A DNA stretch of 64,000 nt, taken from assembly GCF_012927455.1 (NCBI RefSeq), contig NZ_JABBPE010000002.1, forward strand, positions 558,001-622,000, written 5' to 3'. The position numbers and the translations under genes were made by a program. Shown here in pieces: positions 1 to 64,000 of this stretch (positions within the stretch are counted from its first letter, which is position 1; each line of letters starts with the position of its first letter). A model generated the notes under the pieces. It searched no databases and was not told the DNA's origin. It was given only the letters and a program-made list of their open reading frames with translations. This DNA comes from Polaromonas sp. Its GTDB lineage: Bacteria; Pseudomonadota; Gammaproteobacteria; Burkholderiales; Burkholderiaceae_C.

Positions 1-1246
1 TGCCGTCCACCACGCGGTGATCGAACGACGATGACAGGTTCATCATTTGCCGCGCCACCACGGCGCCGCCGCGGATCATCGGGCGCTCGACAATGCGGTT
101 GACGCCGACGATGGCCACTTCAGGCGCGTTGATGACCGGCGTGGAAACGATGCCGCCCAAGGCGCCCAGGCTGGTGATGGTGATGGTCGAACCTGAAAGT
201 TCTTCGCGCACTGCCTTGCCCGCGCGTACCGCTTGTGCCAGCCGCGTCAGCTCGGCCGCGTTTCCCCACAGATCGCGTGCTTCGGCATGCCGCACCACCG
301 GCACCATCAGGCCCGCTTCGGTCTGGGTGGCGATGCCCAGGTGCACGGCGCCGTAGCGCGTCACTACACCGGCATCGTCGTCGAAGCGCGCATTGATCTG
401 CGGAAACTCGCGCAACGCCAGCACGACGGCACGCATCAGCAAAGGCAACAGTGTCAGGCGCCCTCTTTCAGCACCCCACCTGGTATTGAGCTGCACGCGT
501 AGGGCCTGAAGCTCGGTCACATCGATTTCCTCGACATAGGTGAAGTGCGGGATGCGTCGCTTGGACTCCTGCATCTTCTGCGCGATCTTGCGGCGCAGGC
601 CGATCACCGGCACGGCTGTTTCGTCGAGGCGTTCCGTGTAGCGCAGGCCGGCAGCAGCGGACGCAGCGGACGGCGGGCCAGCCTTGCCCGCCGCATACGT
701 ATCGGCATAGGCATCCAGGTCTTCTTGCAGAATGCGACCGGCCGCACCGCTGCCCACCACGTACTGCAGATCAATGCCGGACTCCCAGGCGCGCCGGCGC
801 ACCGCAGGCGACGCAATCGGCCTGTCGCCGGCTTGGCGCAGCGCGCGCGCAGCGTTCATGGCTGCTGGGGCGGCCTGTGGCGCTGGCGCTTTTTCAAGCG
901 CCGCCTTCTGATGCAGCGCCGGAGGCGCAGCGGCTGCAGTTGGTACTGCCGGCGCCGCTGCTTTGGCTGGGCCTACACCTTTGCCGCCTTTGAGGTTGCC
1001 CGCGCCTTCCACTTCAAGGCGTATCAGTTCAGCGCCCACGGCCAGCACCTGGCCGACCGCGCCACCCAATGCGAGCACCGTGCCAACGACTGGCGACGGA
1101 ATTTCCACGGTCGCCTTGTCGGTCATGACATCGACCAGAATCTGGTCTTCGGTCACCTTGTCACCAAGCTGAACCCGCCAGGCTACCAGCTCGACTTCCG
1201 CAATGCCTTCGCCAATGTCAGGCATGGTGATACTGTGAATGCCCAT
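1..1246 (-). CDS. 2-oxo acid dehydrogenase E2 component (lipoyl acyltransferase), partial at left edge
   Basis: Minus-strand reading from ATG at 1246: MGIHSITMPDIGEGIAEVELVAWRVQLGDKVTEDQILVDVMTDKATVEIPSPV..., a lipoyl domain with DKA motif. Overlaps the E1 beta stop; runs off the window so absent from the ORF track. Confidence 0.9.
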   Translation of the reverse strand, partial: MGIHSITMPDIGEGIAEVELVAWRVQLGDKVTEDQILVDVMTDKATVEIPSPVVGTVLALGGAVGQVLAVGAELIRLEVEGAGNLKGGKGVGPAKAAAPAVPTAAAAPPALHQKAALEKAPAPQAAPAAMNAARALRQAGDRPIASPAVRRRAWESGIDLQYVVGSGAAGRILQEDLDAYADTYAAGKAGPPSAASAAAGLRYTERLDETAVPVIGLRRKIAQKMQESKRRIPHFTYVEEIDVTELQALRVQLNTRWGAERGRLTLLPLLMRAVVLALREFPQINARFDDDAGVVTRYGAVHLGIATQTEAGLMVPVVRHAEARDLWGNAAELTRLAQAVRAGKAVREELSGSTITITSLGALGGIVSTPVINAPEVAIVGVNRIVERPMIRGGAVVARQMMNLSSSFDHRVVDG

Positions 1247-2331
1247 CATGCCTCCACCGCGCGTTTAAAGGCTGCGCCTACGCGCGCCGGACCAGGAAAG
1301 TAAGCCCACTCCTGCGCGTGCGGATAGGGCGTGTCCCAGCCGGTGACGCGTTCAATCGGCGCCTCCAGGTGGTAAAAACAGTGCTCTTGCACCAGCGCCG
1401 CCAGTTCGGCGCCAAAGCCGCTGGTGCGCGTGGCCTCATGCACGATCACGCAGCGGCCGGTCTTCTTCACCGAGTTGACGATCGCATCCAGATCGAGCGG
1501 CCAAATGCTGCGCAGGTCGATGATCTCTGCGTCGATACCGGTCTCTTGCGCCGCCGCCGCCGACACATGGACCATCGTGCCGTAGGTAATCACCGTCAGT
1601 GCGCTGCCGACACGCTGCACGGCCGCAGATTCGAGCGGCACCGTGTAGTAGCCCTCGGGCACCTCGCCCAGCGGGTGCTTCGACCAGGGAACCACCGGCT
1701 TGTCATGGTGGCCATCGAACGGACCGTTGTACAGGCGCTTCGGTTCAAGAAAGATCACGGGGTCATCGTTCTCGATTGACGCGATCAGCAGGCCTTTGGC
1801 ATCGTAGGGATTGGACGGCATCACGGTACGCAGGCCGCAGACATGCGTGAACATCGCCTCTGGACTTTGGCTGTGCGTCTGGCCGCCGTAAATGCCACCT
1901 CCACAGGGCATGCGTATCGTCATGGGTGCGGTGAACTCTCCGGCCGAACGATGGCGCAGGCGCGCGGCTTCGGAAACGATCTGGTCCGAGGCGGGGTAAA
2001 AGTAATCGGCAAACTGGATTTCAACCACCGGGCGCAGGCCGTAGGCGCCCATGCCGACGGCGACGCCGACGATGCCGCCTTCCGATATCGGGGCATCAAA
2101 TACCCTTGATTTACCGTACTTGGTCTGCAGGCCCTCGGTGCATCGAAACACGCCGCCGAAGTAGCCTACGTCCTGACCGAACACCACCACATTGTCGTCA
2201 CGCGCCAGCATCACGTCCATCGCAGAACGCAGCGCTTGAATCATGGTCATGGGTTTTGTGGCCATGGGTTTTGCGCCCACTTCTGCAGTACCTGAACGCC
2301 GCGGTGCGCTTGTATTTTCCTGTTCCACCAT
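1246..2331 (-). CDS. 2-oxo acid dehydrogenase E1 beta subunit
   Basis: 361 aa, transketolase-like (FGQDVGYFGGVFRCTEGLQ, EGGIVGVAVGMGAYGLRPVVEIQFADY); directly upstream of E2. Confidence 0.93.
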   Translation of the reverse strand: MVEQENTSAPRRSGTAEVGAKPMATKPMTMIQALRSAMDVMLARDDNVVVFGQDVGYFGGVFRCTEGLQTKYGKSRVFDAPISEGGIVGVAVGMGAYGLRPVVEIQFADYFYPASDQIVSEAARLRHRSAGEFTAPMTIRMPCGGGIYGGQTHSQSPEAMFTHVCGLRTVMPSNPYDAKGLLIASIENDDPVIFLEPKRLYNGPFDGHHDKPVVPWSKHPLGEVPEGYYTVPLESAAVQRVGSALTVITYGTMVHVSAAAAQETGIDAEIIDLRSIWPLDLDAIVNSVKKTGRCVIVHEATRTSGFGAELAALVQEHCFYHLEAPIERVTGWDTPYPHAQEWAYFPGPARVGAAFKRAVEA

Positions 2332-2333
2332 GG

Positions 2334-3614
<1,281 letters not shown>

Positions 3615-3748
3615 TCACTGGTTCGGCTCGGCGTGCAGCGGGTAGCGCACGCCGACCGGATGGTGCCCGCGTTTTGCGAGCAAAAGCAGCTTACCAGATT
3701 CTCTTTTTCATGCCGCCGCGATGACTGACAAAGCGGGCAACTGTCAGT

Positions 3749-4216
3749 TCAACTTCCGGTTTCAGATTCAGGCTTCTCCAGCCGCACGCCTTTGCTGTCC
3801 ATCACGGCGATCTTGATGGGAATGCCTGCCTGTACGCTTTGCGATACGGTGCAGAAATCTCCGAACTGCCCCAGGACGCGGTCCAGGTGCGCCAATTCAA
3901 CCCCTTCTTTTCCAAGCTGAATCGTCACATCAATCTGCAGCACGCGCAGCCGATTTTTTTCATTGCGGTCCACGATGCAAGTCGCTTTGGTCGTGATGCC
4001 GCCAGCATCCTGCTTGAACTTTTGCAATGAAAACAGCAGGCTTGCCGACAGGCAGTTCGCCACCGCCGCTGCCAACATATGTGTAGGCGCCGGCCCTTCG
4101 CCCTGGCCCAGCGGCGCGGGCTCGTCGGCAAGCAGTTCCGGCATGCCTTCGCCAAAGTCCACCAAAAATTGGTAGTTCTGTTTTTGCGTGATCGTGACGC
4201 TTACGGTTTCAGCCAT
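3749..4216 (-). CDS. OsmC family protein
   Basis: MAETVSVTITQKQNYQFLVDFGEG...PTHMLAAAVANCLSASLLFSLQKFKQD...CTVSQSVQAGIPIK; OsmC-like Cys motifs. ORF track start (4282) overlaps the preceding gene; 4216 ATG preferred. Confidence 0.85.
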   Translation of the reverse strand: MAETVSVTITQKQNYQFLVDFGEGMPELLADEPAPLGQGEGPAPTHMLAAAVANCLSASLLFSLQKFKQDAGGITTKATCIVDRNEKNRLRVLQIDVTIQLGKEGVELAHLDRVLGQFGDFCTVSQSVQAGIPIKIAVMDSKGVRLEKPESETGS

Positions 4217-4278
4217 AGTTGCTTTCCAGTCAAAGTTATTGTTTACCACACGTGCCTGCTGTAGCGGCACAGGCGTAT

Positions 4279-4488
4279 TCACCCCTCACGTACACCGGCT
4301 TTCTTCAACATGATTTCAAGCGGACAAAACCGCGTAAAACTGCTTTGCAAAAGATTGGCGCCCACAAACACCGTAAACCACAAAACGTATTTGCTCAAGA
4401 ACAGCGGGCTCTCGGGAACCCCCAGCGCCAAAGAAACAAGAACAAAAATTCCTGCAAACATGCGAACCATACGGTCGGTATTCATCAC
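4279..4488 (-). CDS. DUF2892 (YgaP-like transmembrane domain) protein
   Basis: 69 aa: MMNTDRMVRMFAGIFVLVSLALG...GANLLQSSFTRFCPLEIMLKKAGV; typical DUF2892 pattern with FCP motif. Confidence 0.85.
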   Translation of the reverse strand: MMNTDRMVRMFAGIFVLVSLALGVPESPLFLSKYVLWFTVFVGANLLQSSFTRFCPLEIMLKKAGVREG

Positions 4489-4513
4489 CAGTCCTCCTGA
4501 AAAATTAAAAAAC

Positions 4514-7500
4514 TTAAGCGAACTTCTTTCGATTCACGGCGTAATACAAAACCGGAATCACCACCAGCGTCAGCAAGGTAGAGACAAAAATCCCGAAGAT
4601 CAGCGAGATCGCCAGGCCGTTAAAAATCGGGTCATCCAGAATGAAGAGCGCGCCTATCATCGCGGCCAGGCCGGTCAGCACAATCGGCTTGGCGCGCGCC
4701 GAGGCTGAACTGACCACTGCCTCGACAAACGGCATGCCCTGCGCCACTTGCAGGTTAATGAAGTCGACCAGCAAAATCGAGTTGCGCACAATGATGCCGG
4801 CCAGCGCAATCATGCCGATCATCGAGGTCGCGGTGTACTGCGCATTGAGCAGCGCATGACCGGGCATCACGCCGATGATGGTCAGAGGAATCGGCGCCAT
4901 GATGATCAGCGGCGTCAAGTAAGAGCCGAACTGCGCGACCACCAGGATGTACACCAGCACCAGACCGACTGCGTAGGCCAGCCCCATGTCGCGGAAAGTC
5001 TCATAGGTTATCTGCCATTCACCATCCCATTTCAGCGCGAACTGGCGGTACGGATCAGACGGCTGGCTGATGAAATACTCGCCCAGCGGCGCACCCTGCG
5101 CGGCAGTCAGGTTATCCAGTTTGCTGCGCACTGCAAACATGCCGTACAGCGGACTGTCGAGCTTGCCGGCCATGTCGCCGATCACATAGGTCACAGGCAG
5201 CATGTTCTTGTGGTAAATCGTCTTTTCGCGCGTGGTCGGCTGCACTTTGACCAGCTCTGAAAGCGGCACGCTATCGCCAGTGGCTGACTTCACCGTGATG
5301 GCCAACAGGCTAGCCATCCGCGCCTGCTTTTCCGCCGGCAGGTTCAGCTGAACCGGAATGCTGTACTTGGACTGGCCATCGTGCAACGACGTGATGTCCT
5401 CACCATCGAGCGCCACCCGCATCGCCTGCACCACATCCGTCGCAGCAATTCCAAGCAAGGCCGCCTTGCTCTGATCGACGCGCAGCACCACCTTTTTCGC
5501 GTTGTCTTCGATCGAATCGTCGATGCCCATGATGTCGGCGGTCTGGCCAAACGCCTGCCGCACCTGTTTGGCCAGGGCGTGGCGCCCGGCTTCATCCGGG
5601 CCGTAAATTTCGGCAACCAGCGGCGACAGCACGGGCGGCCCCGGCGGCACTTCGACCACCTTGACCTTGGCGCCATGCAGCGCGGCGATTTTTTCCAGCG
5701 GGCCGCGCACGGCACCGGCAATCTCATGGCTTTTGCGCGAGCGCTGGTGCTTGTCCACCAGGTTCACCTGCAAGTCGCCCAGTTCGGGCGCCTGACGCAA
5801 ATAATATTGCCGCACCAAGCCATTGAAATTGATGGGCGCGGCCGTGCCGGCGTAGCCCTGGTAGTCGGTGACTTCATCAACCGTGGCCAGATAAGCGCCC
5901 ATCTCACGCAGCGCCGCAGCGGTGTTTTCGACCGGCGTTCCTGCCGGCATATCAACTACGACCTGAAACTCCGATTTATTGTCAAAAGGCAGCATCTTCA
6001 GCACCACCAGTTGCAGGGCCGGCAAGCTGACTGACAACATGATGGCGAGCAGAATCCCCAGCCACAGCCAGCGCCGGTTACGGAGCGCCTTTTTATCGGA
6101 CAGAAAAGGCAGCAGCAACTTGTTGAAGCCGCGGTGCAGCCGGCTGTCGACATGCGCCGAAGGTACAGCATCACCGCTGTGCGACTTTGAAAGCCGATGC
6201 GCCAGCCAGGGCGTGACGGTGAAGGCAATCAGCAGCGAAATCACCATGCCCATGCTGGCATTGATAGGAATCGGGCTCATGTAAGGCCCCATCAGGCCGG
6301 TTACGAAGGCCATCGGCAGCAGGGCGGCTATCACGGTAAAGGTGGCCAGGATGGTGGGGCCACCGACCTCATCGACAGCCGCCGGAATGATCTCGGCCAA
6401 TGATTTGCCGGGATGCAGTTCGCGGTGCCGGTGAATGTTCTCGACCACCACAATCGCATCATCAACCAGGATGCCGATCGAAAATATCAGTGCGAACAAA
6501 CTGACCCGGTTCAGCGTGAAGCCCCAGGCCCACGAGGCGAACAGCGTGGCCGCCAGCGTCAGCACCACGGCAATGCCGACAATAGCAGCCTCGCGCATGC
6601 CGAGCGCAAAAAACACCAGAACCACCACCGCGGAGGTGGCAAAAATCAGCTTTTGAATCAGCTTCATCGCCTTGTCATTGGCGGTTTCGCCGTAGTTGCG
6701 CGTCACGCTGACTTGTACGCCACTCGGCACGATGGTGTTGTGCAGTTCGGCGACCCGCTGCGTGATTTTTTCGGCCACCTGCACCGCGTTTTCACCTGGC
6801 TTCTTGGTGATGGCAATCGTGACGGCCGGAAACTCGCTGCCCATGGCGGTCGCTGGCGTCGCGGCGGCCTTGCCCATGCCGAACCAGACGTACCTTGACG
6901 GCTGCGCCGGACCATCGACGATGCGCGCGACATCCGACAAAGTCACCGGATTTCCCTCGCTCACGCCCACAACCAGCTGGCCGACTTCTCTGGCGTTCGC
7001 CAGAAAATTGCCAGTCTGCACTTCAACCGTGCTGTTGTCGGCCGCCAGTTGGCCGGCCGGCAAGGCAGCATTGACGCCCAACAGCGCCTGGCGAATACCG
7101 TTGATGGCCAGGTGGTAGGCATTGAGCTTGTCGATGTCGAGCAGCACCCGCACCATGCGGCCAGGGCCGCCCAGCGTGGTCACTTCGCGCGTGCCCGGAA
7201 CCCGCTTCAACTCGGCTTCCATGGCGTGCGCCACGCGCTCCAGTTCATAGGCGCCGCGCTCGCTGTCTTTGGTCCAGAGCGTGAGCGAAACGACCGGCAC
7301 ATCGTCAATGCCCTTGGGCTTGATCAGCGGCTCACCCACATTCAATTCACGCGGCAGCCAGTCGCGGTTGGAGTGGATGGTGTCATACAGCCGCACCAGC
7401 GCTTCGGTGCGCGCAACGCCGACCTTGAATTGCGCGGTGATGATCGCCATGCCGGGCTTGGACACCGAATACACATGGTCCAGGCCCTGAATCTGCGAGA

Positions 7501-7732
7501 TCACCTGCTCGGCCGGCGTGGCCACCAGCATTTCCACATCCCTGGCCGACGCGCCCGGAAACGGAATCAGCACGTTGGCCATGGTGACGTTGATCTGCGG
7601 CTCTTCCTCGCGCGGCGTCACCAGAACGGCAAACAAACCGAGCAGCATCGCCACCAATGCGATCAGCGGCGTGAGCTGCGAATGCAAAAAGAATTTCGCG
7701 AGGCGACCGGCCATACCCATGCTGTTAGCCAT
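4514..7732 (-). CDS. RND efflux transporter permease (AcrB/AcrD/AcrF superfamily)
   Basis: 1072 aa, TM/periplasmic layout, DDAIVVVENIHRH motif, GIDDVPVVSLTLW. Confidence 0.95.
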   Translation of the reverse strand: MANSMGMAGRLAKFFLHSQLTPLIALVAMLLGLFAVLVTPREEEPQINVTMANVLIPFPGASARDVEMLVATPAEQVISQIQGLDHVYSVSKPGMAIITAQFKVGVARTEALVRLYDTIHSNRDWLPRELNVGEPLIKPKGIDDVPVVSLTLWTKDSERGAYELERVAHAMEAELKRVPGTREVTTLGGPGRMVRVLLDIDKLNAYHLAINGIRQALLGVNAALPAGQLAADNSTVEVQTGNFLANAREVGQLVVGVSEGNPVTLSDVARIVDGPAQPSRYVWFGMGKAAATPATAMGSEFPAVTIAITKKPGENAVQVAEKITQRVAELHNTIVPSGVQVSVTRNYGETANDKAMKLIQKLIFATSAVVVLVFFALGMREAAIVGIAVVLTLAATLFASWAWGFTLNRVSLFALIFSIGILVDDAIVVVENIHRHRELHPGKSLAEIIPAAVDEVGGPTILATFTVIAALLPMAFVTGLMGPYMSPIPINASMGMVISLLIAFTVTPWLAHRLSKSHSGDAVPSAHVDSRLHRGFNKLLLPFLSDKKALRNRRWLWLGILLAIMLSVSLPALQLVVLKMLPFDNKSEFQVVVDMPAGTPVENTAAALREMGAYLATVDEVTDYQGYAGTAAPINFNGLVRQYYLRQAPELGDLQVNLVDKHQRSRKSHEIAGAVRGPLEKIAALHGAKVKVVEVPPGPPVLSPLVAEIYGPDEAGRHALAKQVRQAFGQTADIMGIDDSIEDNAKKVVLRVDQSKAALLGIAATDVVQAMRVALDGEDITSLHDGQSKYSIPVQLNLPAEKQARMASLLAITVKSATGDSVPLSELVKVQPTTREKTIYHKNMLPVTYVIGDMAGKLDSPLYGMFAVRSKLDNLTAAQGAPLGEYFISQPSDPYRQFALKWDGEWQITYETFRDMGLAYAVGLVLVYILVVAQFGSYLTPLIIMAPIPLTIIGVMPGHALLNAQYTATSMIGMIALAGIIVRNSILLVDFINLQVAQGMPFVEAVVSSASARAKPIVLTGLAAMIGALFILDDPIFNGLAISLIFGIFVSTLLTLVVIPVLYYAVNRKKFA

Positions 7733-7781
7733 GCTGTTATTTGTCCTTGAGTTTCAAAATGCCAAGGGACTTCAGGGCGCA

Positions 7782-8879
7782 CTACCGGCTGGCGGCTGGC
7801 AACAAACCGGCCTTGACCGGGTCCAGCGCAATGCGCTCGCCCTCGCGCAGGCCCGCCAGCACTTCGATAGTGCCGTCGCCCGAAGCCTCACCTACACGAA
7901 TTTGCCGCAGTTGCGCCTGCCCGCCTGCGCCCTGCACATACACTGCGGTGACCTCGCTGCGGCGCAGCACGGCGTCTACGGGAATGAGCAGCTTGCGCGC
8001 CACGCCAGTGGCAAAGTAAGCACGCGCAAATTGCCCCGGCAACAGTCCCGCACTGTCTGCCAATTCAAGCCGCAGTTTGGTGGTGTGCGTGCGGCTGTCG
8101 GCCAGCGGCACCAGCGTGACTTGCCTGGCGGTCAGGCGGCGCCCGACGGCAGGCACCTCAACCTGGACCGGCAGTTGCAGCTTCACCGCACGCAGACTGG
8201 ACTGCGACAGCGTGGCAATCACGCGCATGCTGGCCGGATCAAACACGGTGACGAGCGGACGCCCCGGCGTCGCCATGTCGCCCACCTCAATCGACGTGGC
8301 GGCCACCACGCCGGCATAGGGCGCGGTGATGGTGGTGAATGTTTGGGCGGTGGACGCCTGCCCGGCGCTGGCCCGCAAGGCACCGACCCGCGCCTGCGCC
8401 GCCTTGTAGTCCAGCTCGGCCTTGTCGAGCCCGGCCTTGCTGATGAAGTTTTGCTCGAACAGCTGCTTGTTGCGCTCAAAGGTGCGCTGGGCATTGGCCA
8501 GCCCCGCCTGTGCTTCGGCCAACTGGCTTTGGCTGCCCGATACCACCTGCTCGGCCGCGCGCGGATCGATGCGCAGCAAAACCTGGCCGGACTTTACGCT
8601 GTCGCCCACCTTGACCCTGAGCTCGACAATCTGGCCGGCGATCTGGGCTGCCAGCGTCGATTGGCGGACGGCTTCCACCACGCCTTCCGCGCTGACCGTG
8701 TCAGGCGCATCGCGGTAGGCCACCACAAAAGTTGCCGCAGGCGCTACGCCGACCGGCCCACCTGCGCGCGCCGGCGGCGCCAGCGCCCACAACATTGCAG
8801 CGGCCAGCAAAGGTGCTGCCAGCGCGCCAAAGCGCGCTGCCGGGTGGGCGAAATTGCAGGTTCGGTCAAGCCCGTGCAT
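7782..8879 (-). CDS. RND periplasmic adaptor (HlyD/MFP family)
   Basis: VVEAVRQSTLAAQIAGQIVELRVKVGDSVKSGQVLLRID...APYAGVVAATSIEVGDMATPGRPLVTVFDPASMRV; signal-like N-terminus from internal ATG at 8879 (the ORF track start at 9134 runs into the upstream regulator). Confidence 0.9.
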   Translation of the reverse strand: MHGLDRTCNFAHPAARFGALAAPLLAAAMLWALAPPARAGGPVGVAPAATFVVAYRDAPDTVSAEGVVEAVRQSTLAAQIAGQIVELRVKVGDSVKSGQVLLRIDPRAAEQVVSGSQSQLAEAQAGLANAQRTFERNKQLFEQNFISKAGLDKAELDYKAAQARVGALRASAGQASTAQTFTTITAPYAGVVAATSIEVGDMATPGRPLVTVFDPASMRVIATLSQSSLRAVKLQLPVQVEVPAVGRRLTARQVTLVPLADSRTHTTKLRLELADSAGLLPGQFARAYFATGVARKLLIPVDAVLRRSEVTAVYVQGAGGQAQLRQIRVGEASGDGTIEVLAGLREGERIALDPVKAGLLPAASR

Positions 8880-8908
8880 TGTGCGTTCGATGGTTGGGTT
8901 CACGATGA

Positions 8909-9244
8909 TCACCGCGTTGGTATGGGCACAGGGCAGTACAAGCCATGCAGCGTCGCCAGCAGCGCCACCACTCGCGAGTCGCTGAGCTGGTAATAAATCT
9001 TTTTGCCTTCGCGCCGGGTCGAAACAATGTCTTCGGTACGCAGAATGCCCAGTTGCTGCGACAGCGTCGGCTGGCGAATGCCGAGCAACTCTTCCAGCTC
9101 GCCGACACAGGCCTCGCCCTGCGCCAGCTGGCACAGCAACAGCAGGCGATCTTCATTGGCCAGCACGCGCAGCATCGCGGTAGCCTGGGCTGCAGCTTTG
9201 CGCATCTGCTCAATATCAACGTGGGGAGTGCTCATGAAAGTCAT
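8909..9244 (-). CDS. ArsR family regulator, BigR/SqrR-like
   Basis: MTFMSTPHVDIEQMRKAAAQATAMLRVLANEDRLLLLCQLAQGEACVGELEELLGIRQPTLSQQLGILRTEDIV...LHGLYCP; Cys positions as in BigR/SqrR (LxLxC ... LYxxxC). Confidence 0.85.
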   Translation of the reverse strand: MTFMSTPHVDIEQMRKAAAQATAMLRVLANEDRLLLLCQLAQGEACVGELEELLGIRQPTLSQQLGILRTEDIVSTRREGKKIYYQLSDSRVVALLATLHGLYCPVPIPTR

Positions 9245-9262
9245 CGCATGGTTCAATGAAAT

Positions 9263-9284
9263 CATTATACTCAAAAACATAATG
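9263..9284. promoter_or_regulatory. Candidate operator of the BigR-like regulator: CATTAT-N10-ATAATG inverted repeat
   Basis: Perfect 6-bp arms in an AT-rich stretch immediately upstream of the regulator start (cattatactcaaaaacataatg). Confidence 0.5.
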
Positions 9285-9404
9285 TTTGCTAATACACTAT
9301 ATGTTTATTAATTGATCATTGCCAGCCTGATTGACCTGGGGGCCGAACGCTTGCCCAAAGCGGAGATCGGCAACGCGCCGCCTTCACCCGGCCATTTCAG
9401 TATG

Positions 9405-9460
9405 AATTAGGCCTCCAATCCAGTATCCACGGGCGCAAGCAGCTATTAAATTAATAGCAT
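9405..9460 (+). repeat. Dispersed two-hairpin repeat, copy 1
   Basis: aattaggcctccaatccagtatccacgggcgcaagcagctattaaattaatagcat. Confidence 0.85.
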
Positions 9461-9497
9461 TTGTGAGGTGCGCACGGCCGCAGAGGAAGACGCGCCA

Positions 9498-9797
9498 CTA
9501 CCCGTAAATTAAAGCGCCCACGATGACCGCCGCGTCCAGGCCCAGCCAGGCAATGCACGGCAGGTAAATATTCTTGTCTTTTCTCTGCAGCCCGTACCAG
9601 AACCAGAGGATGGCCGAGAGGAAATACGCGCTCCACGACAGCACCGAAACGCCGGCCGCCTGGTGTCCGACCCAGATGGTCAGAACCTGCGGAACGGTCA
9701 TGAGCAGGGTAAAAATCGACATGCCGCCCAACAGGCGACTGAGCAAGGTGTCGGGCCGGGCGGCCGGGCCTGGGGGCGTGCTGGGATCGGGTGCCAT
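9498..9797 (-). CDS. SemiSWEET/PQ-loop family transporter
   Basis: LLGGMSIFTLLMTVPQVLTIWVGHQAAGVSVLSWSAYFLSAILWFWYGLQRKDKNIYLPCIAWLGLDAAVIVGALIYG; 3 TM with PQ motif. Confidence 0.75.
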   Translation of the reverse strand: MAPDPSTPPGPAARPDTLLSRLLGGMSIFTLLMTVPQVLTIWVGHQAAGVSVLSWSAYFLSAILWFWYGLQRKDKNIYLPCIAWLGLDAAVIVGALIYG

Positions 9798-9895
9798 GGT
9801 TGTCTCCTGGTGTCGTGGATTGCTCGAAACAAACTTCTCCTCCCCAGCTGCGCCAATGCGTGCGGCGCTGTACCTGGCCCCGCCCAGCCCTAGCG

Positions 9896-10288
9896 CTAAA
9901 ACATCGTGTTGTTATTCGCGGCGCTGCCCGGCACCACCTGAAGCACGTCCCAGTGCTCAACCACCTTGCCATCAGCATCCAGGCGAAAGATATCCATGCC
10001 GGCCCAGTCTTTGTCGCTGTCGGTGGGCCAGACCTGGCGACAGTGGAGCACGACGAAATTGTCTTCAGCAACCGCGCGCTGGAAGTACACACGTTTGCCC
10101 GGGTACTCGCTCGCCATGCGTTCAAAGTAATCGATAAAGGCCTGCTTGCCGTCGGCGACATGCGGGTTGTGCTGGGTGTAGGTCTCGCCCACATAGCGCT
10201 GCACCGCCTCGGCGGGCTGGCACTGATTGAACATCAGGTCATAAAAAGCCATCACGGCTTCCTTGTTGCGTTCGAGCGTGTTGCTCAT
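9896..10288 (-). CDS. SnoaL-like/NTF2-like polyketide cyclase family protein
   Basis: [58 protein letters not shown]...[36 protein letters not shown]. Confidence 0.85.
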
Positions 10289-10484
10289 AATGTTTTCCTT
10301 GGTGAAGTAACTAAGCGCAATGGGCAAAGGTTTTCGGCAGAACTTGCCATTTTTACCGGGGAAAACCAGCTTGCCAAGGACTGAATCGCCTTGCCGTGCA
10401 GGATGCGACGGCAAAAGTCGGCGCGTTTTCAGCCACGTTGAAGGCCACCAGGGGCCGGCCGCCTGGCCATTTCCGAACAAAACC

Positions 10485-10535
10485 GGGCTCTAGACCAATA
10501 GCGACAGGCGCGAACAGCTATGAAATCTATAGCAC
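10485..10535 (+). repeat. Dispersed two-hairpin repeat, copy 2
   Basis: gggctctagaccaatagcgacaggcgcgaacagctatgaaatctatagcac. Confidence 0.85.
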
Positions 10536-10579
10536 ATTGCGTTGGCTACGGTGTGCCGGAATGTTAAACCGCCGGTCCC

Positions 10580-10651
10580 AAATCAGCCACCAAATCAGCC
10601 ACCAAATCAGCCACTAAATCAGCCACTAAATCAGCCGCTAAATCAGCCGTT
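10580..10651. repeat. Short tandem repeat, six 12-bp units (aaatcagccacc/t)
   Basis: Read directly: aaatcagccacc x2, aaatcagccact x2, aaatcagccgct, aaatcagccgtt; overlaps the 3' end of the aldehyde dehydrogenase. Confidence 0.95.
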
Positions 10652-12110
10652 TTAGCAACCCGATGACCCGCCCAAAGCGCTTGCCATAAGGCGGATAAAA
10701 CAAATCGCCGCGCGCCCACTTCGACTGCACCAGCACCGGCTTTTGCTGCGTCAGGCGCACAAAGCCGGCCTCCCCGTGGTAGGCGCCCCAGCCGCTCTCG
10801 CCGACGCCGCCAAACGGCAGGTTCTCGTGGGCGATGTGCATCAGCGTGTCGTTGACGGTGACGCCGCCGCTCACGGTGCGCGCCAGCAGCTGCGCGCGCG
10901 CCGCCTTGTCGCTGCCAAAGCAGTACAGCGCCAGCGGCCGCGGCCTGGCGTTGATGTAGCCAATCGCCTGCTCCAGCGTGTCGTAGGGCAGCACCGGCAA
11001 GATGGGGCCGAAGATTTCTTCCTGCAGCAGCCGGCAGTCAGCTGCCGCGCCGAAGACCAGCACCGGCGCCATTTGCCGTGACGAGTTGCCGGCCGTGGCC
11101 GCAATTAAAGCGTCCGAAGCATTTAAAGCCCCCGGATCAATCACCTGCAAGCGCGCGCCTTGCGCTGCAGCCTGCACCAGCAAAGCCTGCAGGCGTTCAT
11201 GCTGGCGCGTGTTGATGATGGCGGCGTAGTCCGGGTTGCCAACAATGACCGGAAACAGTCTGGCAACGGCGCGCGCAAAGGCCGCGGCAAAGGCCGCTTC
11301 CCGCCCCCTGGGCAGCAACACGTAATCGGGCGCGATGCAGGTCTGCCCGGCGTTAAGCAGCTTGCCGTGCGCGATCTTGAGGGCGACGCTGTCAAGATCG
11401 GCCGGCGCGCACGACGCATCGATGAGGCAAGGCGATTTGCCGCCCAGCTCCAGCGTGGTCGGTGTCAGATTGGCTGCCGCAGCCGCGGCGACTTTTCGGC
11501 CCACTGCGGTCGAGCCGGTAAAGAAGAGATGGTCAAACGGCAGGCTGACAAATTCGGCTGAAAAACCGCCGTCGCCCTGCACCACGCACAACTCCTCTGG
11601 CGCAAAGACCTTTCCAATCAATTCGGCCAGCAGCGCCGAGGTCTGCGGCGTCAACTCGCTGGGTTTCAGCATCACACGGTTGCCCGCTGCCAGCGCCGTG
11701 ATGACCGGGCCCAGCGCCAGCTGCAGCGGGTAATTCCAGGGCGACACCACACCCACCACGCCCAGCGGCTGGCGCTGCAGATAGGCGCGCGAAGGCTGAA
11801 GATACAGTGGCGTGCGCACCTTCACCGGCTTCATCCATTGGGGAAGCTTTTTAAGCGTGTTCGACAGCAGCGTACGCAGCACAAACAGGTCGGCAATCTC
11901 GGTCAGCTGCGCCGAGCGCACGCCAAAATCGGCATGCACAGCCCGCGCCAGCGCGCCGGCGTTGTCATCCAGCAAGGCCTTGACGCGCAGCAAGCGGTCG
12001 CGGCGCAAAGCCAGCGGCACTTCTACCTGGGCGCGGCTGGCGCGCTGCTGGGCATCAAACAGCAGACGCAGGCTGGCAAGGGGTGGGATGGCGGGCGTGG
12101 AGGAAGTCAT
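10638..12110 (-). CDS. Aldehyde dehydrogenase, coniferyl aldehyde dehydrogenase-like
   Basis: MTSSTPAIPPLASLRLLFDAQQRASRAQ...PWNYPLQLALGPVITALAAGNRVMLKPSE...LELGGKSPCLID...NAGQTCIAPDYVL; ALDH catalytic motifs. Confidence 0.88.
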   Translation of the reverse strand: MTSSTPAIPPLASLRLLFDAQQRASRAQVEVPLALRRDRLLRVKALLDDNAGALARAVHADFGVRSAQLTEIADLFVLRTLLSNTLKKLPQWMKPVKVRTPLYLQPSRAYLQRQPLGVVGVVSPWNYPLQLALGPVITALAAGNRVMLKPSELTPQTSALLAELIGKVFAPEELCVVQGDGGFSAEFVSLPFDHLFFTGSTAVGRKVAAAAAANLTPTTLELGGKSPCLIDASCAPADLDSVALKIAHGKLLNAGQTCIAPDYVLLPRGREAAFAAAFARAVARLFPVIVGNPDYAAIINTRQHERLQALLVQAAAQGARLQVIDPGALNASDALIAATAGNSSRQMAPVLVFGAAADCRLLQEEIFGPILPVLPYDTLEQAIGYINARPRPLALYCFGSDKAARAQLLARTVSGGVTVNDTLMHIAHENLPFGGVGESGWGAYHGEAGFVRLTQQKPVLVQSKWARGDLFYPPYGKRFGRVIGLLKRLI

Positions 12111-12309
12111 CCGGGGATGATAGAGGCCGCGGTGCGCCCTGCGCCAGGCTGCGCTGCCCTGCCCTGCCCTGCTCACAAAGCGATGCATTTTTGTGCCCAC
12201 CCGCCGGCTTGAACGGGGCTATAAACGGGCTGAACTGGCTGGCAACCATTTCAAGTGCGGCGCAGCCGCCCGTTCCTGTGCAACACCAACGCGCTTAAGG
12301 AGACACCGC

Positions 12310-12671
12310 ATGGCCCGCTACATTGATGGATTCGTGCTGCCCGTACCCAAAAAAATGTCGATGCCTACCGCCGTATCGCGCGCAAGGCCGGCAAGGTCTG
12401 GCGCGAACATGGCGCACTCGAGTACATCGAATGCCTCGCAGACGATGTGAAGCCGGGGAAGGTCACCTCCTTCCCGCAGAGCGTCAAGCTCAAGGCGGGC
12501 GAGACCGTGGTGTTTTCATGGATCGTTTACAAGTCGCGCAAGCACCGCGACAAGGTCAACGCCAAGGTGATGAAAGACCCACGCCTCGCCGCCATGATGA
12601 ACTCGAAGAAGCTGCCCTTTGACGCCAAGCGCATGTTTTGGGGCGGCTTCAAGACCCTCATCGAACTGTGA
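12310..12671 (+). pseudogene. DUF1428 family protein, split by a frameshift at an A7 tract
   Basis: MARYIDGFVLPVPKK in frame 1 up to A7 (12349-12355); continuation NVDAYRRIARKAGKVWREHGALEYIECLADDVKPGKVTSFPQSVKLKAGETVVFSWIVYKSRKHRDKVNAKVMKDPRLAAMM...GGFKTLIEL in frame 0. Confidence 0.85.
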
Positions 12672-12710
12672 GTCGGCCGACCCGCTGGGGCGCCGCAGAA
12701 GGCCGCAGAG

Positions 12711-12765
12711 CGCTATCACTTAAATAGCTACTCGCGCCCGTGTCTATTGGGCTAGAGGCCGATTT
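12711..12765 (-). repeat. Dispersed two-hairpin repeat, copy 3
   Basis: cgctatcacttaaatagctactcgcgcccgtgtctattgggctagaggccgattta (reverse orientation). Confidence 0.85.
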
Positions 12766-13015
12766 AGCTCCTAATCCAGCGACCCAGGCCAGCCTTGACG
12801 CCAGCGCCACACTTCAGCCCTGGCCCCATATCCTGCCCGAGCAGGTGCGCGCCCTGGCCCAGATCCTCGCCAGCAGCACCGGCCCGCTGGCCCTGCCAGC
12901 CATCGAAGCGCGCTTCAAAAGCAAAGGCCCGTGGAAAAAGGGTTTGCCCCGCATCCTGGATACGCTGGAAGCGCTGGGCCGGGCGCGGCGCGAGAGGGAT
13001 GGCTGGCGCAGTTGA
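12740..13015 (+). CDS. Hypothetical protein/fragment (PWKKGLPRILDTLEALGRAR motif)
   Basis: 91 aa ORF; first codons overlap a dispersed repeat copy. Resembles a C-terminal segment I associate with larger (DNA methyltransferase-like) proteins, not verified. Confidence 0.4.
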   Translation: MSIGLEADLAPNPATQASLDASATLQPWPHILPEQVRALAQILASSTGPLALPAIEARFKSKGPWKKGLPRILDTLEALGRARRERDGWRS

Positions 13016-13121
13016 AAAAGGCTGGGAAAAAGCCCATATGGCCACTTGCAGCTATCAGTCAAACGTTTGACGCAGCCACACCTTCAGTTTAGTATTACAT
13101 CTGTAATAACGTAAAACCATC

Positions 13122-13346
13122 ATGCACACTCTCAAACTCACCCAAATCGGCAATTCTGTAGGCGCAATTTTTCCCAAGGAACTACTCGCGCAGATGCGGC
13201 TGGAGAAAGGCGACGAGTTTTATGTGACCGACACGCCCGACGGTCTGCGCATCACGACGCACAACCCTGACTTTGAAGAGCAGATGCGGGTTGGCCGCGA
13301 GATCATGAAGGAACGGCGTGCTGTGCTGCGCGAGTTGGCCAAATGA
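13122..13346 (+). CDS. AbrB/SpoVT family antitoxin
   Basis: MHTLKLTQIGNSVGAIFPKELLAQMRLEKGDEFYVTDTPDGLRITTHNPDFEEQM; AbrB swapped-hairpin pattern, followed by Doc. Confidence 0.88.
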   Translation: MHTLKLTQIGNSVGAIFPKELLAQMRLEKGDEFYVTDTPDGLRITTHNPDFEEQMRVGREIMKERRAVLRELAK

Positions 13347-13792
13347 CGGCGGCCTGGCGCTGGATCGACCGCGCAGTATTGATTGCCGTGCATGAGATGC
13401 AACTGGCGGAACACGGCGGCGCCGCCGGTTTGCGCGATGAAACCTTGCTCGACTCCGCGCTGGGCCGGCCGCTCAACCTGGCCGCTTATGGCGAACCCGA
13501 TGCTGCCGCACTGGCTGCAGCCTACGGTTACGGCATTGCCCGCAACCACGCTTTCATTGACGGCAACAAGCGCACCGCGCTGGTGGCGGCCGAGTTGTTT
13601 CTTCGCCTTAACGACTGGCGCCTTGTGGTGACTGATGCGGATTACGTGCTCACCATGCTGGCCGTCGCCTCGGGCGACATCACTGAAGAAGAATTCGCCG
13701 CCTGGCTGCGCGCGCATGCCAGCGTGCGCCCAAAAGGCTCAGGCCTCCCCCAGCCCCCTGCTGTCCACTCCAAACCCAAGGCCTTCCCATGA
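13343..13792 (+). CDS. doc: Doc-type toxin (Fic/Doc, death on curing)
   Basis: Fic motif HAFIDGNKR; GLRDETLLDSALGRP; ATGA overlap with antitoxin. Confidence 0.92.
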   Translation: MTAAWRWIDRAVLIAVHEMQLAEHGGAAGLRDETLLDSALGRPLNLAAYGEPDAAALAAAYGYGIARNHAFIDGNKRTALVAAELFLRLNDWRLVVTDADYVLTMLAVASGDITEEEFAAWLRAHASVRPKGSGLPQPPAVHSKPKAFP

Positions 13793-14292
13793 CCCTCAGT
13801 TCCGTTCAACGATTCAAGCCCAGTCACTACGCTTTGGCCGTCGCGCTGCTGCTGACCGCCTGCAGCCGGGCCAGCAGCGAGCAGGTCGGCGCGGTCGACA
13901 CGGTGTTCAAGTTTCTCGGGCCTGACCACAAGATCGTGGTCGACGCCTACGACGACCCCAAGGTGAGCGGCGTGACCTGCTACGTATCGCGCGCCAAGAC
14001 CGGCGGCATCAAGGGCGGGCTGGGCCTGGCCGAAGACAAGGCCGAAGCCTCGATTGCCTGCCGGCAAACCGGCCCCATCAGCTTTGGCGCCAAGCCGCTG
14101 GACAAGCAGGAAGAGATGTTCAGCGAGCGCATCTCGCTGATCTTCAAGAAGCTGCGCGTGATACGCATGGTTGACAGCAAACGCAACACGCTGGTCTACC
14201 TGACTTACTCTGACCGCATCATTGAGGGCTCGCCGCAAAACAGCGTGACGGCCGTGCCGGTGCCTGCGGGGACGGTGATCCCGGTGAAGTGA
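13789..14292 (+). CDS. creA: CreA family protein
   Basis: EQVGAVDTVFKFLGPDHKIVVDAYDDPKVSGVTCYVSRAKTGGIKGGLGLAEDKAEASIACRQTGPI; characteristic CreA sequence. Confidence 0.9.
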   Translation: MTLSSVQRFKPSHYALAVALLLTACSRASSEQVGAVDTVFKFLGPDHKIVVDAYDDPKVSGVTCYVSRAKTGGIKGGLGLAEDKAEASIACRQTGPISFGAKPLDKQEEMFSERISLIFKKLRVIRMVDSKRNTLVYLTYSDRIIEGSPQNSVTAVPVPAGTVIPVK

Positions 14293-14339
14293 GGGATGAA
14301 GTCATGCGGCGTCAGAATCTGCTCGCACCGCTTTGAGGG

Positions 14340-14729
14340 CTAGCTTTGCACAGACTCAACTTCCTCAGTCTTGAAATCTGCCGGCATAACGACTTCAAGC
14401 AGTTCAAGGTCGGGGCTGTGGCCAACCTCGCGGTGCCGAATCCCGGGCGGTTGGTACACGCAAGAGCCGGCCTCAAGCCGCACCAGGCCTTGCCCTTCGT
14501 ACTCGAATTCGATCCAGCCCTTCAACACGTAGACCAGCTGAAATCTGGCGCTGTGGCGATGCGGCTGGCTTGAGAAATCGATCCCCGCCGCGGCGCGGAT
14601 GACGTGGGCATCGACCAGGCCGCCGGTCGCCTGTTTGATGCCGAGATCTCGGTATTCGAAGAAAGAGCGCAGACCGCGCTCAAAGCTGGCACCTTGCGCG
14701 TGTGTGGCGACAAAATTTTGACTGGTCAT
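14340..14729 (-). CDS. Cupin domain protein
   Basis: HRHSARFQLVYVLKGWIEFEYEGQGLVRLEAGSCVYQPPGIRHREVGHSPDLELLEVVMP; internal ATG start chosen. Confidence 0.85.
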   Translation of the reverse strand: MTSQNFVATHAQGASFERGLRSFFEYRDLGIKQATGGLVDAHVIRAAAGIDFSSQPHRHSARFQLVYVLKGWIEFEYEGQGLVRLEAGSCVYQPPGIRHREVGHSPDLELLEVVMPADFKTEEVESVQS

Positions 14730-14894
14730 GCTGATCTCGATCCGGTGTGAATAAACCCTGAGCGTCAGGCCAGCATCTTGAGGGCGCGGGCCCGCTCTGC
14801 GTGATTGTGCGCAAGTGCAGGCCCGAGTCAAGCAAAGGCGATCACCGCCTGACGCGTCGCCACGCTGATCTGGCATTTTTTAGAGCAAAAACTG

Positions 14895-14941
14895 GCCATA
14901 ACCCAATATCGGTGGGTGCAAGCAGCTATCAAAACAAGAGC
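14895..14941 (+). repeat. Dispersed two-hairpin repeat, copy 4 (diverged)
   Basis: gccataacccaatatcggtgggtgcaagcagctatcaaaacaagagc. Confidence 0.75.
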
Positions 14942-15051
14942 ACCTAACCTGCCGATCATCGCCTCGCCGGCAGGGCTTTTCCGCAGTGTTAGCATGAAAA
15001 GCCAGCCACAGCAGCCTCATGGCAGCAGATTGCACACATAGTCAAACGACC

Positions 15052-15966
15052 ATGAAAAAATATGCACCCACCTTGTTCACAACCTTTTACACGGTCTTAG
15101 TCATCGCCGTCATCGCCATCAGCGCCGGCGGGTATTACTGGTGGCAACAGCGCGCGCGGCCGGCCGTTATACACATCCCCGTTGCTACCGCGCCGACCGC
15201 ACCGATTTTGCCCGCGCCATCAGACCAAGCACCCCCCGCAGCATCAGAGTCCGCAGCTTCTGAGCAGGCCATCCAGTACCCGATTGACACCGATGCGGCC
15301 GCGTCCAGCCCGCCACTGCCCGCGCTGGCAAAGGCAGACTCTTTTGTGAGCGCAGCCCTGACCGAGTTGCTGGGGCGCAAGAACGTGCTGACCTTTTTTC
15401 TGCTCGACGGTTTTGCCCGGCGCGTGGTAGCCACCACCGACAACCTGGCGCGCGAGCACGCGGCGCCTGCCCTCTGGCCAGTGACGCCAACACCGGGGCG
15501 CTTCACCACGCTGGCAGCTGGCAGCGCGGCCACCACCACCATCAGCCCGAACAACAGCCAGCGCTACACCCCGTTGGTGCTGTTCATCGAGTCGGTCGAT
15601 GCCGCGCAGGCCGTCAAGCTGTATGCCCGGCTCTACCCGCTGTTTCAGCAGGCCTACGAAGAGCTCGGCTACCCGCGCCGCTATTTCAACGACCGGCTGG
15701 TCGCCGTTATCGATCTGCTGCTGGCCACCCCGGTGCCGGCCGGCCCGCCCGAAGTGAGCCTGGTTGAAGTCAAAGGCCCCGTCCCCTCGGTGCGGCCCTG
15801 GGTGCGCTACGAATTCACCGATCCGAAGTTCAGATCGCTGACGGCCGGACAAAAAATGCTGCTGCGCACCGGGCCGGACCATCAGCGGCGCCTGAAGGTC
15901 AAGCTGACGGAAATCAGGCGCCTCATCAGCGCTGCCGCGCCGGCGGCGGGCACGGGCCGGCCGTGA
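15052..15966 (+). CDS. DUF3014 domain protein
   Basis: N-terminal TM then ...LLGRKNVLTFFLLDGFARRVVATTDNLAREHAAPALWPVTPTPGRF...NSQRYTPLVLFIESVDAAQAVKLYARLYPLFQQAYEELGYPRRYFNDRLVAVIDLLLATP. Confidence 0.8.
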   Translation: MKKYAPTLFTTFYTVLVIAVIAISAGGYYWWQQRARPAVIHIPVATAPTAPILPAPSDQAPPAASESAASEQAIQYPIDTDAAASSPPLPALAKADSFVSAALTELLGRKNVLTFFLLDGFARRVVATTDNLAREHAAPALWPVTPTPGRFTTLAAGSAATTTISPNNSQRYTPLVLFIESVDAAQAVKLYARLYPLFQQAYEELGYPRRYFNDRLVAVIDLLLATPVPAGPPEVSLVEVKGPVPSVRPWVRYEFTDPKFRSLTAGQKMLLRTGPDHQRRLKVKLTEIRRLISAAAPAAGTGRP

Positions 15967-16050
15967 GGCGCAGCGGTTGCGCGCCGCCGGCATTCACCGC
16001 ACCCGGCGTTTCAGCCGGTCGGGGCCGGCCGCCGCCTCACTTCCGTAACT

Positions 16051-16105
16051 AAATATGCCTCTAGCCCAATAAGGACGGGCGTAAGCAGCTATTAAAACAG
16101 GAGCA
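16051..16105 (+). repeat. Dispersed two-hairpin repeat, copy 5
   Basis: aaatatgcctctagcccaataaggacgggcgtaagcagctattaaaacaggagc. Confidence 0.9.
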
Positions 16106-16179
16106 ACCAAGCCCCTGCCGTGCGCTTTGCACGCAGCCGCCGGACCAGCCCGGCAAAGGTGCGCCGCTATCATGAGCCG

Positions 16180-17065
16180 ATGAAAGTTGTTGGCACGATG
16201 ATGAGCGCACAGAGCGCTTGGCGCCGCGCAGCGGGGTCTTTGGCGCTGGGCATGCTGCTAAGCGTCAGCGCACAGGCACAGGCGAGCGCGACCGACCACC
16301 CCGCGCTGCTGCGCGCACTCAACACGCTGCGCCAGCAAGGCTGCAAAGGACGGCCCGGCCGCGCCGCTGCGTGAAAACCCCAGCCTCTCACGCGCCGCCG
16401 CACTCGTCGCGGGTGGCAGCAAGTTCGCTGACGCGCTGATGGCTGCCGACTACCGCGCCGTGCGGGCCGCGCAGGTCACGCTGCGCAGCACCACCGTGGG
16501 CGCCGCACTGGCGCGCGGTGCGGTCGGCAAGTCATGCAGCGCCATCATGCAGGGCGGGCTGGCCGAGGCCGGTTTTCACCAGCGCGGCAGCCAAACCTGG
16601 ATAGTGCTGGCCGCGCCCTTCTTGCCGCCCGCCACGGCGCAGGCCGGCAACGCGCAGGCACGGGTGCTGGCCCTGGTGAACCAGGCACGCGCCAGGCCGC
16701 GCCGCTGCGGCAACGAGTCTTTCGCGGCGGCCGGCCCGGTCCGGCTCAACACCACGCTGCAGGCCGTCGCCGGCGGCCACGCCGCCGATATGGCGCGCTA
16801 CGACTACTTCAGCCACACCAGCCGCGACGGCGGCAGCATGGTTGAACGTGCCAGCCGCGCCGGCTACCCACGGCGCGCCCTGGCTGAGAACATCGCCGCC
16901 GGCCAGTTGCAGGCCGACACGGCCATGCGAAGCTGGCTAGACAGCCCCGGCCATTGCGCCAACATCATGGCGCCGGCGTTCAACGAGATGGGCGCAGCCT
17001 TTGCTGTGAACAGCAAAAGCAGCCTGGGAATTTACTGGGTGCAGCTGTTTGGCGCGGCGCGCTAG
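16180..17065 (+). pseudogene. CAP (SCP/PR-1) domain protein, split by a +1 frameshift
   Basis: MKVVGTMMSAQ...HPALLRALNTLRQQGC in frame 1; KDGPAAPLRENPSLSRAAALVAGGSKFADALMAADYRA...LALVNQARARPRRCGNESFAAAGPVRLNTTLQAVAGGHAADMARYDYFSHTSRDGGSMVERA in frame 2; join near 16345. Confidence 0.8.
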
Positions 17066-17237
17066 GGCTGGTCCCGCAACCAAGCCGCCACCAGTCAGAA
17101 AGCGGCGCAAGTCAGCGACCACCTGCGGCCGCGTTGGCGCCCTGTAACATGGTGCCCCCAGGATGCTTGGCCCCGCCCGGACTTCAGGCAGCACACGTCC
17201 ACCCAAAAAACCATAACAAGCCTCCAAGGAATACCGC

Positions 17238-18335
17238 ATGCCCGTGATTGTCGTGATGGAAGATGACGCCGACATCAGAACCCTGATGGTGCATTTGCTA
17301 ACCCACGAAGGCTACGAGGTGCTGGCCGCAGGCAACGGCAGCGAGGGGCTTCAATTGGTCGAGAGCCACCATCCCGACCTCATCATCAGCGATGTCCAGA
17401 TGCCCGGCATGACGGGCTTCCAGGTGCTCGATTCGGTGCGGCAAAGCCCCGCCCTCGCCGCCACCCCGGTGATCCTGCTGACGGCCCTGCAAGACCGGGT
17501 TCATGTGCGTCACGGCATGACGGCCGGCGCTGACGACTACATCACCAAACCGTTCGAGCCCAGCGAACTCACTCTGGCGGTTGACGCCCAGCTCACCCGA
17601 AGCGCCGGGCAGAGCGCGCGGCAAGACGAGGCCGTCACCACGGCGGTGAAGGTGGCGCTTGAGAGGTTGTACGAGAAGCGCCTGGTGCAAGAACTGGGCG
17701 ATGGCTGGCCAGCCGCGGAAGGCAGCGCCAGCGACGAAACATTCGCCCACGCGACGGTACTGTTTGTTGACATGGCCAACTACAGCGCGCTGACTGAGCA
17801 GTTGAGCGGTGCCGAGCTTAGCGAGCTGGTTAAAACGTTTTACGGTAGCGCCGGCGATACCGTTCACCTTTTCGGCGCACGCCACATGCAGTTTGTCGGC
17901 GAAGGACTGCTGGCAGTTTTCGTCGAGAGCAACGACACGCAGTCGGTCAACCATGGCCTGCGCGCCAGCCGGGCCGCGCTCGGACTGATCGACTCGGCGC
18001 AGCGCATGCGCCACTATTTGCAGAGCCGGTTTGCGGACCGCCAGCTGCCGCAGTTCCAGGTTTCAGTGGCCTTGCACAGCGGCCCGGTCGTGCTGGCCCG
18101 CATGGAAGACCCCCTCAACGGTGCGCCAACCCAGATCCTGCCGGTAGGCGACGCGGTGAGCGCCACCTTGCTGCTGCAAAAGCAGGCGCAGATGCTCGGC
18201 TGGGCCATCGTCGCCAGCAAGACCATGCTTGCCAGCGTCCAGGACATGGTCAAGACCGGGCGGCATGCCGCTGTGTCGCTGCCCGGCCGCTTGCTGCCGG
18301 TCGAAGCCGCCGAGCTGCTCAAAATCGGTGTTTGA
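17238..18335 (+). CDS. Response regulator with C-terminal class III nucleotide cyclase-like domain
   Basis: REC: VVMEDDADIRTLMVHLL...DLIISDVQMPGMTGFQVL...TKPFEPSEL; cyclase-like: VLFVDMANYSALTEQL...QFVGEGLLAVF...LPVGDAVSATLLL. Confidence 0.85.
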   Translation: MPVIVVMEDDADIRTLMVHLLTHEGYEVLAAGNGSEGLQLVESHHPDLIISDVQMPGMTGFQVLDSVRQSPALAATPVILLTALQDRVHVRHGMTAGADDYITKPFEPSELTLAVDAQLTRSAGQSARQDEAVTTAVKVALERLYEKRLVQELGDGWPAAEGSASDETFAHATVLFVDMANYSALTEQLSGAELSELVKTFYGSAGDTVHLFGARHMQFVGEGLLAVFVESNDTQSVNHGLRASRAALGLIDSAQRMRHYLQSRFADRQLPQFQVSVALHSGPVVLARMEDPLNGAPTQILPVGDAVSATLLLQKQAQMLGWAIVASKTMLASVQDMVKTGRHAAVSLPGRLLPVEAAELLKIGV

Positions 18336-18474
18336 GCATCGGGTGGGAAGTCCCTGCATATCGCTGCGCGTAACAAGAGCGGACATTGGCGCACATTTCC
18401 TACACCCTGCACACGGGCTTTCCGTTACCGTCAAGGCAGAGGTGCAATCACTTCGCATCTCCTGAAGGTTTTTC

Positions 18475-19437
18475 ATGGAATTCAAGGACTACTACACAAC
18501 CATGGGCTTGACGCGCGACGCGGCGCCCGAGGACATCAAGCGGGCCTACCGCAAGCTGGCGCGCAAATACCACCCCGACGTCAGCAAGGAAAAAAACGCC
18601 GAGGCGCGCTTTAAGGAAACCGCGGAAGCGTACGAGGTACTTGGCGACCCGGAAAAGCGGGCGGCTTACGACCGGCTGGGCGCCGACTACCGAGCCGGCC
18701 AGGAGTTCCGTCCGCCGCCTGAATGGAACGCCCGCCAGCAAGCCGGCGGCGCGGCTTTTAGCGCAGGTGGGGACGCTGACCACAGCGACTTTTTTGAGTC
18801 GCTGTTCAAAGGCATGGGCGGGGCGGCTACGGGGCGCGGCGGCCGCGGCGCGTCGTTCGACATGCATGGCCACGACCAGCATGCGCGCATCCAGATCGAC
18901 ATTGAAGATTCCTACCGCAGCGCCAGCCGCACGCTGCAGCTGCGTGTGCCCGAGGCGGACGACAGCGGACAAGTGCGCTTGCAGGAGCGCACGATTGAGT
19001 TTGCGATTCCCAAGGGAATACGCGCCGGCCAGCACATCCGCCTGGCCGGACAGGGCGCGCCCGGCATCGGCCAGGGCAGCCCGGGCGACCTGTACCTTGA
19101 CGTCGAGTTTTTACCGAACCGGCTGTACCGCGCCGACGGCGCCGATGTCTACATGGACCTGCCGGTTGCGCCCTGGGAAGCCGCACTCGGCGCCGAGGTC
19201 GAAGCGCCAACGCCGACGGGCCGGGTCGAGGTCAAAATCCCGGCCGGCTCGGCCGCCGGCCGCAAGCTGCGGCTCAAGGGGCGCGGCCTGCCGGGCAAGA
19301 CCCCCGGTGATTTTTACTTTGTACTGCAGCTGGCCCTGCCGCCGGGCGACAGCGAATCGGCGAAGAAAGTTTATGCAGACATGGCCGTGGCGTTTAAGGC
19401 GTTCAAGCCGCGCGCCCACCTGGAGGACCCCACATGA
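18475..19437 (+). CDS. cbpA: Curved DNA-binding protein CbpA (DnaJ-class)
   Basis: J domain with HPD ([36 protein letters not shown]) and DnaJ C-terminal domain. Confidence 0.92.
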
Positions 19438-19766
19438 CATCCAACGCCACGCAAGCGCAACTCATAGGCTTCATTCTGGAGGAGCAGACCGAGCTGAGCC
19501 TGGACGACATCTGCCGCGCCTGCGCCGTGCCGCCCCACCTGATCATCGAACTGGTGCATGAAGGCGTGCTGGCGCCAGCGGGTGATTCCCTGCGTGCCGC
19601 ACCCGATCAGTGGCACTTTAGCGGCGTGCACCTGCAGCGCGCCAGGGTCGCGCTGCGCTTGCAGAACGACCTTGGCGTGAACCTGGCGGGCGCTGCACTG
19701 GCGCTGGAACTGCTGGATGAACTGGAACAGCTGCGCACGCGCCTGCGCAGGCTTGAAGGGAACTAA
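19434..19766 (+). CDS. cbpM: Chaperone modulator CbpM
   Basis: 110 aa overlapping cbpA stop (ATGA): [30 protein letters not shown]...[34 protein letters not shown]. Confidence 0.88.
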
Positions 19767-19774
19767 AAAACGCC

Positions 19775-20473
19775 ATGCCGCGCAGCACGCACCCCGAACT
19801 GCATCGCACCGAACGCATAGGCTGGCTGCGCGCCGCCGTGCTGGGGGCCAACGACGGCATTGTGTCAACGGCCAGTCTGATGGTGGGCGTGGCGGCTGCC
19901 AGCGCGGGGTCCGGGGCGTTGCTGCTGACAGGCGTGGCCGGGCTGGTAGCCGGCGCCATGTCGATGGCGGCGGGCGAATATGTGTCGGTCAGTTCACAGT
20001 CAGACACCGAGCAGGCCGACCTGGTGCGCGAGCGCGCCGAACTGGTGGCCTCGCCCGAATCCGAACATCGGGAGCTGGCCAGCATTTACGTGACGCGCGG
20101 CCTGACGCCCGAACTGGCGACGCAGGTGGCGCAGCAGTTGATGGCGCACGACGCCGTGGGCGCCCATGCGCGCGACGAACTCGGAATTTCGGCGGCCGTG
20201 AGCGCGCGGCCGGTGCAGGCGGCACTCACCTCGGCAGCCACCTTCGCCGCCGGCGCCGCCCTGCCCTTGCTGACCGCCGTGCTGGCCCCTGCGGCGCAGC
20301 TGGTGCCGCTGCTGGCGGGCACCTCGCTGGTGTTTCTGACGGCGCTGGGCGCACTGGCCGCGCGTGCTGGCGGCGCTCCGGTGCTCAAGGCGGCGCTGCG
20401 CGTGGCCTTCTGGGGTGCGCTGGCCATGGGCATTACGGCTGGGGTGGGCAGGTTGTTTGGCGCTGTGGTTTGA
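19775..20473 (+). CDS. VIT family protein (VIT1/CCC1-type transporter)
   Basis: GWLRAAVLGANDGIVSTASLMVGVAAA...AGAMSMAAGEYVSVSSQSDTEQADLVRER. Confidence 0.93.
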   Translation: MPRSTHPELHRTERIGWLRAAVLGANDGIVSTASLMVGVAAASAGSGALLLTGVAGLVAGAMSMAAGEYVSVSSQSDTEQADLVRERAELVASPESEHRELASIYVTRGLTPELATQVAQQLMAHDAVGAHARDELGISAAVSARPVQAALTSAATFAAGAALPLLTAVLAPAAQLVPLLAGTSLVFLTALGALAARAGGAPVLKAALRVAFWGALAMGITAGVGRLFGAVV

Positions 20474-20528
20474 ATTCCTCCGAGAACTCACCTTACGGTG
20501 TTTGCAAAATAGTCGGATTCTTCCTCGT

Positions 20529-20584
20529 AAATATGGCTGTAGCCCAAAGAGTATGGGCGTGAGTAGCTACTTATTTGATAGCAC
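20529..20584 (+). repeat. Dispersed two-hairpin repeat, copy 6
   Basis: aaatatggctgtagcccaaagagtatgggcgtgagtagctacttatttgatagca. Confidence 0.8.
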
Positions 20585-20611
20585 TTTTTCCTTTTTCGAG
20601 TGGACTGGCTG

Positions 20612-20760
20612 GGGTAGCCCGGCAGCTAGTCACTTTTCTTTTGCTTCGCCACAAGAAAAGTAACCCAAAGTTCACGTGGTGGGGGTTCGCTCACTTCGCA
20701 ATGCGAAGTTATGCGAACACCAAAAGGCCACCCTGCTGACTACGTCCTTCGCTCCGCTAC
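20612..20760. repeat. Intergenic hairpin-containing repeat (agtcacttttcttttgcttcgccacaagaaaagtaac...)
   Basis: cttttctt...aagaaaag stem plus gcgaagttatgcgaac-type palindromes; a sequence type I recognise as widespread in proteobacterial intergenic regions. Confidence 0.5.
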
Positions 20761-20772
20761 GGGCTGTGGTGG

Positions 20773-20991
20773 TCAAGTTAATTCGGACACATCAATAGGT
20801 AGTGGAGTTGCGTTGGGTGACAAGTTCCCCAGTTTGGAAGGCAGGCGCTCGCAGTTGTAAAAGCCAACGATGTAGTCAGCCACATCGGTCATTACTTCGC
20901 TGTGGTTGGCATAGTCTTTTTGCCAGACTCGCTCCATCTTCAGATTCAGAAAGAATCGCTCCATGACGGCGTTGACGGCGTTGACGTTCCT
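20773..20991 (-). pseudogene. IS3 family transposase, C-terminal fragment
   Basis: MERFFLNLKMERVWQKDYANHSEVMTDVADYIVGFYNCERLPSKLGNLSPNA...PIDVSELT; rve C-terminus only. Confidence 0.85.
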
Positions 20992-20994
20992 ATG

Positions 20995-21411
20995 TCAAGC
21001 AGAAGACGCCGAGTCTTTCAAATCAGCCAGGATGAGTGGGTACAGCTCACGAACGATGTAGCGCTTGAGGCAACGGTATATCTCCTTCTTTGATAGCCCT
21101 TCACCCGTGCGTTTTTCGACGTAATCCCGGGTGCGCGCGTCACTTCGCATACGAACCATTGCAATCGTCCACAAGGCGTTGTTTGCTTGGCGATTTCCGC
21201 CGCGATTGAGTCGATGACGTTGGACTTTTCCAGATGATGCCTGCAGAGGACTGGTTCCGCAAAGTGCCGCCAACGCTGCTTCGCTGTGCAACCGGGCGGG
21301 GTTATCGCCAGCGGTTATCAGCAAGGTGGAGGCCGCTTGCGGACCGACACCGAATCGAGAGAGCAGCCTGGGAGCGGCTTTCTTGGTCAAGCGAGCCAAT
21401 TCTGCGCGAAT
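20995..21411 (-). pseudogene. IS110 family transposase, C-terminal fragment
   Basis: LARLTKKAAPRLLSRFGVGPQAASTLLITAGDNPARLHSEAALAALCGTSPLQASSGKVQRHRLNRGGNRQANNALWTIAMVRM; Transposase_20-like. Confidence 0.88.
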
Positions 21412-21417
21412 GCAAGT

Positions 21418-21600
21418 TTCAGCCTGGGTGATCCGGATGTACTGGCGAAGCGGCTGTCAGATGCAGGGTTCAAGGATGTCCGCATCGAGCGTGTCGTTGC
21501 CCCGGTCCGCTTGGACTCCGCCCTCGATTGCCTTCAGTTTGAGCACGACGGCAGGTTCGAAGGCCCCAGCGAGATGCTCGTCGCTTCGGCGACTAAATAG
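21418..21600 (+). pseudogene. Methyltransferase C-terminal fragment
   Basis: FSLGDPDVLAKRLSDAGFKDVRIERVVAPVRLDSALDCLQFEHDGRFEGPSEML; only the last ~60 aa of a SAM-methyltransferase-like protein. Confidence 0.6.
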
Positions 21601-21657
21601 CATTCAGGCAATCCTGCCGGAGTCATCACCGGTTGATGTTTCAAAAGGAGAAATACC

Positions 21658-22515
21658 ATGCCCAAAATCGCTGTAATTCAAGAACCTCCGGTCTATCTGA
21701 ATCTGAGTAAATCGATGGACAGAGCGGCCGACTTGATTGCCAATGCCGCGAGCAAGGGGTGTGAGCTGATTGTGTTTCCCGAAGCCTGGCTTGCGGGTTA
21801 CCCCAACTTCGTCTGGCGTCTTGCGCCGGGCATCGGAATGGGGAAAACCGATGAGCTCTACGCGCGCTTGCGCGCCAACTCGGTTGACCGTAGCAAAGAG
21901 GGGTTTAGACCATTGCAGGAGGCCGCAAAGGAGCATAGAGTTGCCATTTTGCTGGGGTATCAAGAGATGGACGGCTTGGGAAGCAGCAGCACGATCTTCA
22001 ACAGCTGCGCGATTATTGATGCGGACGGGCGACTGGCCAACAATCATCGCAAGTTGATGCCCATCAATCCAGAGAGGATGTTTTGGGGTTTTGGCGACGG
22101 CTCTGGCCTGAACGTCGTTGACACCGCGGTGGGCAGGATCTGCACGCTGATTTGCTGGGAAAACTACATGCCGTTGGCGCGGCATATTGCGTGCGAAGGT
22201 AGCTGCTGGGTCATTGGATGTGCAACGTCGCTGGAAGCCTCTGACATCCCGGACGGCGTTCCCCATCTGGATGAGCTGTTCCCGAACAAAGACGAATGGG
22301 TGAACCCTGGCGATGCGGTGGTTTACAAGCCATTTGGCGGCATTGTGGCCGGCCCCATGCATAAGGAAAAGGGGCTTCTCATTGCAAAGTTGGACGTCGC
22401 CGCTGTTCAGGCGTCACGCCGGAAGTTCGATGAGAGCGGGCATTACGCCAGGCCCGATGTTTTCAAGCTGTACGTGAGTCGCACCGCGATGCGGCCAGTC
22501 GATTTCACGAATTAG
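21658..22515 (+). CDS. Nitrilase superfamily carbon-nitrogen hydrolase
   Basis: E-K-C triad motifs FPEAWLAGYP, HRKLMPINPERM, CWENYMPLARHIA. Confidence 0.9.
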   Translation: MPKIAVIQEPPVYLNLSKSMDRAADLIANAASKGCELIVFPEAWLAGYPNFVWRLAPGIGMGKTDELYARLRANSVDRSKEGFRPLQEAAKEHRVAILLGYQEMDGLGSSSTIFNSCAIIDADGRLANNHRKLMPINPERMFWGFGDGSGLNVVDTAVGRICTLICWENYMPLARHIACEGSCWVIGCATSLEASDIPDGVPHLDELFPNKDEWVNPGDAVVYKPFGGIVAGPMHKEKGLLIAKLDVAAVQASRRKFDESGHYARPDVFKLYVSRTAMRPVDFTN

Positions 22516-22540
22516 GGCAATCAACAAAAAGGAAATAGCC

Positions 22541-22972
22541 ATGTCAACGAATACATACACAGGCCAGTGCTTCTGCGGTGCGGTCAAGTTATCCGTTGTG
22601 GGGACACCCGAAGGAATGGGTTACTGCCACTGTCAGTCCTGCAGATCGTGGTCAGCATCCCCGGTCAATGGTTTTACCCTCTGGCGCCCTGGCGCCGTCG
22701 AGATCACACAGGGTGCCGAACATGTCGGAGAGTTCCATAAAACGGCTCAGAGTCACCGAAAGTTCTGCACCAAATGCGGGGGTCACCTTATGACCGATCA
22801 CCCTGAAATGGGGCTCATCGACGTTTATTCCGCCATGCTTCCTGACATGGAGTTCAAGCCAGGACTTCATGTTCACTATGCCGAAAAAGTTCTTTCGCTA
22901 GCTGATGGCCTGCCAAAGTACGCAGACATGCCCGCAGAACTTGGCGGCTCTGGTAAAGAATTGGCGGATTGA
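22541..22972 (+). CDS. GFA family (glutathione-dependent formaldehyde-activating-like) zinc protein
   Basis: GQCFCGAVKLSVVGTPEGMGYCHCQSCRSWSASPVNGFTLW...HRKFCTKCGGHLMTDHPEMGLIDVYSAMLPD; CxC/CxxC zinc motifs. Confidence 0.92.
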   Translation: MSTNTYTGQCFCGAVKLSVVGTPEGMGYCHCQSCRSWSASPVNGFTLWRPGAVEITQGAEHVGEFHKTAQSHRKFCTKCGGHLMTDHPEMGLIDVYSAMLPDMEFKPGLHVHYAEKVLSLADGLPKYADMPAELGGSGKELAD

Positions 22973-22984
22973 AAATGACCGCTG

Positions 22985-23087
22985 ATTCCGTTTCTAAATC
23001 ATTCGTGAACGCGAAGGCGAAGCGACGACAGTACAAACGTACAGCTAGCGAAGCCGACAAAGTGTACGGATGATTTAGAAATGGAAT
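22985..23087. repeat. 103-bp imperfect palindrome with 22-bp arms (MITE/attenuator-like)
   Basis: attccgtttctaaatcattcgt (22985-23006) vs acggatgatttagaaatggaat (23066-23087): 20/22 complementary. Confidence 0.8.
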
Positions 23088-23524
23088 GACTAGAACTGAA
23101 TTGCGTAGCCGGAAAGCTGCCGGTTGCCAGGATCCGCTCCCGTTTGCAATGCGGGTACTCATCAAGCGCCCCAGCAACTCTTGAAGTCGCCAGACCGATC
23201 ATTTGTCTCGGCCGACGGTGCGCGGGTACATGCCGGACACGGCCATCGGCTGGTCGCCGACTACGAAGCGCGCCACCGCGCGGTGTTATCAGCCACCAGC
23301 ACGCGCCGATGTGGCAGCCGGGGCCGCACAGCTCGGCCTTGGTGACAAGGCAATCTTGGGCTCGACCCTGGGGGTGGATCAGCGCGCAGACCTCGCACTC
23401 GCCGCCATCTGGCACAGCGTAGTAGCCGGCCATGCAGCGCTAATGGCAGGCTTTGATTCAAACTGGGGCAAGTACCTGCCGTCCAGTCTGTATCGCCATG
23501 CCGAGCGCCATCGCCCTTTTCATG

Positions 23525-23583
23525 CATCAAATCGGCCTATAGGCCATAAGGGACGGGCGCAAGCAGCTATCAATAGCATAGCA
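23525..23583 (+). repeat. Dispersed two-hairpin repeat, copy 7
   Basis: catcaaatcggcctataggccataagggacgggcgcaagcagctatcaatagcatagca. Confidence 0.85.
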
Positions 23584-23634
23584 GATGGAGCGCGACCCGC
23601 CACCGCGCGCGTGCATTCATCCAGCGTTGGCCGA

Positions 23635-23868
23635 AGGCTGGGGGGCGCCGAACGCCTGCTGACCGCAGCCACCAGCGCGCAGGAAGCGGCGCAAATGGTG
23701 CGCCTGCGTTTCGACTCGGGGGTGACCGACTTTCTGATCGTGCTGGACGCCGAACGCGAAGTGCTGAACAACCGCGACCAGATGGCGCAGGCGCAGGCGC
23801 AGACCGACACGGCGACGGCGCTGGTCAGCGTTTACCGGGCGCTGGACGGTGGCTGGGCTGCGCAGTGA
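23635..23868 (+). pseudogene. NodT-like RND outer-membrane factor, C-terminal fragment
   Basis: AERLLTAATSAQEAAQMVRLRFDSGVTDFLIVLDAEREVLNNRDQMAQAQAQTDTATALVSVYRALDGGW; no upstream domain found. Confidence 0.8.
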
Positions 23869-24182
23869 CCGGGCGGCTGGGCAACTCCAGAGCGGCCAGC
23901 CGGTACGCTGCGCAAGTTGTTCTACGTCCTGCTGGGCAAATATTAAATCCGGCTTTTCTCGGTCCGGTTAAGACTGACTCCAAACTGTCGAATATTGAAA
24001 CTGCCTGCTCCCGACCGGTGACTCAAGGTTACAGGCTTAGGTCAGCTATGCGGCCGCGATTTCGATGGCCCCGGCCCCGGCCATCGACCATTAGCGGACA
24101 TATGAGTTCTGCGCAAAGGCGGGTGCCGAACCCACCTTGCCAGCGCCTGGAACCCAGCAGGGCGGGTTCTGCGGCGCATGTA

Positions 24183-24827
24183 TCAAGCTGCATCTGCCGC
24201 ATCAAAGTGGGCCATCTGGTCTGCGTATGCCTTCACGAAGGACGGGCGAGCCGTGGCGCGCGCGACATAGGCATGACAGGCGGGAAATCCCGTCAGCCCA
24301 TCGAACCGATCAACAAGGCGCAGCACATCCGCCATGAGTATGTCGGCAACGGAGAACGCCCCGGTTAGCCATTCGCGACGTGATAACACGGCTTCCATAT
24401 GCTGGAGCCGGGCCTTGAGGAACTGGTCAAAGAGCTTTCTTCCCGGTGTCTCGATGGTATCGCCGGTAAACTTGAATAAGGAAAAGGGAAGGCTAGCCAT
24501 TTCGACTGAGTTGAGCGCTGCGAACAGCCATTGAATAACCTCGCTGCGACCACGCGGATCGACAGGCATCAGCGCGTCACTGCGCTCGGCTAGATGAAGC
24601 AGGATCGCGCCGCTCTCGAAGATCGAGATGTCTCCGTCGGTCAACCAGGGCACTTGGCCGAAGGGCTGGTACGAGAAATGCCCGGCATCTCGATTGCGAA
24701 ATGGCACGCTCTCAACGCGATAAGGCAACCCGGCTTCTTCCAGTCCCCAACGCACCCGTATGTCACGCACGTAGCCGCGCGGCATTTCGGGAACCCAATC
24801 GAAAGTGGTGAGAATCAGATCGGTCAT
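24183..24827 (-). CDS. Glutathione S-transferase family protein
   Basis: Thioredoxin-like N-domain (RVRWGLEEAGLPYRVESVPF...FGQVPWLTDGDISIFESGAILLHLAE) and GST C-domain (WLTGAFSVADILMADVLRLV). Confidence 0.9.
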   Translation of the reverse strand: MTDLILTTFDWVPEMPRGYVRDIRVRWGLEEAGLPYRVESVPFRNRDAGHFSYQPFGQVPWLTDGDISIFESGAILLHLAERSDALMPVDPRGRSEVIQWLFAALNSVEMASLPFSLFKFTGDTIETPGRKLFDQFLKARLQHMEAVLSRREWLTGAFSVADILMADVLRLVDRFDGLTGFPACHAYVARATARPSFVKAYADQMAHFDAADAA

Positions 24828-24914
24828 TCGGCGCTCCTTAGGAAAATTGATAACTTATCGACGAAGCTTCTCCAGGCTTCCTCGTCACTTTCGCGCGCCT
24901 CTTGGTTACATGTG

Positions 24915-25394
24915 TCAGCCCTGCCGCGCCGCCTCTATCGCGGCAATATCGATTTTTCTCATCGTCATCATTGCTTCGAACGCGCGCTTGGCCACCGCGC
25001 GATCGGGGTCAGTCACCGCCGCGATGAGGGCGCGTGGAGTGATCTGCCACGACAGGCCCCATCGATCCTTGCACCAGCCGCACTCGCTTTCCTGCCCGCC
25101 ATTTTTGACGATCGCGTTCCACAAGCGGTCGGTTTCGGCCTGGTCGCCGGTCGCGATCTGAAACGAGAACGCCTCGCTGTGCTTGAACTGCGGGCCGCCG
25201 TTCAACCCGAGGCAGGGGATGCCTGCCACGGTGAACTCAACGGTGAGGACATCGCCTTGCTTGCCGGCGGGATAGTCGCCCGGCGCGCGGTGGATGGCAC
25301 CCACCGCGCTGTCGGGGAAAGTTTCGGCATAGAAGTTTGCGGCGTCGACGGCAGTGCCGTCGAACCAGAGACAGATCGTATTTTTGCTGGTCAC
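24915..25394 (-). CDS. VOC family protein (PhnB/3-demethylubiquinone methyltransferase-like)
   Basis: TSKNTICLWFDGTAVDAANFYAETFPDSAVGAIHRAP...GIPCLGLNGGPQFKHSEAFSFQIATGDQAETDRLWNAIVKNGGQESECGWCKDRWGLSWQITPR; GTG start proposed. Confidence 0.88.
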   Translation of the reverse strand: MTSKNTICLWFDGTAVDAANFYAETFPDSAVGAIHRAPGDYPAGKQGDVLTVEFTVAGIPCLGLNGGPQFKHSEAFSFQIATGDQAETDRLWNAIVKNGGQESECGWCKDRWGLSWQITPRALIAAVTDPDRAVAKRAFEAMMTMRKIDIAAIEAARQG

Positions 25395-25468
25395 TTCTTT
25401 GCTCCTGAAAAGTTGAGAACCTAAAGGCGGGAAGGCGTAAAACAGGGAATCAACCAGTTTCATGCATC

Positions 25469-25523
25469 AACTAGACTTACAGCCCAATAGACACGAGCGC
25501 GAGCAGCTATTAAATGCATAGCA
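25469..25523 (+). repeat. Dispersed two-hairpin repeat, copy 8
   Basis: aactagacttacagcccaatagacacgagcgcgagcagctattaaatgcatagca. Confidence 0.85.
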
Positions 25524-25567
25524 AGTACAGCGCGCTTATCTTCACGCTCACATCAGCAAGCCCGCAA

Positions 25568-25942
25568 CTAGGGTGTGAACTCGGCGCCGAAATCGTCGGC
25601 CTCGGACGCGCGGCGAATTTCCATCTCAGAGTCGCCTTCCATCGGGTCGGGGCAGCGCCCTGACCCATTCGACGCCTCTTCCATGGACTGGATTTGCCAC
25701 AGCCAGAATTTGGCGACGAGTTCCTTGGTCTGCGTGAACGGCCCGTCGATCACGGTCTGCTGCTTGCCTGAGAAGTGCACCCGTTTGCCCTTCGCGCTCG
25801 GGTGCAGTCCTTCCCTCGCAAGCATCACGCCGGCCTTGACGAGTTCTTCATTGAAGTTGCCCATTGCTGCAAGCAGCTCCGTGCTGGGCATTTCGCCGGC
25901 TTCTGTCTGGCTCGTCGCTTTCACGATGACCATCGCACGCAT
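25568..25942 (-). CDS. YciI-like family protein (DGPF/YCII-related)
   Basis: MRAMVIVKATSQTEAGEMPSTELLAAMGNFNEELVKAGVMLAREGLHPSAKGKRVHFSGKQQTVIDGPFTQTKELVAKFWLWQIQSMEEA...RCPDPMEGDSEMEIR. Confidence 0.9.
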   Translation of the reverse strand: MRAMVIVKATSQTEAGEMPSTELLAAMGNFNEELVKAGVMLAREGLHPSAKGKRVHFSGKQQTVIDGPFTQTKELVAKFWLWQIQSMEEASNGSGRCPDPMEGDSEMEIRRASEADDFGAEFTP

Positions 25943-26296
25943 GGTCTTTCTCCTTGAATCGCTTGTGGGAGCCGCACCGGCTCCGAAGTCATTCGGGATC
26001 AACGGGCGGCCCTGACACTACGACGAATTGAAATGCCTGAAATCGACACGCCCTTCGAAAGATTTTGCGCGCAAACACCAAGGCGCTCATGAACACGACG
26101 ACCCTTTCGCAGCTATTGCGCCCTTATCCCATTGTGTTCTGTGGGATCAGCTCGCGAACCTTGCACTCGCCGCCGTTGGGCACGGCCTAGTGGTCGGCCA
26201 TGAAGCGCTGACTGCCGGCCTCAATTCAACCTGGAGCAAGTCCCTGCCGTCCATTCTGTACCGCCATGCCGAGCGCTACCGCCTTTTCATGCATAA

Positions 26297-26350
26297 AACA
26301 GGCCTCTAGCCCACAAGGGATGGGCGCAATCAGCTATCAATAGAATAGCA
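26297..26350 (+). repeat. Dispersed two-hairpin repeat, copy 9
   Basis: aacaggcctctagcccacaagggatgggcgcaatcagctatcaatagaatagca. Confidence 0.9.
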
Positions 26351-26612
26351 AAATCCGCGCACCAAGCCAACGAGTGCGCGCTCCTGTCAGGGGTTTGGGG
26401 CGGGACTCACGCCACATCTTCGTTGCCCGGGCAGTTCGAGCCGCCAGGGTATCCATTGAGCGCAAAACCGATCAGGCGAAAAAGCGACGCGTGTGCAACA
26501 GCTGATTTGCCCGCCGCCTGTCAGGTGACCCGATCGCAACCCCTACGGAGCGCGGCGCTGAACTGGTTTGAGCAGTTGCCAATGCACCGCCGCATTCCTG
26601 ACCTTACGGCAT

Positions 26613-26669
26613 AAAATTATGCCTCTAGCCCAATAAAATCGGGCGCAAGCAGCTATTAATTTCATAGCA
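26613..26669 (+). repeat. Dispersed two-hairpin repeat, copy 10
   Basis: aaaattatgcctctagcccaataaaatcgggcgcaagcagctattaatttcatagca. Confidence 0.92.
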
Positions 26670-26683
26670 TCCTGCGAGGCGAC

Positions 26684-29287
<2,604 letters not shown>

Positions 29288-29330
29288 GAAGTCACTCCGG
29301 GTGGAAATCAAAAAAGGTTTGTCCTTTTCG

Positions 29331-29359
29331 ATCTTGGGGCTTTTCTTCGGCTTTGCAAG
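29331..29359 (-). promoter_or_regulatory. Candidate sigma-32 (RpoH) promoter of clpB
   Basis: Minus strand CTTGCA-N14-CCCCAAGAT, close to the CTTGAA-N13/14-CCCCATNT heat-shock consensus, about 45 nt upstream of the ATG. Confidence 0.65.
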
Positions 29360-29450
29360 GCGCGCCGGGCGGCCGAGCCAACTTGAATCGACCCGATTTG
29401 ATGAAAATCAAACTCCGGGCGCGCGGCGCTGGCCCAGCTCGAGCCTTGGC

Positions 29451-29999
29451 TCAGATGTTGCAGGCGCTGATGCCCCATTTGGCCAGCGCCGCGTCGTCGC
29501 TAGCGCGGGCATCGACCCAGCGCGCGCCTTCGGGCGTTTGCTCTTTTTTCCAAAACGGCGCCTGGGTTTTCAGGTAGTCCATCAAAAATTCGCAGGCCTG
29601 AAAGCTCTGGCCCCGGTGCGCCGACGTCACCGCCACCATGACCACCTGATCAAGCGGCTGCAGCAGCCCGACCCGGTGAATGACGCGGGCGCCAAAAATG
29701 TCAAAGCGCGCCATCGCCTCGTCAATCATGGCCTCAATGGCCTTTTCGGTCATGCCGGGGTAGTGCTCGAGTTCCATCGAGAGAACCGTCTCTTTCGCCG
29801 CCGGCCCGCCCTCGGGCGAAAGCGCCCCCTCAAGGGGCAGCGCAGTACACGAAGTGACTAGCGCGGGGGCCACACTCCTGTCACGGACGGTGCCGATGAA
29901 ACTGCAGACCGCCCCCACGCGCTTGTCATTTTTGCGCAGCACTTCAATCTCGGCAGCCAGATCAAAATCTTCGGTCTGAATCACGGCGCGGGCGCTCAT
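29451..29999 (-). CDS. moaE: Molybdopterin synthase catalytic subunit MoaE with internal repeat-derived insertion
   Basis: AVCSFIGTVRD...MELEHYPGMTEKAIEAMIDEAMARFDIFGARVIHRVGLLQPLDQVVMVAVTSAHRGQSFQACEFLMDYLKTQAPFWKKE. Confidence 0.95.
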   Translation of the reverse strand: MSARAVIQTEDFDLAAEIEVLRKNDKRVGAVCSFIGTVRDRSVAPALVTSCTALPLEGALSPEGGPAAKETVLSMELEHYPGMTEKAIEAMIDEAMARFDIFGARVIHRVGLLQPLDQVVMVAVTSAHRGQSFQACEFLMDYLKTQAPFWKKEQTPEGARWVDARASDDAALAKWGISACNI

Positions 30000-30000
30000 C

Positions 30001-30252
30001 TCAGCCTCCTGTGACCGGCGGGAAAAACGCCACTTCGCAGTCATCAGTCAACGCGGCTGACTCGTCGCTCATGACCTGGTTGAGCGCCATGCGGACGGAT
30101 TTGCCGCGCGCCAGGCCGGCGGCATGCGCAGGGCTGGCCGCCAGCAGTTCATCACGCAGGGCAGACAGGCTGGTGGCCGAGGTTTCGCGCAACTCGCAGC
30201 CCTGGCCTATGGCTTCGCGGATGGAGGCAAAATATTTGACGGTGATTTTCAT
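30001..30252 (-). CDS. moaD: Molybdopterin synthase sulfur carrier subunit MoaD
   Basis: MKITVKYFASIREAIGQ...DESAALTDDCEVAFFPPVTGG; C-terminal GG. Confidence 0.95.
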   Translation of the reverse strand: MKITVKYFASIREAIGQGCELRETSATSLSALRDELLAASPAHAAGLARGKSVRMALNQVMSDESAALTDDCEVAFFPPVTGG

Positions 30253-30285
30253 GGGAACTCATGGGAATTGTTAGGCCAAAACTTT

Positions 30286-31560
30286 TTAGGCCAGAAATTC
30301 TGAAAACGCAATAAACCGCACCAGGTCGCCGTGCGCAATCGCCTGGTCAGGCGGGTTGTCGACCAGCCCGTCTCCCCAGACCGCAGACGTGAGTACGCCT
30401 GAGCTCTGGTTGTCGAACAGCGCCAGCCCGCCCGTGGCATCGTGCTTGACGCGCAAGAATTCGCGGCGCTTATCGGCTCTGGCCCAATCAAAATGGGCGG
30501 TCAGTGCTATTGATTTAATAGCAAGCCGGGTGCCGCCCTGGAGCTTGAGGAGGAAGGGCCTGACCAGCAGCAGGAAGGTGACAAAGCTGGAAACCGGGTT
30601 GCCTGGCAGGCCGATGAAGTGGCTGGCGCCGATTTTTCCATACGCAAACGGCTTGCCCGGCTTCATGGCGATCTGCCAGAGCTTGAGATCGCCCAGCGCC
30701 TGCACGGCTGGCTTGATGTGGTCTTCTTCACCGACCGAGACGCCCCCGCTGGTCAGAATCAGGTCGTGCTGCTGGCTGGCGCGCTCCAGTGCGGCCACGG
30801 TCGCATCCAGCCGGTCGGGCACGATGCCCAAATCGGTGACTGTGCAGCCCAGCCGTAGCAGCAGCGCCCGCAAAAAGAATCGGTTGGAGTTGTAGATGGC
30901 GCCGGGCTTCATGTCAGCAGGTGCCACGTCGCCGGGCATGACCAGTTCGTCGCCGGTAGAAAACAGCGCCACCCGCACGCGCGCAGCCACCTGGAGCTGG
31001 TCAAAGCCGATGCTGGCCGCCAGGCCTAGCGCCGCGGGCGTGAGGCGCTCACCGCGGCGCAGCACCGCAGAGCCGCTGGCGACATCTTCACCGCGGCGGC
31101 GAATCCACTGGCCAGGTTTGGGGTGCAGCCGGATGCGAACGCCCGGGGATTCTGCAGCGCCGGCGTCCAGCGTTTCACAGTCTTCCTGCATCACCACGGC
31201 ATCGGCGCCGGGCGGGATGGGCGCGCCGGTGAAGATACGCGCCGCCGAAGCCGGCGCCAGCGGGTGGCCACTGCTGCCGGCGGGAATGCGCTGGTTGACC
31301 TGCAAAACGGTGGTGAAATTTTCCCAGTCGGCGCAGCGTACGGCGTAGCCATCCATGGCGCTGTTGTCGTGCGCTGGCACGTCCAGGCTGGACAGCAGGT
31401 CTTGCGCCAGCACGCGGCCGTCGGCATCAAAAGTGGAGACGGTTTCAATACCCGGCAGGGGTGCCGCTTGGGCCAGCAGCTCGGCCAGCGCCTCTTCCAG
31501 AGGTTTGAGAGACTTGCGGGGCGCACGTTCGGGTGCTGCTGGCATGTCAAATTTAGTCAT
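30286..31560 (-). CDS. moeA: Molybdopterin molybdenumtransferase MoeA
   Basis: DVPAHDNSAMDGYAVR, IFTGAPIPPGADAVVMQEDCE, LTSGGVSVGEEDHIKP, GLPGNPVSSFVTFLLLVRP. Confidence 0.96.
   Translation of the reverse strand: MTKFDMPAAPERAPRKSLKPLEEALAELLAQAAPLPGIETVSTFDADGRVLAQDLLSSLDVPAHDNSAMDGYAVRCADWENFTTVLQVNQRIPAGSSGHPLAPASAARIFTGAPIPPGADAVVMQEDCETLDAGAAESPGVRIRLHPKPGQWIRRRGEDVASGSAVLRRGERLTPAALGLAASIGFDQLQVAARVRVALFSTGDELVMPGDVAPADMKPGAIYNSNRFFLRALLLRLGCTVTDLGIVPDRLDATVAALERASQQHDLILTSGGVSVGEEDHIKPAVQALGDLKLWQIAMKPGKPFAYGKIGASHFIGLPGNPVSSFVTFLLLVRPFLLKLQGGTRLAIKSIALTAHFDWARADKRREFLRVKHDATGGLALFDNQSSGVLTSAVWGDGLVDNPPDQAIAHGDLVRFIAFSEFLA
30474..30525 (+). repeat. Dispersed two-hairpin repeat, copy 11, inside moeA
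   Basis: cggctctggcccaatcaaaatgggcggtcagtgctattgatttaatagcaag. Confidence 0.85.
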
Positions 31561-31628
31561 GGCGGGTGTCGGTATCTGGCGGGCGCAGACTGGAGTGAAC
31601 CGGACTTGTCTAGCCCGGTGGCTCGGTA

Positions 31629-32177
31629 TTAGCCAAAGCGTTCTTCAAACGAGTATTCAAATCTATCCTGATTGTTGAGCAGGTACTCGGCCACGGCGTC
31701 TGGATTGTTCAAATCCAGCACCGGACGCAAGGTTGCTGCGGGCAGGCGCTCGGGCGCATCGGTGGCAATGGCGACGATGAAGTCATCGTCCATGTAGCGG
31801 GCCGGCTTGCCGGCATAGTCGGCCGAAGGCGCGCGCCAGACTTCAATCTTTAGCAGGTCGCTGTCCTTGAAGCCCTCGACCAGAACCCAGTCCACGCCCT
31901 CGTAAAGCTCGGCAATCAGCTGGTGAACCGTCAGCTGTGAAGGCTTTTCAAACTCGCGCATCAGCGCCAGCCGATGCGGCGAGGCCACCACCACCTCAAA
32001 AGCGCCCGCCTCGCGGTGACGAAAGGTATCCTTACCCGGGTGGTCCACGTCAAAGCTGAGGTGTGCGTGCTTGACAACCGACACCCGCAGGCCACGTAGC
32101 TTGAGCGCAGGAATCAGCTTTTCGACCAGCGTTGTTTTGCCGGAGCCCGAGTACCCGGCAAATCCGACAACTTTCAT
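31629..32177 (-). CDS. mobB: Molybdopterin-guanine dinucleotide biosynthesis adaptor MobB
   Basis: MKVVGFAGYSGSGKTTLVEKLIPALKLRGLRVSVVKHAHLSFDVDHPGKDTFRHREAGA. Confidence 0.95.
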   Translation of the reverse strand: MKVVGFAGYSGSGKTTLVEKLIPALKLRGLRVSVVKHAHLSFDVDHPGKDTFRHREAGAFEVVVASPHRLALMREFEKPSQLTVHQLIAELYEGVDWVLVEGFKDSDLLKIEVWRAPSADYAGKPARYMDDDFIVAIATDAPERLPAATLRPVLDLNNPDAVAEYLLNNQDRFEYSFEERFG

Positions 32178-32204
32178 GCGGTGACTTTCAGGCGTTGTGT
32201 TTTA

Positions 32205-32258
32205 CTATCAATTACATAGCTGCTTGCGCCCGCTGTATATGGGCTAGAGCTCGATTTA
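32205..32258 (-). repeat. Dispersed two-hairpin repeat, copy 12
   Basis: ctatcaattacatagctgcttgcgcccgctgtatatgggctagagctcgattta (reverse). Confidence 0.88.
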
Positions 32259-32264
32259 ATCGAT

Positions 32265-33692
32265 TTATTGGACATGATCGGCAATGTAGCGCTTGATCAC
32301 CGCCACGTCGGCCGGCAGCAGCCTGACGCGCTTGGGCAGGGCCTCGATGCCTTCAAAGCGGGCCGGCCGATCCGGCGATCTGCCCAGCGCCTCCTCAATC
32401 GTGGCGGCAAACTTGATGGGCAACGCGGTTTCCAGCACGATCATGGGCACACCTGCTTGAATCTGCTCGCGCGCCACCTTCACGCCATCGGCGGTGTGCG
32501 TGTCAATCATGCTGCCAAAGCGCTGCCAGGTATCTCGAATGGTCGCGAGGCGGTCGGCATGGGTGCTCTTGCCGCTAACAAAACCGTAGCGCTGGGCTGC
32601 AGATTTGAAAGCCGCATCAGCGCTCAGATCAAAACTGCCCTGGCTGGCCAGCTGGTCGTAAAACAGCGCCTTGGTTTTGGCGCCGTCGCGGCCCAGCAAG
32701 TCAAACACAAAGCGCTCAAAATTCGAGGCCTTGGAAATGTCCATGGACGGACTGGATGTTTCATGCGTGTCGGCGCTGCTGCGGACACGGTAAACGCCGG
32801 TGCGGAAGAACTCGTCGAGCACATCGTTCTCGTTGGTTGCGACCACCAGCTTGTCTATCGGCAGGCCCATGCTGCGCGCCACATGGCCGGCGCAGACATT
32901 GCCAAAATTGCCCGAGGGAACGGAAAAACTGACCTTTTCGGTGTTCGACTTTGTGGCCTGAAAATAGCCCGAAAAGTAATAAACCACCTGCGCCATCAGC
33001 CTCGCCCAGTTGATCGAATTGACCGTGCCTATTTTGTATTGGCGCTTGAAATCCAGATCGTTGGAGACCGCCTTGACGATGTCCTGGCAGTCGTCAAACA
33101 CGCCATCAATCGCGATGTTGTGGATATTTTCATCCTGCAGGCTGAACATCTGCGCCTGCTGAAACGGGCTCATGCGGCCGTTGGGCGAGATCATGAAGAC
33201 GCGCACGCCTTTTTTGCCGCGCATGGCGTATTCGGCGGCGCTGCCGGTGTCTCCGCTGGTGGCACCCAGGATATTGAGCTCTTCACCGCGACGCGCCAGT
33301 TCGTACTCAAACAGGTTGCCGAGCAGCTGCATGGCCAGGTCCTTGAAGGCCAGCGTCGGGCCGTTGGACAAAGCCTCCAGGTACAGGCCGTCTTCGAGCT
33401 TCCTCAAAGGAACGATTTCCTGGGTTCCAAACACGGCTTCTGTATAAGTCTTTGCGCAGATCGCCTTCAGGTCGGTTGGCGGGATGTCGTCGATATACAG
33501 CGACAAAATTTCAAACGCCAGATCGGCGTAGGACAGACCGCGCCAGCGGGTCAGCGTCGCCGCGTCAATCTGCGGATAGTGCTCGGGCAGATACAGGCCA
33601 CCATCGGGCGCCAAGCCTTCCAGCAGGATTTCGCAAAAGCGCTTGCGCTCGGTCGTGTCGGTTGATGTGGCGCGCGTGGAGAGGTAGCGCAT
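32265..33692 (-). CDS. thrC: Threonine synthase
   Basis: MRYLSTRA...EGLAPDGGLYLPEHYPQID...GPTLAFKDLAMQLLGNLFEYEL...GATSGDTGSAAEYAMRGKKGVRVFM. Confidence 0.96.
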   Translation of the reverse strand: MRYLSTRATSTDTTERKRFCEILLEGLAPDGGLYLPEHYPQIDAATLTRWRGLSYADLAFEILSLYIDDIPPTDLKAICAKTYTEAVFGTQEIVPLRKLEDGLYLEALSNGPTLAFKDLAMQLLGNLFEYELARRGEELNILGATSGDTGSAAEYAMRGKKGVRVFMISPNGRMSPFQQAQMFSLQDENIHNIAIDGVFDDCQDIVKAVSNDLDFKRQYKIGTVNSINWARLMAQVVYYFSGYFQATKSNTEKVSFSVPSGNFGNVCAGHVARSMGLPIDKLVVATNENDVLDEFFRTGVYRVRSSADTHETSSPSMDISKASNFERFVFDLLGRDGAKTKALFYDQLASQGSFDLSADAAFKSAAQRYGFVSGKSTHADRLATIRDTWQRFGSMIDTHTADGVKVAREQIQAGVPMIVLETALPIKFAATIEEALGRSPDRPARFEGIEALPKRVRLLPADVAVIKRYIADHVQ

Positions 33693-35053
33693 CAGGCGAG
33701 TTCCTCTTTGCGGATGCGGGTGATGGGCGACAGTACGGTGGGCAGCGCCTGCATCTGCGCCAGGGCTTGGTTCATCTTCGCTTCCACACAGTCGTGCGTG
33801 AGGATGATCAGATCGGTTTGCGTGGCGCCTTCGCCGCCCACTTCATCGGCTTCGCGCTGCAACATGGCATCGATGCTGATGCCCAGCGCCGCCAGAATGC
33901 CGGTGACTTTGGCCAGCACGCCGGCCTGGTCGGCCACGTTCAGGCGCAGGTAGTAGCTGGTCACCACGTCGCTCATAGGCACGATGGGCAGGTCGCTCAT
34001 CGCCTGGTTGAAGGTGTCGGGCTGAAACGCCAGGTGGGGCACGCGGTGCCCGGGGTCTGCCGTGTGCAGGCGCGCAATGTCGACCAGGTCGGCAATGACT
34101 GCGCTGGCGGTCGGCTCGCTGCCGGCGCCCTTGCCGTAGTACAGCGTGGTGCCGACGGCATCACCCTGCACCACTACCGCGTTCATCGCGCCTTCAACGT
34201 TGGCGATCAGTCGTTTGGCCGGCACCAGGCTGGGGTGCACGCGCAACTCTATGCCGCCCGCGGCGCGCTTGGTGATGCCCAGCAGCTTGATGCGGTAGCC
34301 GAGTTGCTCGGCGTAGCGGATGTCCTGCGCCGCCAGCGTCGTGATGCCCTCGACATACGCCTTATCGAACTGCACCGGAATGCCAAAGGCGATGGCCGAC
34401 ATCAGCGTGACCTTGTGGCCGGCGTCGACACCCTCGATGTCGAAGGTCGGGTCGGCTTCGGCATAACCCAGGCGTTGCGCTTCCTTGAGTGCCACGTCAA
34501 AGTCCAGAGCCTTGTCGCGCATCTCGGACAGGATGAAGTTGGTGGTGCCGTTGATGATGCCGGCGATCCACTGGATACGATTGGCGGTCAGGCCTTCGCG
34601 CAGCGCCTTGATGATGGGAATGCCGCCGGCAACGGCCGCTTCGAACGCGACCATGACGCCCTTGCGGTGCGCCGCGGCAAAAATCTCGGTGCCATGCACG
34701 GCCAGCAGTGCCTTGTTGGCGGTGACCACATGCTTGCCGGCCTCAATCGCCTCCAGCACCAGGGCCCTGGCAATGCCGTAGCCGCCAATGAGCTCAACCA
34801 CGATGTCGATGTCGGGGCTGGCGACCACCTGGCGGGCATCGCCCACCACCTGCACGCCCTCACCCACCAGGGCCTGGGCGCGCGCCACGTCAAGGTCGGC
34901 GACCATGGTGATCTCGATAGCGCGGCCGGCGCGGCGCAATATTTCCTGCTGGTTGCGCCGCAGCACGTTGAAGGTGCCGCTGCCCACAGTGCCCATGCCC
35001 AGAAGGCCGACCCGGATCGGGCTCAAATTCATCGTCGTTGTTTTTAGGGTCAC
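33692..35053 (-). CDS. hom: Homoserine dehydrogenase
   Basis: IRVGLLGMGTVGSGTFNVL...KHVVTANKALLA...GIINGTTNFILSEM; C-terminal ACT domain. Start may be 35032. Confidence 0.96.
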   Translation of the reverse strand: MTLKTTTMNLSPIRVGLLGMGTVGSGTFNVLRRNQQEILRRAGRAIEITMVADLDVARAQALVGEGVQVVGDARQVVASPDIDIVVELIGGYGIARALVLEAIEAGKHVVTANKALLAVHGTEIFAAAHRKGVMVAFEAAVAGGIPIIKALREGLTANRIQWIAGIINGTTNFILSEMRDKALDFDVALKEAQRLGYAEADPTFDIEGVDAGHKVTLMSAIAFGIPVQFDKAYVEGITTLAAQDIRYAEQLGYRIKLLGITKRAAGGIELRVHPSLVPAKRLIANVEGAMNAVVVQGDAVGTTLYYGKGAGSEPTASAVIADLVDIARLHTADPGHRVPHLAFQPDTFNQAMSDLPIVPMSDVVTSYYLRLNVADQAGVLAKVTGILAALGISIDAMLQREADEVGGEGATQTDLIILTHDCVEAKMNQALAQMQALPTVLSPITRIRKEELA

Positions 35054-35075
35054 CTGGAAGTCCTGCCTGTCTTGG

Positions 35076-36341
35076 TTACTGCTTGCTGCCCGCTAAAACG
35101 AGCGGGGGAAATTGACGGTCTGATTGCTTGCTGCGGTAATTTTCGAGAAATTGGGCAATGCGCTTGATGGCCTCGCGCAGGTCTTCCTCGTGCGGCAAAA
35201 AGACGATGCGAAAATGATCGGGCGACGCCCAGTTAAAGCCGGTTCCCTGCACCAGCATGACCTTGGTCGCCTTCAACAATTCAAGGAAAAACAGCCGGTC
35301 GTCCGTTATCGGATAGACCTTTGGATCGAGCCTGGGAAACATGTAAAGCGCAGCGCTGGGCTTGACGCAACTGACCCCGGGAATCGCGGTGATCAGCTGG
35401 TACGCCAGGTCGCGTTGCCGACGCAGGCGTCCGCCCTCGCACGTCAGGTCATTAATGCTTTGGTAGCCGCCCAGGGCGGTCTGGATTGCCCACTGACCCG
35501 GCACGTTGGAGCACAGCTTCATGTTGGCCAGCATGTTGAGGCCTTCGATGTAGTCCTGTGCCGACTTTTTAGGCCCCGACACCACCAGCCAGCCGGCGCG
35601 GTAGCCGCAAGAGCGGTAACTCTTGGACAGTGAATTGAAGGTCAGCGTGAGCACGTCCGTCGACAGGCTGGCGATGGCTGTGTGCTTGACGTCATCGTAA
35701 AGCACCTTGTCATAGACCTCGTCCGCCAGAATCACCAGGTCATATTCACGCGCTATCTCGACGATGCCCTTGAGCAGTTCGTCGGAATACAGCGCGCCGG
35801 TCGGATTGTTCGGGTTGATGACGACGATGGCTTTGGTTCTTGGCGTGATCTTGGCGCGAATGTCGGACAGGCTGGGCATCCAGCCGTTGTCTTCGTCGCA
35901 CAGGTAATGCACCGGCGTGCCGCCCGACAGGCTGGCGCTGGCCGTCCACAAGGGATAGTCAGGCGCGGGCAACAACAACTCGTCGCCGTCGTCAAGCAGC
36001 GCATTGGTAGCCATCGCGATCAGTTCGCTGGCGCCGTTGCCCAGGTAAATGTCGTCGAGCAGCACTCCTTTGATGCCCTGCTTCTGGGTTTCGTGCATCA
36101 CCGCCTTGCGCGCCGCAAAAATGCCTTTACTGTCCGAATAGCCGGCCGAGGAAGGCAGGTTGCGGATCATGTCTTGCTGGATTTCCTCGGGCGCATCGAA
36201 ACCGAACGCCGCCAGGTTGCCCAGGTTGAGTTTGATGAGCTTTTGCCCCTCTTCCTCCATCTGTTTGGCGGCGTCCATGATGGGGCCGCGGATGTCGTAG
36301 AGCACATTGGCCAGTTTGGCTGATTTGGTGATCGGTTTCAT
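35076..36341 (-). CDS. Pyridoxal-phosphate aminotransferase, AlaA/AlaC-like
   Basis: MKPITKSAKLANVLYDIRGPIMDAAKQMEEEGQKLIKLNLGNLAAFGFDAPEEI...NSLSKSYRSCGYRAGW. Confidence 0.93.
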   Translation of the reverse strand: MKPITKSAKLANVLYDIRGPIMDAAKQMEEEGQKLIKLNLGNLAAFGFDAPEEIQQDMIRNLPSSAGYSDSKGIFAARKAVMHETQKQGIKGVLLDDIYLGNGASELIAMATNALLDDGDELLLPAPDYPLWTASASLSGGTPVHYLCDEDNGWMPSLSDIRAKITPRTKAIVVINPNNPTGALYSDELLKGIVEIAREYDLVILADEVYDKVLYDDVKHTAIASLSTDVLTLTFNSLSKSYRSCGYRAGWLVVSGPKKSAQDYIEGLNMLANMKLCSNVPGQWAIQTALGGYQSINDLTCEGGRLRRQRDLAYQLITAIPGVSCVKPSAALYMFPRLDPKVYPITDDRLFFLELLKATKVMLVQGTGFNWASPDHFRIVFLPHEEDLREAIKRIAQFLENYRSKQSDRQFPPLVLAGSKQ

Positions 36342-36563
36342 GAGGCTGTTTTTCTGGATAGTCGGGCAAAGACTGCGGTGGTCGTGGTTCGGGGAATTGT
36401 CCCGATTACCATGGCGGTCATTGGGAAGAAACACCGGCACTGCAACAAAAAATTCAGGCGGAATCTATAATTTGACCACATAAAAAGCGCTTTTTCCTGG
36501 CAATTGGCCTGCCAAAAGCCTTTGCCCCTTGCCATTTCTGGCCTCTACAACACCTGACTGCCC

Positions 36564-36962
36564 ATGAAACTTCAACCAGACCGTCTCGATGTTCAATCCA
36601 TCCTGGGTTACGGTCCCGGCTGGATAGGCCTGGGCAGCAACGGCGTGGCTGAAAAAATCGAGCGCAGCATTGTGATTGGCTCACGCGGGGAGAAATTTGA
36701 CTGGAATTGCGCGCGCTTTGAGGACCTCACCGCGGAGCACTTCGCACAATTGGCGCAGACACAACCCGAACTGGTTATTTTTGGCAGTGGGACGCGCCTG
36801 CGCTTTCCTCCGCCCGCCTTGTTGCGCGCACTGATGGAAAAGCGCATCGGTCTTGAAACCATGGATACGCTGGCGGCCTGCCGCACTTACAACATCCTGG
36901 CGGGCGAGGGACGGCAGGTGCTGGCCGCCCTGCTGATCGAGCCTGCGGGACATACAGCCTGA
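36564..36962 (+). CDS. Mth938-like domain protein (DUF498)
   Basis: MKLQPDRLDVQSILGYGPGWIGLGS...PELVIFGSGTRLRFPPPALLRALMEKRIGLETMDTLAACRTYNILAGEGRQVLAALL. Confidence 0.88.
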   Translation: MKLQPDRLDVQSILGYGPGWIGLGSNGVAEKIERSIVIGSRGEKFDWNCARFEDLTAEHFAQLAQTQPELVIFGSGTRLRFPPPALLRALMEKRIGLETMDTLAACRTYNILAGEGRQVLAALLIEPAGHTA

Positions 36963-37082
36963 AACACTTCGTCTTTCAGAGTAAAATCTAGGGTTGCGCT
37001 TGGTAGCAGACCCGGGACACCTATCGGAACGTTGCCAAACGCCCAGGCTAATTACAACTACTTTCGTCAGGGTCCACTCAGT

Positions 37083-37559
37083 ATGGCAGTCGTCGTCAAT
37101 AAACCACTCCCCGAATTTGAAGCGAACGCCACAGGCGGTATCAAGGTGTCGAACCAGACACATCTGGGCAACGTCGTTGTCCTGTATTTTTATCCCAAAG
37201 ACAACACCCCCGGTTGTACCACCGAAGCCATGCAGTTTCGCGACCGATACAAGGACTTTGTGAAGGCTGGCGCAACCGTCTTCGGGGTATCGCGCGACAA
37301 CATGAAGTCCCACGACGAGTTCAAGTCCAAGCTGGAACTCCCGTTCGAGCTGATTGCCGATACCGAGGAAAAAATGTGCCACATGTTCGGCGTGGTCAAA
37401 AACAAGATTATGTACGGCAAAAAGGTCAAGGGCATTGAGCGCAGTACCTTTTTGGTCGGCGCCGACGGCCAGCTGAAAGAAGAGTGGCGCGGCCTGAAAG
37501 TGCCAGGACATGTCGACGATGTACTGAAGGCCGTCAAGGCCTTGAAAAAGACCGTCTGA
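37083..37559 (+). CDS. bcp: Thioredoxin-dependent peroxiredoxin Bcp
   Basis: VVVLYFYPKDNTPGCTTEAMQFRDRYKDFVKAGATVFGVSRDNMKSHDEFKSKLELPFELIADTEEKMCHMFGV. Confidence 0.95.
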   Translation: MAVVVNKPLPEFEANATGGIKVSNQTHLGNVVVLYFYPKDNTPGCTTEAMQFRDRYKDFVKAGATVFGVSRDNMKSHDEFKSKLELPFELIADTEEKMCHMFGVVKNKIMYGKKVKGIERSTFLVGADGQLKEEWRGLKVPGHVDDVLKAVKALKKTV

Positions 37560-37653
37560 ACCCTTGCGGGGGCGCATGAGCAACAGCCGGTTGCCCTGTC
37601 ACTTGAGTTGTGCATAATGAAGTCATGTTGTTGACCTCCGCAACCGCGTTCAT

Positions 37654-37687
37654 AAAAAGCCGCCCTGGTCTCCAGGCGGCTTTTTTA
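37654..37687 (+). terminator. Rho-independent terminator downstream of bcp
   Basis: aaaaagccgccctggtctccaggcggctttttt hairpin followed by T-run. Confidence 0.85.
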
Positions 37688-37723
37688 CTTCTGAAAGCTT
37701 CTTTTTAAAGAGTTTTAAGCACT

Positions 37724-39409
37724 ATGCCCCTGCCTCCTGCCCCGACCAAACGTGCCGCCCTACTCTCCCCCGATGCGCTCGACGCGCCGGCCCGCTCATC
37801 CGCCAAGGTGTCACGAAAGACGGACAACTCTGAATTGGCCCAAAAGCCGTCTCCAGTGCTCAATCTGTTTGACAGCCGGCTCTCCGGAAGTGCCGAGCAT
37901 CCGGCCGCTTTTAAAGGAAAAGAGCCTTCCAGCTTAACAAAGACGGGCGTTGACAGCTACCAAAAAGAGAGCTTATTGCGACGGCAACCAGCCTTACGAC
38001 CCAAGAAAACCAAACACGCAGGACCGGCCAAGCTGTTTGTGTTGGACACCAATGTGCTGATGCACGACCCGATGTGCTTGTTTCGTTTTGAAGAGCACGA
38101 CATCTTTCTGCCCATGATCGTGCTCGAGGAGCTCGACGGTCATAAAAAAGGGATGACTGAAGTCGCCCGCAATGCCCGCCAGACCAGCCGCACCCTTGAT
38201 GCACTGGCTGGTGCCCAGGGTGCCGACATCGCCAAGGGTCTTAAGCTGGACACCACCGGGCACCGTGAAGCCGGCGGCTGCCTGTTTTTCCAGACCAAGC
38301 CGCTGGATTACACGCTGCCCATGAGCCTGCCGCAAGGCAAGGCCGACAACCAGATACTCGGCGTGGTGGAGGCGCTGCGCAAGGAATACGCGCCGCGCGA
38401 GGTAGTCCTGGTGTCCAAGGACATCAACATGCGCGTCAAGGCGCGTGCTCTCGGCTTGATGACCGACGACTACCAGAACGACAAGGTGCTGGAAGACGGC
38501 GACCTGCTGTACTCCGGCTCGCTGGCCCTGCCGACTGACTTCTGGACGCGTCAAAGCAAAACCATTGAGAGCTGGCAGCAAGGCAGCCACACCTTCTACC
38601 GCATCACGGGCCCCATCGTGCCCAGCCTGCTGATCAACCAGTTCGTATTTTTTGAAACGCCTGGAGAGCCACCGCTGTATGCCCGCGTCACTGAAATTCA
38701 GGCCAAAACGGCCGTTCTGAAAACCTTGAAGGATTACACCCATCTGAAAAACGCCATTTGGGGCGTCACCATGCGCAACCGTGAGCAAAACTTTGCGATG
38801 AACCTGCTGATGGACCCGGAAGTAGACTTTGTCACGCTGGCAGGTACGGCCGGCACCGGCAAAACGCTGATGGCGCTGGCCAGCGGCCTTACGCAGGTGC
38901 TGGATGACCGCCGTTACACCGAAATCATCATGACACGCGCCACGGTATCGGTAGGCGAGGACATCGGCTTTCTGCCCGGTACCGAAGAGGAAAAAATGGG
39001 GCCGTGGATGGGCGCGCTCGACGACAACTTGGAAGTGCTGGGAAAAACCGACGGCGGCTCTGGCGAATGGGGACGCGCCGCGACCAACGAGCTGATCCGT
39101 TCACGCATCAAAGTCAAAAGCATGAACTTCATGCGCGGCCGCACTTTCCTGAACAAGTACGTCATCATTGACGAGGCGCAAAACCTGACGCCCAAGCAGA
39201 TGAAGACCCTGATCACGCGAGCCGGTCCGGGCACCAAGATTGTCTGCATGGGCAACTTGGCGCAAATCGATACACCCTACCTCACCGAAGGCTCTTCAGG
39301 AATGACTTTCGCGGTGGACCGCTTCAAGGGCTGGCCGCATGGTGGGCATATCACGCTGGCGCGCGGAGAGCGTTCCCGCTTGGCCGATTTCGCCAGCGAG
39401 GTGCTTTGA
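37724..39409 (+). CDS. PhoH family protein with N-terminal PIN domain
   Basis: KLFVLDTNVLMHDPMCLFRFEEHDIFLPMIVLEELD (PIN) and VTLAGTAGTGKTLMALASGL...ATVSVGEDIGFLPGTEEEKMGPWMGALDDNLEVL...YVIIDEAQNLTPKQMKTLITRAG. Confidence 0.95.
   Translation: MPLPPAPTKRAALLSPDALDAPARSSAKVSRKTDNSELAQKPSPVLNLFDSRLSGSAEHPAAFKGKEPSSLTKTGVDSYQKESLLRRQPALRPKKTKHAGPAKLFVLDTNVLMHDPMCLFRFEEHDIFLPMIVLEELDGHKKGMTEVARNARQTSRTLDALAGAQGADIAKGLKLDTTGHREAGGCLFFQTKPLDYTLPMSLPQGKADNQILGVVEALRKEYAPREVVLVSKDINMRVKARALGLMTDDYQNDKVLEDGDLLYSGSLALPTDFWTRQSKTIESWQQGSHTFYRITGPIVPSLLINQFVFFETPGEPPLYARVTEIQAKTAVLKTLKDYTHLKNAIWGVTMRNREQNFAMNLLMDPEVDFVTLAGTAGTGKTLMALASGLTQVLDDRRYTEIIMTRATVSVGEDIGFLPGTEEEKMGPWMGALDDNLEVLGKTDGGSGEWGRAATNELIRSRIKVKSMNFMRGRTFLNKYVIIDEAQNLTPKQMKTLITRAGPGTKIVCMGNLAQIDTPYLTEGSSGMTFAVDRFKGWPHGGHITLARGERSRLADFASEVL
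37921..37976 (+). repeat. Dispersed two-hairpin repeat, copy 13 (diverged), inside phoH-like gene
   Basis: agagccttccagcttaacaaagacgggcgttgacagctaccaaaaagagagct. Confidence 0.7.
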
Positions 39410-39450
39410 AACTGATCGGAACTTTCTGCGGCTGAAATGCTGCAGGCAAT

Positions 39451-39485
39451 AAAAAAGGCCAAGTCGAATGACTTGGCCTTTTTTT
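39451..39485. terminator. Bidirectional-looking Rho-independent terminator
   Basis: aaaaaaggccaagtcgaatgacttggccttttttt. Confidence 0.9.
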
Positions 39486-39510
39486 AATCTCTTTATTTTT
39501 TTCGAAATTT

Positions 39511-39585
39511 TGGTGGGCGGTGCAAGTTTCGAACTTGCGACCCCTGCAGTGTGAATGCAGTGCTCTACCCCTGAGCTAACCGCCC
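39511..39585 (-). tRNA. tRNA-Val (anticodon CAC), CCA encoded
   Basis: Minus: GGGCGGTTAGCTCAGGGGTAGAGCACTGCATTCACACTGCAGGGGTCGCAAGTTCGAAACTTGCACCGCCCACCA; anticodon loop TTCACAC. Confidence 0.95.
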
Positions 39586-39602
39586 TATCGGTTAGTTCCG
39601 CA

Positions 39603-40352
39603 TTATATGCTGTTTAAGGCCATCGTTCCCGATAAAGCACCCGTCGTGTCGCCGTGCACCTTACGCCAAACTGTTTTTCCCTTGCTGGCCTTGTCAATAT
39701 CAGCCAGTAATTTCTCGTGATCGGCTATTTCCCGGCCGTTGGCCATCAGCAGGGGCAGATCGAACACGCTCAGATCCATAGGCGCTACGATGGCGCCGTC
39801 TTGTGTGTTGCCGCCCACTTCCATCATCAGGCTGTTTTGTCCGCGTGTGAGGTTGATGTAGACGTCTGCCAGCAGTTCTGCATCGAGCAAGGCTCCGTGC
39901 AAGGTACGACCCGCATTGTCGACCTCCAGTCTGGAGCACAAGGCGTCCAGCGAGTTGCGCTTGCCTGGGAACATCTCCTTGGCCATCATCAGACTGTCGG
40001 TGACCTTGGCCACGCAATGCTTGAGGGGCTTGCGGCCGATAAGCTCCAGCTCCTTGTTCAAAAAGCTCACGTCGAAGGGTGCGTTGTGGATGATGAGCTC
40101 GGCGTCCTTTAGGTACTCCAGCAGCTCAACCGCCACGGCAGCAAACTTGGGCTTGTCTTTCAGGAACTCATTGCTGATGCCGTGCACCTTGTACGCATCT
40201 TCGTGGCTGTCGCGCTCGGGATTGAGATAGAAATGCTTGTTGTTTCCGGTGAGCTTGCGGGCGAAGAGCTCGACACAGCCGATTTCGATGATGCGGTCGC
40301 CGTTTTCAGCGGAGAGACCAGTGGTTTCAGTATCCAGAACAATTTGGCGCAT
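39603..40352 (-). CDS. dnaQ: DNA polymerase III epsilon subunit
   Basis: MRQIVLDTETTGLSAENGDRIIEIGCVELFARKLTGNNKHFYLNPERD...IIHNAPFDVSFLNKEL. Confidence 0.97.
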   Translation of the reverse strand: MRQIVLDTETTGLSAENGDRIIEIGCVELFARKLTGNNKHFYLNPERDSHEDAYKVHGISNEFLKDKPKFAAVAVELLEYLKDAELIIHNAPFDVSFLNKELELIGRKPLKHCVAKVTDSLMMAKEMFPGKRNSLDALCSRLEVDNAGRTLHGALLDAELLADVYINLTRGQNSLMMEVGGNTQDGAIVAPMDLSVFDLPLLMANGREIADHEKLLADIDKASKGKTVWRKVHGDTTGALSGTMALNSI

Positions 40353-40425
40353 AACCCGAATTATCGCTCTGTGCTTTCGCCGCCCGCAGTGAAGAAAAAG
40401 GAAAAATCCCAAGTCGCGCGCAAGA

Positions 40426-40764
40426 TCAGTGCTTTTCCTTGGCGTGGTTGATGGAATATTTTGGAATCTCAACCGTCACGTCGGTCTGCGCCAGAAAAGC
40501 CTGGCAACTCAGGCGCGATTGGGGTTCCAGCCCCCATGCGCGGTCTAGCAGGTCTTCCTCGCTCTCGTCGAGTTCGTTCAGAGAGTTGAAGCCTTCGCGC
40601 ACCACCACATGACAGGTCGTGCAGGCGCAACTCATGTCGCAGGCATGTTCGATATTGATCTTGTGATCGAGCAGCGCCTCGCAGATGGAGGTGCCTGCGG
40701 GCGCCGTGATTTCAGCGCCCTCGGGGCAGTATTCAGGATGCGGCAGTATTTTGATGATGGGCAT
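40426..40764 (-). CDS. fdx: ISC system 2Fe-2S ferredoxin
   Basis: MPIIKILPHPEYCPEGAEITAPAGTSICEALLDHKINIEHACDMSCACTTCHVVVREGFNSL...SRLSCQAFL. Confidence 0.96.
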   Translation of the reverse strand: MPIIKILPHPEYCPEGAEITAPAGTSICEALLDHKINIEHACDMSCACTTCHVVVREGFNSLNELDESEEDLLDRAWGLEPQSRLSCQAFLAQTDVTVEIPKYSINHAKEKH

Positions 40765-40803
40765 GGGTGTCAATCTAACTTTTTTGTGCCTGGTGGTCTT
40801 TTC

Positions 40804-42666
40804 TCAGAGCGCTTCGATGCTTTTCCCGGCCAGGGCCTTCTGGATGCCACGGTTCATGCGCTGCGCGGCAAAAGCTTCAGAGCCTTGAGCCAATGCATGG
40901 GAAGACGCTTCAATGGTGGCCGCGTCGCCATGCGCTCGCGCGTCGCCTAGAAGAACTATCAAACTATCGATCTGCGCGCGCTCGTTGGGACTCAGCAGAT
41001 TCGCGTCGGCAGCCAACGCGCTCCGCGTGGCCAAAATCATGCGGTCCGCATCGACCTGAGCCTCGACCAGCGCGCGCGCCTGCATGTCTTGCTGGGCCGT
41101 TGAAAAGCTCTCTTGCAGCATGCGGGATATCTCTTCGTCCGACAGGCCGTAAGAAGGTTTGACGTCGATACGCGCTTCTACCCCACTGCCCTGCTCCCTG
41201 GCGTTAACGCTAAGCAATCCATCGGCGTCGACGGTAAACGTCACGCGTATGCGCGCAGCACCGGCAACCATGGGTGGAATGCCGCGCAGCTCGAAGCGGG
41301 CTAGACTTCTGCAGTCGGCCACCAGATCGCGCTCACCCTGAAGCACATGCAGGGCCAAGGCAGTCTGACCGTCCTGGTAGGTGGTGAAGTCCTGCGCCAT
41401 CGCTGTCGGTATGGTCTGGTTGCGCGGCACAATGCGTTCGACCAGCCCGCCCATGGTTTCAATCCCCAGCGAGAGCGGAATCACGTCGAGCAGCAGCAGT
41501 TCGGCGCCGGTGTGGTTGCCCGACAGCTGGTTGGCGGAAATCGCCGCACCCAATGCAACTACCTCATCCGGATTGAGGTTGGTCAAGGGCTCACGTCCGA
41601 AAAAGCTGCCGACCGCTTTACGCACCTGCGGCATGCGGGTGGAACCACCTACAAGCACCACGCCATCGATGGCATCCTTGGCCAGTTTGGCATCACGCAA
41701 GGCCTTGCGCACAGCCTGCAGCGTGCGTTGTGTGAGGTGGGCAGTGGCGCTCTCAAAATCAGCCGCTTTCATTTCAAAATTGACCGACGCCTTGGCCAGT
41801 CGAACTGAAAACGGCGCTGACTCTGCCGCCGACAGTGCCTCCTTGCAGGCACGCGCCGCGTGCTGTACAGCGGCCTTGTCCGAGGGCGTCAGGGTGTCCG
41901 CCGCCAGACCGGCTTTGGCCAGCACCCACTCCACCAAGGCGCGGTCATAGTCGTCACCACCGAGCGCGGAATCACCGCCGGTAGCAACCACCTCAAACAC
42001 GCCCTGCGTCAGGCGCAGGATGGAAATATCAAAGGTACCGCCGCCCAGATCGTAGATGGCATAGACGCCTTCGCTGGCATTGTCCAAGCCATAGGCAATG
42101 GCTGCCGCGGTGGGCTCATTGATCAAGCGCAGCACATTCAGGCCGGCCAGTTGCGCCGCATCTTTGGTCGCCTGGCGCTGGGCCTCGTCGAAGTACGCGG
42201 GAACCGTGATCACGGCCCCATAAATATCATCACTGAAGGTATCTTCAGCACGATGGCGCAACGTGACCAGAATTTCGGCGCTAATCTCTACCGGGCTTTT
42301 TTCGCCGGCGACGGTTTGCAGCGTGACCATGCCGGGCTTGTCACTGAATTGGTAGGGCAGCTGAGCGCGGTTGCCGATGTCTTCAATGCCCCGCCCCATC
42401 AGGCGCTTGACCGAGGAGATGGTATTGCGCGGGTCCTCAACCTGGGCGGCCAAAGCCGCATAGCCAACCTGGCGCTGATCAGCGTCAAGGTAGCGCACCA
42501 CGCTTGGCAGAATCACCCGGCCCTCGGCATCGGGCAGGCATTCGGAGACACCATTGCGCACACTGGCTACTAGTGAATGGGTGGTACCGAGGTCAATGCC
42601 GACGGCGACGCGTCGCTGGTGCGGGTCTGGCGTCTGGCCGGGTTCGGAGATGTGCAGGAGTGCCAT
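40804..42666 (-). CDS. hscA: Fe-S assembly chaperone HscA
   Basis: [26 protein letters not shown]...[44 protein letters not shown]; isc context. Confidence 0.97.
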
Positions 42667-42698
42667 GGCGCTTTGTTTATAGAATTTCTTGTAATGCC

Positions 42699-43217
42699 CT
42701 ATTGTCCCAGTTGGTCGATGCGGGCATCCACCTCACTGGAAAAACGCTCGATGAACATAAGGCTTCTAACTTGCTGGGCGGCCGCCGCAAAGTCCTTGTT
42801 GATGTCGAGCATCTGCTCTATTTTTGATAGCTGCTCGCGCCCGCTATCATTAGATAGTGACGCTATTTCCTCCAAATCCTGAACGGTCTTTGCGTCCTCC
42901 AACGCTTCACGCCACTGCATTTGCTGCATCAAAAAATCGATTGGCATGGCCGTATTTTTTTCGGCCTGAATGGGTGCGCCGTGCAACTCGCATAAATAGC
43001 CGGCGCGGCGCAACGGATCTTTAAGGCGCTGGTAGGCCTCGTTGATGCGCACCGACCATTGCATGGCGATACGCTGGGCGGCTACGCCTTGGGCGGCAAA
43101 CTTGTCAGGGTGCGCTTCGCGTTGCAACTCTTTCCAGCGCGTATCCAGCACCGCGCGGTCCTGCGCAAACTGCATGGGGATCTGAAAGAGTTCAAAGTCG
43201 GTGGATTGGAGGTTCAT
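42699..43217 (-). CDS. hscB: Fe-S assembly co-chaperone HscB
   Basis: [43 protein letters not shown] (HPD) ...; contains a dispersed-repeat segment. Confidence 0.95.
42813..42861 (-). repeat. Dispersed two-hairpin repeat, copy 14 (diverged 5' half), inside hscB
   Basis: Minus strand ...actatctaatgatagcgggcgcgagcagctatcaaaaatagagcagatg. Confidence 0.7.
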
Positions 43218-43308
43218 GTCAAGAAAAAGCCGCCGGCACGTTCAGTGAAGGCGGCGCTGTGAGGACGGCTTACCGCTACCGGCTCAGCAGGCCTAAGCAT
43301 TTGACGCG

Positions 43309-43632
43309 TCAAACGCGGAAGCTCTCGCCACACCCACAGCGGTCGCGCTCATTCGGATTGATGAACTTGAAGCCTTCGTTCAAGCCTTCCCGAACAAAGT
43401 CGAGCTTCGTGCCGTCGATGTAGGCCATGCTTTTAGGATCCACCAGCACTTTCACGCCGTTGTCTTCGAACACCACGTCTTCGGGCGCAATCTCATCGGC
43501 ATATTCAAGCTTGTAGGCCAAGCCTGAGCATCCCGTGGTCTTGACGCCCAAGCGCACGCCCACACCTTTGCCACGCTTGCTCATATAGCGAGTCACGTGG
43601 CGGGCAGCAGCATCGGTCAGAGTAACGGACAT
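43309..43632 (-). CDS. iscA: Iron-sulfur cluster assembly protein IscA
   Basis: [44 protein letters not shown]...CGCGESFRV. Confidence 0.97.
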
Positions 43633-43690
43633 TTAAATCACTCAAAAATTTAACAGGTCAACGAGCGCGCGCAGGCCTTGGCGGCTTGCT

Positions 43691-44077
43691 TCAGTGGGCG
43701 TGTTTTTGCTTGTAGTCGTTCACTGCGGCCTTGATGGCGTCTTCCGCCAAAATAGAGCAGTGAATTTTGACCGGCGGCAACGCGAGTTCTTCGGCAATGG
43801 CGCTATTCTTGATACTCGCCGCTTGATCCAGCGTTTTGCCCTTGACCCACTCGGTCACGAGTGAGCTGGAGGCAATCGCCGAGCCGCAGCCATAAGTCTT
43901 AAAGCGTGCGTCTTCGATCACGCCGGTGCTCGGATTGACCTTGATCTGGAGCTTCATCACGTCGCCGCACGCTGGTGCCCCGACCATGCCAGTGCCTACC
44001 GTGTCGTCGCCCTTTTCAAAAGAGCCGACGTTGCGGGGATTTTCATAGTGGTCTACCACTTTTTCGCTGTATGCCAT
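43691..44077 (-). CDS. iscU: Fe-S cluster scaffold IscU
   Basis: MAYSEKVVDHYENPRNVGSFEKGDDTVGTGMVGAPACGDVMKLQIKV...LPPVKIHCSILAEDAIKAAVNDY. Confidence 0.98.
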   Translation of the reverse strand: MAYSEKVVDHYENPRNVGSFEKGDDTVGTGMVGAPACGDVMKLQIKVNPSTGVIEDARFKTYGCGSAIASSSLVTEWVKGKTLDQAASIKNSAIAEELALPPVKIHCSILAEDAIKAAVNDYKQKHAH

Positions 44078-44157
44078 GATTTGCTCCTGAGTTCTTGCTG
44101 CCTGCTGTTTACCGGCAGGTGGTTTCAAAGCCACCGGCCACCTGAATGCCTGTTTTT

Positions 44158-45375
44158 TTAATGCGCTGCCCAATGGATAGTGGACAGGTCAACACCATCC
44201 TTGAACATCTCCCACAGAGGAGACAGTTCACGCAGCTTGGCCACGTTTTCCTTGATGGTGGCGACGGCGTAATCGATTTCTTCTTCAGTTGTCCAGCGGC
44301 CAATCGTCATGCGCAGACTGCTGTGCGCCAGCTCATCACTGCGACCCAAGGCGCGAAGCACGTAACTCGGCTCCAGGCTGGCCGATGTACAGGCTGAGCC
44401 GCTCGACACAGCCAGACCCTTGATGCCCATGATCAGCGACTCGCCTTCTACAAAGTTAAAGCTCATGTTCAGATTGTGTGGGACGCGTTTTTCGACATGA
44501 CCATTGAGAAACACCTCTTCTACATCTTTCAACCCAGCCAGCATGCGCTCATGCAGTGCCAGGATGCGCTTGTTCTCATCATGCATCTCGGCCTTGGCAA
44601 TGCGGTAGGCCTCGCCCATGCCCACGCACTGGTGTGTCGGCAAGGTGCCAGAACGCATGCCGCGCTCATGTCCGCCGCCATGCATTTGCGCCTCCAGGCG
44701 TACGCGCGGTTTGCGACGCACGTAGAGAGCACCGATGCCTTTGGGACCGTAGGTCTTATGCGAGGTCAAGCTCATCAGGTCGACCGGCAAGGTCGCCAAA
44801 TCAACGTCTACCCGACCCGTCGCCTGGGCGGCATCCACATGGAAAATAATGCCCTTCTCGCGGCACAAGGCGCCGATGGCGGAAATGTCCTGGATCACGC
44901 CAATTTCGTTGTTGACGAACATGACGCTGACCAAAATGGTGTCAGGCCGAATCGCCGCCTTCAGCGCCTCCAAATCAAGCAGCCCATCGGTCTGCACGTC
45001 CAGGTAGGTGACTTCAAAGCCCTGCCGCTCCAGCTCGCGACAGGTATCCAGCACCGCCTTGTGCTCGGTCTTTACCGTGATGATGTGCTTGCCCTTGGTC
45101 TTGTAAAAATGGGCCGCACCCTTAAGCGCCAGGTTGTTGGACTCGGTCGCACCGCTGGTCCAGACAATCTCGCGCGGGTCGGCGCCAATCAGATCGGCAA
45201 TCTGTTCACGCGCTTTTTCTACTGCGGCTTCGGCTTCCCAACCCCAAGCATGGCTGCGCGAAGCGGGGTTGCCAAAATGCTCGCGCAACCAGGGGATCAT
45301 GGCATCCACCACCCGGGGGTCACACGGGTTGGTGGCGCTGTAGTCCATGTAAATGGGGAAATGTGGAGTATCCAT
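44158..45375 (-). CDS. iscS: Cysteine desulfurase IscS
   Basis: [44 protein letters not shown]...[21 protein letters not shown]. Confidence 0.98.
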
Positions 45376-45459
45376 TTTGGCTAGCTTTTTATTTATTAGG
45401 CTGGCTGGCAGCTCAGAGACATGAGGTCAATGCAATTCAAACAAAACCCGTCTGGCCAT

Positions 45460-45996
45460 TTAAGATTTCGAAAATGCATTGCCCAGGGCAAATACCGAAT
45501 TCGGCGCATTGACGCGAATGGGCTTGACCACAGGCGCGGCGAAAATGGCTTTTTTCACTTGCGGCGTGTTCTCGATCACCACACCTTTGGCGAGCTGGTC
45601 ATCCACCAGTTTTTGCAAAGTTACCGAATCCAGAAACTCCACCATGCGGCTGTTCAGCGAGGCCCACAACTCATGGGTCATGCAGCGGCCGCCTTCACCA
45701 GCGCAATTTTCCTTGCCGCCACATTGGGTGGCATCGATCGGCTCGTCTACCGAAACAATAATGTCGGCTACCGTGATTTCCGAGGCTTTACGGCCCAAGG
45801 TGTAACCGCCGCCGGGGCCGCGGGTAGATTCCACCAATTCGTGCCGACGCAGCTTGCCGAACAGCTGCTCCAAGTAAGACAAGGAAATTTGCTGGCGCTG
45901 GCTAATCGCCGCCAGTGTGACTGGGCCGTTGTTTTGGCGCAGTCCTAAATCAATCATTGCAGTGACCGCAAAGCGGCCTTTGGTCGTGAGGCGCAT
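45460..45996 (-). CDS. iscR: Fe-S cluster regulator IscR
   Basis: [86 protein letters not shown] cysteines. Confidence 0.97.
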
Positions 45997-46123
45997 AACA
46001 AGCTCCTTAAATTTGGCTTGACCGTCTTTTCACCCACTGAAAGCTTGATGCTCCCAAGGGAACTCTTCCTCCAGCCACCGAAACCGGTCAACCGGTGTTC
46101 AAAGGGCATTTTTTGTTATCTGG

Positions 46124-46148
46124 GTATCTTGACTATTTCAGTCAAGTA
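46124..46148 (-). promoter_or_regulatory. IscR type 1 binding site
   Basis: Minus strand ATACTTGACTGAAATAGTCAAGATA matches ATASYYGACTRWWWYAGTCRRSTAT almost completely; ~130 bp upstream of iscR ATG. Confidence 0.85.
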
Positions 46149-46199
46149 TAACACGGACGCCATTTTACAGTCCGTGGCGCTCCGAGTACGGGGGAAACC

Positions 46200-48365
<2,166 letters not shown>

Positions 48366-48535
48366 AGAACCTCGATCAAGCCCCGTTAAAATTCAAGTCA
48401 ATCTATCAGAGTACGACATCCGGGCGAAAACGGGAATTGCAAGCCCTTATCACCCCCCTATTGCCCTGGCAGCAGCTCGCTGCTGGCGCGGCCCTTCTTT
48501 TTTTGACTAGTTTTTTTACTTTTTGAGGATATTTC

Positions 48536-49744
48536 ATGTCTTTGCCAATGACCTTATTCAGCGCCGTCGAAATGGCCCCGCGTGACCCGATTCTGGGCCT
48601 CAACGAACAGTTCAACGCCGACCCCAACCCTGCCAAGGTCAATCTTGGCGTGGGCGTGTATTACGACGACAAGGGCAAGCTACCGCTGCTGCAGTGCGTG
48701 CAGGCCGCCGAAAAGCAGATGATGGAAACACCCAAGGCACGCGGCTACCTGCCAATTGATGGCATCGCCGCCTACGACACGGCTGTCAAAGGCCTGGTGT
48801 TTGGCAGCGACAGCGAGCCCGTCAAGGCTGGCCGCGTCGCCACTGTGCAGGGCATAGGCGGCACCGGCGGGCTGAAGGTGGGCGCTGATTTCCTCAAACA
48901 CCTGAACCTTGATGCCAAGGTGCTGATCAGCGACCCAAGCTGGGAAAACCACCGCGCGCTTTTCACCAATGCCGGCTTTAGCGTTGCAAGCTATGCGTAT
49001 TACGACACGGCCACGCGCGGCATCAACTTCGTCGGCATGCTTGCGGACTTGAACAGCGCCGCCGCCGGCACCATCGTGGTGCTGCACGCCTGCTGCCACA
49101 ATCCGACCGGCTATGACATCAGCGCAGCCCAATGGGATCAGGTGATTGCAGCGGTCAAGGAAAAGAATCTGGTGCCTTTTCTGGACATGGCCTATCAAGG
49201 CTTTGGCCAAGGCATCGCCGAAGACGGCGCTGTCATTGGCAAGTTCGTGGCTGCGGGCCTCAGTTTTCTGGTGTCCACCTCGTTTTCCAAAAGCTTCAGC
49301 CTCTACGGCGAGCGCGTGGGCGCCCTGAGCGTGCTGTGCAGCAGCAAGGAAGAAGCCGAGCGCGTGTTAAGCCAGCTCAAGATCGTGATTCGCACCAACT
49401 ACAGCAACCCGCCGATTCACGGCGGCACCGTCGTTGCCATCGTGCTCAACACGCCCGAGTTGCGCGTCATCTGGGAAAAGGAACTGGCTGAAATGCGCGT
49501 GCGCATCAAGGCCATGCGCCAAAAGCTCGTGGATGGCCTCAAGGCTGCCGGCGTGAAGGCCGACATGAGCTTCATCACCAGCCAGATCGGCATGTTCAGC
49601 TACTCCGGCCTCAGCAAAGACCAGATGGTGCGCCTGCGCAGCGAATTTGGTGTCTATGGCACCGACAGCGGTCGCATGTGCGTGGCAGCGCTGAACAGCA
49701 AGAATATTGACTACGTGTGCGCCTCAATTGCCAAGGTCATGTAA
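48536..49744 (+). CDS. Aromatic/aspartate aminotransferase
   Basis: MTLFSAVEMAPRDPILGLNEQFNADPNPAKVNLGVGVYYDDKGKLPLLQCVQAAEKQM...LVSTSFSKSFSLYGERVGAL. Confidence 0.95.
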   Translation: MSLPMTLFSAVEMAPRDPILGLNEQFNADPNPAKVNLGVGVYYDDKGKLPLLQCVQAAEKQMMETPKARGYLPIDGIAAYDTAVKGLVFGSDSEPVKAGRVATVQGIGGTGGLKVGADFLKHLNLDAKVLISDPSWENHRALFTNAGFSVASYAYYDTATRGINFVGMLADLNSAAAGTIVVLHACCHNPTGYDISAAQWDQVIAAVKEKNLVPFLDMAYQGFGQGIAEDGAVIGKFVAAGLSFLVSTSFSKSFSLYGERVGALSVLCSSKEEAERVLSQLKIVIRTNYSNPPIHGGTVVAIVLNTPELRVIWEKELAEMRVRIKAMRQKLVDGLKAAGVKADMSFITSQIGMFSYSGLSKDQMVRLRSEFGVYGTDSGRMCVAALNSKNIDYVCASIAKVM

Positions 49745-49765
49745 GCCCTTCGAACCAGGCACTGA

Positions 49766-49790
49766 AAAGGCCGTTTTCGAACGGCTTTAC
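49766..49790 (+). terminator. Short hairpin terminator after the aminotransferase
   Basis: aaggccgttttcgaacggcttta: GCCGTT-TTCG-AACGGC. Confidence 0.55.
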
Positions 49791-49796
49791 CTATTA

Positions 49797-49850
49797 AATA
49801 AGCCTCTAGCCCTATAAGTACGGGCGCTAGCAGCTATCAATTTAATAGCG
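49797..49850 (+). repeat. Dispersed two-hairpin repeat, copy 15
   Basis: aataagcctctagccctataagtacgggcgctagcagctatcaatttaatagcg. Confidence 0.9.
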
Positions 49851-49868
49851 GCTGTAATGCGAAATAAA

Positions 49869-50723
49869 TCAACCCCAAACCACCGAGCGCATCGATATCG
49901 AGCCGCCCTGAAAGTTGGTATTGAAAAACCGCATGGGCTCCCTGGCATCAACCGCGCCGGCACCATACAGCAGGGGTAAAAAGTGCTCATGGCTGGGGTG
50001 CGCCATTTTGGCCACTTGCCCGAGTTTTTGAAAACTCTGCAAGGCATTCAGATTGCCCTGCTGCAGATAGCCGCCAATGGTCTGGTCGAACTCCAGCGCC
50101 CAGTCATAAGCCTGGCTACCGCTGGCGCCGCGCTGCATCTCGCGCAGGTTATGCACAAGGTTGCCGCTGGCCACAATCAGCACGCCCCGGTCTCGCAAGG
50201 CCTTGAGCTGCCTGGCCAGCGCGTAATGGTCTTCTGGCGCACGGCCGTAGTCCATGCTGAGCTGAATCACCGGAATATCGGCCTGGGCAAACATGGGCTT
50301 CAGCACCGACCAGGCGCCGTGGTCCAGCCCCCATTCATTCATATCCAGCCCCAGGGGACAGGCGCCGCGCTGCCTGACCAACTGACTAATCACTTGCGCA
50401 GCCGCCGGATCGCCGGGCGCGGGGTACTGCTGGTCGTATAGATCCTGCGGGAACCCACCAAAATCATGAATGGTTTTGGGCGTGGCCATGCCGGTCAGCC
50501 ACCAACCTTCGGTCAGCCAGTGGGCAGAGATGCACAAAATAAGCTGCGGCCGTGCCCATTTCGAGCCAAATTCAGCCCCCAGCGCCTGCCAACTGCGTCG
50601 GTACTCGTTGTCGCCCAATGCATTCATGGGACTGCCGTGGCCAAGAAACAGCACCGGCATTCTTTCTGATTTTTTGAGGGAGGCCACGCGCTCTATGGCG
50701 TTGGCATCGTTGCCTGGAAGCAT
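49869..50723 (-). CDS. DODA-type extradiol dioxygenase (YgiD-like)
   Basis: MPVLFLGHGSPMNALGDNEYRRSWQALGAEF...WGLDHGAWSVLKPMF...IPVIQLSMDYGRAPEDHYALARQL. Start could be 50660. Confidence 0.92.
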   Translation of the reverse strand: MLPGNDANAIERVASLKKSERMPVLFLGHGSPMNALGDNEYRRSWQALGAEFGSKWARPQLILCISAHWLTEGWWLTGMATPKTIHDFGGFPQDLYDQQYPAPGDPAAAQVISQLVRQRGACPLGLDMNEWGLDHGAWSVLKPMFAQADIPVIQLSMDYGRAPEDHYALARQLKALRDRGVLIVASGNLVHNLREMQRGASGSQAYDWALEFDQTIGGYLQQGNLNALQSFQKLGQVAKMAHPSHEHFLPLLYGAGAVDAREPMRFFNTNFQGGSISMRSVVWG

Positions 50724-51068
50724 TTTTTTCCTGTAACTAGTTAGGGCAATTTCTCAAGCCTGCAAAGGGCCGGTATGCTTTCCAATATAAGCGCTGCCTG
50801 AGCCAAAGCAAGTCTAGCGGCACGCCGGTAAGGCCGTTCATCTATAAAGAGCCAGCGAAGCTTGTTTGTGAGCGATCCGTCGCCACTTAAAATCGCAATG
50901 GTCGAGAAAACATCCGATGACCAGGCAGGCGGGGTGCCTACACCACGAATGGGTAAAAAAACACTCTGAATTAGTCCTTGTCCTCTATGCGAGTCAGCTT
51001 GTTCCCTGCTATGCTGCACTGCAACATTTTACTATTCCGCTCATAACTTACAGAAACCAGGTTGACCC

Positions 51069-52619
51069 ATGCTTTATAAAGTATATGAAACCCAGCGCAC
51101 CTTGATGGAGCCCTTTGTTGACTTTGCGCAGGCAGCTGCAAAAGTCTACGGCAACCCCTTATCGCCTTTTGGCAAAAATCCGTTCGCCCAGCGCTTGGCG
51201 GCCGGTTACAGCCTGCTGTACCGCTTGGGTAAAGATTACGAAAAGCCAGCCTTTGGTATTCAAACGGTCGATGTCGACGGCACCAGCGTGGCGATTCACG
51301 AGCGGGTGGAACTCGACAAGCCTTTTTGTGAATTGCGCCGTTTTAAACGTTTCTCGGACGACCCGGCCACGCTGACCAAGCTCAAGGGCCAGCCGGCTGT
51401 CCTGATCGTGGCACCCTTGTCGGGCCATTACGCCACACTGCTGCGCGATACCGTTCAGACCATGCTGAAGGACCACAAGGTCTACATCACTGACTGGAAG
51501 AACGCCCGCACGGTGCCCTTGTCCGACGGCACCTTCCATCTCGACGACTACGTCAACTATGTGCAGGAATTTGTCCGCCACCTGCAGGCCAAATATGGCA
51601 ATTGCCACGTCATCAGTGTGTGCCAGCCCACCGTACCGGTGTTTGCCGCCATTTCGCTGATGGCCTCGCGCGGCGAAACCACGCCGCTGTCCATGGTGAT
51701 GATGGGTGGCCCTATCGACGCACGCCGGTCGCCGACGGCCGTCAACAATCTGGCCACCACCAAGCCTTACGAATGGTTCGAAAACAATGTGATTTACCGC
51801 GTGCCAAGCAACTTTCCCGGTGCAGGCCGGCGCGTTTACCCAGGTTTTCTGCAGCACACCGGCTTTGTCGCCATGAACCCTGACCGCCATGCCAACAGCC
51901 ATTACGACTACTTCCAGGACCTGATCAAGGGTGATGACGCCAGCACCGAAGCACACCGCAAGTTTTACGACGAATACAACGCGGTGCTCGATATGGACGC
52001 CGACTACTACCTCGACACCATCAAAACCGTGTTCCAGGAGTTCAAACTTGTCAACGGCACCTGGGATGTTAAATCCGTTACGGGCAAGGCCGAGCGCGTG
52101 AAGCCAGCCGATATCAAGACCACCGCTGTCATGACGGTGGAAGGCGAGCTTGACGACATATCGGGCGCCGGGCAGACCAAGGCAGCACTCGACATGTGCA
52201 GTGGCGTTCCCGCCGGCAATAAAAGGCACCTTGAAGCGAAAGGCGCCGGCCACTACGGTATTTTCAGCGGTCGCCGCTGGCAAAATATCGTCTATCCCTC
52301 CGTCAAAGCCTTCATTATTGACCATCATCAGGCCGCAGCCCAAGAAAATCGGGCGTCATCAGCTATTAAAACCATAGCAGCACCAGCTCCCGTAGTCCTG
52401 CCAAAACCGGCAGTGGAAGCGGTGCGCGTCGCGGTTGCAAAACCGCTGGCGCAAGCGACAAGCAAGCCCACTGCAAAGCCTGTAGAAAATCCGGTGGCAA
52501 AAGCGGTCGTGAAGGCCGCGGCAAAATCTGCTCCGAAGGCCGCTGCGCAGACCAGAGTACAGGCTGCCGCCAAGCCTGCTGCCAAGGCAATAGCCAGAAA
52601 GACCCCGCGCGGCAAGTGA
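51069..52619 (+). CDS. phaZ: Intracellular polyhydroxyalkanoate depolymerase with Lys/Ala/Pro-rich C-terminal tail
   Basis: MLYKVYETQRTLMEPFVDFAQAAAKVYGNPLSPF...HVISVCQPTVPVFAAISLMA...; tail VAKAVVKAAAKSAPKAAAQTRVQAAAKPAAKAIARKTPRGK. Confidence 0.9.
   Translation: MLYKVYETQRTLMEPFVDFAQAAAKVYGNPLSPFGKNPFAQRLAAGYSLLYRLGKDYEKPAFGIQTVDVDGTSVAIHERVELDKPFCELRRFKRFSDDPATLTKLKGQPAVLIVAPLSGHYATLLRDTVQTMLKDHKVYITDWKNARTVPLSDGTFHLDDYVNYVQEFVRHLQAKYGNCHVISVCQPTVPVFAAISLMASRGETTPLSMVMMGGPIDARRSPTAVNNLATTKPYEWFENNVIYRVPSNFPGAGRRVYPGFLQHTGFVAMNPDRHANSHYDYFQDLIKGDDASTEAHRKFYDEYNAVLDMDADYYLDTIKTVFQEFKLVNGTWDVKSVTGKAERVKPADIKTTAVMTVEGELDDISGAGQTKAALDMCSGVPAGNKRHLEAKGAGHYGIFSGRRWQNIVYPSVKAFIIDHHQAAAQENRASSAIKTIAAPAPVVLPKPAVEAVRVAVAKPLAQATSKPTAKPVENPVAKAVVKAAAKSAPKAAAQTRVQAAAKPAAKAIARKTPRGK
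52331..52380 (+). repeat. Dispersed two-hairpin repeat, copy 16, inside phaZ
   Basis: ggccgcagcccaagaaaatcgggcgtcatcagctattaaaaccatagcag. Confidence 0.82.
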
Positions 52620-52670
52620 TTGGAGCAGGCGGTGCGTCTGAAGGGGTTTGACCGATAGGACAATAGGTGG

Positions 52671-53384
52671 GTGAACGCCATCCCCCAAAGCCTTCTTTTT
52701 GACCGCATCAACGCCGCGCTGCCGCAAACGCAGTGCGCGCGCTGCGGTTACCCTGACTGCGCGGCTTACGCGCTAGCCATCGCCTCGGGCGGCGCGGCCA
52801 TCAACCAGTGTCCTCCCGGCGGCGCTGAAGGCGTGAAGCGGCTGGCAAGCATCACCGGTCAGCCCGCCCTGCTTCTGAACTCCGTCAACGGCAGTGAAGG
52901 CCCGCGCAGCGTCGCCATCATCGATGAAGCCTGGTGCATAGGCTGCACGCTGTGCATCACAGCCTGCCCGACCGACGCGATCTTCGGCAGCAACAAGATG
53001 ATGCATACCGTGATCGAGCCTTACTGCACCGGTTGCGAGCTGTGCATTCCGGTCTGCCCGGTCGACTGCATCAGCCTGGAAAATGTCACGGGAACGCAGA
53101 CCGGCTGGCAAGCCTGGTCGCAGCATCTGGCTGACCTGGCACGTGCTCGCTATGCGCTGCACAGCGCCAGAGCGGCACCACAAACTATTGAAGATATGGA
53201 GGATGGCGACGGCCGTGACAAACAGACGCTGAAGCCACCGGTCGATCAGCCCACGTCGTCCTTGCCCACGGAGCCGCTGGCGTCGGAAAAAAGACGCAGC
53301 ACCATAGCAGCTGCGCTGGCACTGGCGCGTGAGCAGCGAGTTGCGCTGGCACCCAGAAAACCGGCCGCCGACAAGCCACGGTAA
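52671..53384 (+). CDS. RnfB-like electron transport Fe-S protein
   Basis: LPQTQCARCGYPDCAAYALAIASGGAAINQCPPGG plus two 4Fe-4S motifs CIGCTLCITACP and CTGCELCIPVCP. Confidence 0.88.
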   Translation: MNAIPQSLLFDRINAALPQTQCARCGYPDCAAYALAIASGGAAINQCPPGGAEGVKRLASITGQPALLLNSVNGSEGPRSVAIIDEAWCIGCTLCITACPTDAIFGSNKMMHTVIEPYCTGCELCIPVCPVDCISLENVTGTQTGWQAWSQHLADLARARYALHSARAAPQTIEDMEDGDGRDKQTLKPPVDQPTSSLPTEPLASEKRRSTIAAALALAREQRVALAPRKPAADKPR

Positions 53385-53407
53385 CAACCGCCGGCAAGCT
53401 TTATCAA

Positions 53408-53848
53408 TTAGCCGAGCGCGTCGTTAACCTGCTCATGAAACTCCGCCAGGCCAACCGCGGTGCCGATTTCCCGAGGCAGCGCGTCACGCACCGAGAAGAC
53501 GCCCAGAATTTTTGAAGCCGAACCCATGATAGGCAGATGCCGAAAGCCGCGCTCAATCATGATGAGAACCGCATCGGCCACCCGCGTTTCCGGTGGCACG
53601 CAATGGGGGTTGCGCGTCATCACGTCAGACACCAGGGTTGTTTCCGGATTGAGCGCCTTGGCAAGCACGCGCGTCATCAGGTCGCGCTCGGTCACGATGC
53701 CCAGCAAGTTGCCCGGTGTATCGACTATCAGTACGCTGCCGCAATTGGCTCGCGTCATGACGCAGGCGGCCTCCCACACGCTGGACTGCGGCCCCAGGCT
53801 TAGGACATGCTTTTGCGACATGGATTGGAAAACAGTGCGTTCCGGCAT
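53408..53848 (-). CDS. CBS domain protein (tandem CBS)
   Basis: GSVLIVDTPGNLLGIVTERDLMTRVLA...VSDVMTRNPHCVPPETRVADAVLIMIERGFRHLPIM. Confidence 0.92.
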   Translation of the reverse strand: MPERTVFQSMSQKHVLSLGPQSSVWEAACVMTRANCGSVLIVDTPGNLLGIVTERDLMTRVLAKALNPETTLVSDVMTRNPHCVPPETRVADAVLIMIERGFRHLPIMGSASKILGVFSVRDALPREIGTAVGLAEFHEQVNDALG

Positions 53849-53911
53849 GTAGTTGCTCCTTTCAATTAACGATTTAAATCCTGTGCCTGGTGAGCCTTGC
53901 GCCTGATGTTG

Positions 53912-54967
53912 TCAGCGCAAGGCCGCGTTGATCTTTTCCAGTGCCTGGGCGCCCGGACAAAGCTGCGCCACACCCAGCGCATTCAAAGGCTTCTCGCTGG
54001 TGTTCAGCGACCTGTGCAAATCGGTGGCCAGCGGGTCCAGGTAAAGCAGGCCCGTGACAATCTCGCCGCGTGCCTGGTGCGCCTGCATGTAGCTCATGGC
54101 CGCGTAACGGTCGGTCGGGTCGTAGTCCGGGTGCAGCTTGCGCAGACGCAGCATGGTGCCGTCGTGCTGCTTCACCTCCACCGCCTCGCCCGGTCCGTAG
54201 TCCGTGCTGATCTCGCTGTGCTGCGGGATAAAGTCGATGCGGCTGACGGCCTCGTTGTGCTGACGCACGTAGTCATAACTCTTGGTGCTGCCCCCGTGGT
54301 TGTTAAAGGTCACGCAAGGACTGATAACGTCGATGAAAGCCGCTCCGCCGTGCGTCATGGCCCCCTTGATCAGCGGCACCAGCTGCGCCTTGTCGCCCGA
54401 AAAGCTGCGCGCCACATAAGTAGCGCCCAACTGCAGCGCCAGCCCCACCAGGTCGACCGGGCTGTCGCTGTTGATGACACCCTTTTTGCTCTTGGATCCG
54501 CTGTCGGCAGTGGCTGAAAACTGGCCCTTGGTCAGCCCATAGACGCCGTTGTTCTCCACGATGTAGGCCATGCACACACCCCGGCGCATGGCGTGGGCGA
54601 ACTGGCCCAGTCCGATGGATGCCGAGTCGCCGTCGCCCGAGACGCCCAGGTAAAGCAAGTCGCGGTTGGCCAGGTTGGCCCCGGTCAGCGCCGAGGGCAT
54701 GCGGCCATGCACGGTGTTAAAGCCGTGCGAGGCGCCCAGAAAATAGTCGGGTGTCTTGCTGCTGCAGCCAATGCCCGAAAGCTTGGCGACGCGGTGCGGC
54801 TCGATGTCCAGCTCCCAGCAGGCCTGGATGATGGCGGCCGATATGGAATCGTGCCCGCAACCGGCGCACAGCGTGGAAATGCGGCCTTCGTAGTCACGCC
54901 GCGTATAACCGACCTTGTTGGTGGTCAGCGTGGGGTGGTGCAGCCGGGGTTTGGCGATATAGGTCAT
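53912..54967 (-). CDS. 2-oxoacid:acceptor oxidoreductase beta subunit
   Basis: RISTLCAGCGHDSISAAIIQACWELDIEPHRVAKLSGIGCSSKTPDYFLGASHGFNTVHGRMPSALTGANLANRDLLYLGVSGDGDSASIGLGQFAHAMRR. Confidence 0.93.
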   Translation of the reverse strand: MTYIAKPRLHHPTLTTNKVGYTRRDYEGRISTLCAGCGHDSISAAIIQACWELDIEPHRVAKLSGIGCSSKTPDYFLGASHGFNTVHGRMPSALTGANLANRDLLYLGVSGDGDSASIGLGQFAHAMRRGVCMAYIVENNGVYGLTKGQFSATADSGSKSKKGVINSDSPVDLVGLALQLGATYVARSFSGDKAQLVPLIKGAMTHGGAAFIDVISPCVTFNNHGGSTKSYDYVRQHNEAVSRIDFIPQHSEISTDYGPGEAVEVKQHDGTMLRLRKLHPDYDPTDRYAAMSYMQAHQARGEIVTGLLYLDPLATDLHRSLNTSEKPLNALGVAQLCPGAQALEKINAALR

Positions 54968-56814
54968 GCGGGTTCCTTGTGCCGGGGCAGCTCGGCGGGC
55001 CGGGGTGCCGCCGGCTGCACACTCTGGCGAATAGCGCGGGCGATGAAGCGCGCGGTAATCGGCGTGCCGTCGTAGTGCAGCACACGTACCAGCCGCGCCG
55101 GGTCAACGTCAAGTTCATTGACCAGCATCGAGCGCATTTGCGCGTCGCGGTTCTGCTCAACCACGAACACCTTGTCATGCCCGGCGATGAAGCGATTCAC
55201 CGATTCGGGAAACGGAAACGCCTGCAGTCGCAGCGCATCGACGTGTACGCCCTCTTCGTGCAGCACGTCCAGCGCCTCGCGCATGGCCGGGCTGGTGGAG
55301 CCGAAATAGATCACGCCCCACGGGGTTGCCTGCGCCGCGACACGCAGCACCGGCTGCGGCACCAGACTGGCTGCGGTCTTGAACTTGCGCAGCAGGCGTT
55401 CCATGTTGTAGACGTAGTCCACACCTTTTTCGGAGTAACGAGCATAGGGGTCGCGCGTCGTGCCGCGGGTAAAAAAGGCGCCTTTGCTTGGATGGGTACC
55501 CGGCAAGGTGCGCCAGGGGATGCCGTCGCCGTCCACGTCCTTATAGCGGCCAAAATCCTTGCCGGCTTCAAGCTCTGCCGCCGTCATGACTTTGCCGCGG
55601 TCATAGTCGCGCGCGTCATCCCACACAAAAGGTTTGCACAGGCGCTGGTTCATGCCGATGTCCAGGTCGCTCATCACAAAGATCGGCGTCTGCAGGCGAT
55701 CAGCCAGGTCCAGCGCTGCGGCCGCGTGCTCAAAGCATTCATGCGGGTCTTGCGGAAACAGCAGCACATGCTTGGTGTCGCCGTGCGAGGCATAGGCGCA
55801 CGAAAGCAGGTCGGACTGCTGCGTGCGCGTCGGCATACCGGTAGACGGGCCACCGCGCTGCACATTGATGATGGTCACCGGAATCTCGGCAAAGTAGGCC
55901 AACCCGATGAACTCCGTCATCAGCGATACGCCCGGCCCGGAGGTGGCGGTGAAGGCCCGCGCTCCGTTCCAGCCCGCGCCCACCACCATGCCAATGGACG
56001 CCAGCTCGTCTTCGGCCTGCACGATGGCGTAGTTGTTGCATCCGGTGGCAGCGTCCACACGGAACTTGTCGCAATATTTCTGAAACGCCTCAGGCACCGA
56101 AGACGAGGGCGTGATCGGATACCAGGCGGCCACCGTCGCCCCGCCATAGACGCAGCCCAGCGCCAGCGCGCTGTTGCCGTCGGTAAAAATCTGGTCCCCG
56201 ACCTTGTCGGAGCGGCGCACGCGAATGCCCAGCGGAGCCTCCAGATGCTGCTTCACAAAGTCACGCCCCAGGTGCAGCGCCTGGATGTTGGAGTCCAGCA
56301 GTCGCTCCTTGCCCTTGTACTGCTCGGCAAAAAGTTTTTCAAAGACATCGGCCTCCACCTCCAGCAGCACTGACAAGGCACCCACGTAGATGATGTTCTT
56401 GAACAACTGGCGCTGCCGCGGATCGTCATAGGCCGCATTGCTGATTTCGGTCAAGGGTATGCCGATGACATGAACGTCCTTGCGGAATTTTGACTCAGGT
56501 ACAGGCCTTGTGCTGTCATAAAACAGGTAGCCGCCGGGCTCGATTTCGGCCACATCGGCGTCCCAGGTCTGCGGATTCATGGCCACCATCATGTCGACGC
56601 CGCCGCGCCGGCCGTGGTAGCCTTTTTCGCAGACTCTGGCCTCATACCAGGTGGGCATGCCCTGGATGTTGCTGGGGAAGATGTTGCGCGGGCTCACTGG
56701 CACGCCCATGCGCATCACGGCCTTGGCGAACAGCTCGTTGGCCGATGCCGAACCGGAGCCGTTGACGTTGGCGAACTTGATGACGAAATCATTGATGGCG
56801 GTGATGCGTTTCAT
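54964..56814 (-). CDS. 2-oxoacid:acceptor oxidoreductase alpha (gamma-alpha fused) subunit
   Basis: MKRITAINDFVIKFANVNGSGSASANELFAKAVMRMGVPVSPRNIFPSNIQGMPTWYEARVCEKGYHGRRGGVDMMVAMN...; overlaps beta subunit start. Confidence 0.93.
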   Translation of the reverse strand: MKRITAINDFVIKFANVNGSGSASANELFAKAVMRMGVPVSPRNIFPSNIQGMPTWYEARVCEKGYHGRRGGVDMMVAMNPQTWDADVAEIEPGGYLFYDSTRPVPESKFRKDVHVIGIPLTEISNAAYDDPRQRQLFKNIIYVGALSVLLEVEADVFEKLFAEQYKGKERLLDSNIQALHLGRDFVKQHLEAPLGIRVRRSDKVGDQIFTDGNSALALGCVYGGATVAAWYPITPSSSVPEAFQKYCDKFRVDAATGCNNYAIVQAEDELASIGMVVGAGWNGARAFTATSGPGVSLMTEFIGLAYFAEIPVTIINVQRGGPSTGMPTRTQQSDLLSCAYASHGDTKHVLLFPQDPHECFEHAAAALDLADRLQTPIFVMSDLDIGMNQRLCKPFVWDDARDYDRGKVMTAAELEAGKDFGRYKDVDGDGIPWRTLPGTHPSKGAFFTRGTTRDPYARYSEKGVDYVYNMERLLRKFKTAASLVPQPVLRVAAQATPWGVIYFGSTSPAMREALDVLHEEGVHVDALRLQAFPFPESVNRFIAGHDKVFVVEQNRDAQMRSMLVNELDVDPARLVRVLHYDGTPITARFIARAIRQSVQPAAPRPAELPRHKEPA

Positions 56815-58685
56815 GCGGTCTCCGTGGAAAGCATGGGAAGCGAGGGCACTGGGCGACTGGAGGGCTGCGAATCGCGGCTGTCCGGTCCGGCCTGCGCGGT
56901 ATTTAGCAAAAATTTCTGCATGTCCCACGCGCCGGTGGGGCAGCGTTCTGCACACAGGCCGCAATGCAGGCACACGTCCTCGTCCTTGACCATGATGTTG
57001 CCGGTCCTGAGCTCGGCAGAGACCATCAGGTCTTGCCCGGTATTGCGCGCCGGCGCTTTCAGCCGCGTGCGCAAGTCAGCCTCTTCGCCATTGGTGGTGA
57101 AGGTGATGCAGTCCATCGGGCAGATGTCCACGCAGGCATCGCATTCGATGCAGGTGTCGCGGTTGAACACTGTTTGCACATCACAGTTCAGGCAACGGCT
57201 GGCTTCCTTGAAGGCCGTGCCGGCATCAAAGCCCAACTCTACTTCTACCCGAATGCTCGCCAGTGCCAGCTCGGCCTTGGCCCAAGGCACCTTGTAGCGC
57301 GTGTCAACCGACACATCGTTGTGGTAACTCCACTCATGAATGCCCATCTTCTGCGACATCAGTTGCGTCAGCGACGCCGGACGCTGCGCCACCGATTCGC
57401 CCTGCAGTAAACGGTCGATCGACACCGCCGCCTCGTGCCCGTGCGCCACGGCGCTGATGATGTTCTTCGGTCCGAACGCCGCATCGCCGCCAAAAAAAAC
57501 CTGCGGCAGGCTGGCTTGAAAAGTGGTCTTGTCCAGCACCGGCAGACCAGAGCGTTCAAACGCGATGCCGCAGTCGCGCTCGATCCAGGGGAAAGCGTTC
57601 TCCTGTCCAACAGCAAGCAGCACCGTGTCGCAGGCAAAAAACACCTCAGCCTCGCCCGTGGCAAGCAGTTTGCGCTGGCCCTGCTCGTCATAGACCGCGC
57701 GCACCTTCTCAAAGGTCATGCCCAGCAGCTTGCCGTCCTGGTGCTGAAAGCTCTTGGGAACGTGAAAATTGATGATGGGAATGCCCTCGTGCGCGGCGTC
57801 CTCTTTCTCCCAGGGCGAGGCCTTCATTTCCTCAAAACCGCTGCGCACGATGACTTTCACGTCAGAGCCGCCCAGGCGCCGCGCCGAGCGACAGCAGTCC
57901 ATCGCGGTATTGCCGCCACCCAGCACGATGACGCGCGCGCCCACGCTGGTGATGTGGCCGAAAGAGACCGACGCCAGCCAATCGATGCCTATGTGAATGT
58001 GCGCGGCGCCCTCCTGGCGCCCCGGCAGATCGAGTTCCCGCCCGCGCGGCGCGCCGCAGCCCACAAACACCGCGTCATAGCCCTGCGCCAGCAAGCTCTT
58101 CATCGATTCAATCCGCCGGCCGCTCTTGAACTGCACGCCCAGATCCAGCACATAGCCGGTTTCCTCGTCAATCACCTCCTCGGGCAGGCGAAAGTGCGGG
58201 ATCTGCGAGCGCATGAAGCCGCCCGCCTTAGCCTCGCCATCGAACACCGTCACCTCGTAGCCCAAAGGCGCCAGGTCGCGCGCCACCGTCAGCGACGCAG
58301 GCCCGGCACCGACGCAGACCACGCGTTTGCCGTTGCGTGGCGCCAGCGCGGGCATGCGCGCCTTGACGTCGCCCTTGTGGTCCGCCGCCACGCGCTTGAG
58401 GCGGCAGATCGCCACCGGTTCGGGGCGGGAGGGCGGCGCGCCGTCGGCGCCATTGTTTTCTTCGACCCGGCCGCGCCGACAGGCCGGCTCACAGGGCCGG
58501 TCACAGGTGCGGCCCAATATCCCGGGGAAAACGTTGGACACCCAGTTGATCATGTAGGCATCGCTGTAGCGACCCTGCCCGATCAGCCGTATGTATTCAG
58601 GAACGGGTGTGTGGGCCGGACAGGCCCATTGACAGTCGACGACCTTGTGGAAATAGGCCGGTTGGGTGGTGTTGGTGGGTTGCAA
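56811..58685 (-). CDS. FAD-dependent oxidoreductase with 4Fe-4S domains (glutamate synthase small-chain-like)
   Basis: CxxxC N-terminal motif (CQWACPAHTPVPEYIRLIGQGRY), FAD/NAD folds, C-terminal CIECDACVDICPMDC and CLHCGLCAERCPTGAW. TTG start at 58685 preceded by AAGGAGG. Confidence 0.9.
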   Translation of the reverse strand: MQPTNTTQPAYFHKVVDCQWACPAHTPVPEYIRLIGQGRYSDAYMINWVSNVFPGILGRTCDRPCEPACRRGRVEENNGADGAPPSRPEPVAICRLKRVAADHKGDVKARMPALAPRNGKRVVCVGAGPASLTVARDLAPLGYEVTVFDGEAKAGGFMRSQIPHFRLPEEVIDEETGYVLDLGVQFKSGRRIESMKSLLAQGYDAVFVGCGAPRGRELDLPGRQEGAAHIHIGIDWLASVSFGHITSVGARVIVLGGGNTAMDCCRSARRLGGSDVKVIVRSGFEEMKASPWEKEDAAHEGIPIINFHVPKSFQHQDGKLLGMTFEKVRAVYDEQGQRKLLATGEAEVFFACDTVLLAVGQENAFPWIERDCGIAFERSGLPVLDKTTFQASLPQVFFGGDAAFGPKNIISAVAHGHEAAVSIDRLLQGESVAQRPASLTQLMSQKMGIHEWSYHNDVSVDTRYKVPWAKAELALASIRVEVELGFDAGTAFKEASRCLNCDVQTVFNRDTCIECDACVDICPMDCITFTTNGEEADLRTRLKAPARNTGQDLMVSAELRTGNIMVKDEDVCLHCGLCAERCPTGAWDMQKFLLNTAQAGPDSRDSQPSSRPVPSLPMLSTETA

Positions 58686-58854
58686 AGTGCCTCCTTGAGC
58701 TGCCCGGCACCGCAAACAGCGCGCCAGCCAGTCAACAGCCTAAACCTTCACACCCCCAATGCACTCCGGAATTCCCCGAAAACTGGGGTTTTCATGACCC
58801 ACATCAAGAAATTCGGCCCTGTGCAACCGACGCCATTCGTGCAGCGGTCAGTTT

Positions 58855-58908
58855 AGCTATAATTTTGATAGCTATTTACGCCCGTCTTATATGGGCTAGA
58901 GCACTAAA
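58855..58908 (-). repeat. Dispersed two-hairpin repeat, copy 17
   Basis: tagctataattttgatagctatttacgcccgtcttatatgggctagagcacta (reverse). Confidence 0.88.
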
Positions 58909-58991
58909 ACATCAACTTTTATGCGATCGAGGCGGTGCGGACTGCGCAGCACAAAGGAAAAGCTTGAAGTGCCCGCCAATGGCTGATGACT

Positions 58992-60029
58992 TCAGGCCGG
59001 CAGCCCAGTCAGGCCCAGCACCTCGGGCTCGTAGGCATGCAGCGAAGGCGCGCCACCGGTGTGGATGAACAGCACGTTTTCATCGCGCTTGAAGTAGCCC
59101 TGGCGCGCCAGCCCGATCAGGCCGGCCATGATTTTTCCGGTGTACACCGGGTCCAGCAAGATTGCCTCGGTGCGCGCCAGCAACTGCACGGCTTCGACCA
59201 TGGCCGCGTTGGGCATTGAATACTTGGGCCGCCACCAGTCGCCAAAACTCAGCACCGCCTCGCGAGGAATCGTCAGTTTCAGGCCCAGCAAGTCGGCCAC
59301 GGCCTGCGCTTCTTGATGCACCAGCGGGTCCTGGTCGACCGGGTCGCGACTCACGCCGATGCCGATCAGCGGGATGTTGATGTGGTTGCCCAGAAAGCCG
59401 GCCAGCAGGCCACCATGCGTACCCGAGCTGCCCGAACCCACCACGATCTTGTCAATTTGCACACCCTGCTCAAAAAATTGCTGCTGCAGCTCCTGCGCGC
59501 AGGCCACATAACCCAAGCCACCGATGGCGTTGGAGCCACCGCCCGGCACGATGTAGCCTTTGCGGCCTGCCCCGGCCAGGTCATCCGAAACCTGCTGCAT
59601 AGCTTGCAGCATATTGGTGCCGGCGGGCACTACGGTGATGGCTTCAACGCCGAGCAGGCGGAACAAAAAGTTGTTGCCGCTGGCGTCAAGCCTGTAGCTG
59701 TTCGGCACGCGCTCTTCAATCACAAAGCGGCACTTCATGCCCTCCTTGATGGACGCCGACAGCGTGGCACGGCAATGGTTGGACTGTGGTGCGCCGCAGG
59801 TGATCAGCGTGTCGGCGCCCTGCGCCAGCGCGTCGGCCACCAGAAACTCCAGCTTGCGCGTCTTGTTGCCGCCGGGCGTCAGGCCCAGCATGTCGTCGCG
59901 CTTGATCCAGACATTGGGGCCGCCAGACGGTCCACAGGAGTTGCGCAGGGCTTGCGTGAAATTGGGTAAAAACTCCAGCGGCGTGACGCCCTGGGTGTAA
60001 CGGCGGCGCGGGAAACGGCTCAAATCCAT
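58992..60029 (-). CDS. D-cysteine desulfhydrase / ACC deaminase family PLP enzyme
   Basis: MDLSRFPRRRYTQGVTPLEFLPNFTQAL...WIKRDDMLGLTPGGNKTRKLEFLVADALAQGADTLITCGAPQSNHCRATL. Confidence 0.9.
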   Translation of the reverse strand: MDLSRFPRRRYTQGVTPLEFLPNFTQALRNSCGPSGGPNVWIKRDDMLGLTPGGNKTRKLEFLVADALAQGADTLITCGAPQSNHCRATLSASIKEGMKCRFVIEERVPNSYRLDASGNNFLFRLLGVEAITVVPAGTNMLQAMQQVSDDLAGAGRKGYIVPGGGSNAIGGLGYVACAQELQQQFFEQGVQIDKIVVGSGSSGTHGGLLAGFLGNHINIPLIGIGVSRDPVDQDPLVHQEAQAVADLLGLKLTIPREAVLSFGDWWRPKYSMPNAAMVEAVQLLARTEAILLDPVYTGKIMAGLIGLARQGYFKRDENVLFIHTGGAPSLHAYEPEVLGLTGLPA

Positions 60030-60147
60030 GAAACGGTACTCCAGTTGGGTTCAGTCAATGACAAGGCTTGCGCTTCCATTAAAACCGATCTCGTTCCGCC
60101 TGCGAAAGCAGCGCCGAAACCGGCGAATCAAGCACCGTAGCGTGGTG

Positions 60148-61689
60148 TCAGCTCAGTATCAGATTCTTGTAAACACCGCAGCCCACGAACCAGTCGTCCA
60201 GCTGCTCCACAAACGACATCTTGGTCTGCACTTTACCGGTCGTCGGGTTGGTGATCTCGTATTCAACCCAGCCCGGCTCCAGGCTGGCCTGATCGATGAT
60301 GGATTGGAGCAACTGGTTGCCATCGATGCCCGCAATGTCCTGGACCCGCGTGCCCACCTTGGCCGGGTTACCGCCAAAAGCCAGGTAGCAGCCTGCGCGA
60401 TCAAGGGCAAAAACGTACATGTCGCGGTCATGAAAGCCCTTGGCAGGGTTGCTCAGATCCCGCAGAAAAGCCTCTTTCGAAGTCTGGTTTCGGTGCGCCA
60501 TGGCCCGCTCGACCAGCTCGACCGCCTCTTCGGCCGAGCCCTGCTGCAGCCTGAACGACGCCACTGACTGCACCAGCGTGCTGGCGCGCCCTTCCAGATT
60601 GATAGCCTGCGTGACCGCGCGCGTCACCATGCCGGCATTGCGCTGCGTGATTTCGTCGAGCTGGCGCACCGCCGATGTGATCTCGCGCAAACCGGTACTT
60701 TGCTCGGTGCTGGAAACAGCGATCTGCGACATGTTTGCCGCCACTTCCCGGATACCGGCGACGACTTGCTCAATCGTGCTGCCAGCTGCCCTGATTTTCT
60801 GCACACTGTCGGAGATATGGCTGCTCGATACACCGATCAGCAAGCGAATTTCCTTGGCCGACTCGGCCGATCGCTTGGCCAGCGAGCGCACTTCACTGGC
60901 CACCACGGCAAAGCCCCGGCCCGACTCACCGGCACGCGCCGCTTCTACCGCTGCGTTGAGCGCCAGAATATTGGTTTGAAACGCCAGCCCATCGATGACG
61001 CTGACAATTTCGTCCATGCGCTTGGCGCTGCCCTGCACGGCCTCGACCGCATCAATCGCCTCGACCATGATGGCCGCCCCGCCGTTCGCCACCTGGCGGA
61101 CCTCAGCGGCTTGTGTGTTGGCATGGCTGGCGCTGCTCGCGTTGGCGTGAACGGTGGAAGACAGTTGCGCTACGCTGGCGGCAGTCTGCTCCAGGCTGGC
61201 CGCCTGCTGCTCGGTGCGGTCAGACAGGTCACGGTTGCCGATGGCCAGGCTTTTACCCGAATGCGCCACGAAGGCGGCGTTGCTGCGAACGTTGGCCACC
61301 ATGCCCGACAAGGTGCGGCTGAGCCGGCCCATGGCAATACTCAAGCTGCCCAGTTCGTCCTGACTGCGGTTTACAGCCAGGTTCAGACGCAAATCGCCGG
61401 CCACCATTTTTTCTGTCGCAACGATCAGTTGGCCCAGATCCTGCGCCACGCTGCGGTAAAGCGCCCCTAAGAAATAGATTAGCAGGGTCAGCCCGACGCC
61501 ATTGGCAATCGCCACGCGAATGAAGCCGGTGCTGGGGTTGACATCCCCCAACAACTGCCAGGCCACAACCAGCAGCGGAACAACGCAGACCCCTGCAAGC
61601 AGCATCAACTTGCCTGCAAAACGCATGCGGCGCATCAACCAGATGCCGGGATTCAACAGCTTGCCAAATAACATTTGTTTCTTCCGCAA
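60148..61689 (-). CDS. Methyl-accepting chemotaxis protein with C-terminal Cache-like domain
   Basis: HAMP-like then signalling hairpin ([57 protein letters not shown]); C-terminus [51 protein letters not shown]. Confidence 0.92.
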
Positions 61690-61807
61690 TCAAGCGCATT
61701 CAAGGGTAGAGCGTGACCACGGCGCTTTACATCGGCCGACAGCTACCTCACGAAAAAAGCAGTGTGGCTTAACACCTTTTGGCTTGATTCAGCAAACAAA
61801 CGACTGT

Positions 61808-62296
61808 TCAGCCGCCAGTTTGGGCGCCAAGTTGGGCACGGAATGCGCCGATCACTTCGGCTGGTGCCTGCACCAGTTCGATCAAGACGCCCTCGCCCGC
61901 AATGGGAAACTCTTCGCTGGGCTTGGGATGCAGAAAGCAGATATCAAAGCCTGCCGCGCCCTTGCGAATGCCGCCGGGCGCAAAGCGCACTCCCTGGGCC
62001 GTCAGCCACGCCACCGCCTTGGGCAAGTCGTCAATCCACAGGCCGACATGGTTGAGCGGCGTGGTGTGGACGGCGGGCTTTTTGTCGATATCCACCGGCT
62101 GCATCAGGTCCACCTCGACCTTGAACGGACCACTGCCAATGACGCAAATGTCTTCATCGACATTCTCGCGCTCGCTGACAAAATTGCCAGTGACTTCAAG
62201 CCCCAGCATGTCGACCCACAAGGTACGCAGACGGTCCTTGCTGGTGGCGCCAATGGCGATTTGCTGGATACCGAGGACTTTGAAGGGACGTGTCAT
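61808..62296 (-). CDS. VOC family protein (methylmalonyl-CoA epimerase/glyoxalase-like)
   Basis: [35 protein letters not shown]...[29 protein letters not shown]; beside the carboxylase gene. Confidence 0.8.
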
Positions 62297-62367
62297 TTTA
62301 TTTTCCTAGACGAACAATCAACTGCTGCAAGGCAGCCCAAAGTGACAAGCGTGAGGGTTTTCTACAA

Positions 62368-62460
62368 GCAGGGGCCGCGGAACCGGCTTTGCCGGGCCGC
62401 AGGCGCAGCGGCCCCCTCGGGGGGGCAAGAAGCTACGCGAAGCGAGCGACCGTGGGGGCC
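62368..62460. repeat. GC-rich REP-like intergenic element
   Basis: ggggccgcggaaccggctttgccgggccgcaggcgcagcggccccctcgggggggcaagaagctacgcgaagcgagcgaccgtgggggcc; same family as the insertion in moaE. Confidence 0.75.
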
Positions 62461-62464
62461 ATAT

Positions 62465-64000
62465 TCATGCAAACTCCACAATCGGCTGGTCCACGCTCAG
62501 GCTTTCGCCTTTTTGCGCCAGCACCTTGTCGACCACGCCATCGGCCGTGGCAAACAGCACGTTTTCCATTTTCATGGCTTCAATCACGGCCACGCGTTCA
62601 CCGGCCTGGACTTTTTGCCCCACCTGCACCGCCACTTCAACCAGCAGGCCGGGCATGGGCGACAACACGAAGCGGCTCAGATCCGGCGGCGCCTTGAACG
62701 GCATCAAGGCATGAAGCTCGGCGGCGCGCGGCCCCAGCACCATCGCATCGAGTTGCGTCCCGTTGTGAATAATGCGCACGGCCAGAGGATTTCTGCCCAC
62801 GCCACGTTCGACCTGCGCCGCAAAAGGCTGGCCATTCACCGTGCCGCGAATACGCGCGCCACCCAAATGCCAGTTGCTACAAATTTCATAGCGCTTTCCG
62901 CCCGTTTCTATTGAGCTAGCGCCCGAAATAGCTTGAAAATCCCGGAGGATTGCGGGATGTGGCGTATTTACGCCGCCGGCACCCAGGCCAATCACCACGT
63001 ATTCCTTGCCCACCGTCACGCCATGGCCCGGCATCTGGCCGCTGATGCCCGCGGCCCGGACCCGAATGCGGCGGTACACATAGGCGGCCAATGCCACCAG
63101 AAAACCGGGATCATCATGCGGCACATCTTCGGCACGGAAACCCTGGCTGTAATTTTCGGCAATAAACCCGGTGTTGAAGTCACCAGCTACAAACTTGGGG
63201 TGCGCCAGCAAAGCCGCCTGAAACGGAATGTTGCTGCTGACGCCGCGAATCACAAAGCGGTTGAGCGCATCACGCATCTTGGCAATCGCATCGTTTCTGT
63301 CGCTGCCATGAACGATCAGCTTGGCAATCATCGAGTCGTAAAACATCGAAATTTCGCCGCCGTCCTGCACACCGGTATCGACCCGCACGCCAAAAAGATG
63401 CTCGGTGTCGGCCGCAAACATGGTTTCTTTGGGCGGCTGAAAGTGCACCAGCCGGCCGATGGATGGCAAGAAGCCGCGAAACGGATCTTCGGCATTGATG
63501 CGGCATTCCATCGCCCAGCCATTGCGCTTGACCTGATCTTGCGTGAGCGGCAGCTTTTCGCCGGCGGCCACGCGAATCATTAGTTCCACCAAATCCAGCC
63601 CGGTAATGCATTCCGTCACCGGATGCTCAACCTGCAGACGGGTGTTCATTTCAAGAAAGTAAAAGCTTTGGTCCTTGCCGACAACAAACTCCACGGTGCC
63701 AGCGGATTGGTAGTTCACGGCTTTGGCCAGCAGCACCGCCTGCTCGCCCATGGCCTTGCGCGTCTCGCCGCTGATGAAGGGCGATGGCGCCTCTTCAATC
63801 ACTTTCTGGTGACGGCGCTGGATCGAGCATTCGCGCTCATTCAAGTAGATAACATTGCCGTGGCTATCGCCCAGCAACTGGATTTCGATGTGGCGTGGTT
63901 CTTCAACAAATTTCTCGATGAACACCCGGTCGTCGCCAAAGCTGCTCTTCGCCTCGTTGCGGCAGCTGGTAAAGCCTTCCAGCGCTTCCTTGTCATTGAA
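62465..64000 (-). CDS. Acetyl/propionyl-CoA carboxylase alpha subunit (biotin carboxylase + BCCP), partial at right edge
   Basis: HIEIQLLGDSHGNVIYLNERECSIQRRHQKVIEEAPSP...AVIEAMKMENVLFATADGVVDKVLA; reading frame continues past the window edge. Confidence 0.95.
   Translation of the reverse strand, partial: FNDKEALEGFTSCRNEAKSSFGDDRVFIEKFVEEPRHIEIQLLGDSHGNVIYLNERECSIQRRHQKVIEEAPSPFISGETRKAMGEQAVLLAKAVNYQSAGTVEFVVGKDQSFYFLEMNTRLQVEHPVTECITGLDLVELMIRVAAGEKLPLTQDQVKRNGWAMECRINAEDPFRGFLPSIGRLVHFQPPKETMFAADTEHLFGVRVDTGVQDGGEISMFYDSMIAKLIVHGSDRNDAIAKMRDALNRFVIRGVSSNIPFQAALLAHPKFVAGDFNTGFIAENYSQGFRAEDVPHDDPGFLVALAAYVYRRIRVRAAGISGQMPGHGVTVGKEYVVIGLGAGGVNTPHPAILRDFQAISGASSIETGGKRYEICSNWHLGGARIRGTVNGQPFAAQVERGVGRNPLAVRIIHNGTQLDAMVLGPRAAELHALMPFKAPPDLSRFVLSPMPGLLVEVAVQVGQKVQAGERVAVIEAMKMENVLFATADGVVDKVLAQKGESLSVDQPIVEFA
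62873..62922 (-). repeat. Dispersed two-hairpin repeat, copy 18, inside carboxylase alpha subunit gene
   Basis: gttgctacaaatttcatagcgctttccgcccgtttctattgagctagcgc (reverse). Confidence 0.82.

What the first reader, a model, noticed from the sequence alone, without database searches (positions are those of the whole stretch)
9405..62922. Abundant dispersed ~50-nt element with a conserved two-hairpin architecture (about 18 copies in 64 kb)
Reading the sequence I find ~18 copies of one element, in both orientations. Consensus about GCCTCTAGCCCAATAAGGACGGGCGCAAGCAGCTATTAAATTAATAGCA. It can form two stems: GCCC-N9-GGGC, then GCTATTAA-A-TTAATAGC. The linker GCAAGCA and the stems are conserved, while loop bases vary in a way that suggests selection or copying as a structured unit. 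13 copies sit in intergenic gaps, usually close to a gene end. I know of REP/BIME families and RAYT-mobilised repeats, but do not recognise this consensus as a named family. No transposase or RAYT gene is adjacent to any copy here, so how it spreads is unknown.
Basis: partly seen in the sequence, partly recalled or inferred. Interest (0 to 1): 0.78.

Follow-up and report, generated by a model that had tools for sequence, protein, structure and literature searches.

The report
RAYT-linked repeat, also inside proteins
A short DNA repeat present in an estimated 850 or so copies in this bacterium is most likely a non-autonomous mobile element served by a single REP-type transposase gene that keeps a matching piece at its own end; about a quarter of the copies lie in frame inside ordinary protein genes.

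Summary
In detail: 18 copies in the window at E<1e-3, about 242 in 1.26 Mb of the same genome, none in reversed sequence. The element is about 70 nt, longer than reported, and occurs patchily in Comamonadaceae (52 of 126 genera sampled). Two hairpins can form, but no genome shows covariation in the stems. The missing mobiliser is probably a single-copy RAYT gene elsewhere in the genome. Right after the stop codon its orthologues carry a sense-oriented partial copy, joined at fixed spacing to a conserved motif (10 of 107 flanks score at least 8 bits against 1 of 1070 shuffles). New here: 58 of 242 copies lie inside coding genes in preferred frames (0.6 expected from synonymous-codon shuffles). 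Some are true insertions of +23 to +25 residues (DapE, MoeA paralogue); others are length-neutral and unexplained. The family was glimpsed before as unexplained motif pairs in Polaromonas naphthalenivorans and Acidovorax ebreus (PMC5217627). It lacks the GTAG/CGTC tag, clustering and two-sided RAYT flanking of classical REPs: a new variant of a known kind (RAYT-linked REP). Mobilisation itself is inferred, not shown.

The parts
9409..9459 (+). element copy, intergenic
   Evidence: nhmmer E 9.8e-12
10485..10534 (+). element copy, intergenic
   Evidence: E 8e-11
12712..12760 (-). element copy, intergenic, edge of a short ORF call
   Evidence: E 1.2e-11
14894..14942 (+). element copy, intergenic
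   Evidence: E 6.3e-7
16056..16105 (+). element copy, intergenic
   Evidence: E 2.7e-13
20534..20583 (+). element copy, intergenic
   Evidence: E 1.2e-10
23534..23583 (+). element copy, in a weakly coding ORF or intergenic
   Evidence: E 6e-11
25478..25523 (+). element copy, intergenic
   Evidence: E 1.4e-9
26300..26350 (+). element copy, intergenic
   Evidence: E 3.7e-12
26620..26669 (+). element copy, intergenic, best in window
   Evidence: E 4.5e-15
30475..30523 (+). element copy inside moeA (30286-31560, minus strand), no length change against homologues
   Evidence: E 5.2e-7
32205..32250 (-). element copy, intergenic
   Evidence: E 2.3e-11
37926..37972 (+). element copy inside PhoH/PIN gene (37724-39409)
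   Evidence: E 1.9e-4
42814..42851 (-). element copy inside hscB-like gene (42699-43217)
   Evidence: E 1.5e-5
49801..49849 (+). element copy, intergenic
   Evidence: E 1.3e-14
52331..52379 (+). element copy inside PHB depolymerase gene (51069-52619)
   Evidence: E 3.1e-9
58856..58902 (-). element copy, intergenic
   Evidence: E 1.3e-11
62875..62924 (-). element copy inside biotin-dependent carboxylase gene (62465-63925), no length change against homologues
   Evidence: E 4.9e-8

Best explanation
The repeat is a ~70-nt non-autonomous mobile element of the RAYT-linked REP kind. A single-copy RAYT (HUH/Y1 transposase) of Comamonadaceae probably recognises it as single-stranded DNA, perhaps at hairpin 1 with its NYAG foot and hairpin 2 (GCTATNAAATTNATAGC), and scatters copies. 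Copies survive mostly close to gene 3' ends and between convergent genes, and as in-frame peptide insertions where proteins tolerate them; they then decay independently. Shown: copy number, spread across genera, RAYT presence, the element-like piece fused to the RAYT stop codon, intragenic frame bias, real insertions in DapE and the MoeA paralogue. Inferred: that this RAYT moves the element, the strand and hairpin it uses, and that the RAYT-linked piece is source rather than passenger.
For: RAYT orthologue in 34 of 35 genomes rich in the element. 3' flanks of RAYT genes match the element profile, all in sense at the stop codon: 10/107 at >=8 bits against 1/1070 dinucleotide shuffles; GCTAY to TGTCCC is 15-16 nt in 40 of 43 flanks, across genera, unlike independent insertions. 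Genomes whose RAYT flank has AGCTAY are rich in copies 11/12, others 22/66, Fisher 2e-4. In 5 of 5 cases tested over 28 nt the RAYT flank scores best with the variant of its own group. Convergent gaps enriched (57 copies in 19.8 kb against 24 in 41.8 kb divergent) and median 40 nt to gene 3' ends. Net insertions +25 aa in DapE and +23 aa in the MoeA paralogue against PDB homologues, about the 70-nt length of the element.
Against: G249, a complete genome with 32 strict copies, has no RAYT. 26 of 35 zero-copy genomes have a Y1/RAYT hit too. The associations are not corrected for phylogeny; the 5 of 5 match rests on small margins in some cases and fails for the interior 22 nt in the own genome, and an earlier seven-genome scoring gave no clean diagonal. 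Only one side of the RAYT carries the element, and the RAYT also has its own GGGGTCAGA inverted repeats. Some high-copy genomes have RAYT flanks without the element motif (G182, G101, L213). No empty-site comparison succeeded for intergenic copies.
Confidence: 0.62

Rival explanations
1. The repeat is mobilised by some other, unidentified enzyme, and the RAYT 3' flank is merely an old insertion of one copy that was inherited with the gene.
For: Copies favour 3' ends of genes in general; G249 has copies and no RAYT; zero-copy genomes keep RAYTs.
Against: The junction to TGTCCC has the same spacing in many genera, and the RAYT flank tends to follow the local repeat variant rather than staying frozen.
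Confidence: 0.2
2. It is a functional site (DNA uptake motif, nucleoid-protein or replication site) that accumulates by selection or biased transformation rather than a mobile element; length-neutral copies in genes arise by point change or conversion.
For: Many intragenic copies are length-neutral against homologues, e.g. LpxB, LigA, CoaBC; A- or T-tracts at -46..-44 and -36..-34 are conserved as tracts in either base without pairing, as for double-strand recognition.
Against: True insertions of about 70 nt in DapE and the MoeA paralogue; strong patchiness inside genera; some 50 conserved positions are many for an uptake motif.
Confidence: 0.12
3. It acts mainly as a transcribed RNA structure at gene 3' ends (terminator or mRNA stabiliser).
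For: Two potential hairpins; placed near 3' ends and between convergent genes.
Against: No orientation bias to the upstream gene (57 same, 44 opposite), no stem covariation, no T-run, single copies not unusually stable, many copies inside genes.
Confidence: 0.05

Closest known systems
GTAG REPs and RAYTs (REPtrons; PMC2817692, PMC3733652)
   Same: High-copy palindromic repeat, chiefly downstream of and between convergent genes, a RAYT in the genome with the repeat at its 3' end, occasional intragenic copies.
   Different: No conserved GTAG tag, two hairpins over ~70 nt instead of one of 20-40 bp, no head-to-head pairs or clusters, one-sided same-sense RAYT flank; RAYT framed by separate GGGGTCAGA inverted repeats.
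Rickettsia palindromic elements (RPE, CGTC class in PMC3733652)
   Same: Palindromic repeats inserted in frame in many unrelated proteins.
   Different: No CGTC tag, different host group, a RAYT is linked here, most copies are intergenic.
Motif pairs ATAGCT(N)22CAAAAG in Polaromonas naphthalenivorans CJ2 and GCTTAT(N)5AAGCG in Acidovorax ebreus (PMC5217627)
   Same: Same sequence family: a congener (G323) has 125 copies of the first pair, the number the paper gives for CJ2, with our GGGCGCAAGCAGCTAT core; the second is hairpin 1 of the relatives' variant.
   Different: That paper gives only motif pairs and their gene context, no element, transposase or insertion into proteins.
Betaproteobacterial repeat element BRE (PMC3110155)
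   Same: Dispersed repeat in Bordetella, Polaromonas and other betaproteobacteria, some copies in genes.
   Different: ~90 bp, 69% GC, often tandem, at most 29 copies; sequences were not compared here.

Membership tests
GTAG REP / RAYT system | GTAG tetranucleotide at one end of the palindrome | tested here: not met
   At the foot of hairpin 1: GTAG 35/182 own, 3/94 relatives; CTAG/CCAG commoner
GTAG REP / RAYT system | RAYT gene present in the host genome | tested here: met
   34/35 element-rich genomes; NF047646 80.3 bits, cut-off 80
GTAG REP / RAYT system | RAYT flanked on both sides by inverted copies of the repeat | tested here: not met
   Copy on the 3' side only, same sense; 5' side matches in 1/107 at >=8 bits
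GTAG REP / RAYT system | Hairpins maintained by compensatory changes | tested here: not met
   Pairing equals independence within genomes; stem 1 differs as a block between genomes
GTAG REP / RAYT system | Clusters or paired opposite copies (BIME/REPIN) | tested here: not met
   9 neighbour gaps <300 nt, 13.5 expected if uniform
GTAG REP / RAYT system | RAYT cleaves the repeat as ssDNA | not testable with these tools
   needs biochemistry
Rickettsia palindromic element (CGTC class) | In-frame insertion into protein genes | tested here: met
   58/242 in CDS, frame bias 23/28 and 13/13, +25 aa DapE, +23 aa MoeA paralogue
Rickettsia palindromic element (CGTC class) | CGTC tag at one end | tested here: not met
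   CGTC anywhere in 14/182 own copies
BRE (Bordetella) | ~90 bp GC-rich repeat sequence | not tested
   BRE sequence not fetched; differs by GC, length and tandem order as described in PMC3110155
Rfam RNA family | Match to any of 4227 covariance models | tested here: not met
   No element copy matched at gathering or E<=10

The most novel reading that the evidence does not exclude
Besides inserting, the element overwrites protein-coding DNA without changing its length, for example by annealing of single-stranded copies at partly matching sites during replication, so that a RAYT-linked repeat edits conserved enzymes (LigA, LpxB, CoaBC, MoeA) in place.
Probability: 0.17. Interest if true: 0.82.

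Novelty: new variant of a known kind. Interest (0 to 1): 0.58.

Why it matters
It gives a probable mobiliser and a natural history to one of the most abundant repeats of Comamonadaceae, and joins two groups usually treated apart, RAYT-linked intergenic REPs and protein-coding palindromic elements. With hundreds of copies, several species variants and in-frame insertions in enzymes of known structure, it makes the origin of intragenic repeats and RAYT specificity testable in culturable hosts.

Tried and rejected
Structured RNA: Rfam empty, no covariation, weak folding. Terminator: no orientation bias, no T-run. BIME/REPIN pairs: not enriched. A third upstream stem between the TTT and AAA tracts: no association (Fisher p=1). 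Intragenic hits as chance protein similarity: rejected by synonymous-codon shuffles (58 against 0.6). RNA model R1 on the own genome was capped at 150 scored candidates, so counts rest on patterns and nhmmer. Intergenic empty-site comparison: 82 syntenic pairs, only 1 with the element in the own genome alone, inconclusive. Species-specific scoring of flanks over seven genomes gave no clean diagonal; the later five-case test over 28 nt did. Taxonomy: genus taken as Polaromonas from RAYT best hits and from G323, probably P. naphthalenivorans CJ2; inference.

Full report
Observation. A 19-nt core gives 12 window matches against 0.02 expected. A profile built from 17 window copies (alignment A2) and iterated on three 400-kb stretches plus the window finds 242 copies at E<1e-3 in 1.264 Mb, 18 of them in the window, and none in the same sequence read backwards. 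The 16-mer core with two mismatches occurs 471 times in the whole 4.47-Mb genome against 5 for the control. By extrapolation the genome holds about 850 copies.

Anatomy. Anchored at AGCTA (position 0), conservation runs from -47 to about +22: an A/T tract at -46..-44, AAAT at -36..-33, GGCCTCTAGCCC, a variable loop, ACGGGCGCAAGC, then AGCTATNAAATTNATAGCA. Hairpin 1 is GCCC/GGGC here and mostly GCGCTT/AAGCGC, shifted by two positions, in other genera; hairpin 2 has a fixed 7-nt spacer. Within a genome pairing equals what independent columns would give, so single copies are not kept as paired structures. The A/T tracts keep AAA or TTT without matching each other.

Spread. A strict 13-base pattern occurs in 94 of 301 genomes of the family and 52 of 126 genera, with reversed controls near zero, and is patchy inside genera. 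Published motif pairs are this family: a congener, G323 (5.4 Mb, 9 contigs), has 125 copies of CTTTTG(N)22AGCTAT, the count PMC5217627 gives for P. naphthalenivorans CJ2, and these carry our core; the A. ebreus pair equals hairpin 1 of relatives.

Mobiliser. The genome has two RAYT-like genes. One, L113:7528-8223:-, belongs to a single-copy group found with PF01797 or profile A3 in 34 of 35 element-rich genomes. Its orthologues have, directly after the stop codon, a partial element in sense orientation, for example G108 TAA|AAACAGCCTCCAGCGCTTGCTGGATAAGCGCTAATAGCTATCAAATTTGATGTGTCCCC, G109 and L204 likewise. The element's ATAGC end is replaced by GAT(A/G)TGTCCC. Profile scores, fixed spacings and shuffles are, the copy-number association, the variant match. 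The RAYT is further framed by AATTGGGGTCAGATTCCAATT-like inverted repeats, nearly unique in the own genome, like the TIR-flanked RAYTs of PMC3733652. That the RAYT moves the element is inference, by analogy with the E. coli RAYT.

Genome context. 57 copies lie in convergent gaps (19.8 kb), 101 in co-directional (95.5 kb), 24 in divergent gaps (41.8 kb); median distance to gene 3' ends is 40 nt, to 5' ends 157 nt; orientation to co-directional genes is not clearly biased (57:44) (gene calls are from a simple codon-usage caller).

Copies in genes. 58 of 242 lie inside coding ORFs, 46 of these with strong coding scores. Where the anchor is intact, same-strand copies use one frame in 23 of 28 (peptides such as PLAQSGRAQAAIESIA) and opposite-strand copies one frame in 13 of 13 (AIKSIAxxARxxWARGL). 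Synonymous-codon shuffles of the same genes give 0.6 hits per replicate, codon-order shuffles 0; the copies have 52% GC in 63.5% GC genes. Six other genomes show the same, 70 of 210. Against PDB homologues DapE has +25 and the MoeA paralogue +23 residues at the element, PurL +11, ProA +4 to +9, whereas LpxB, LigA and CoaBC have no length change, nor do window MoeA and the carboxylase against family homologues. The length-neutral class has no proven mechanism; replacement by annealing of single-stranded copies, or point-wise drive, are both open.

Verdict. A new variant of RAYT-linked REPs: it works like one in abundance, placement and RAYT linkage, but fails the GTAG tag, two-sided flanking, pairing and clustering tests, and is unusual in its two-hairpin length and high in-frame share.

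Noticed in passing
window 22982-23088: A ~105-bp stretch recurs at 84-97% identity at several other places in the own genome and in congeners: another dispersed repeat.
   Followed up: no
L113, L093-L132, L193-L272 (RAYT 3' flanks): Distance from TGTCCC to TCTGACCC is 46-47 nt in 99 of 103 RAYT flanks; function unknown, perhaps the RAYT unit's own end.
   Followed up: partly
L114:549-1391:+: Second RAYT-like gene with an HTH-like C-terminus and different flanking repeats (TGGGGTCAGGTCTTGCAA).
   Followed up: no
L019:13531-14958 and window 30286-31560: Both MoeA paralogues of this genome carry an element copy, one as a 23-residue insertion, one length-neutral, at different sites.
   Followed up: partly
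L119 (genome G014): About 20 Y1_Tnp matches in G014, many split in two frames, i.e. an expanded IS200-like element in a genome also rich in the repeat.
   Followed up: no
L163-L172 (G005) and L180-L186 (G271): Genes of nearly the same length in two genera (963 and 957 nt) carry a copy at nearly the same place with nearly the same peptide (LALTHDQQAQAAIKIV / LALTHTEKAQAAIKII), which suggests a shared old insertion.
   Followed up: no
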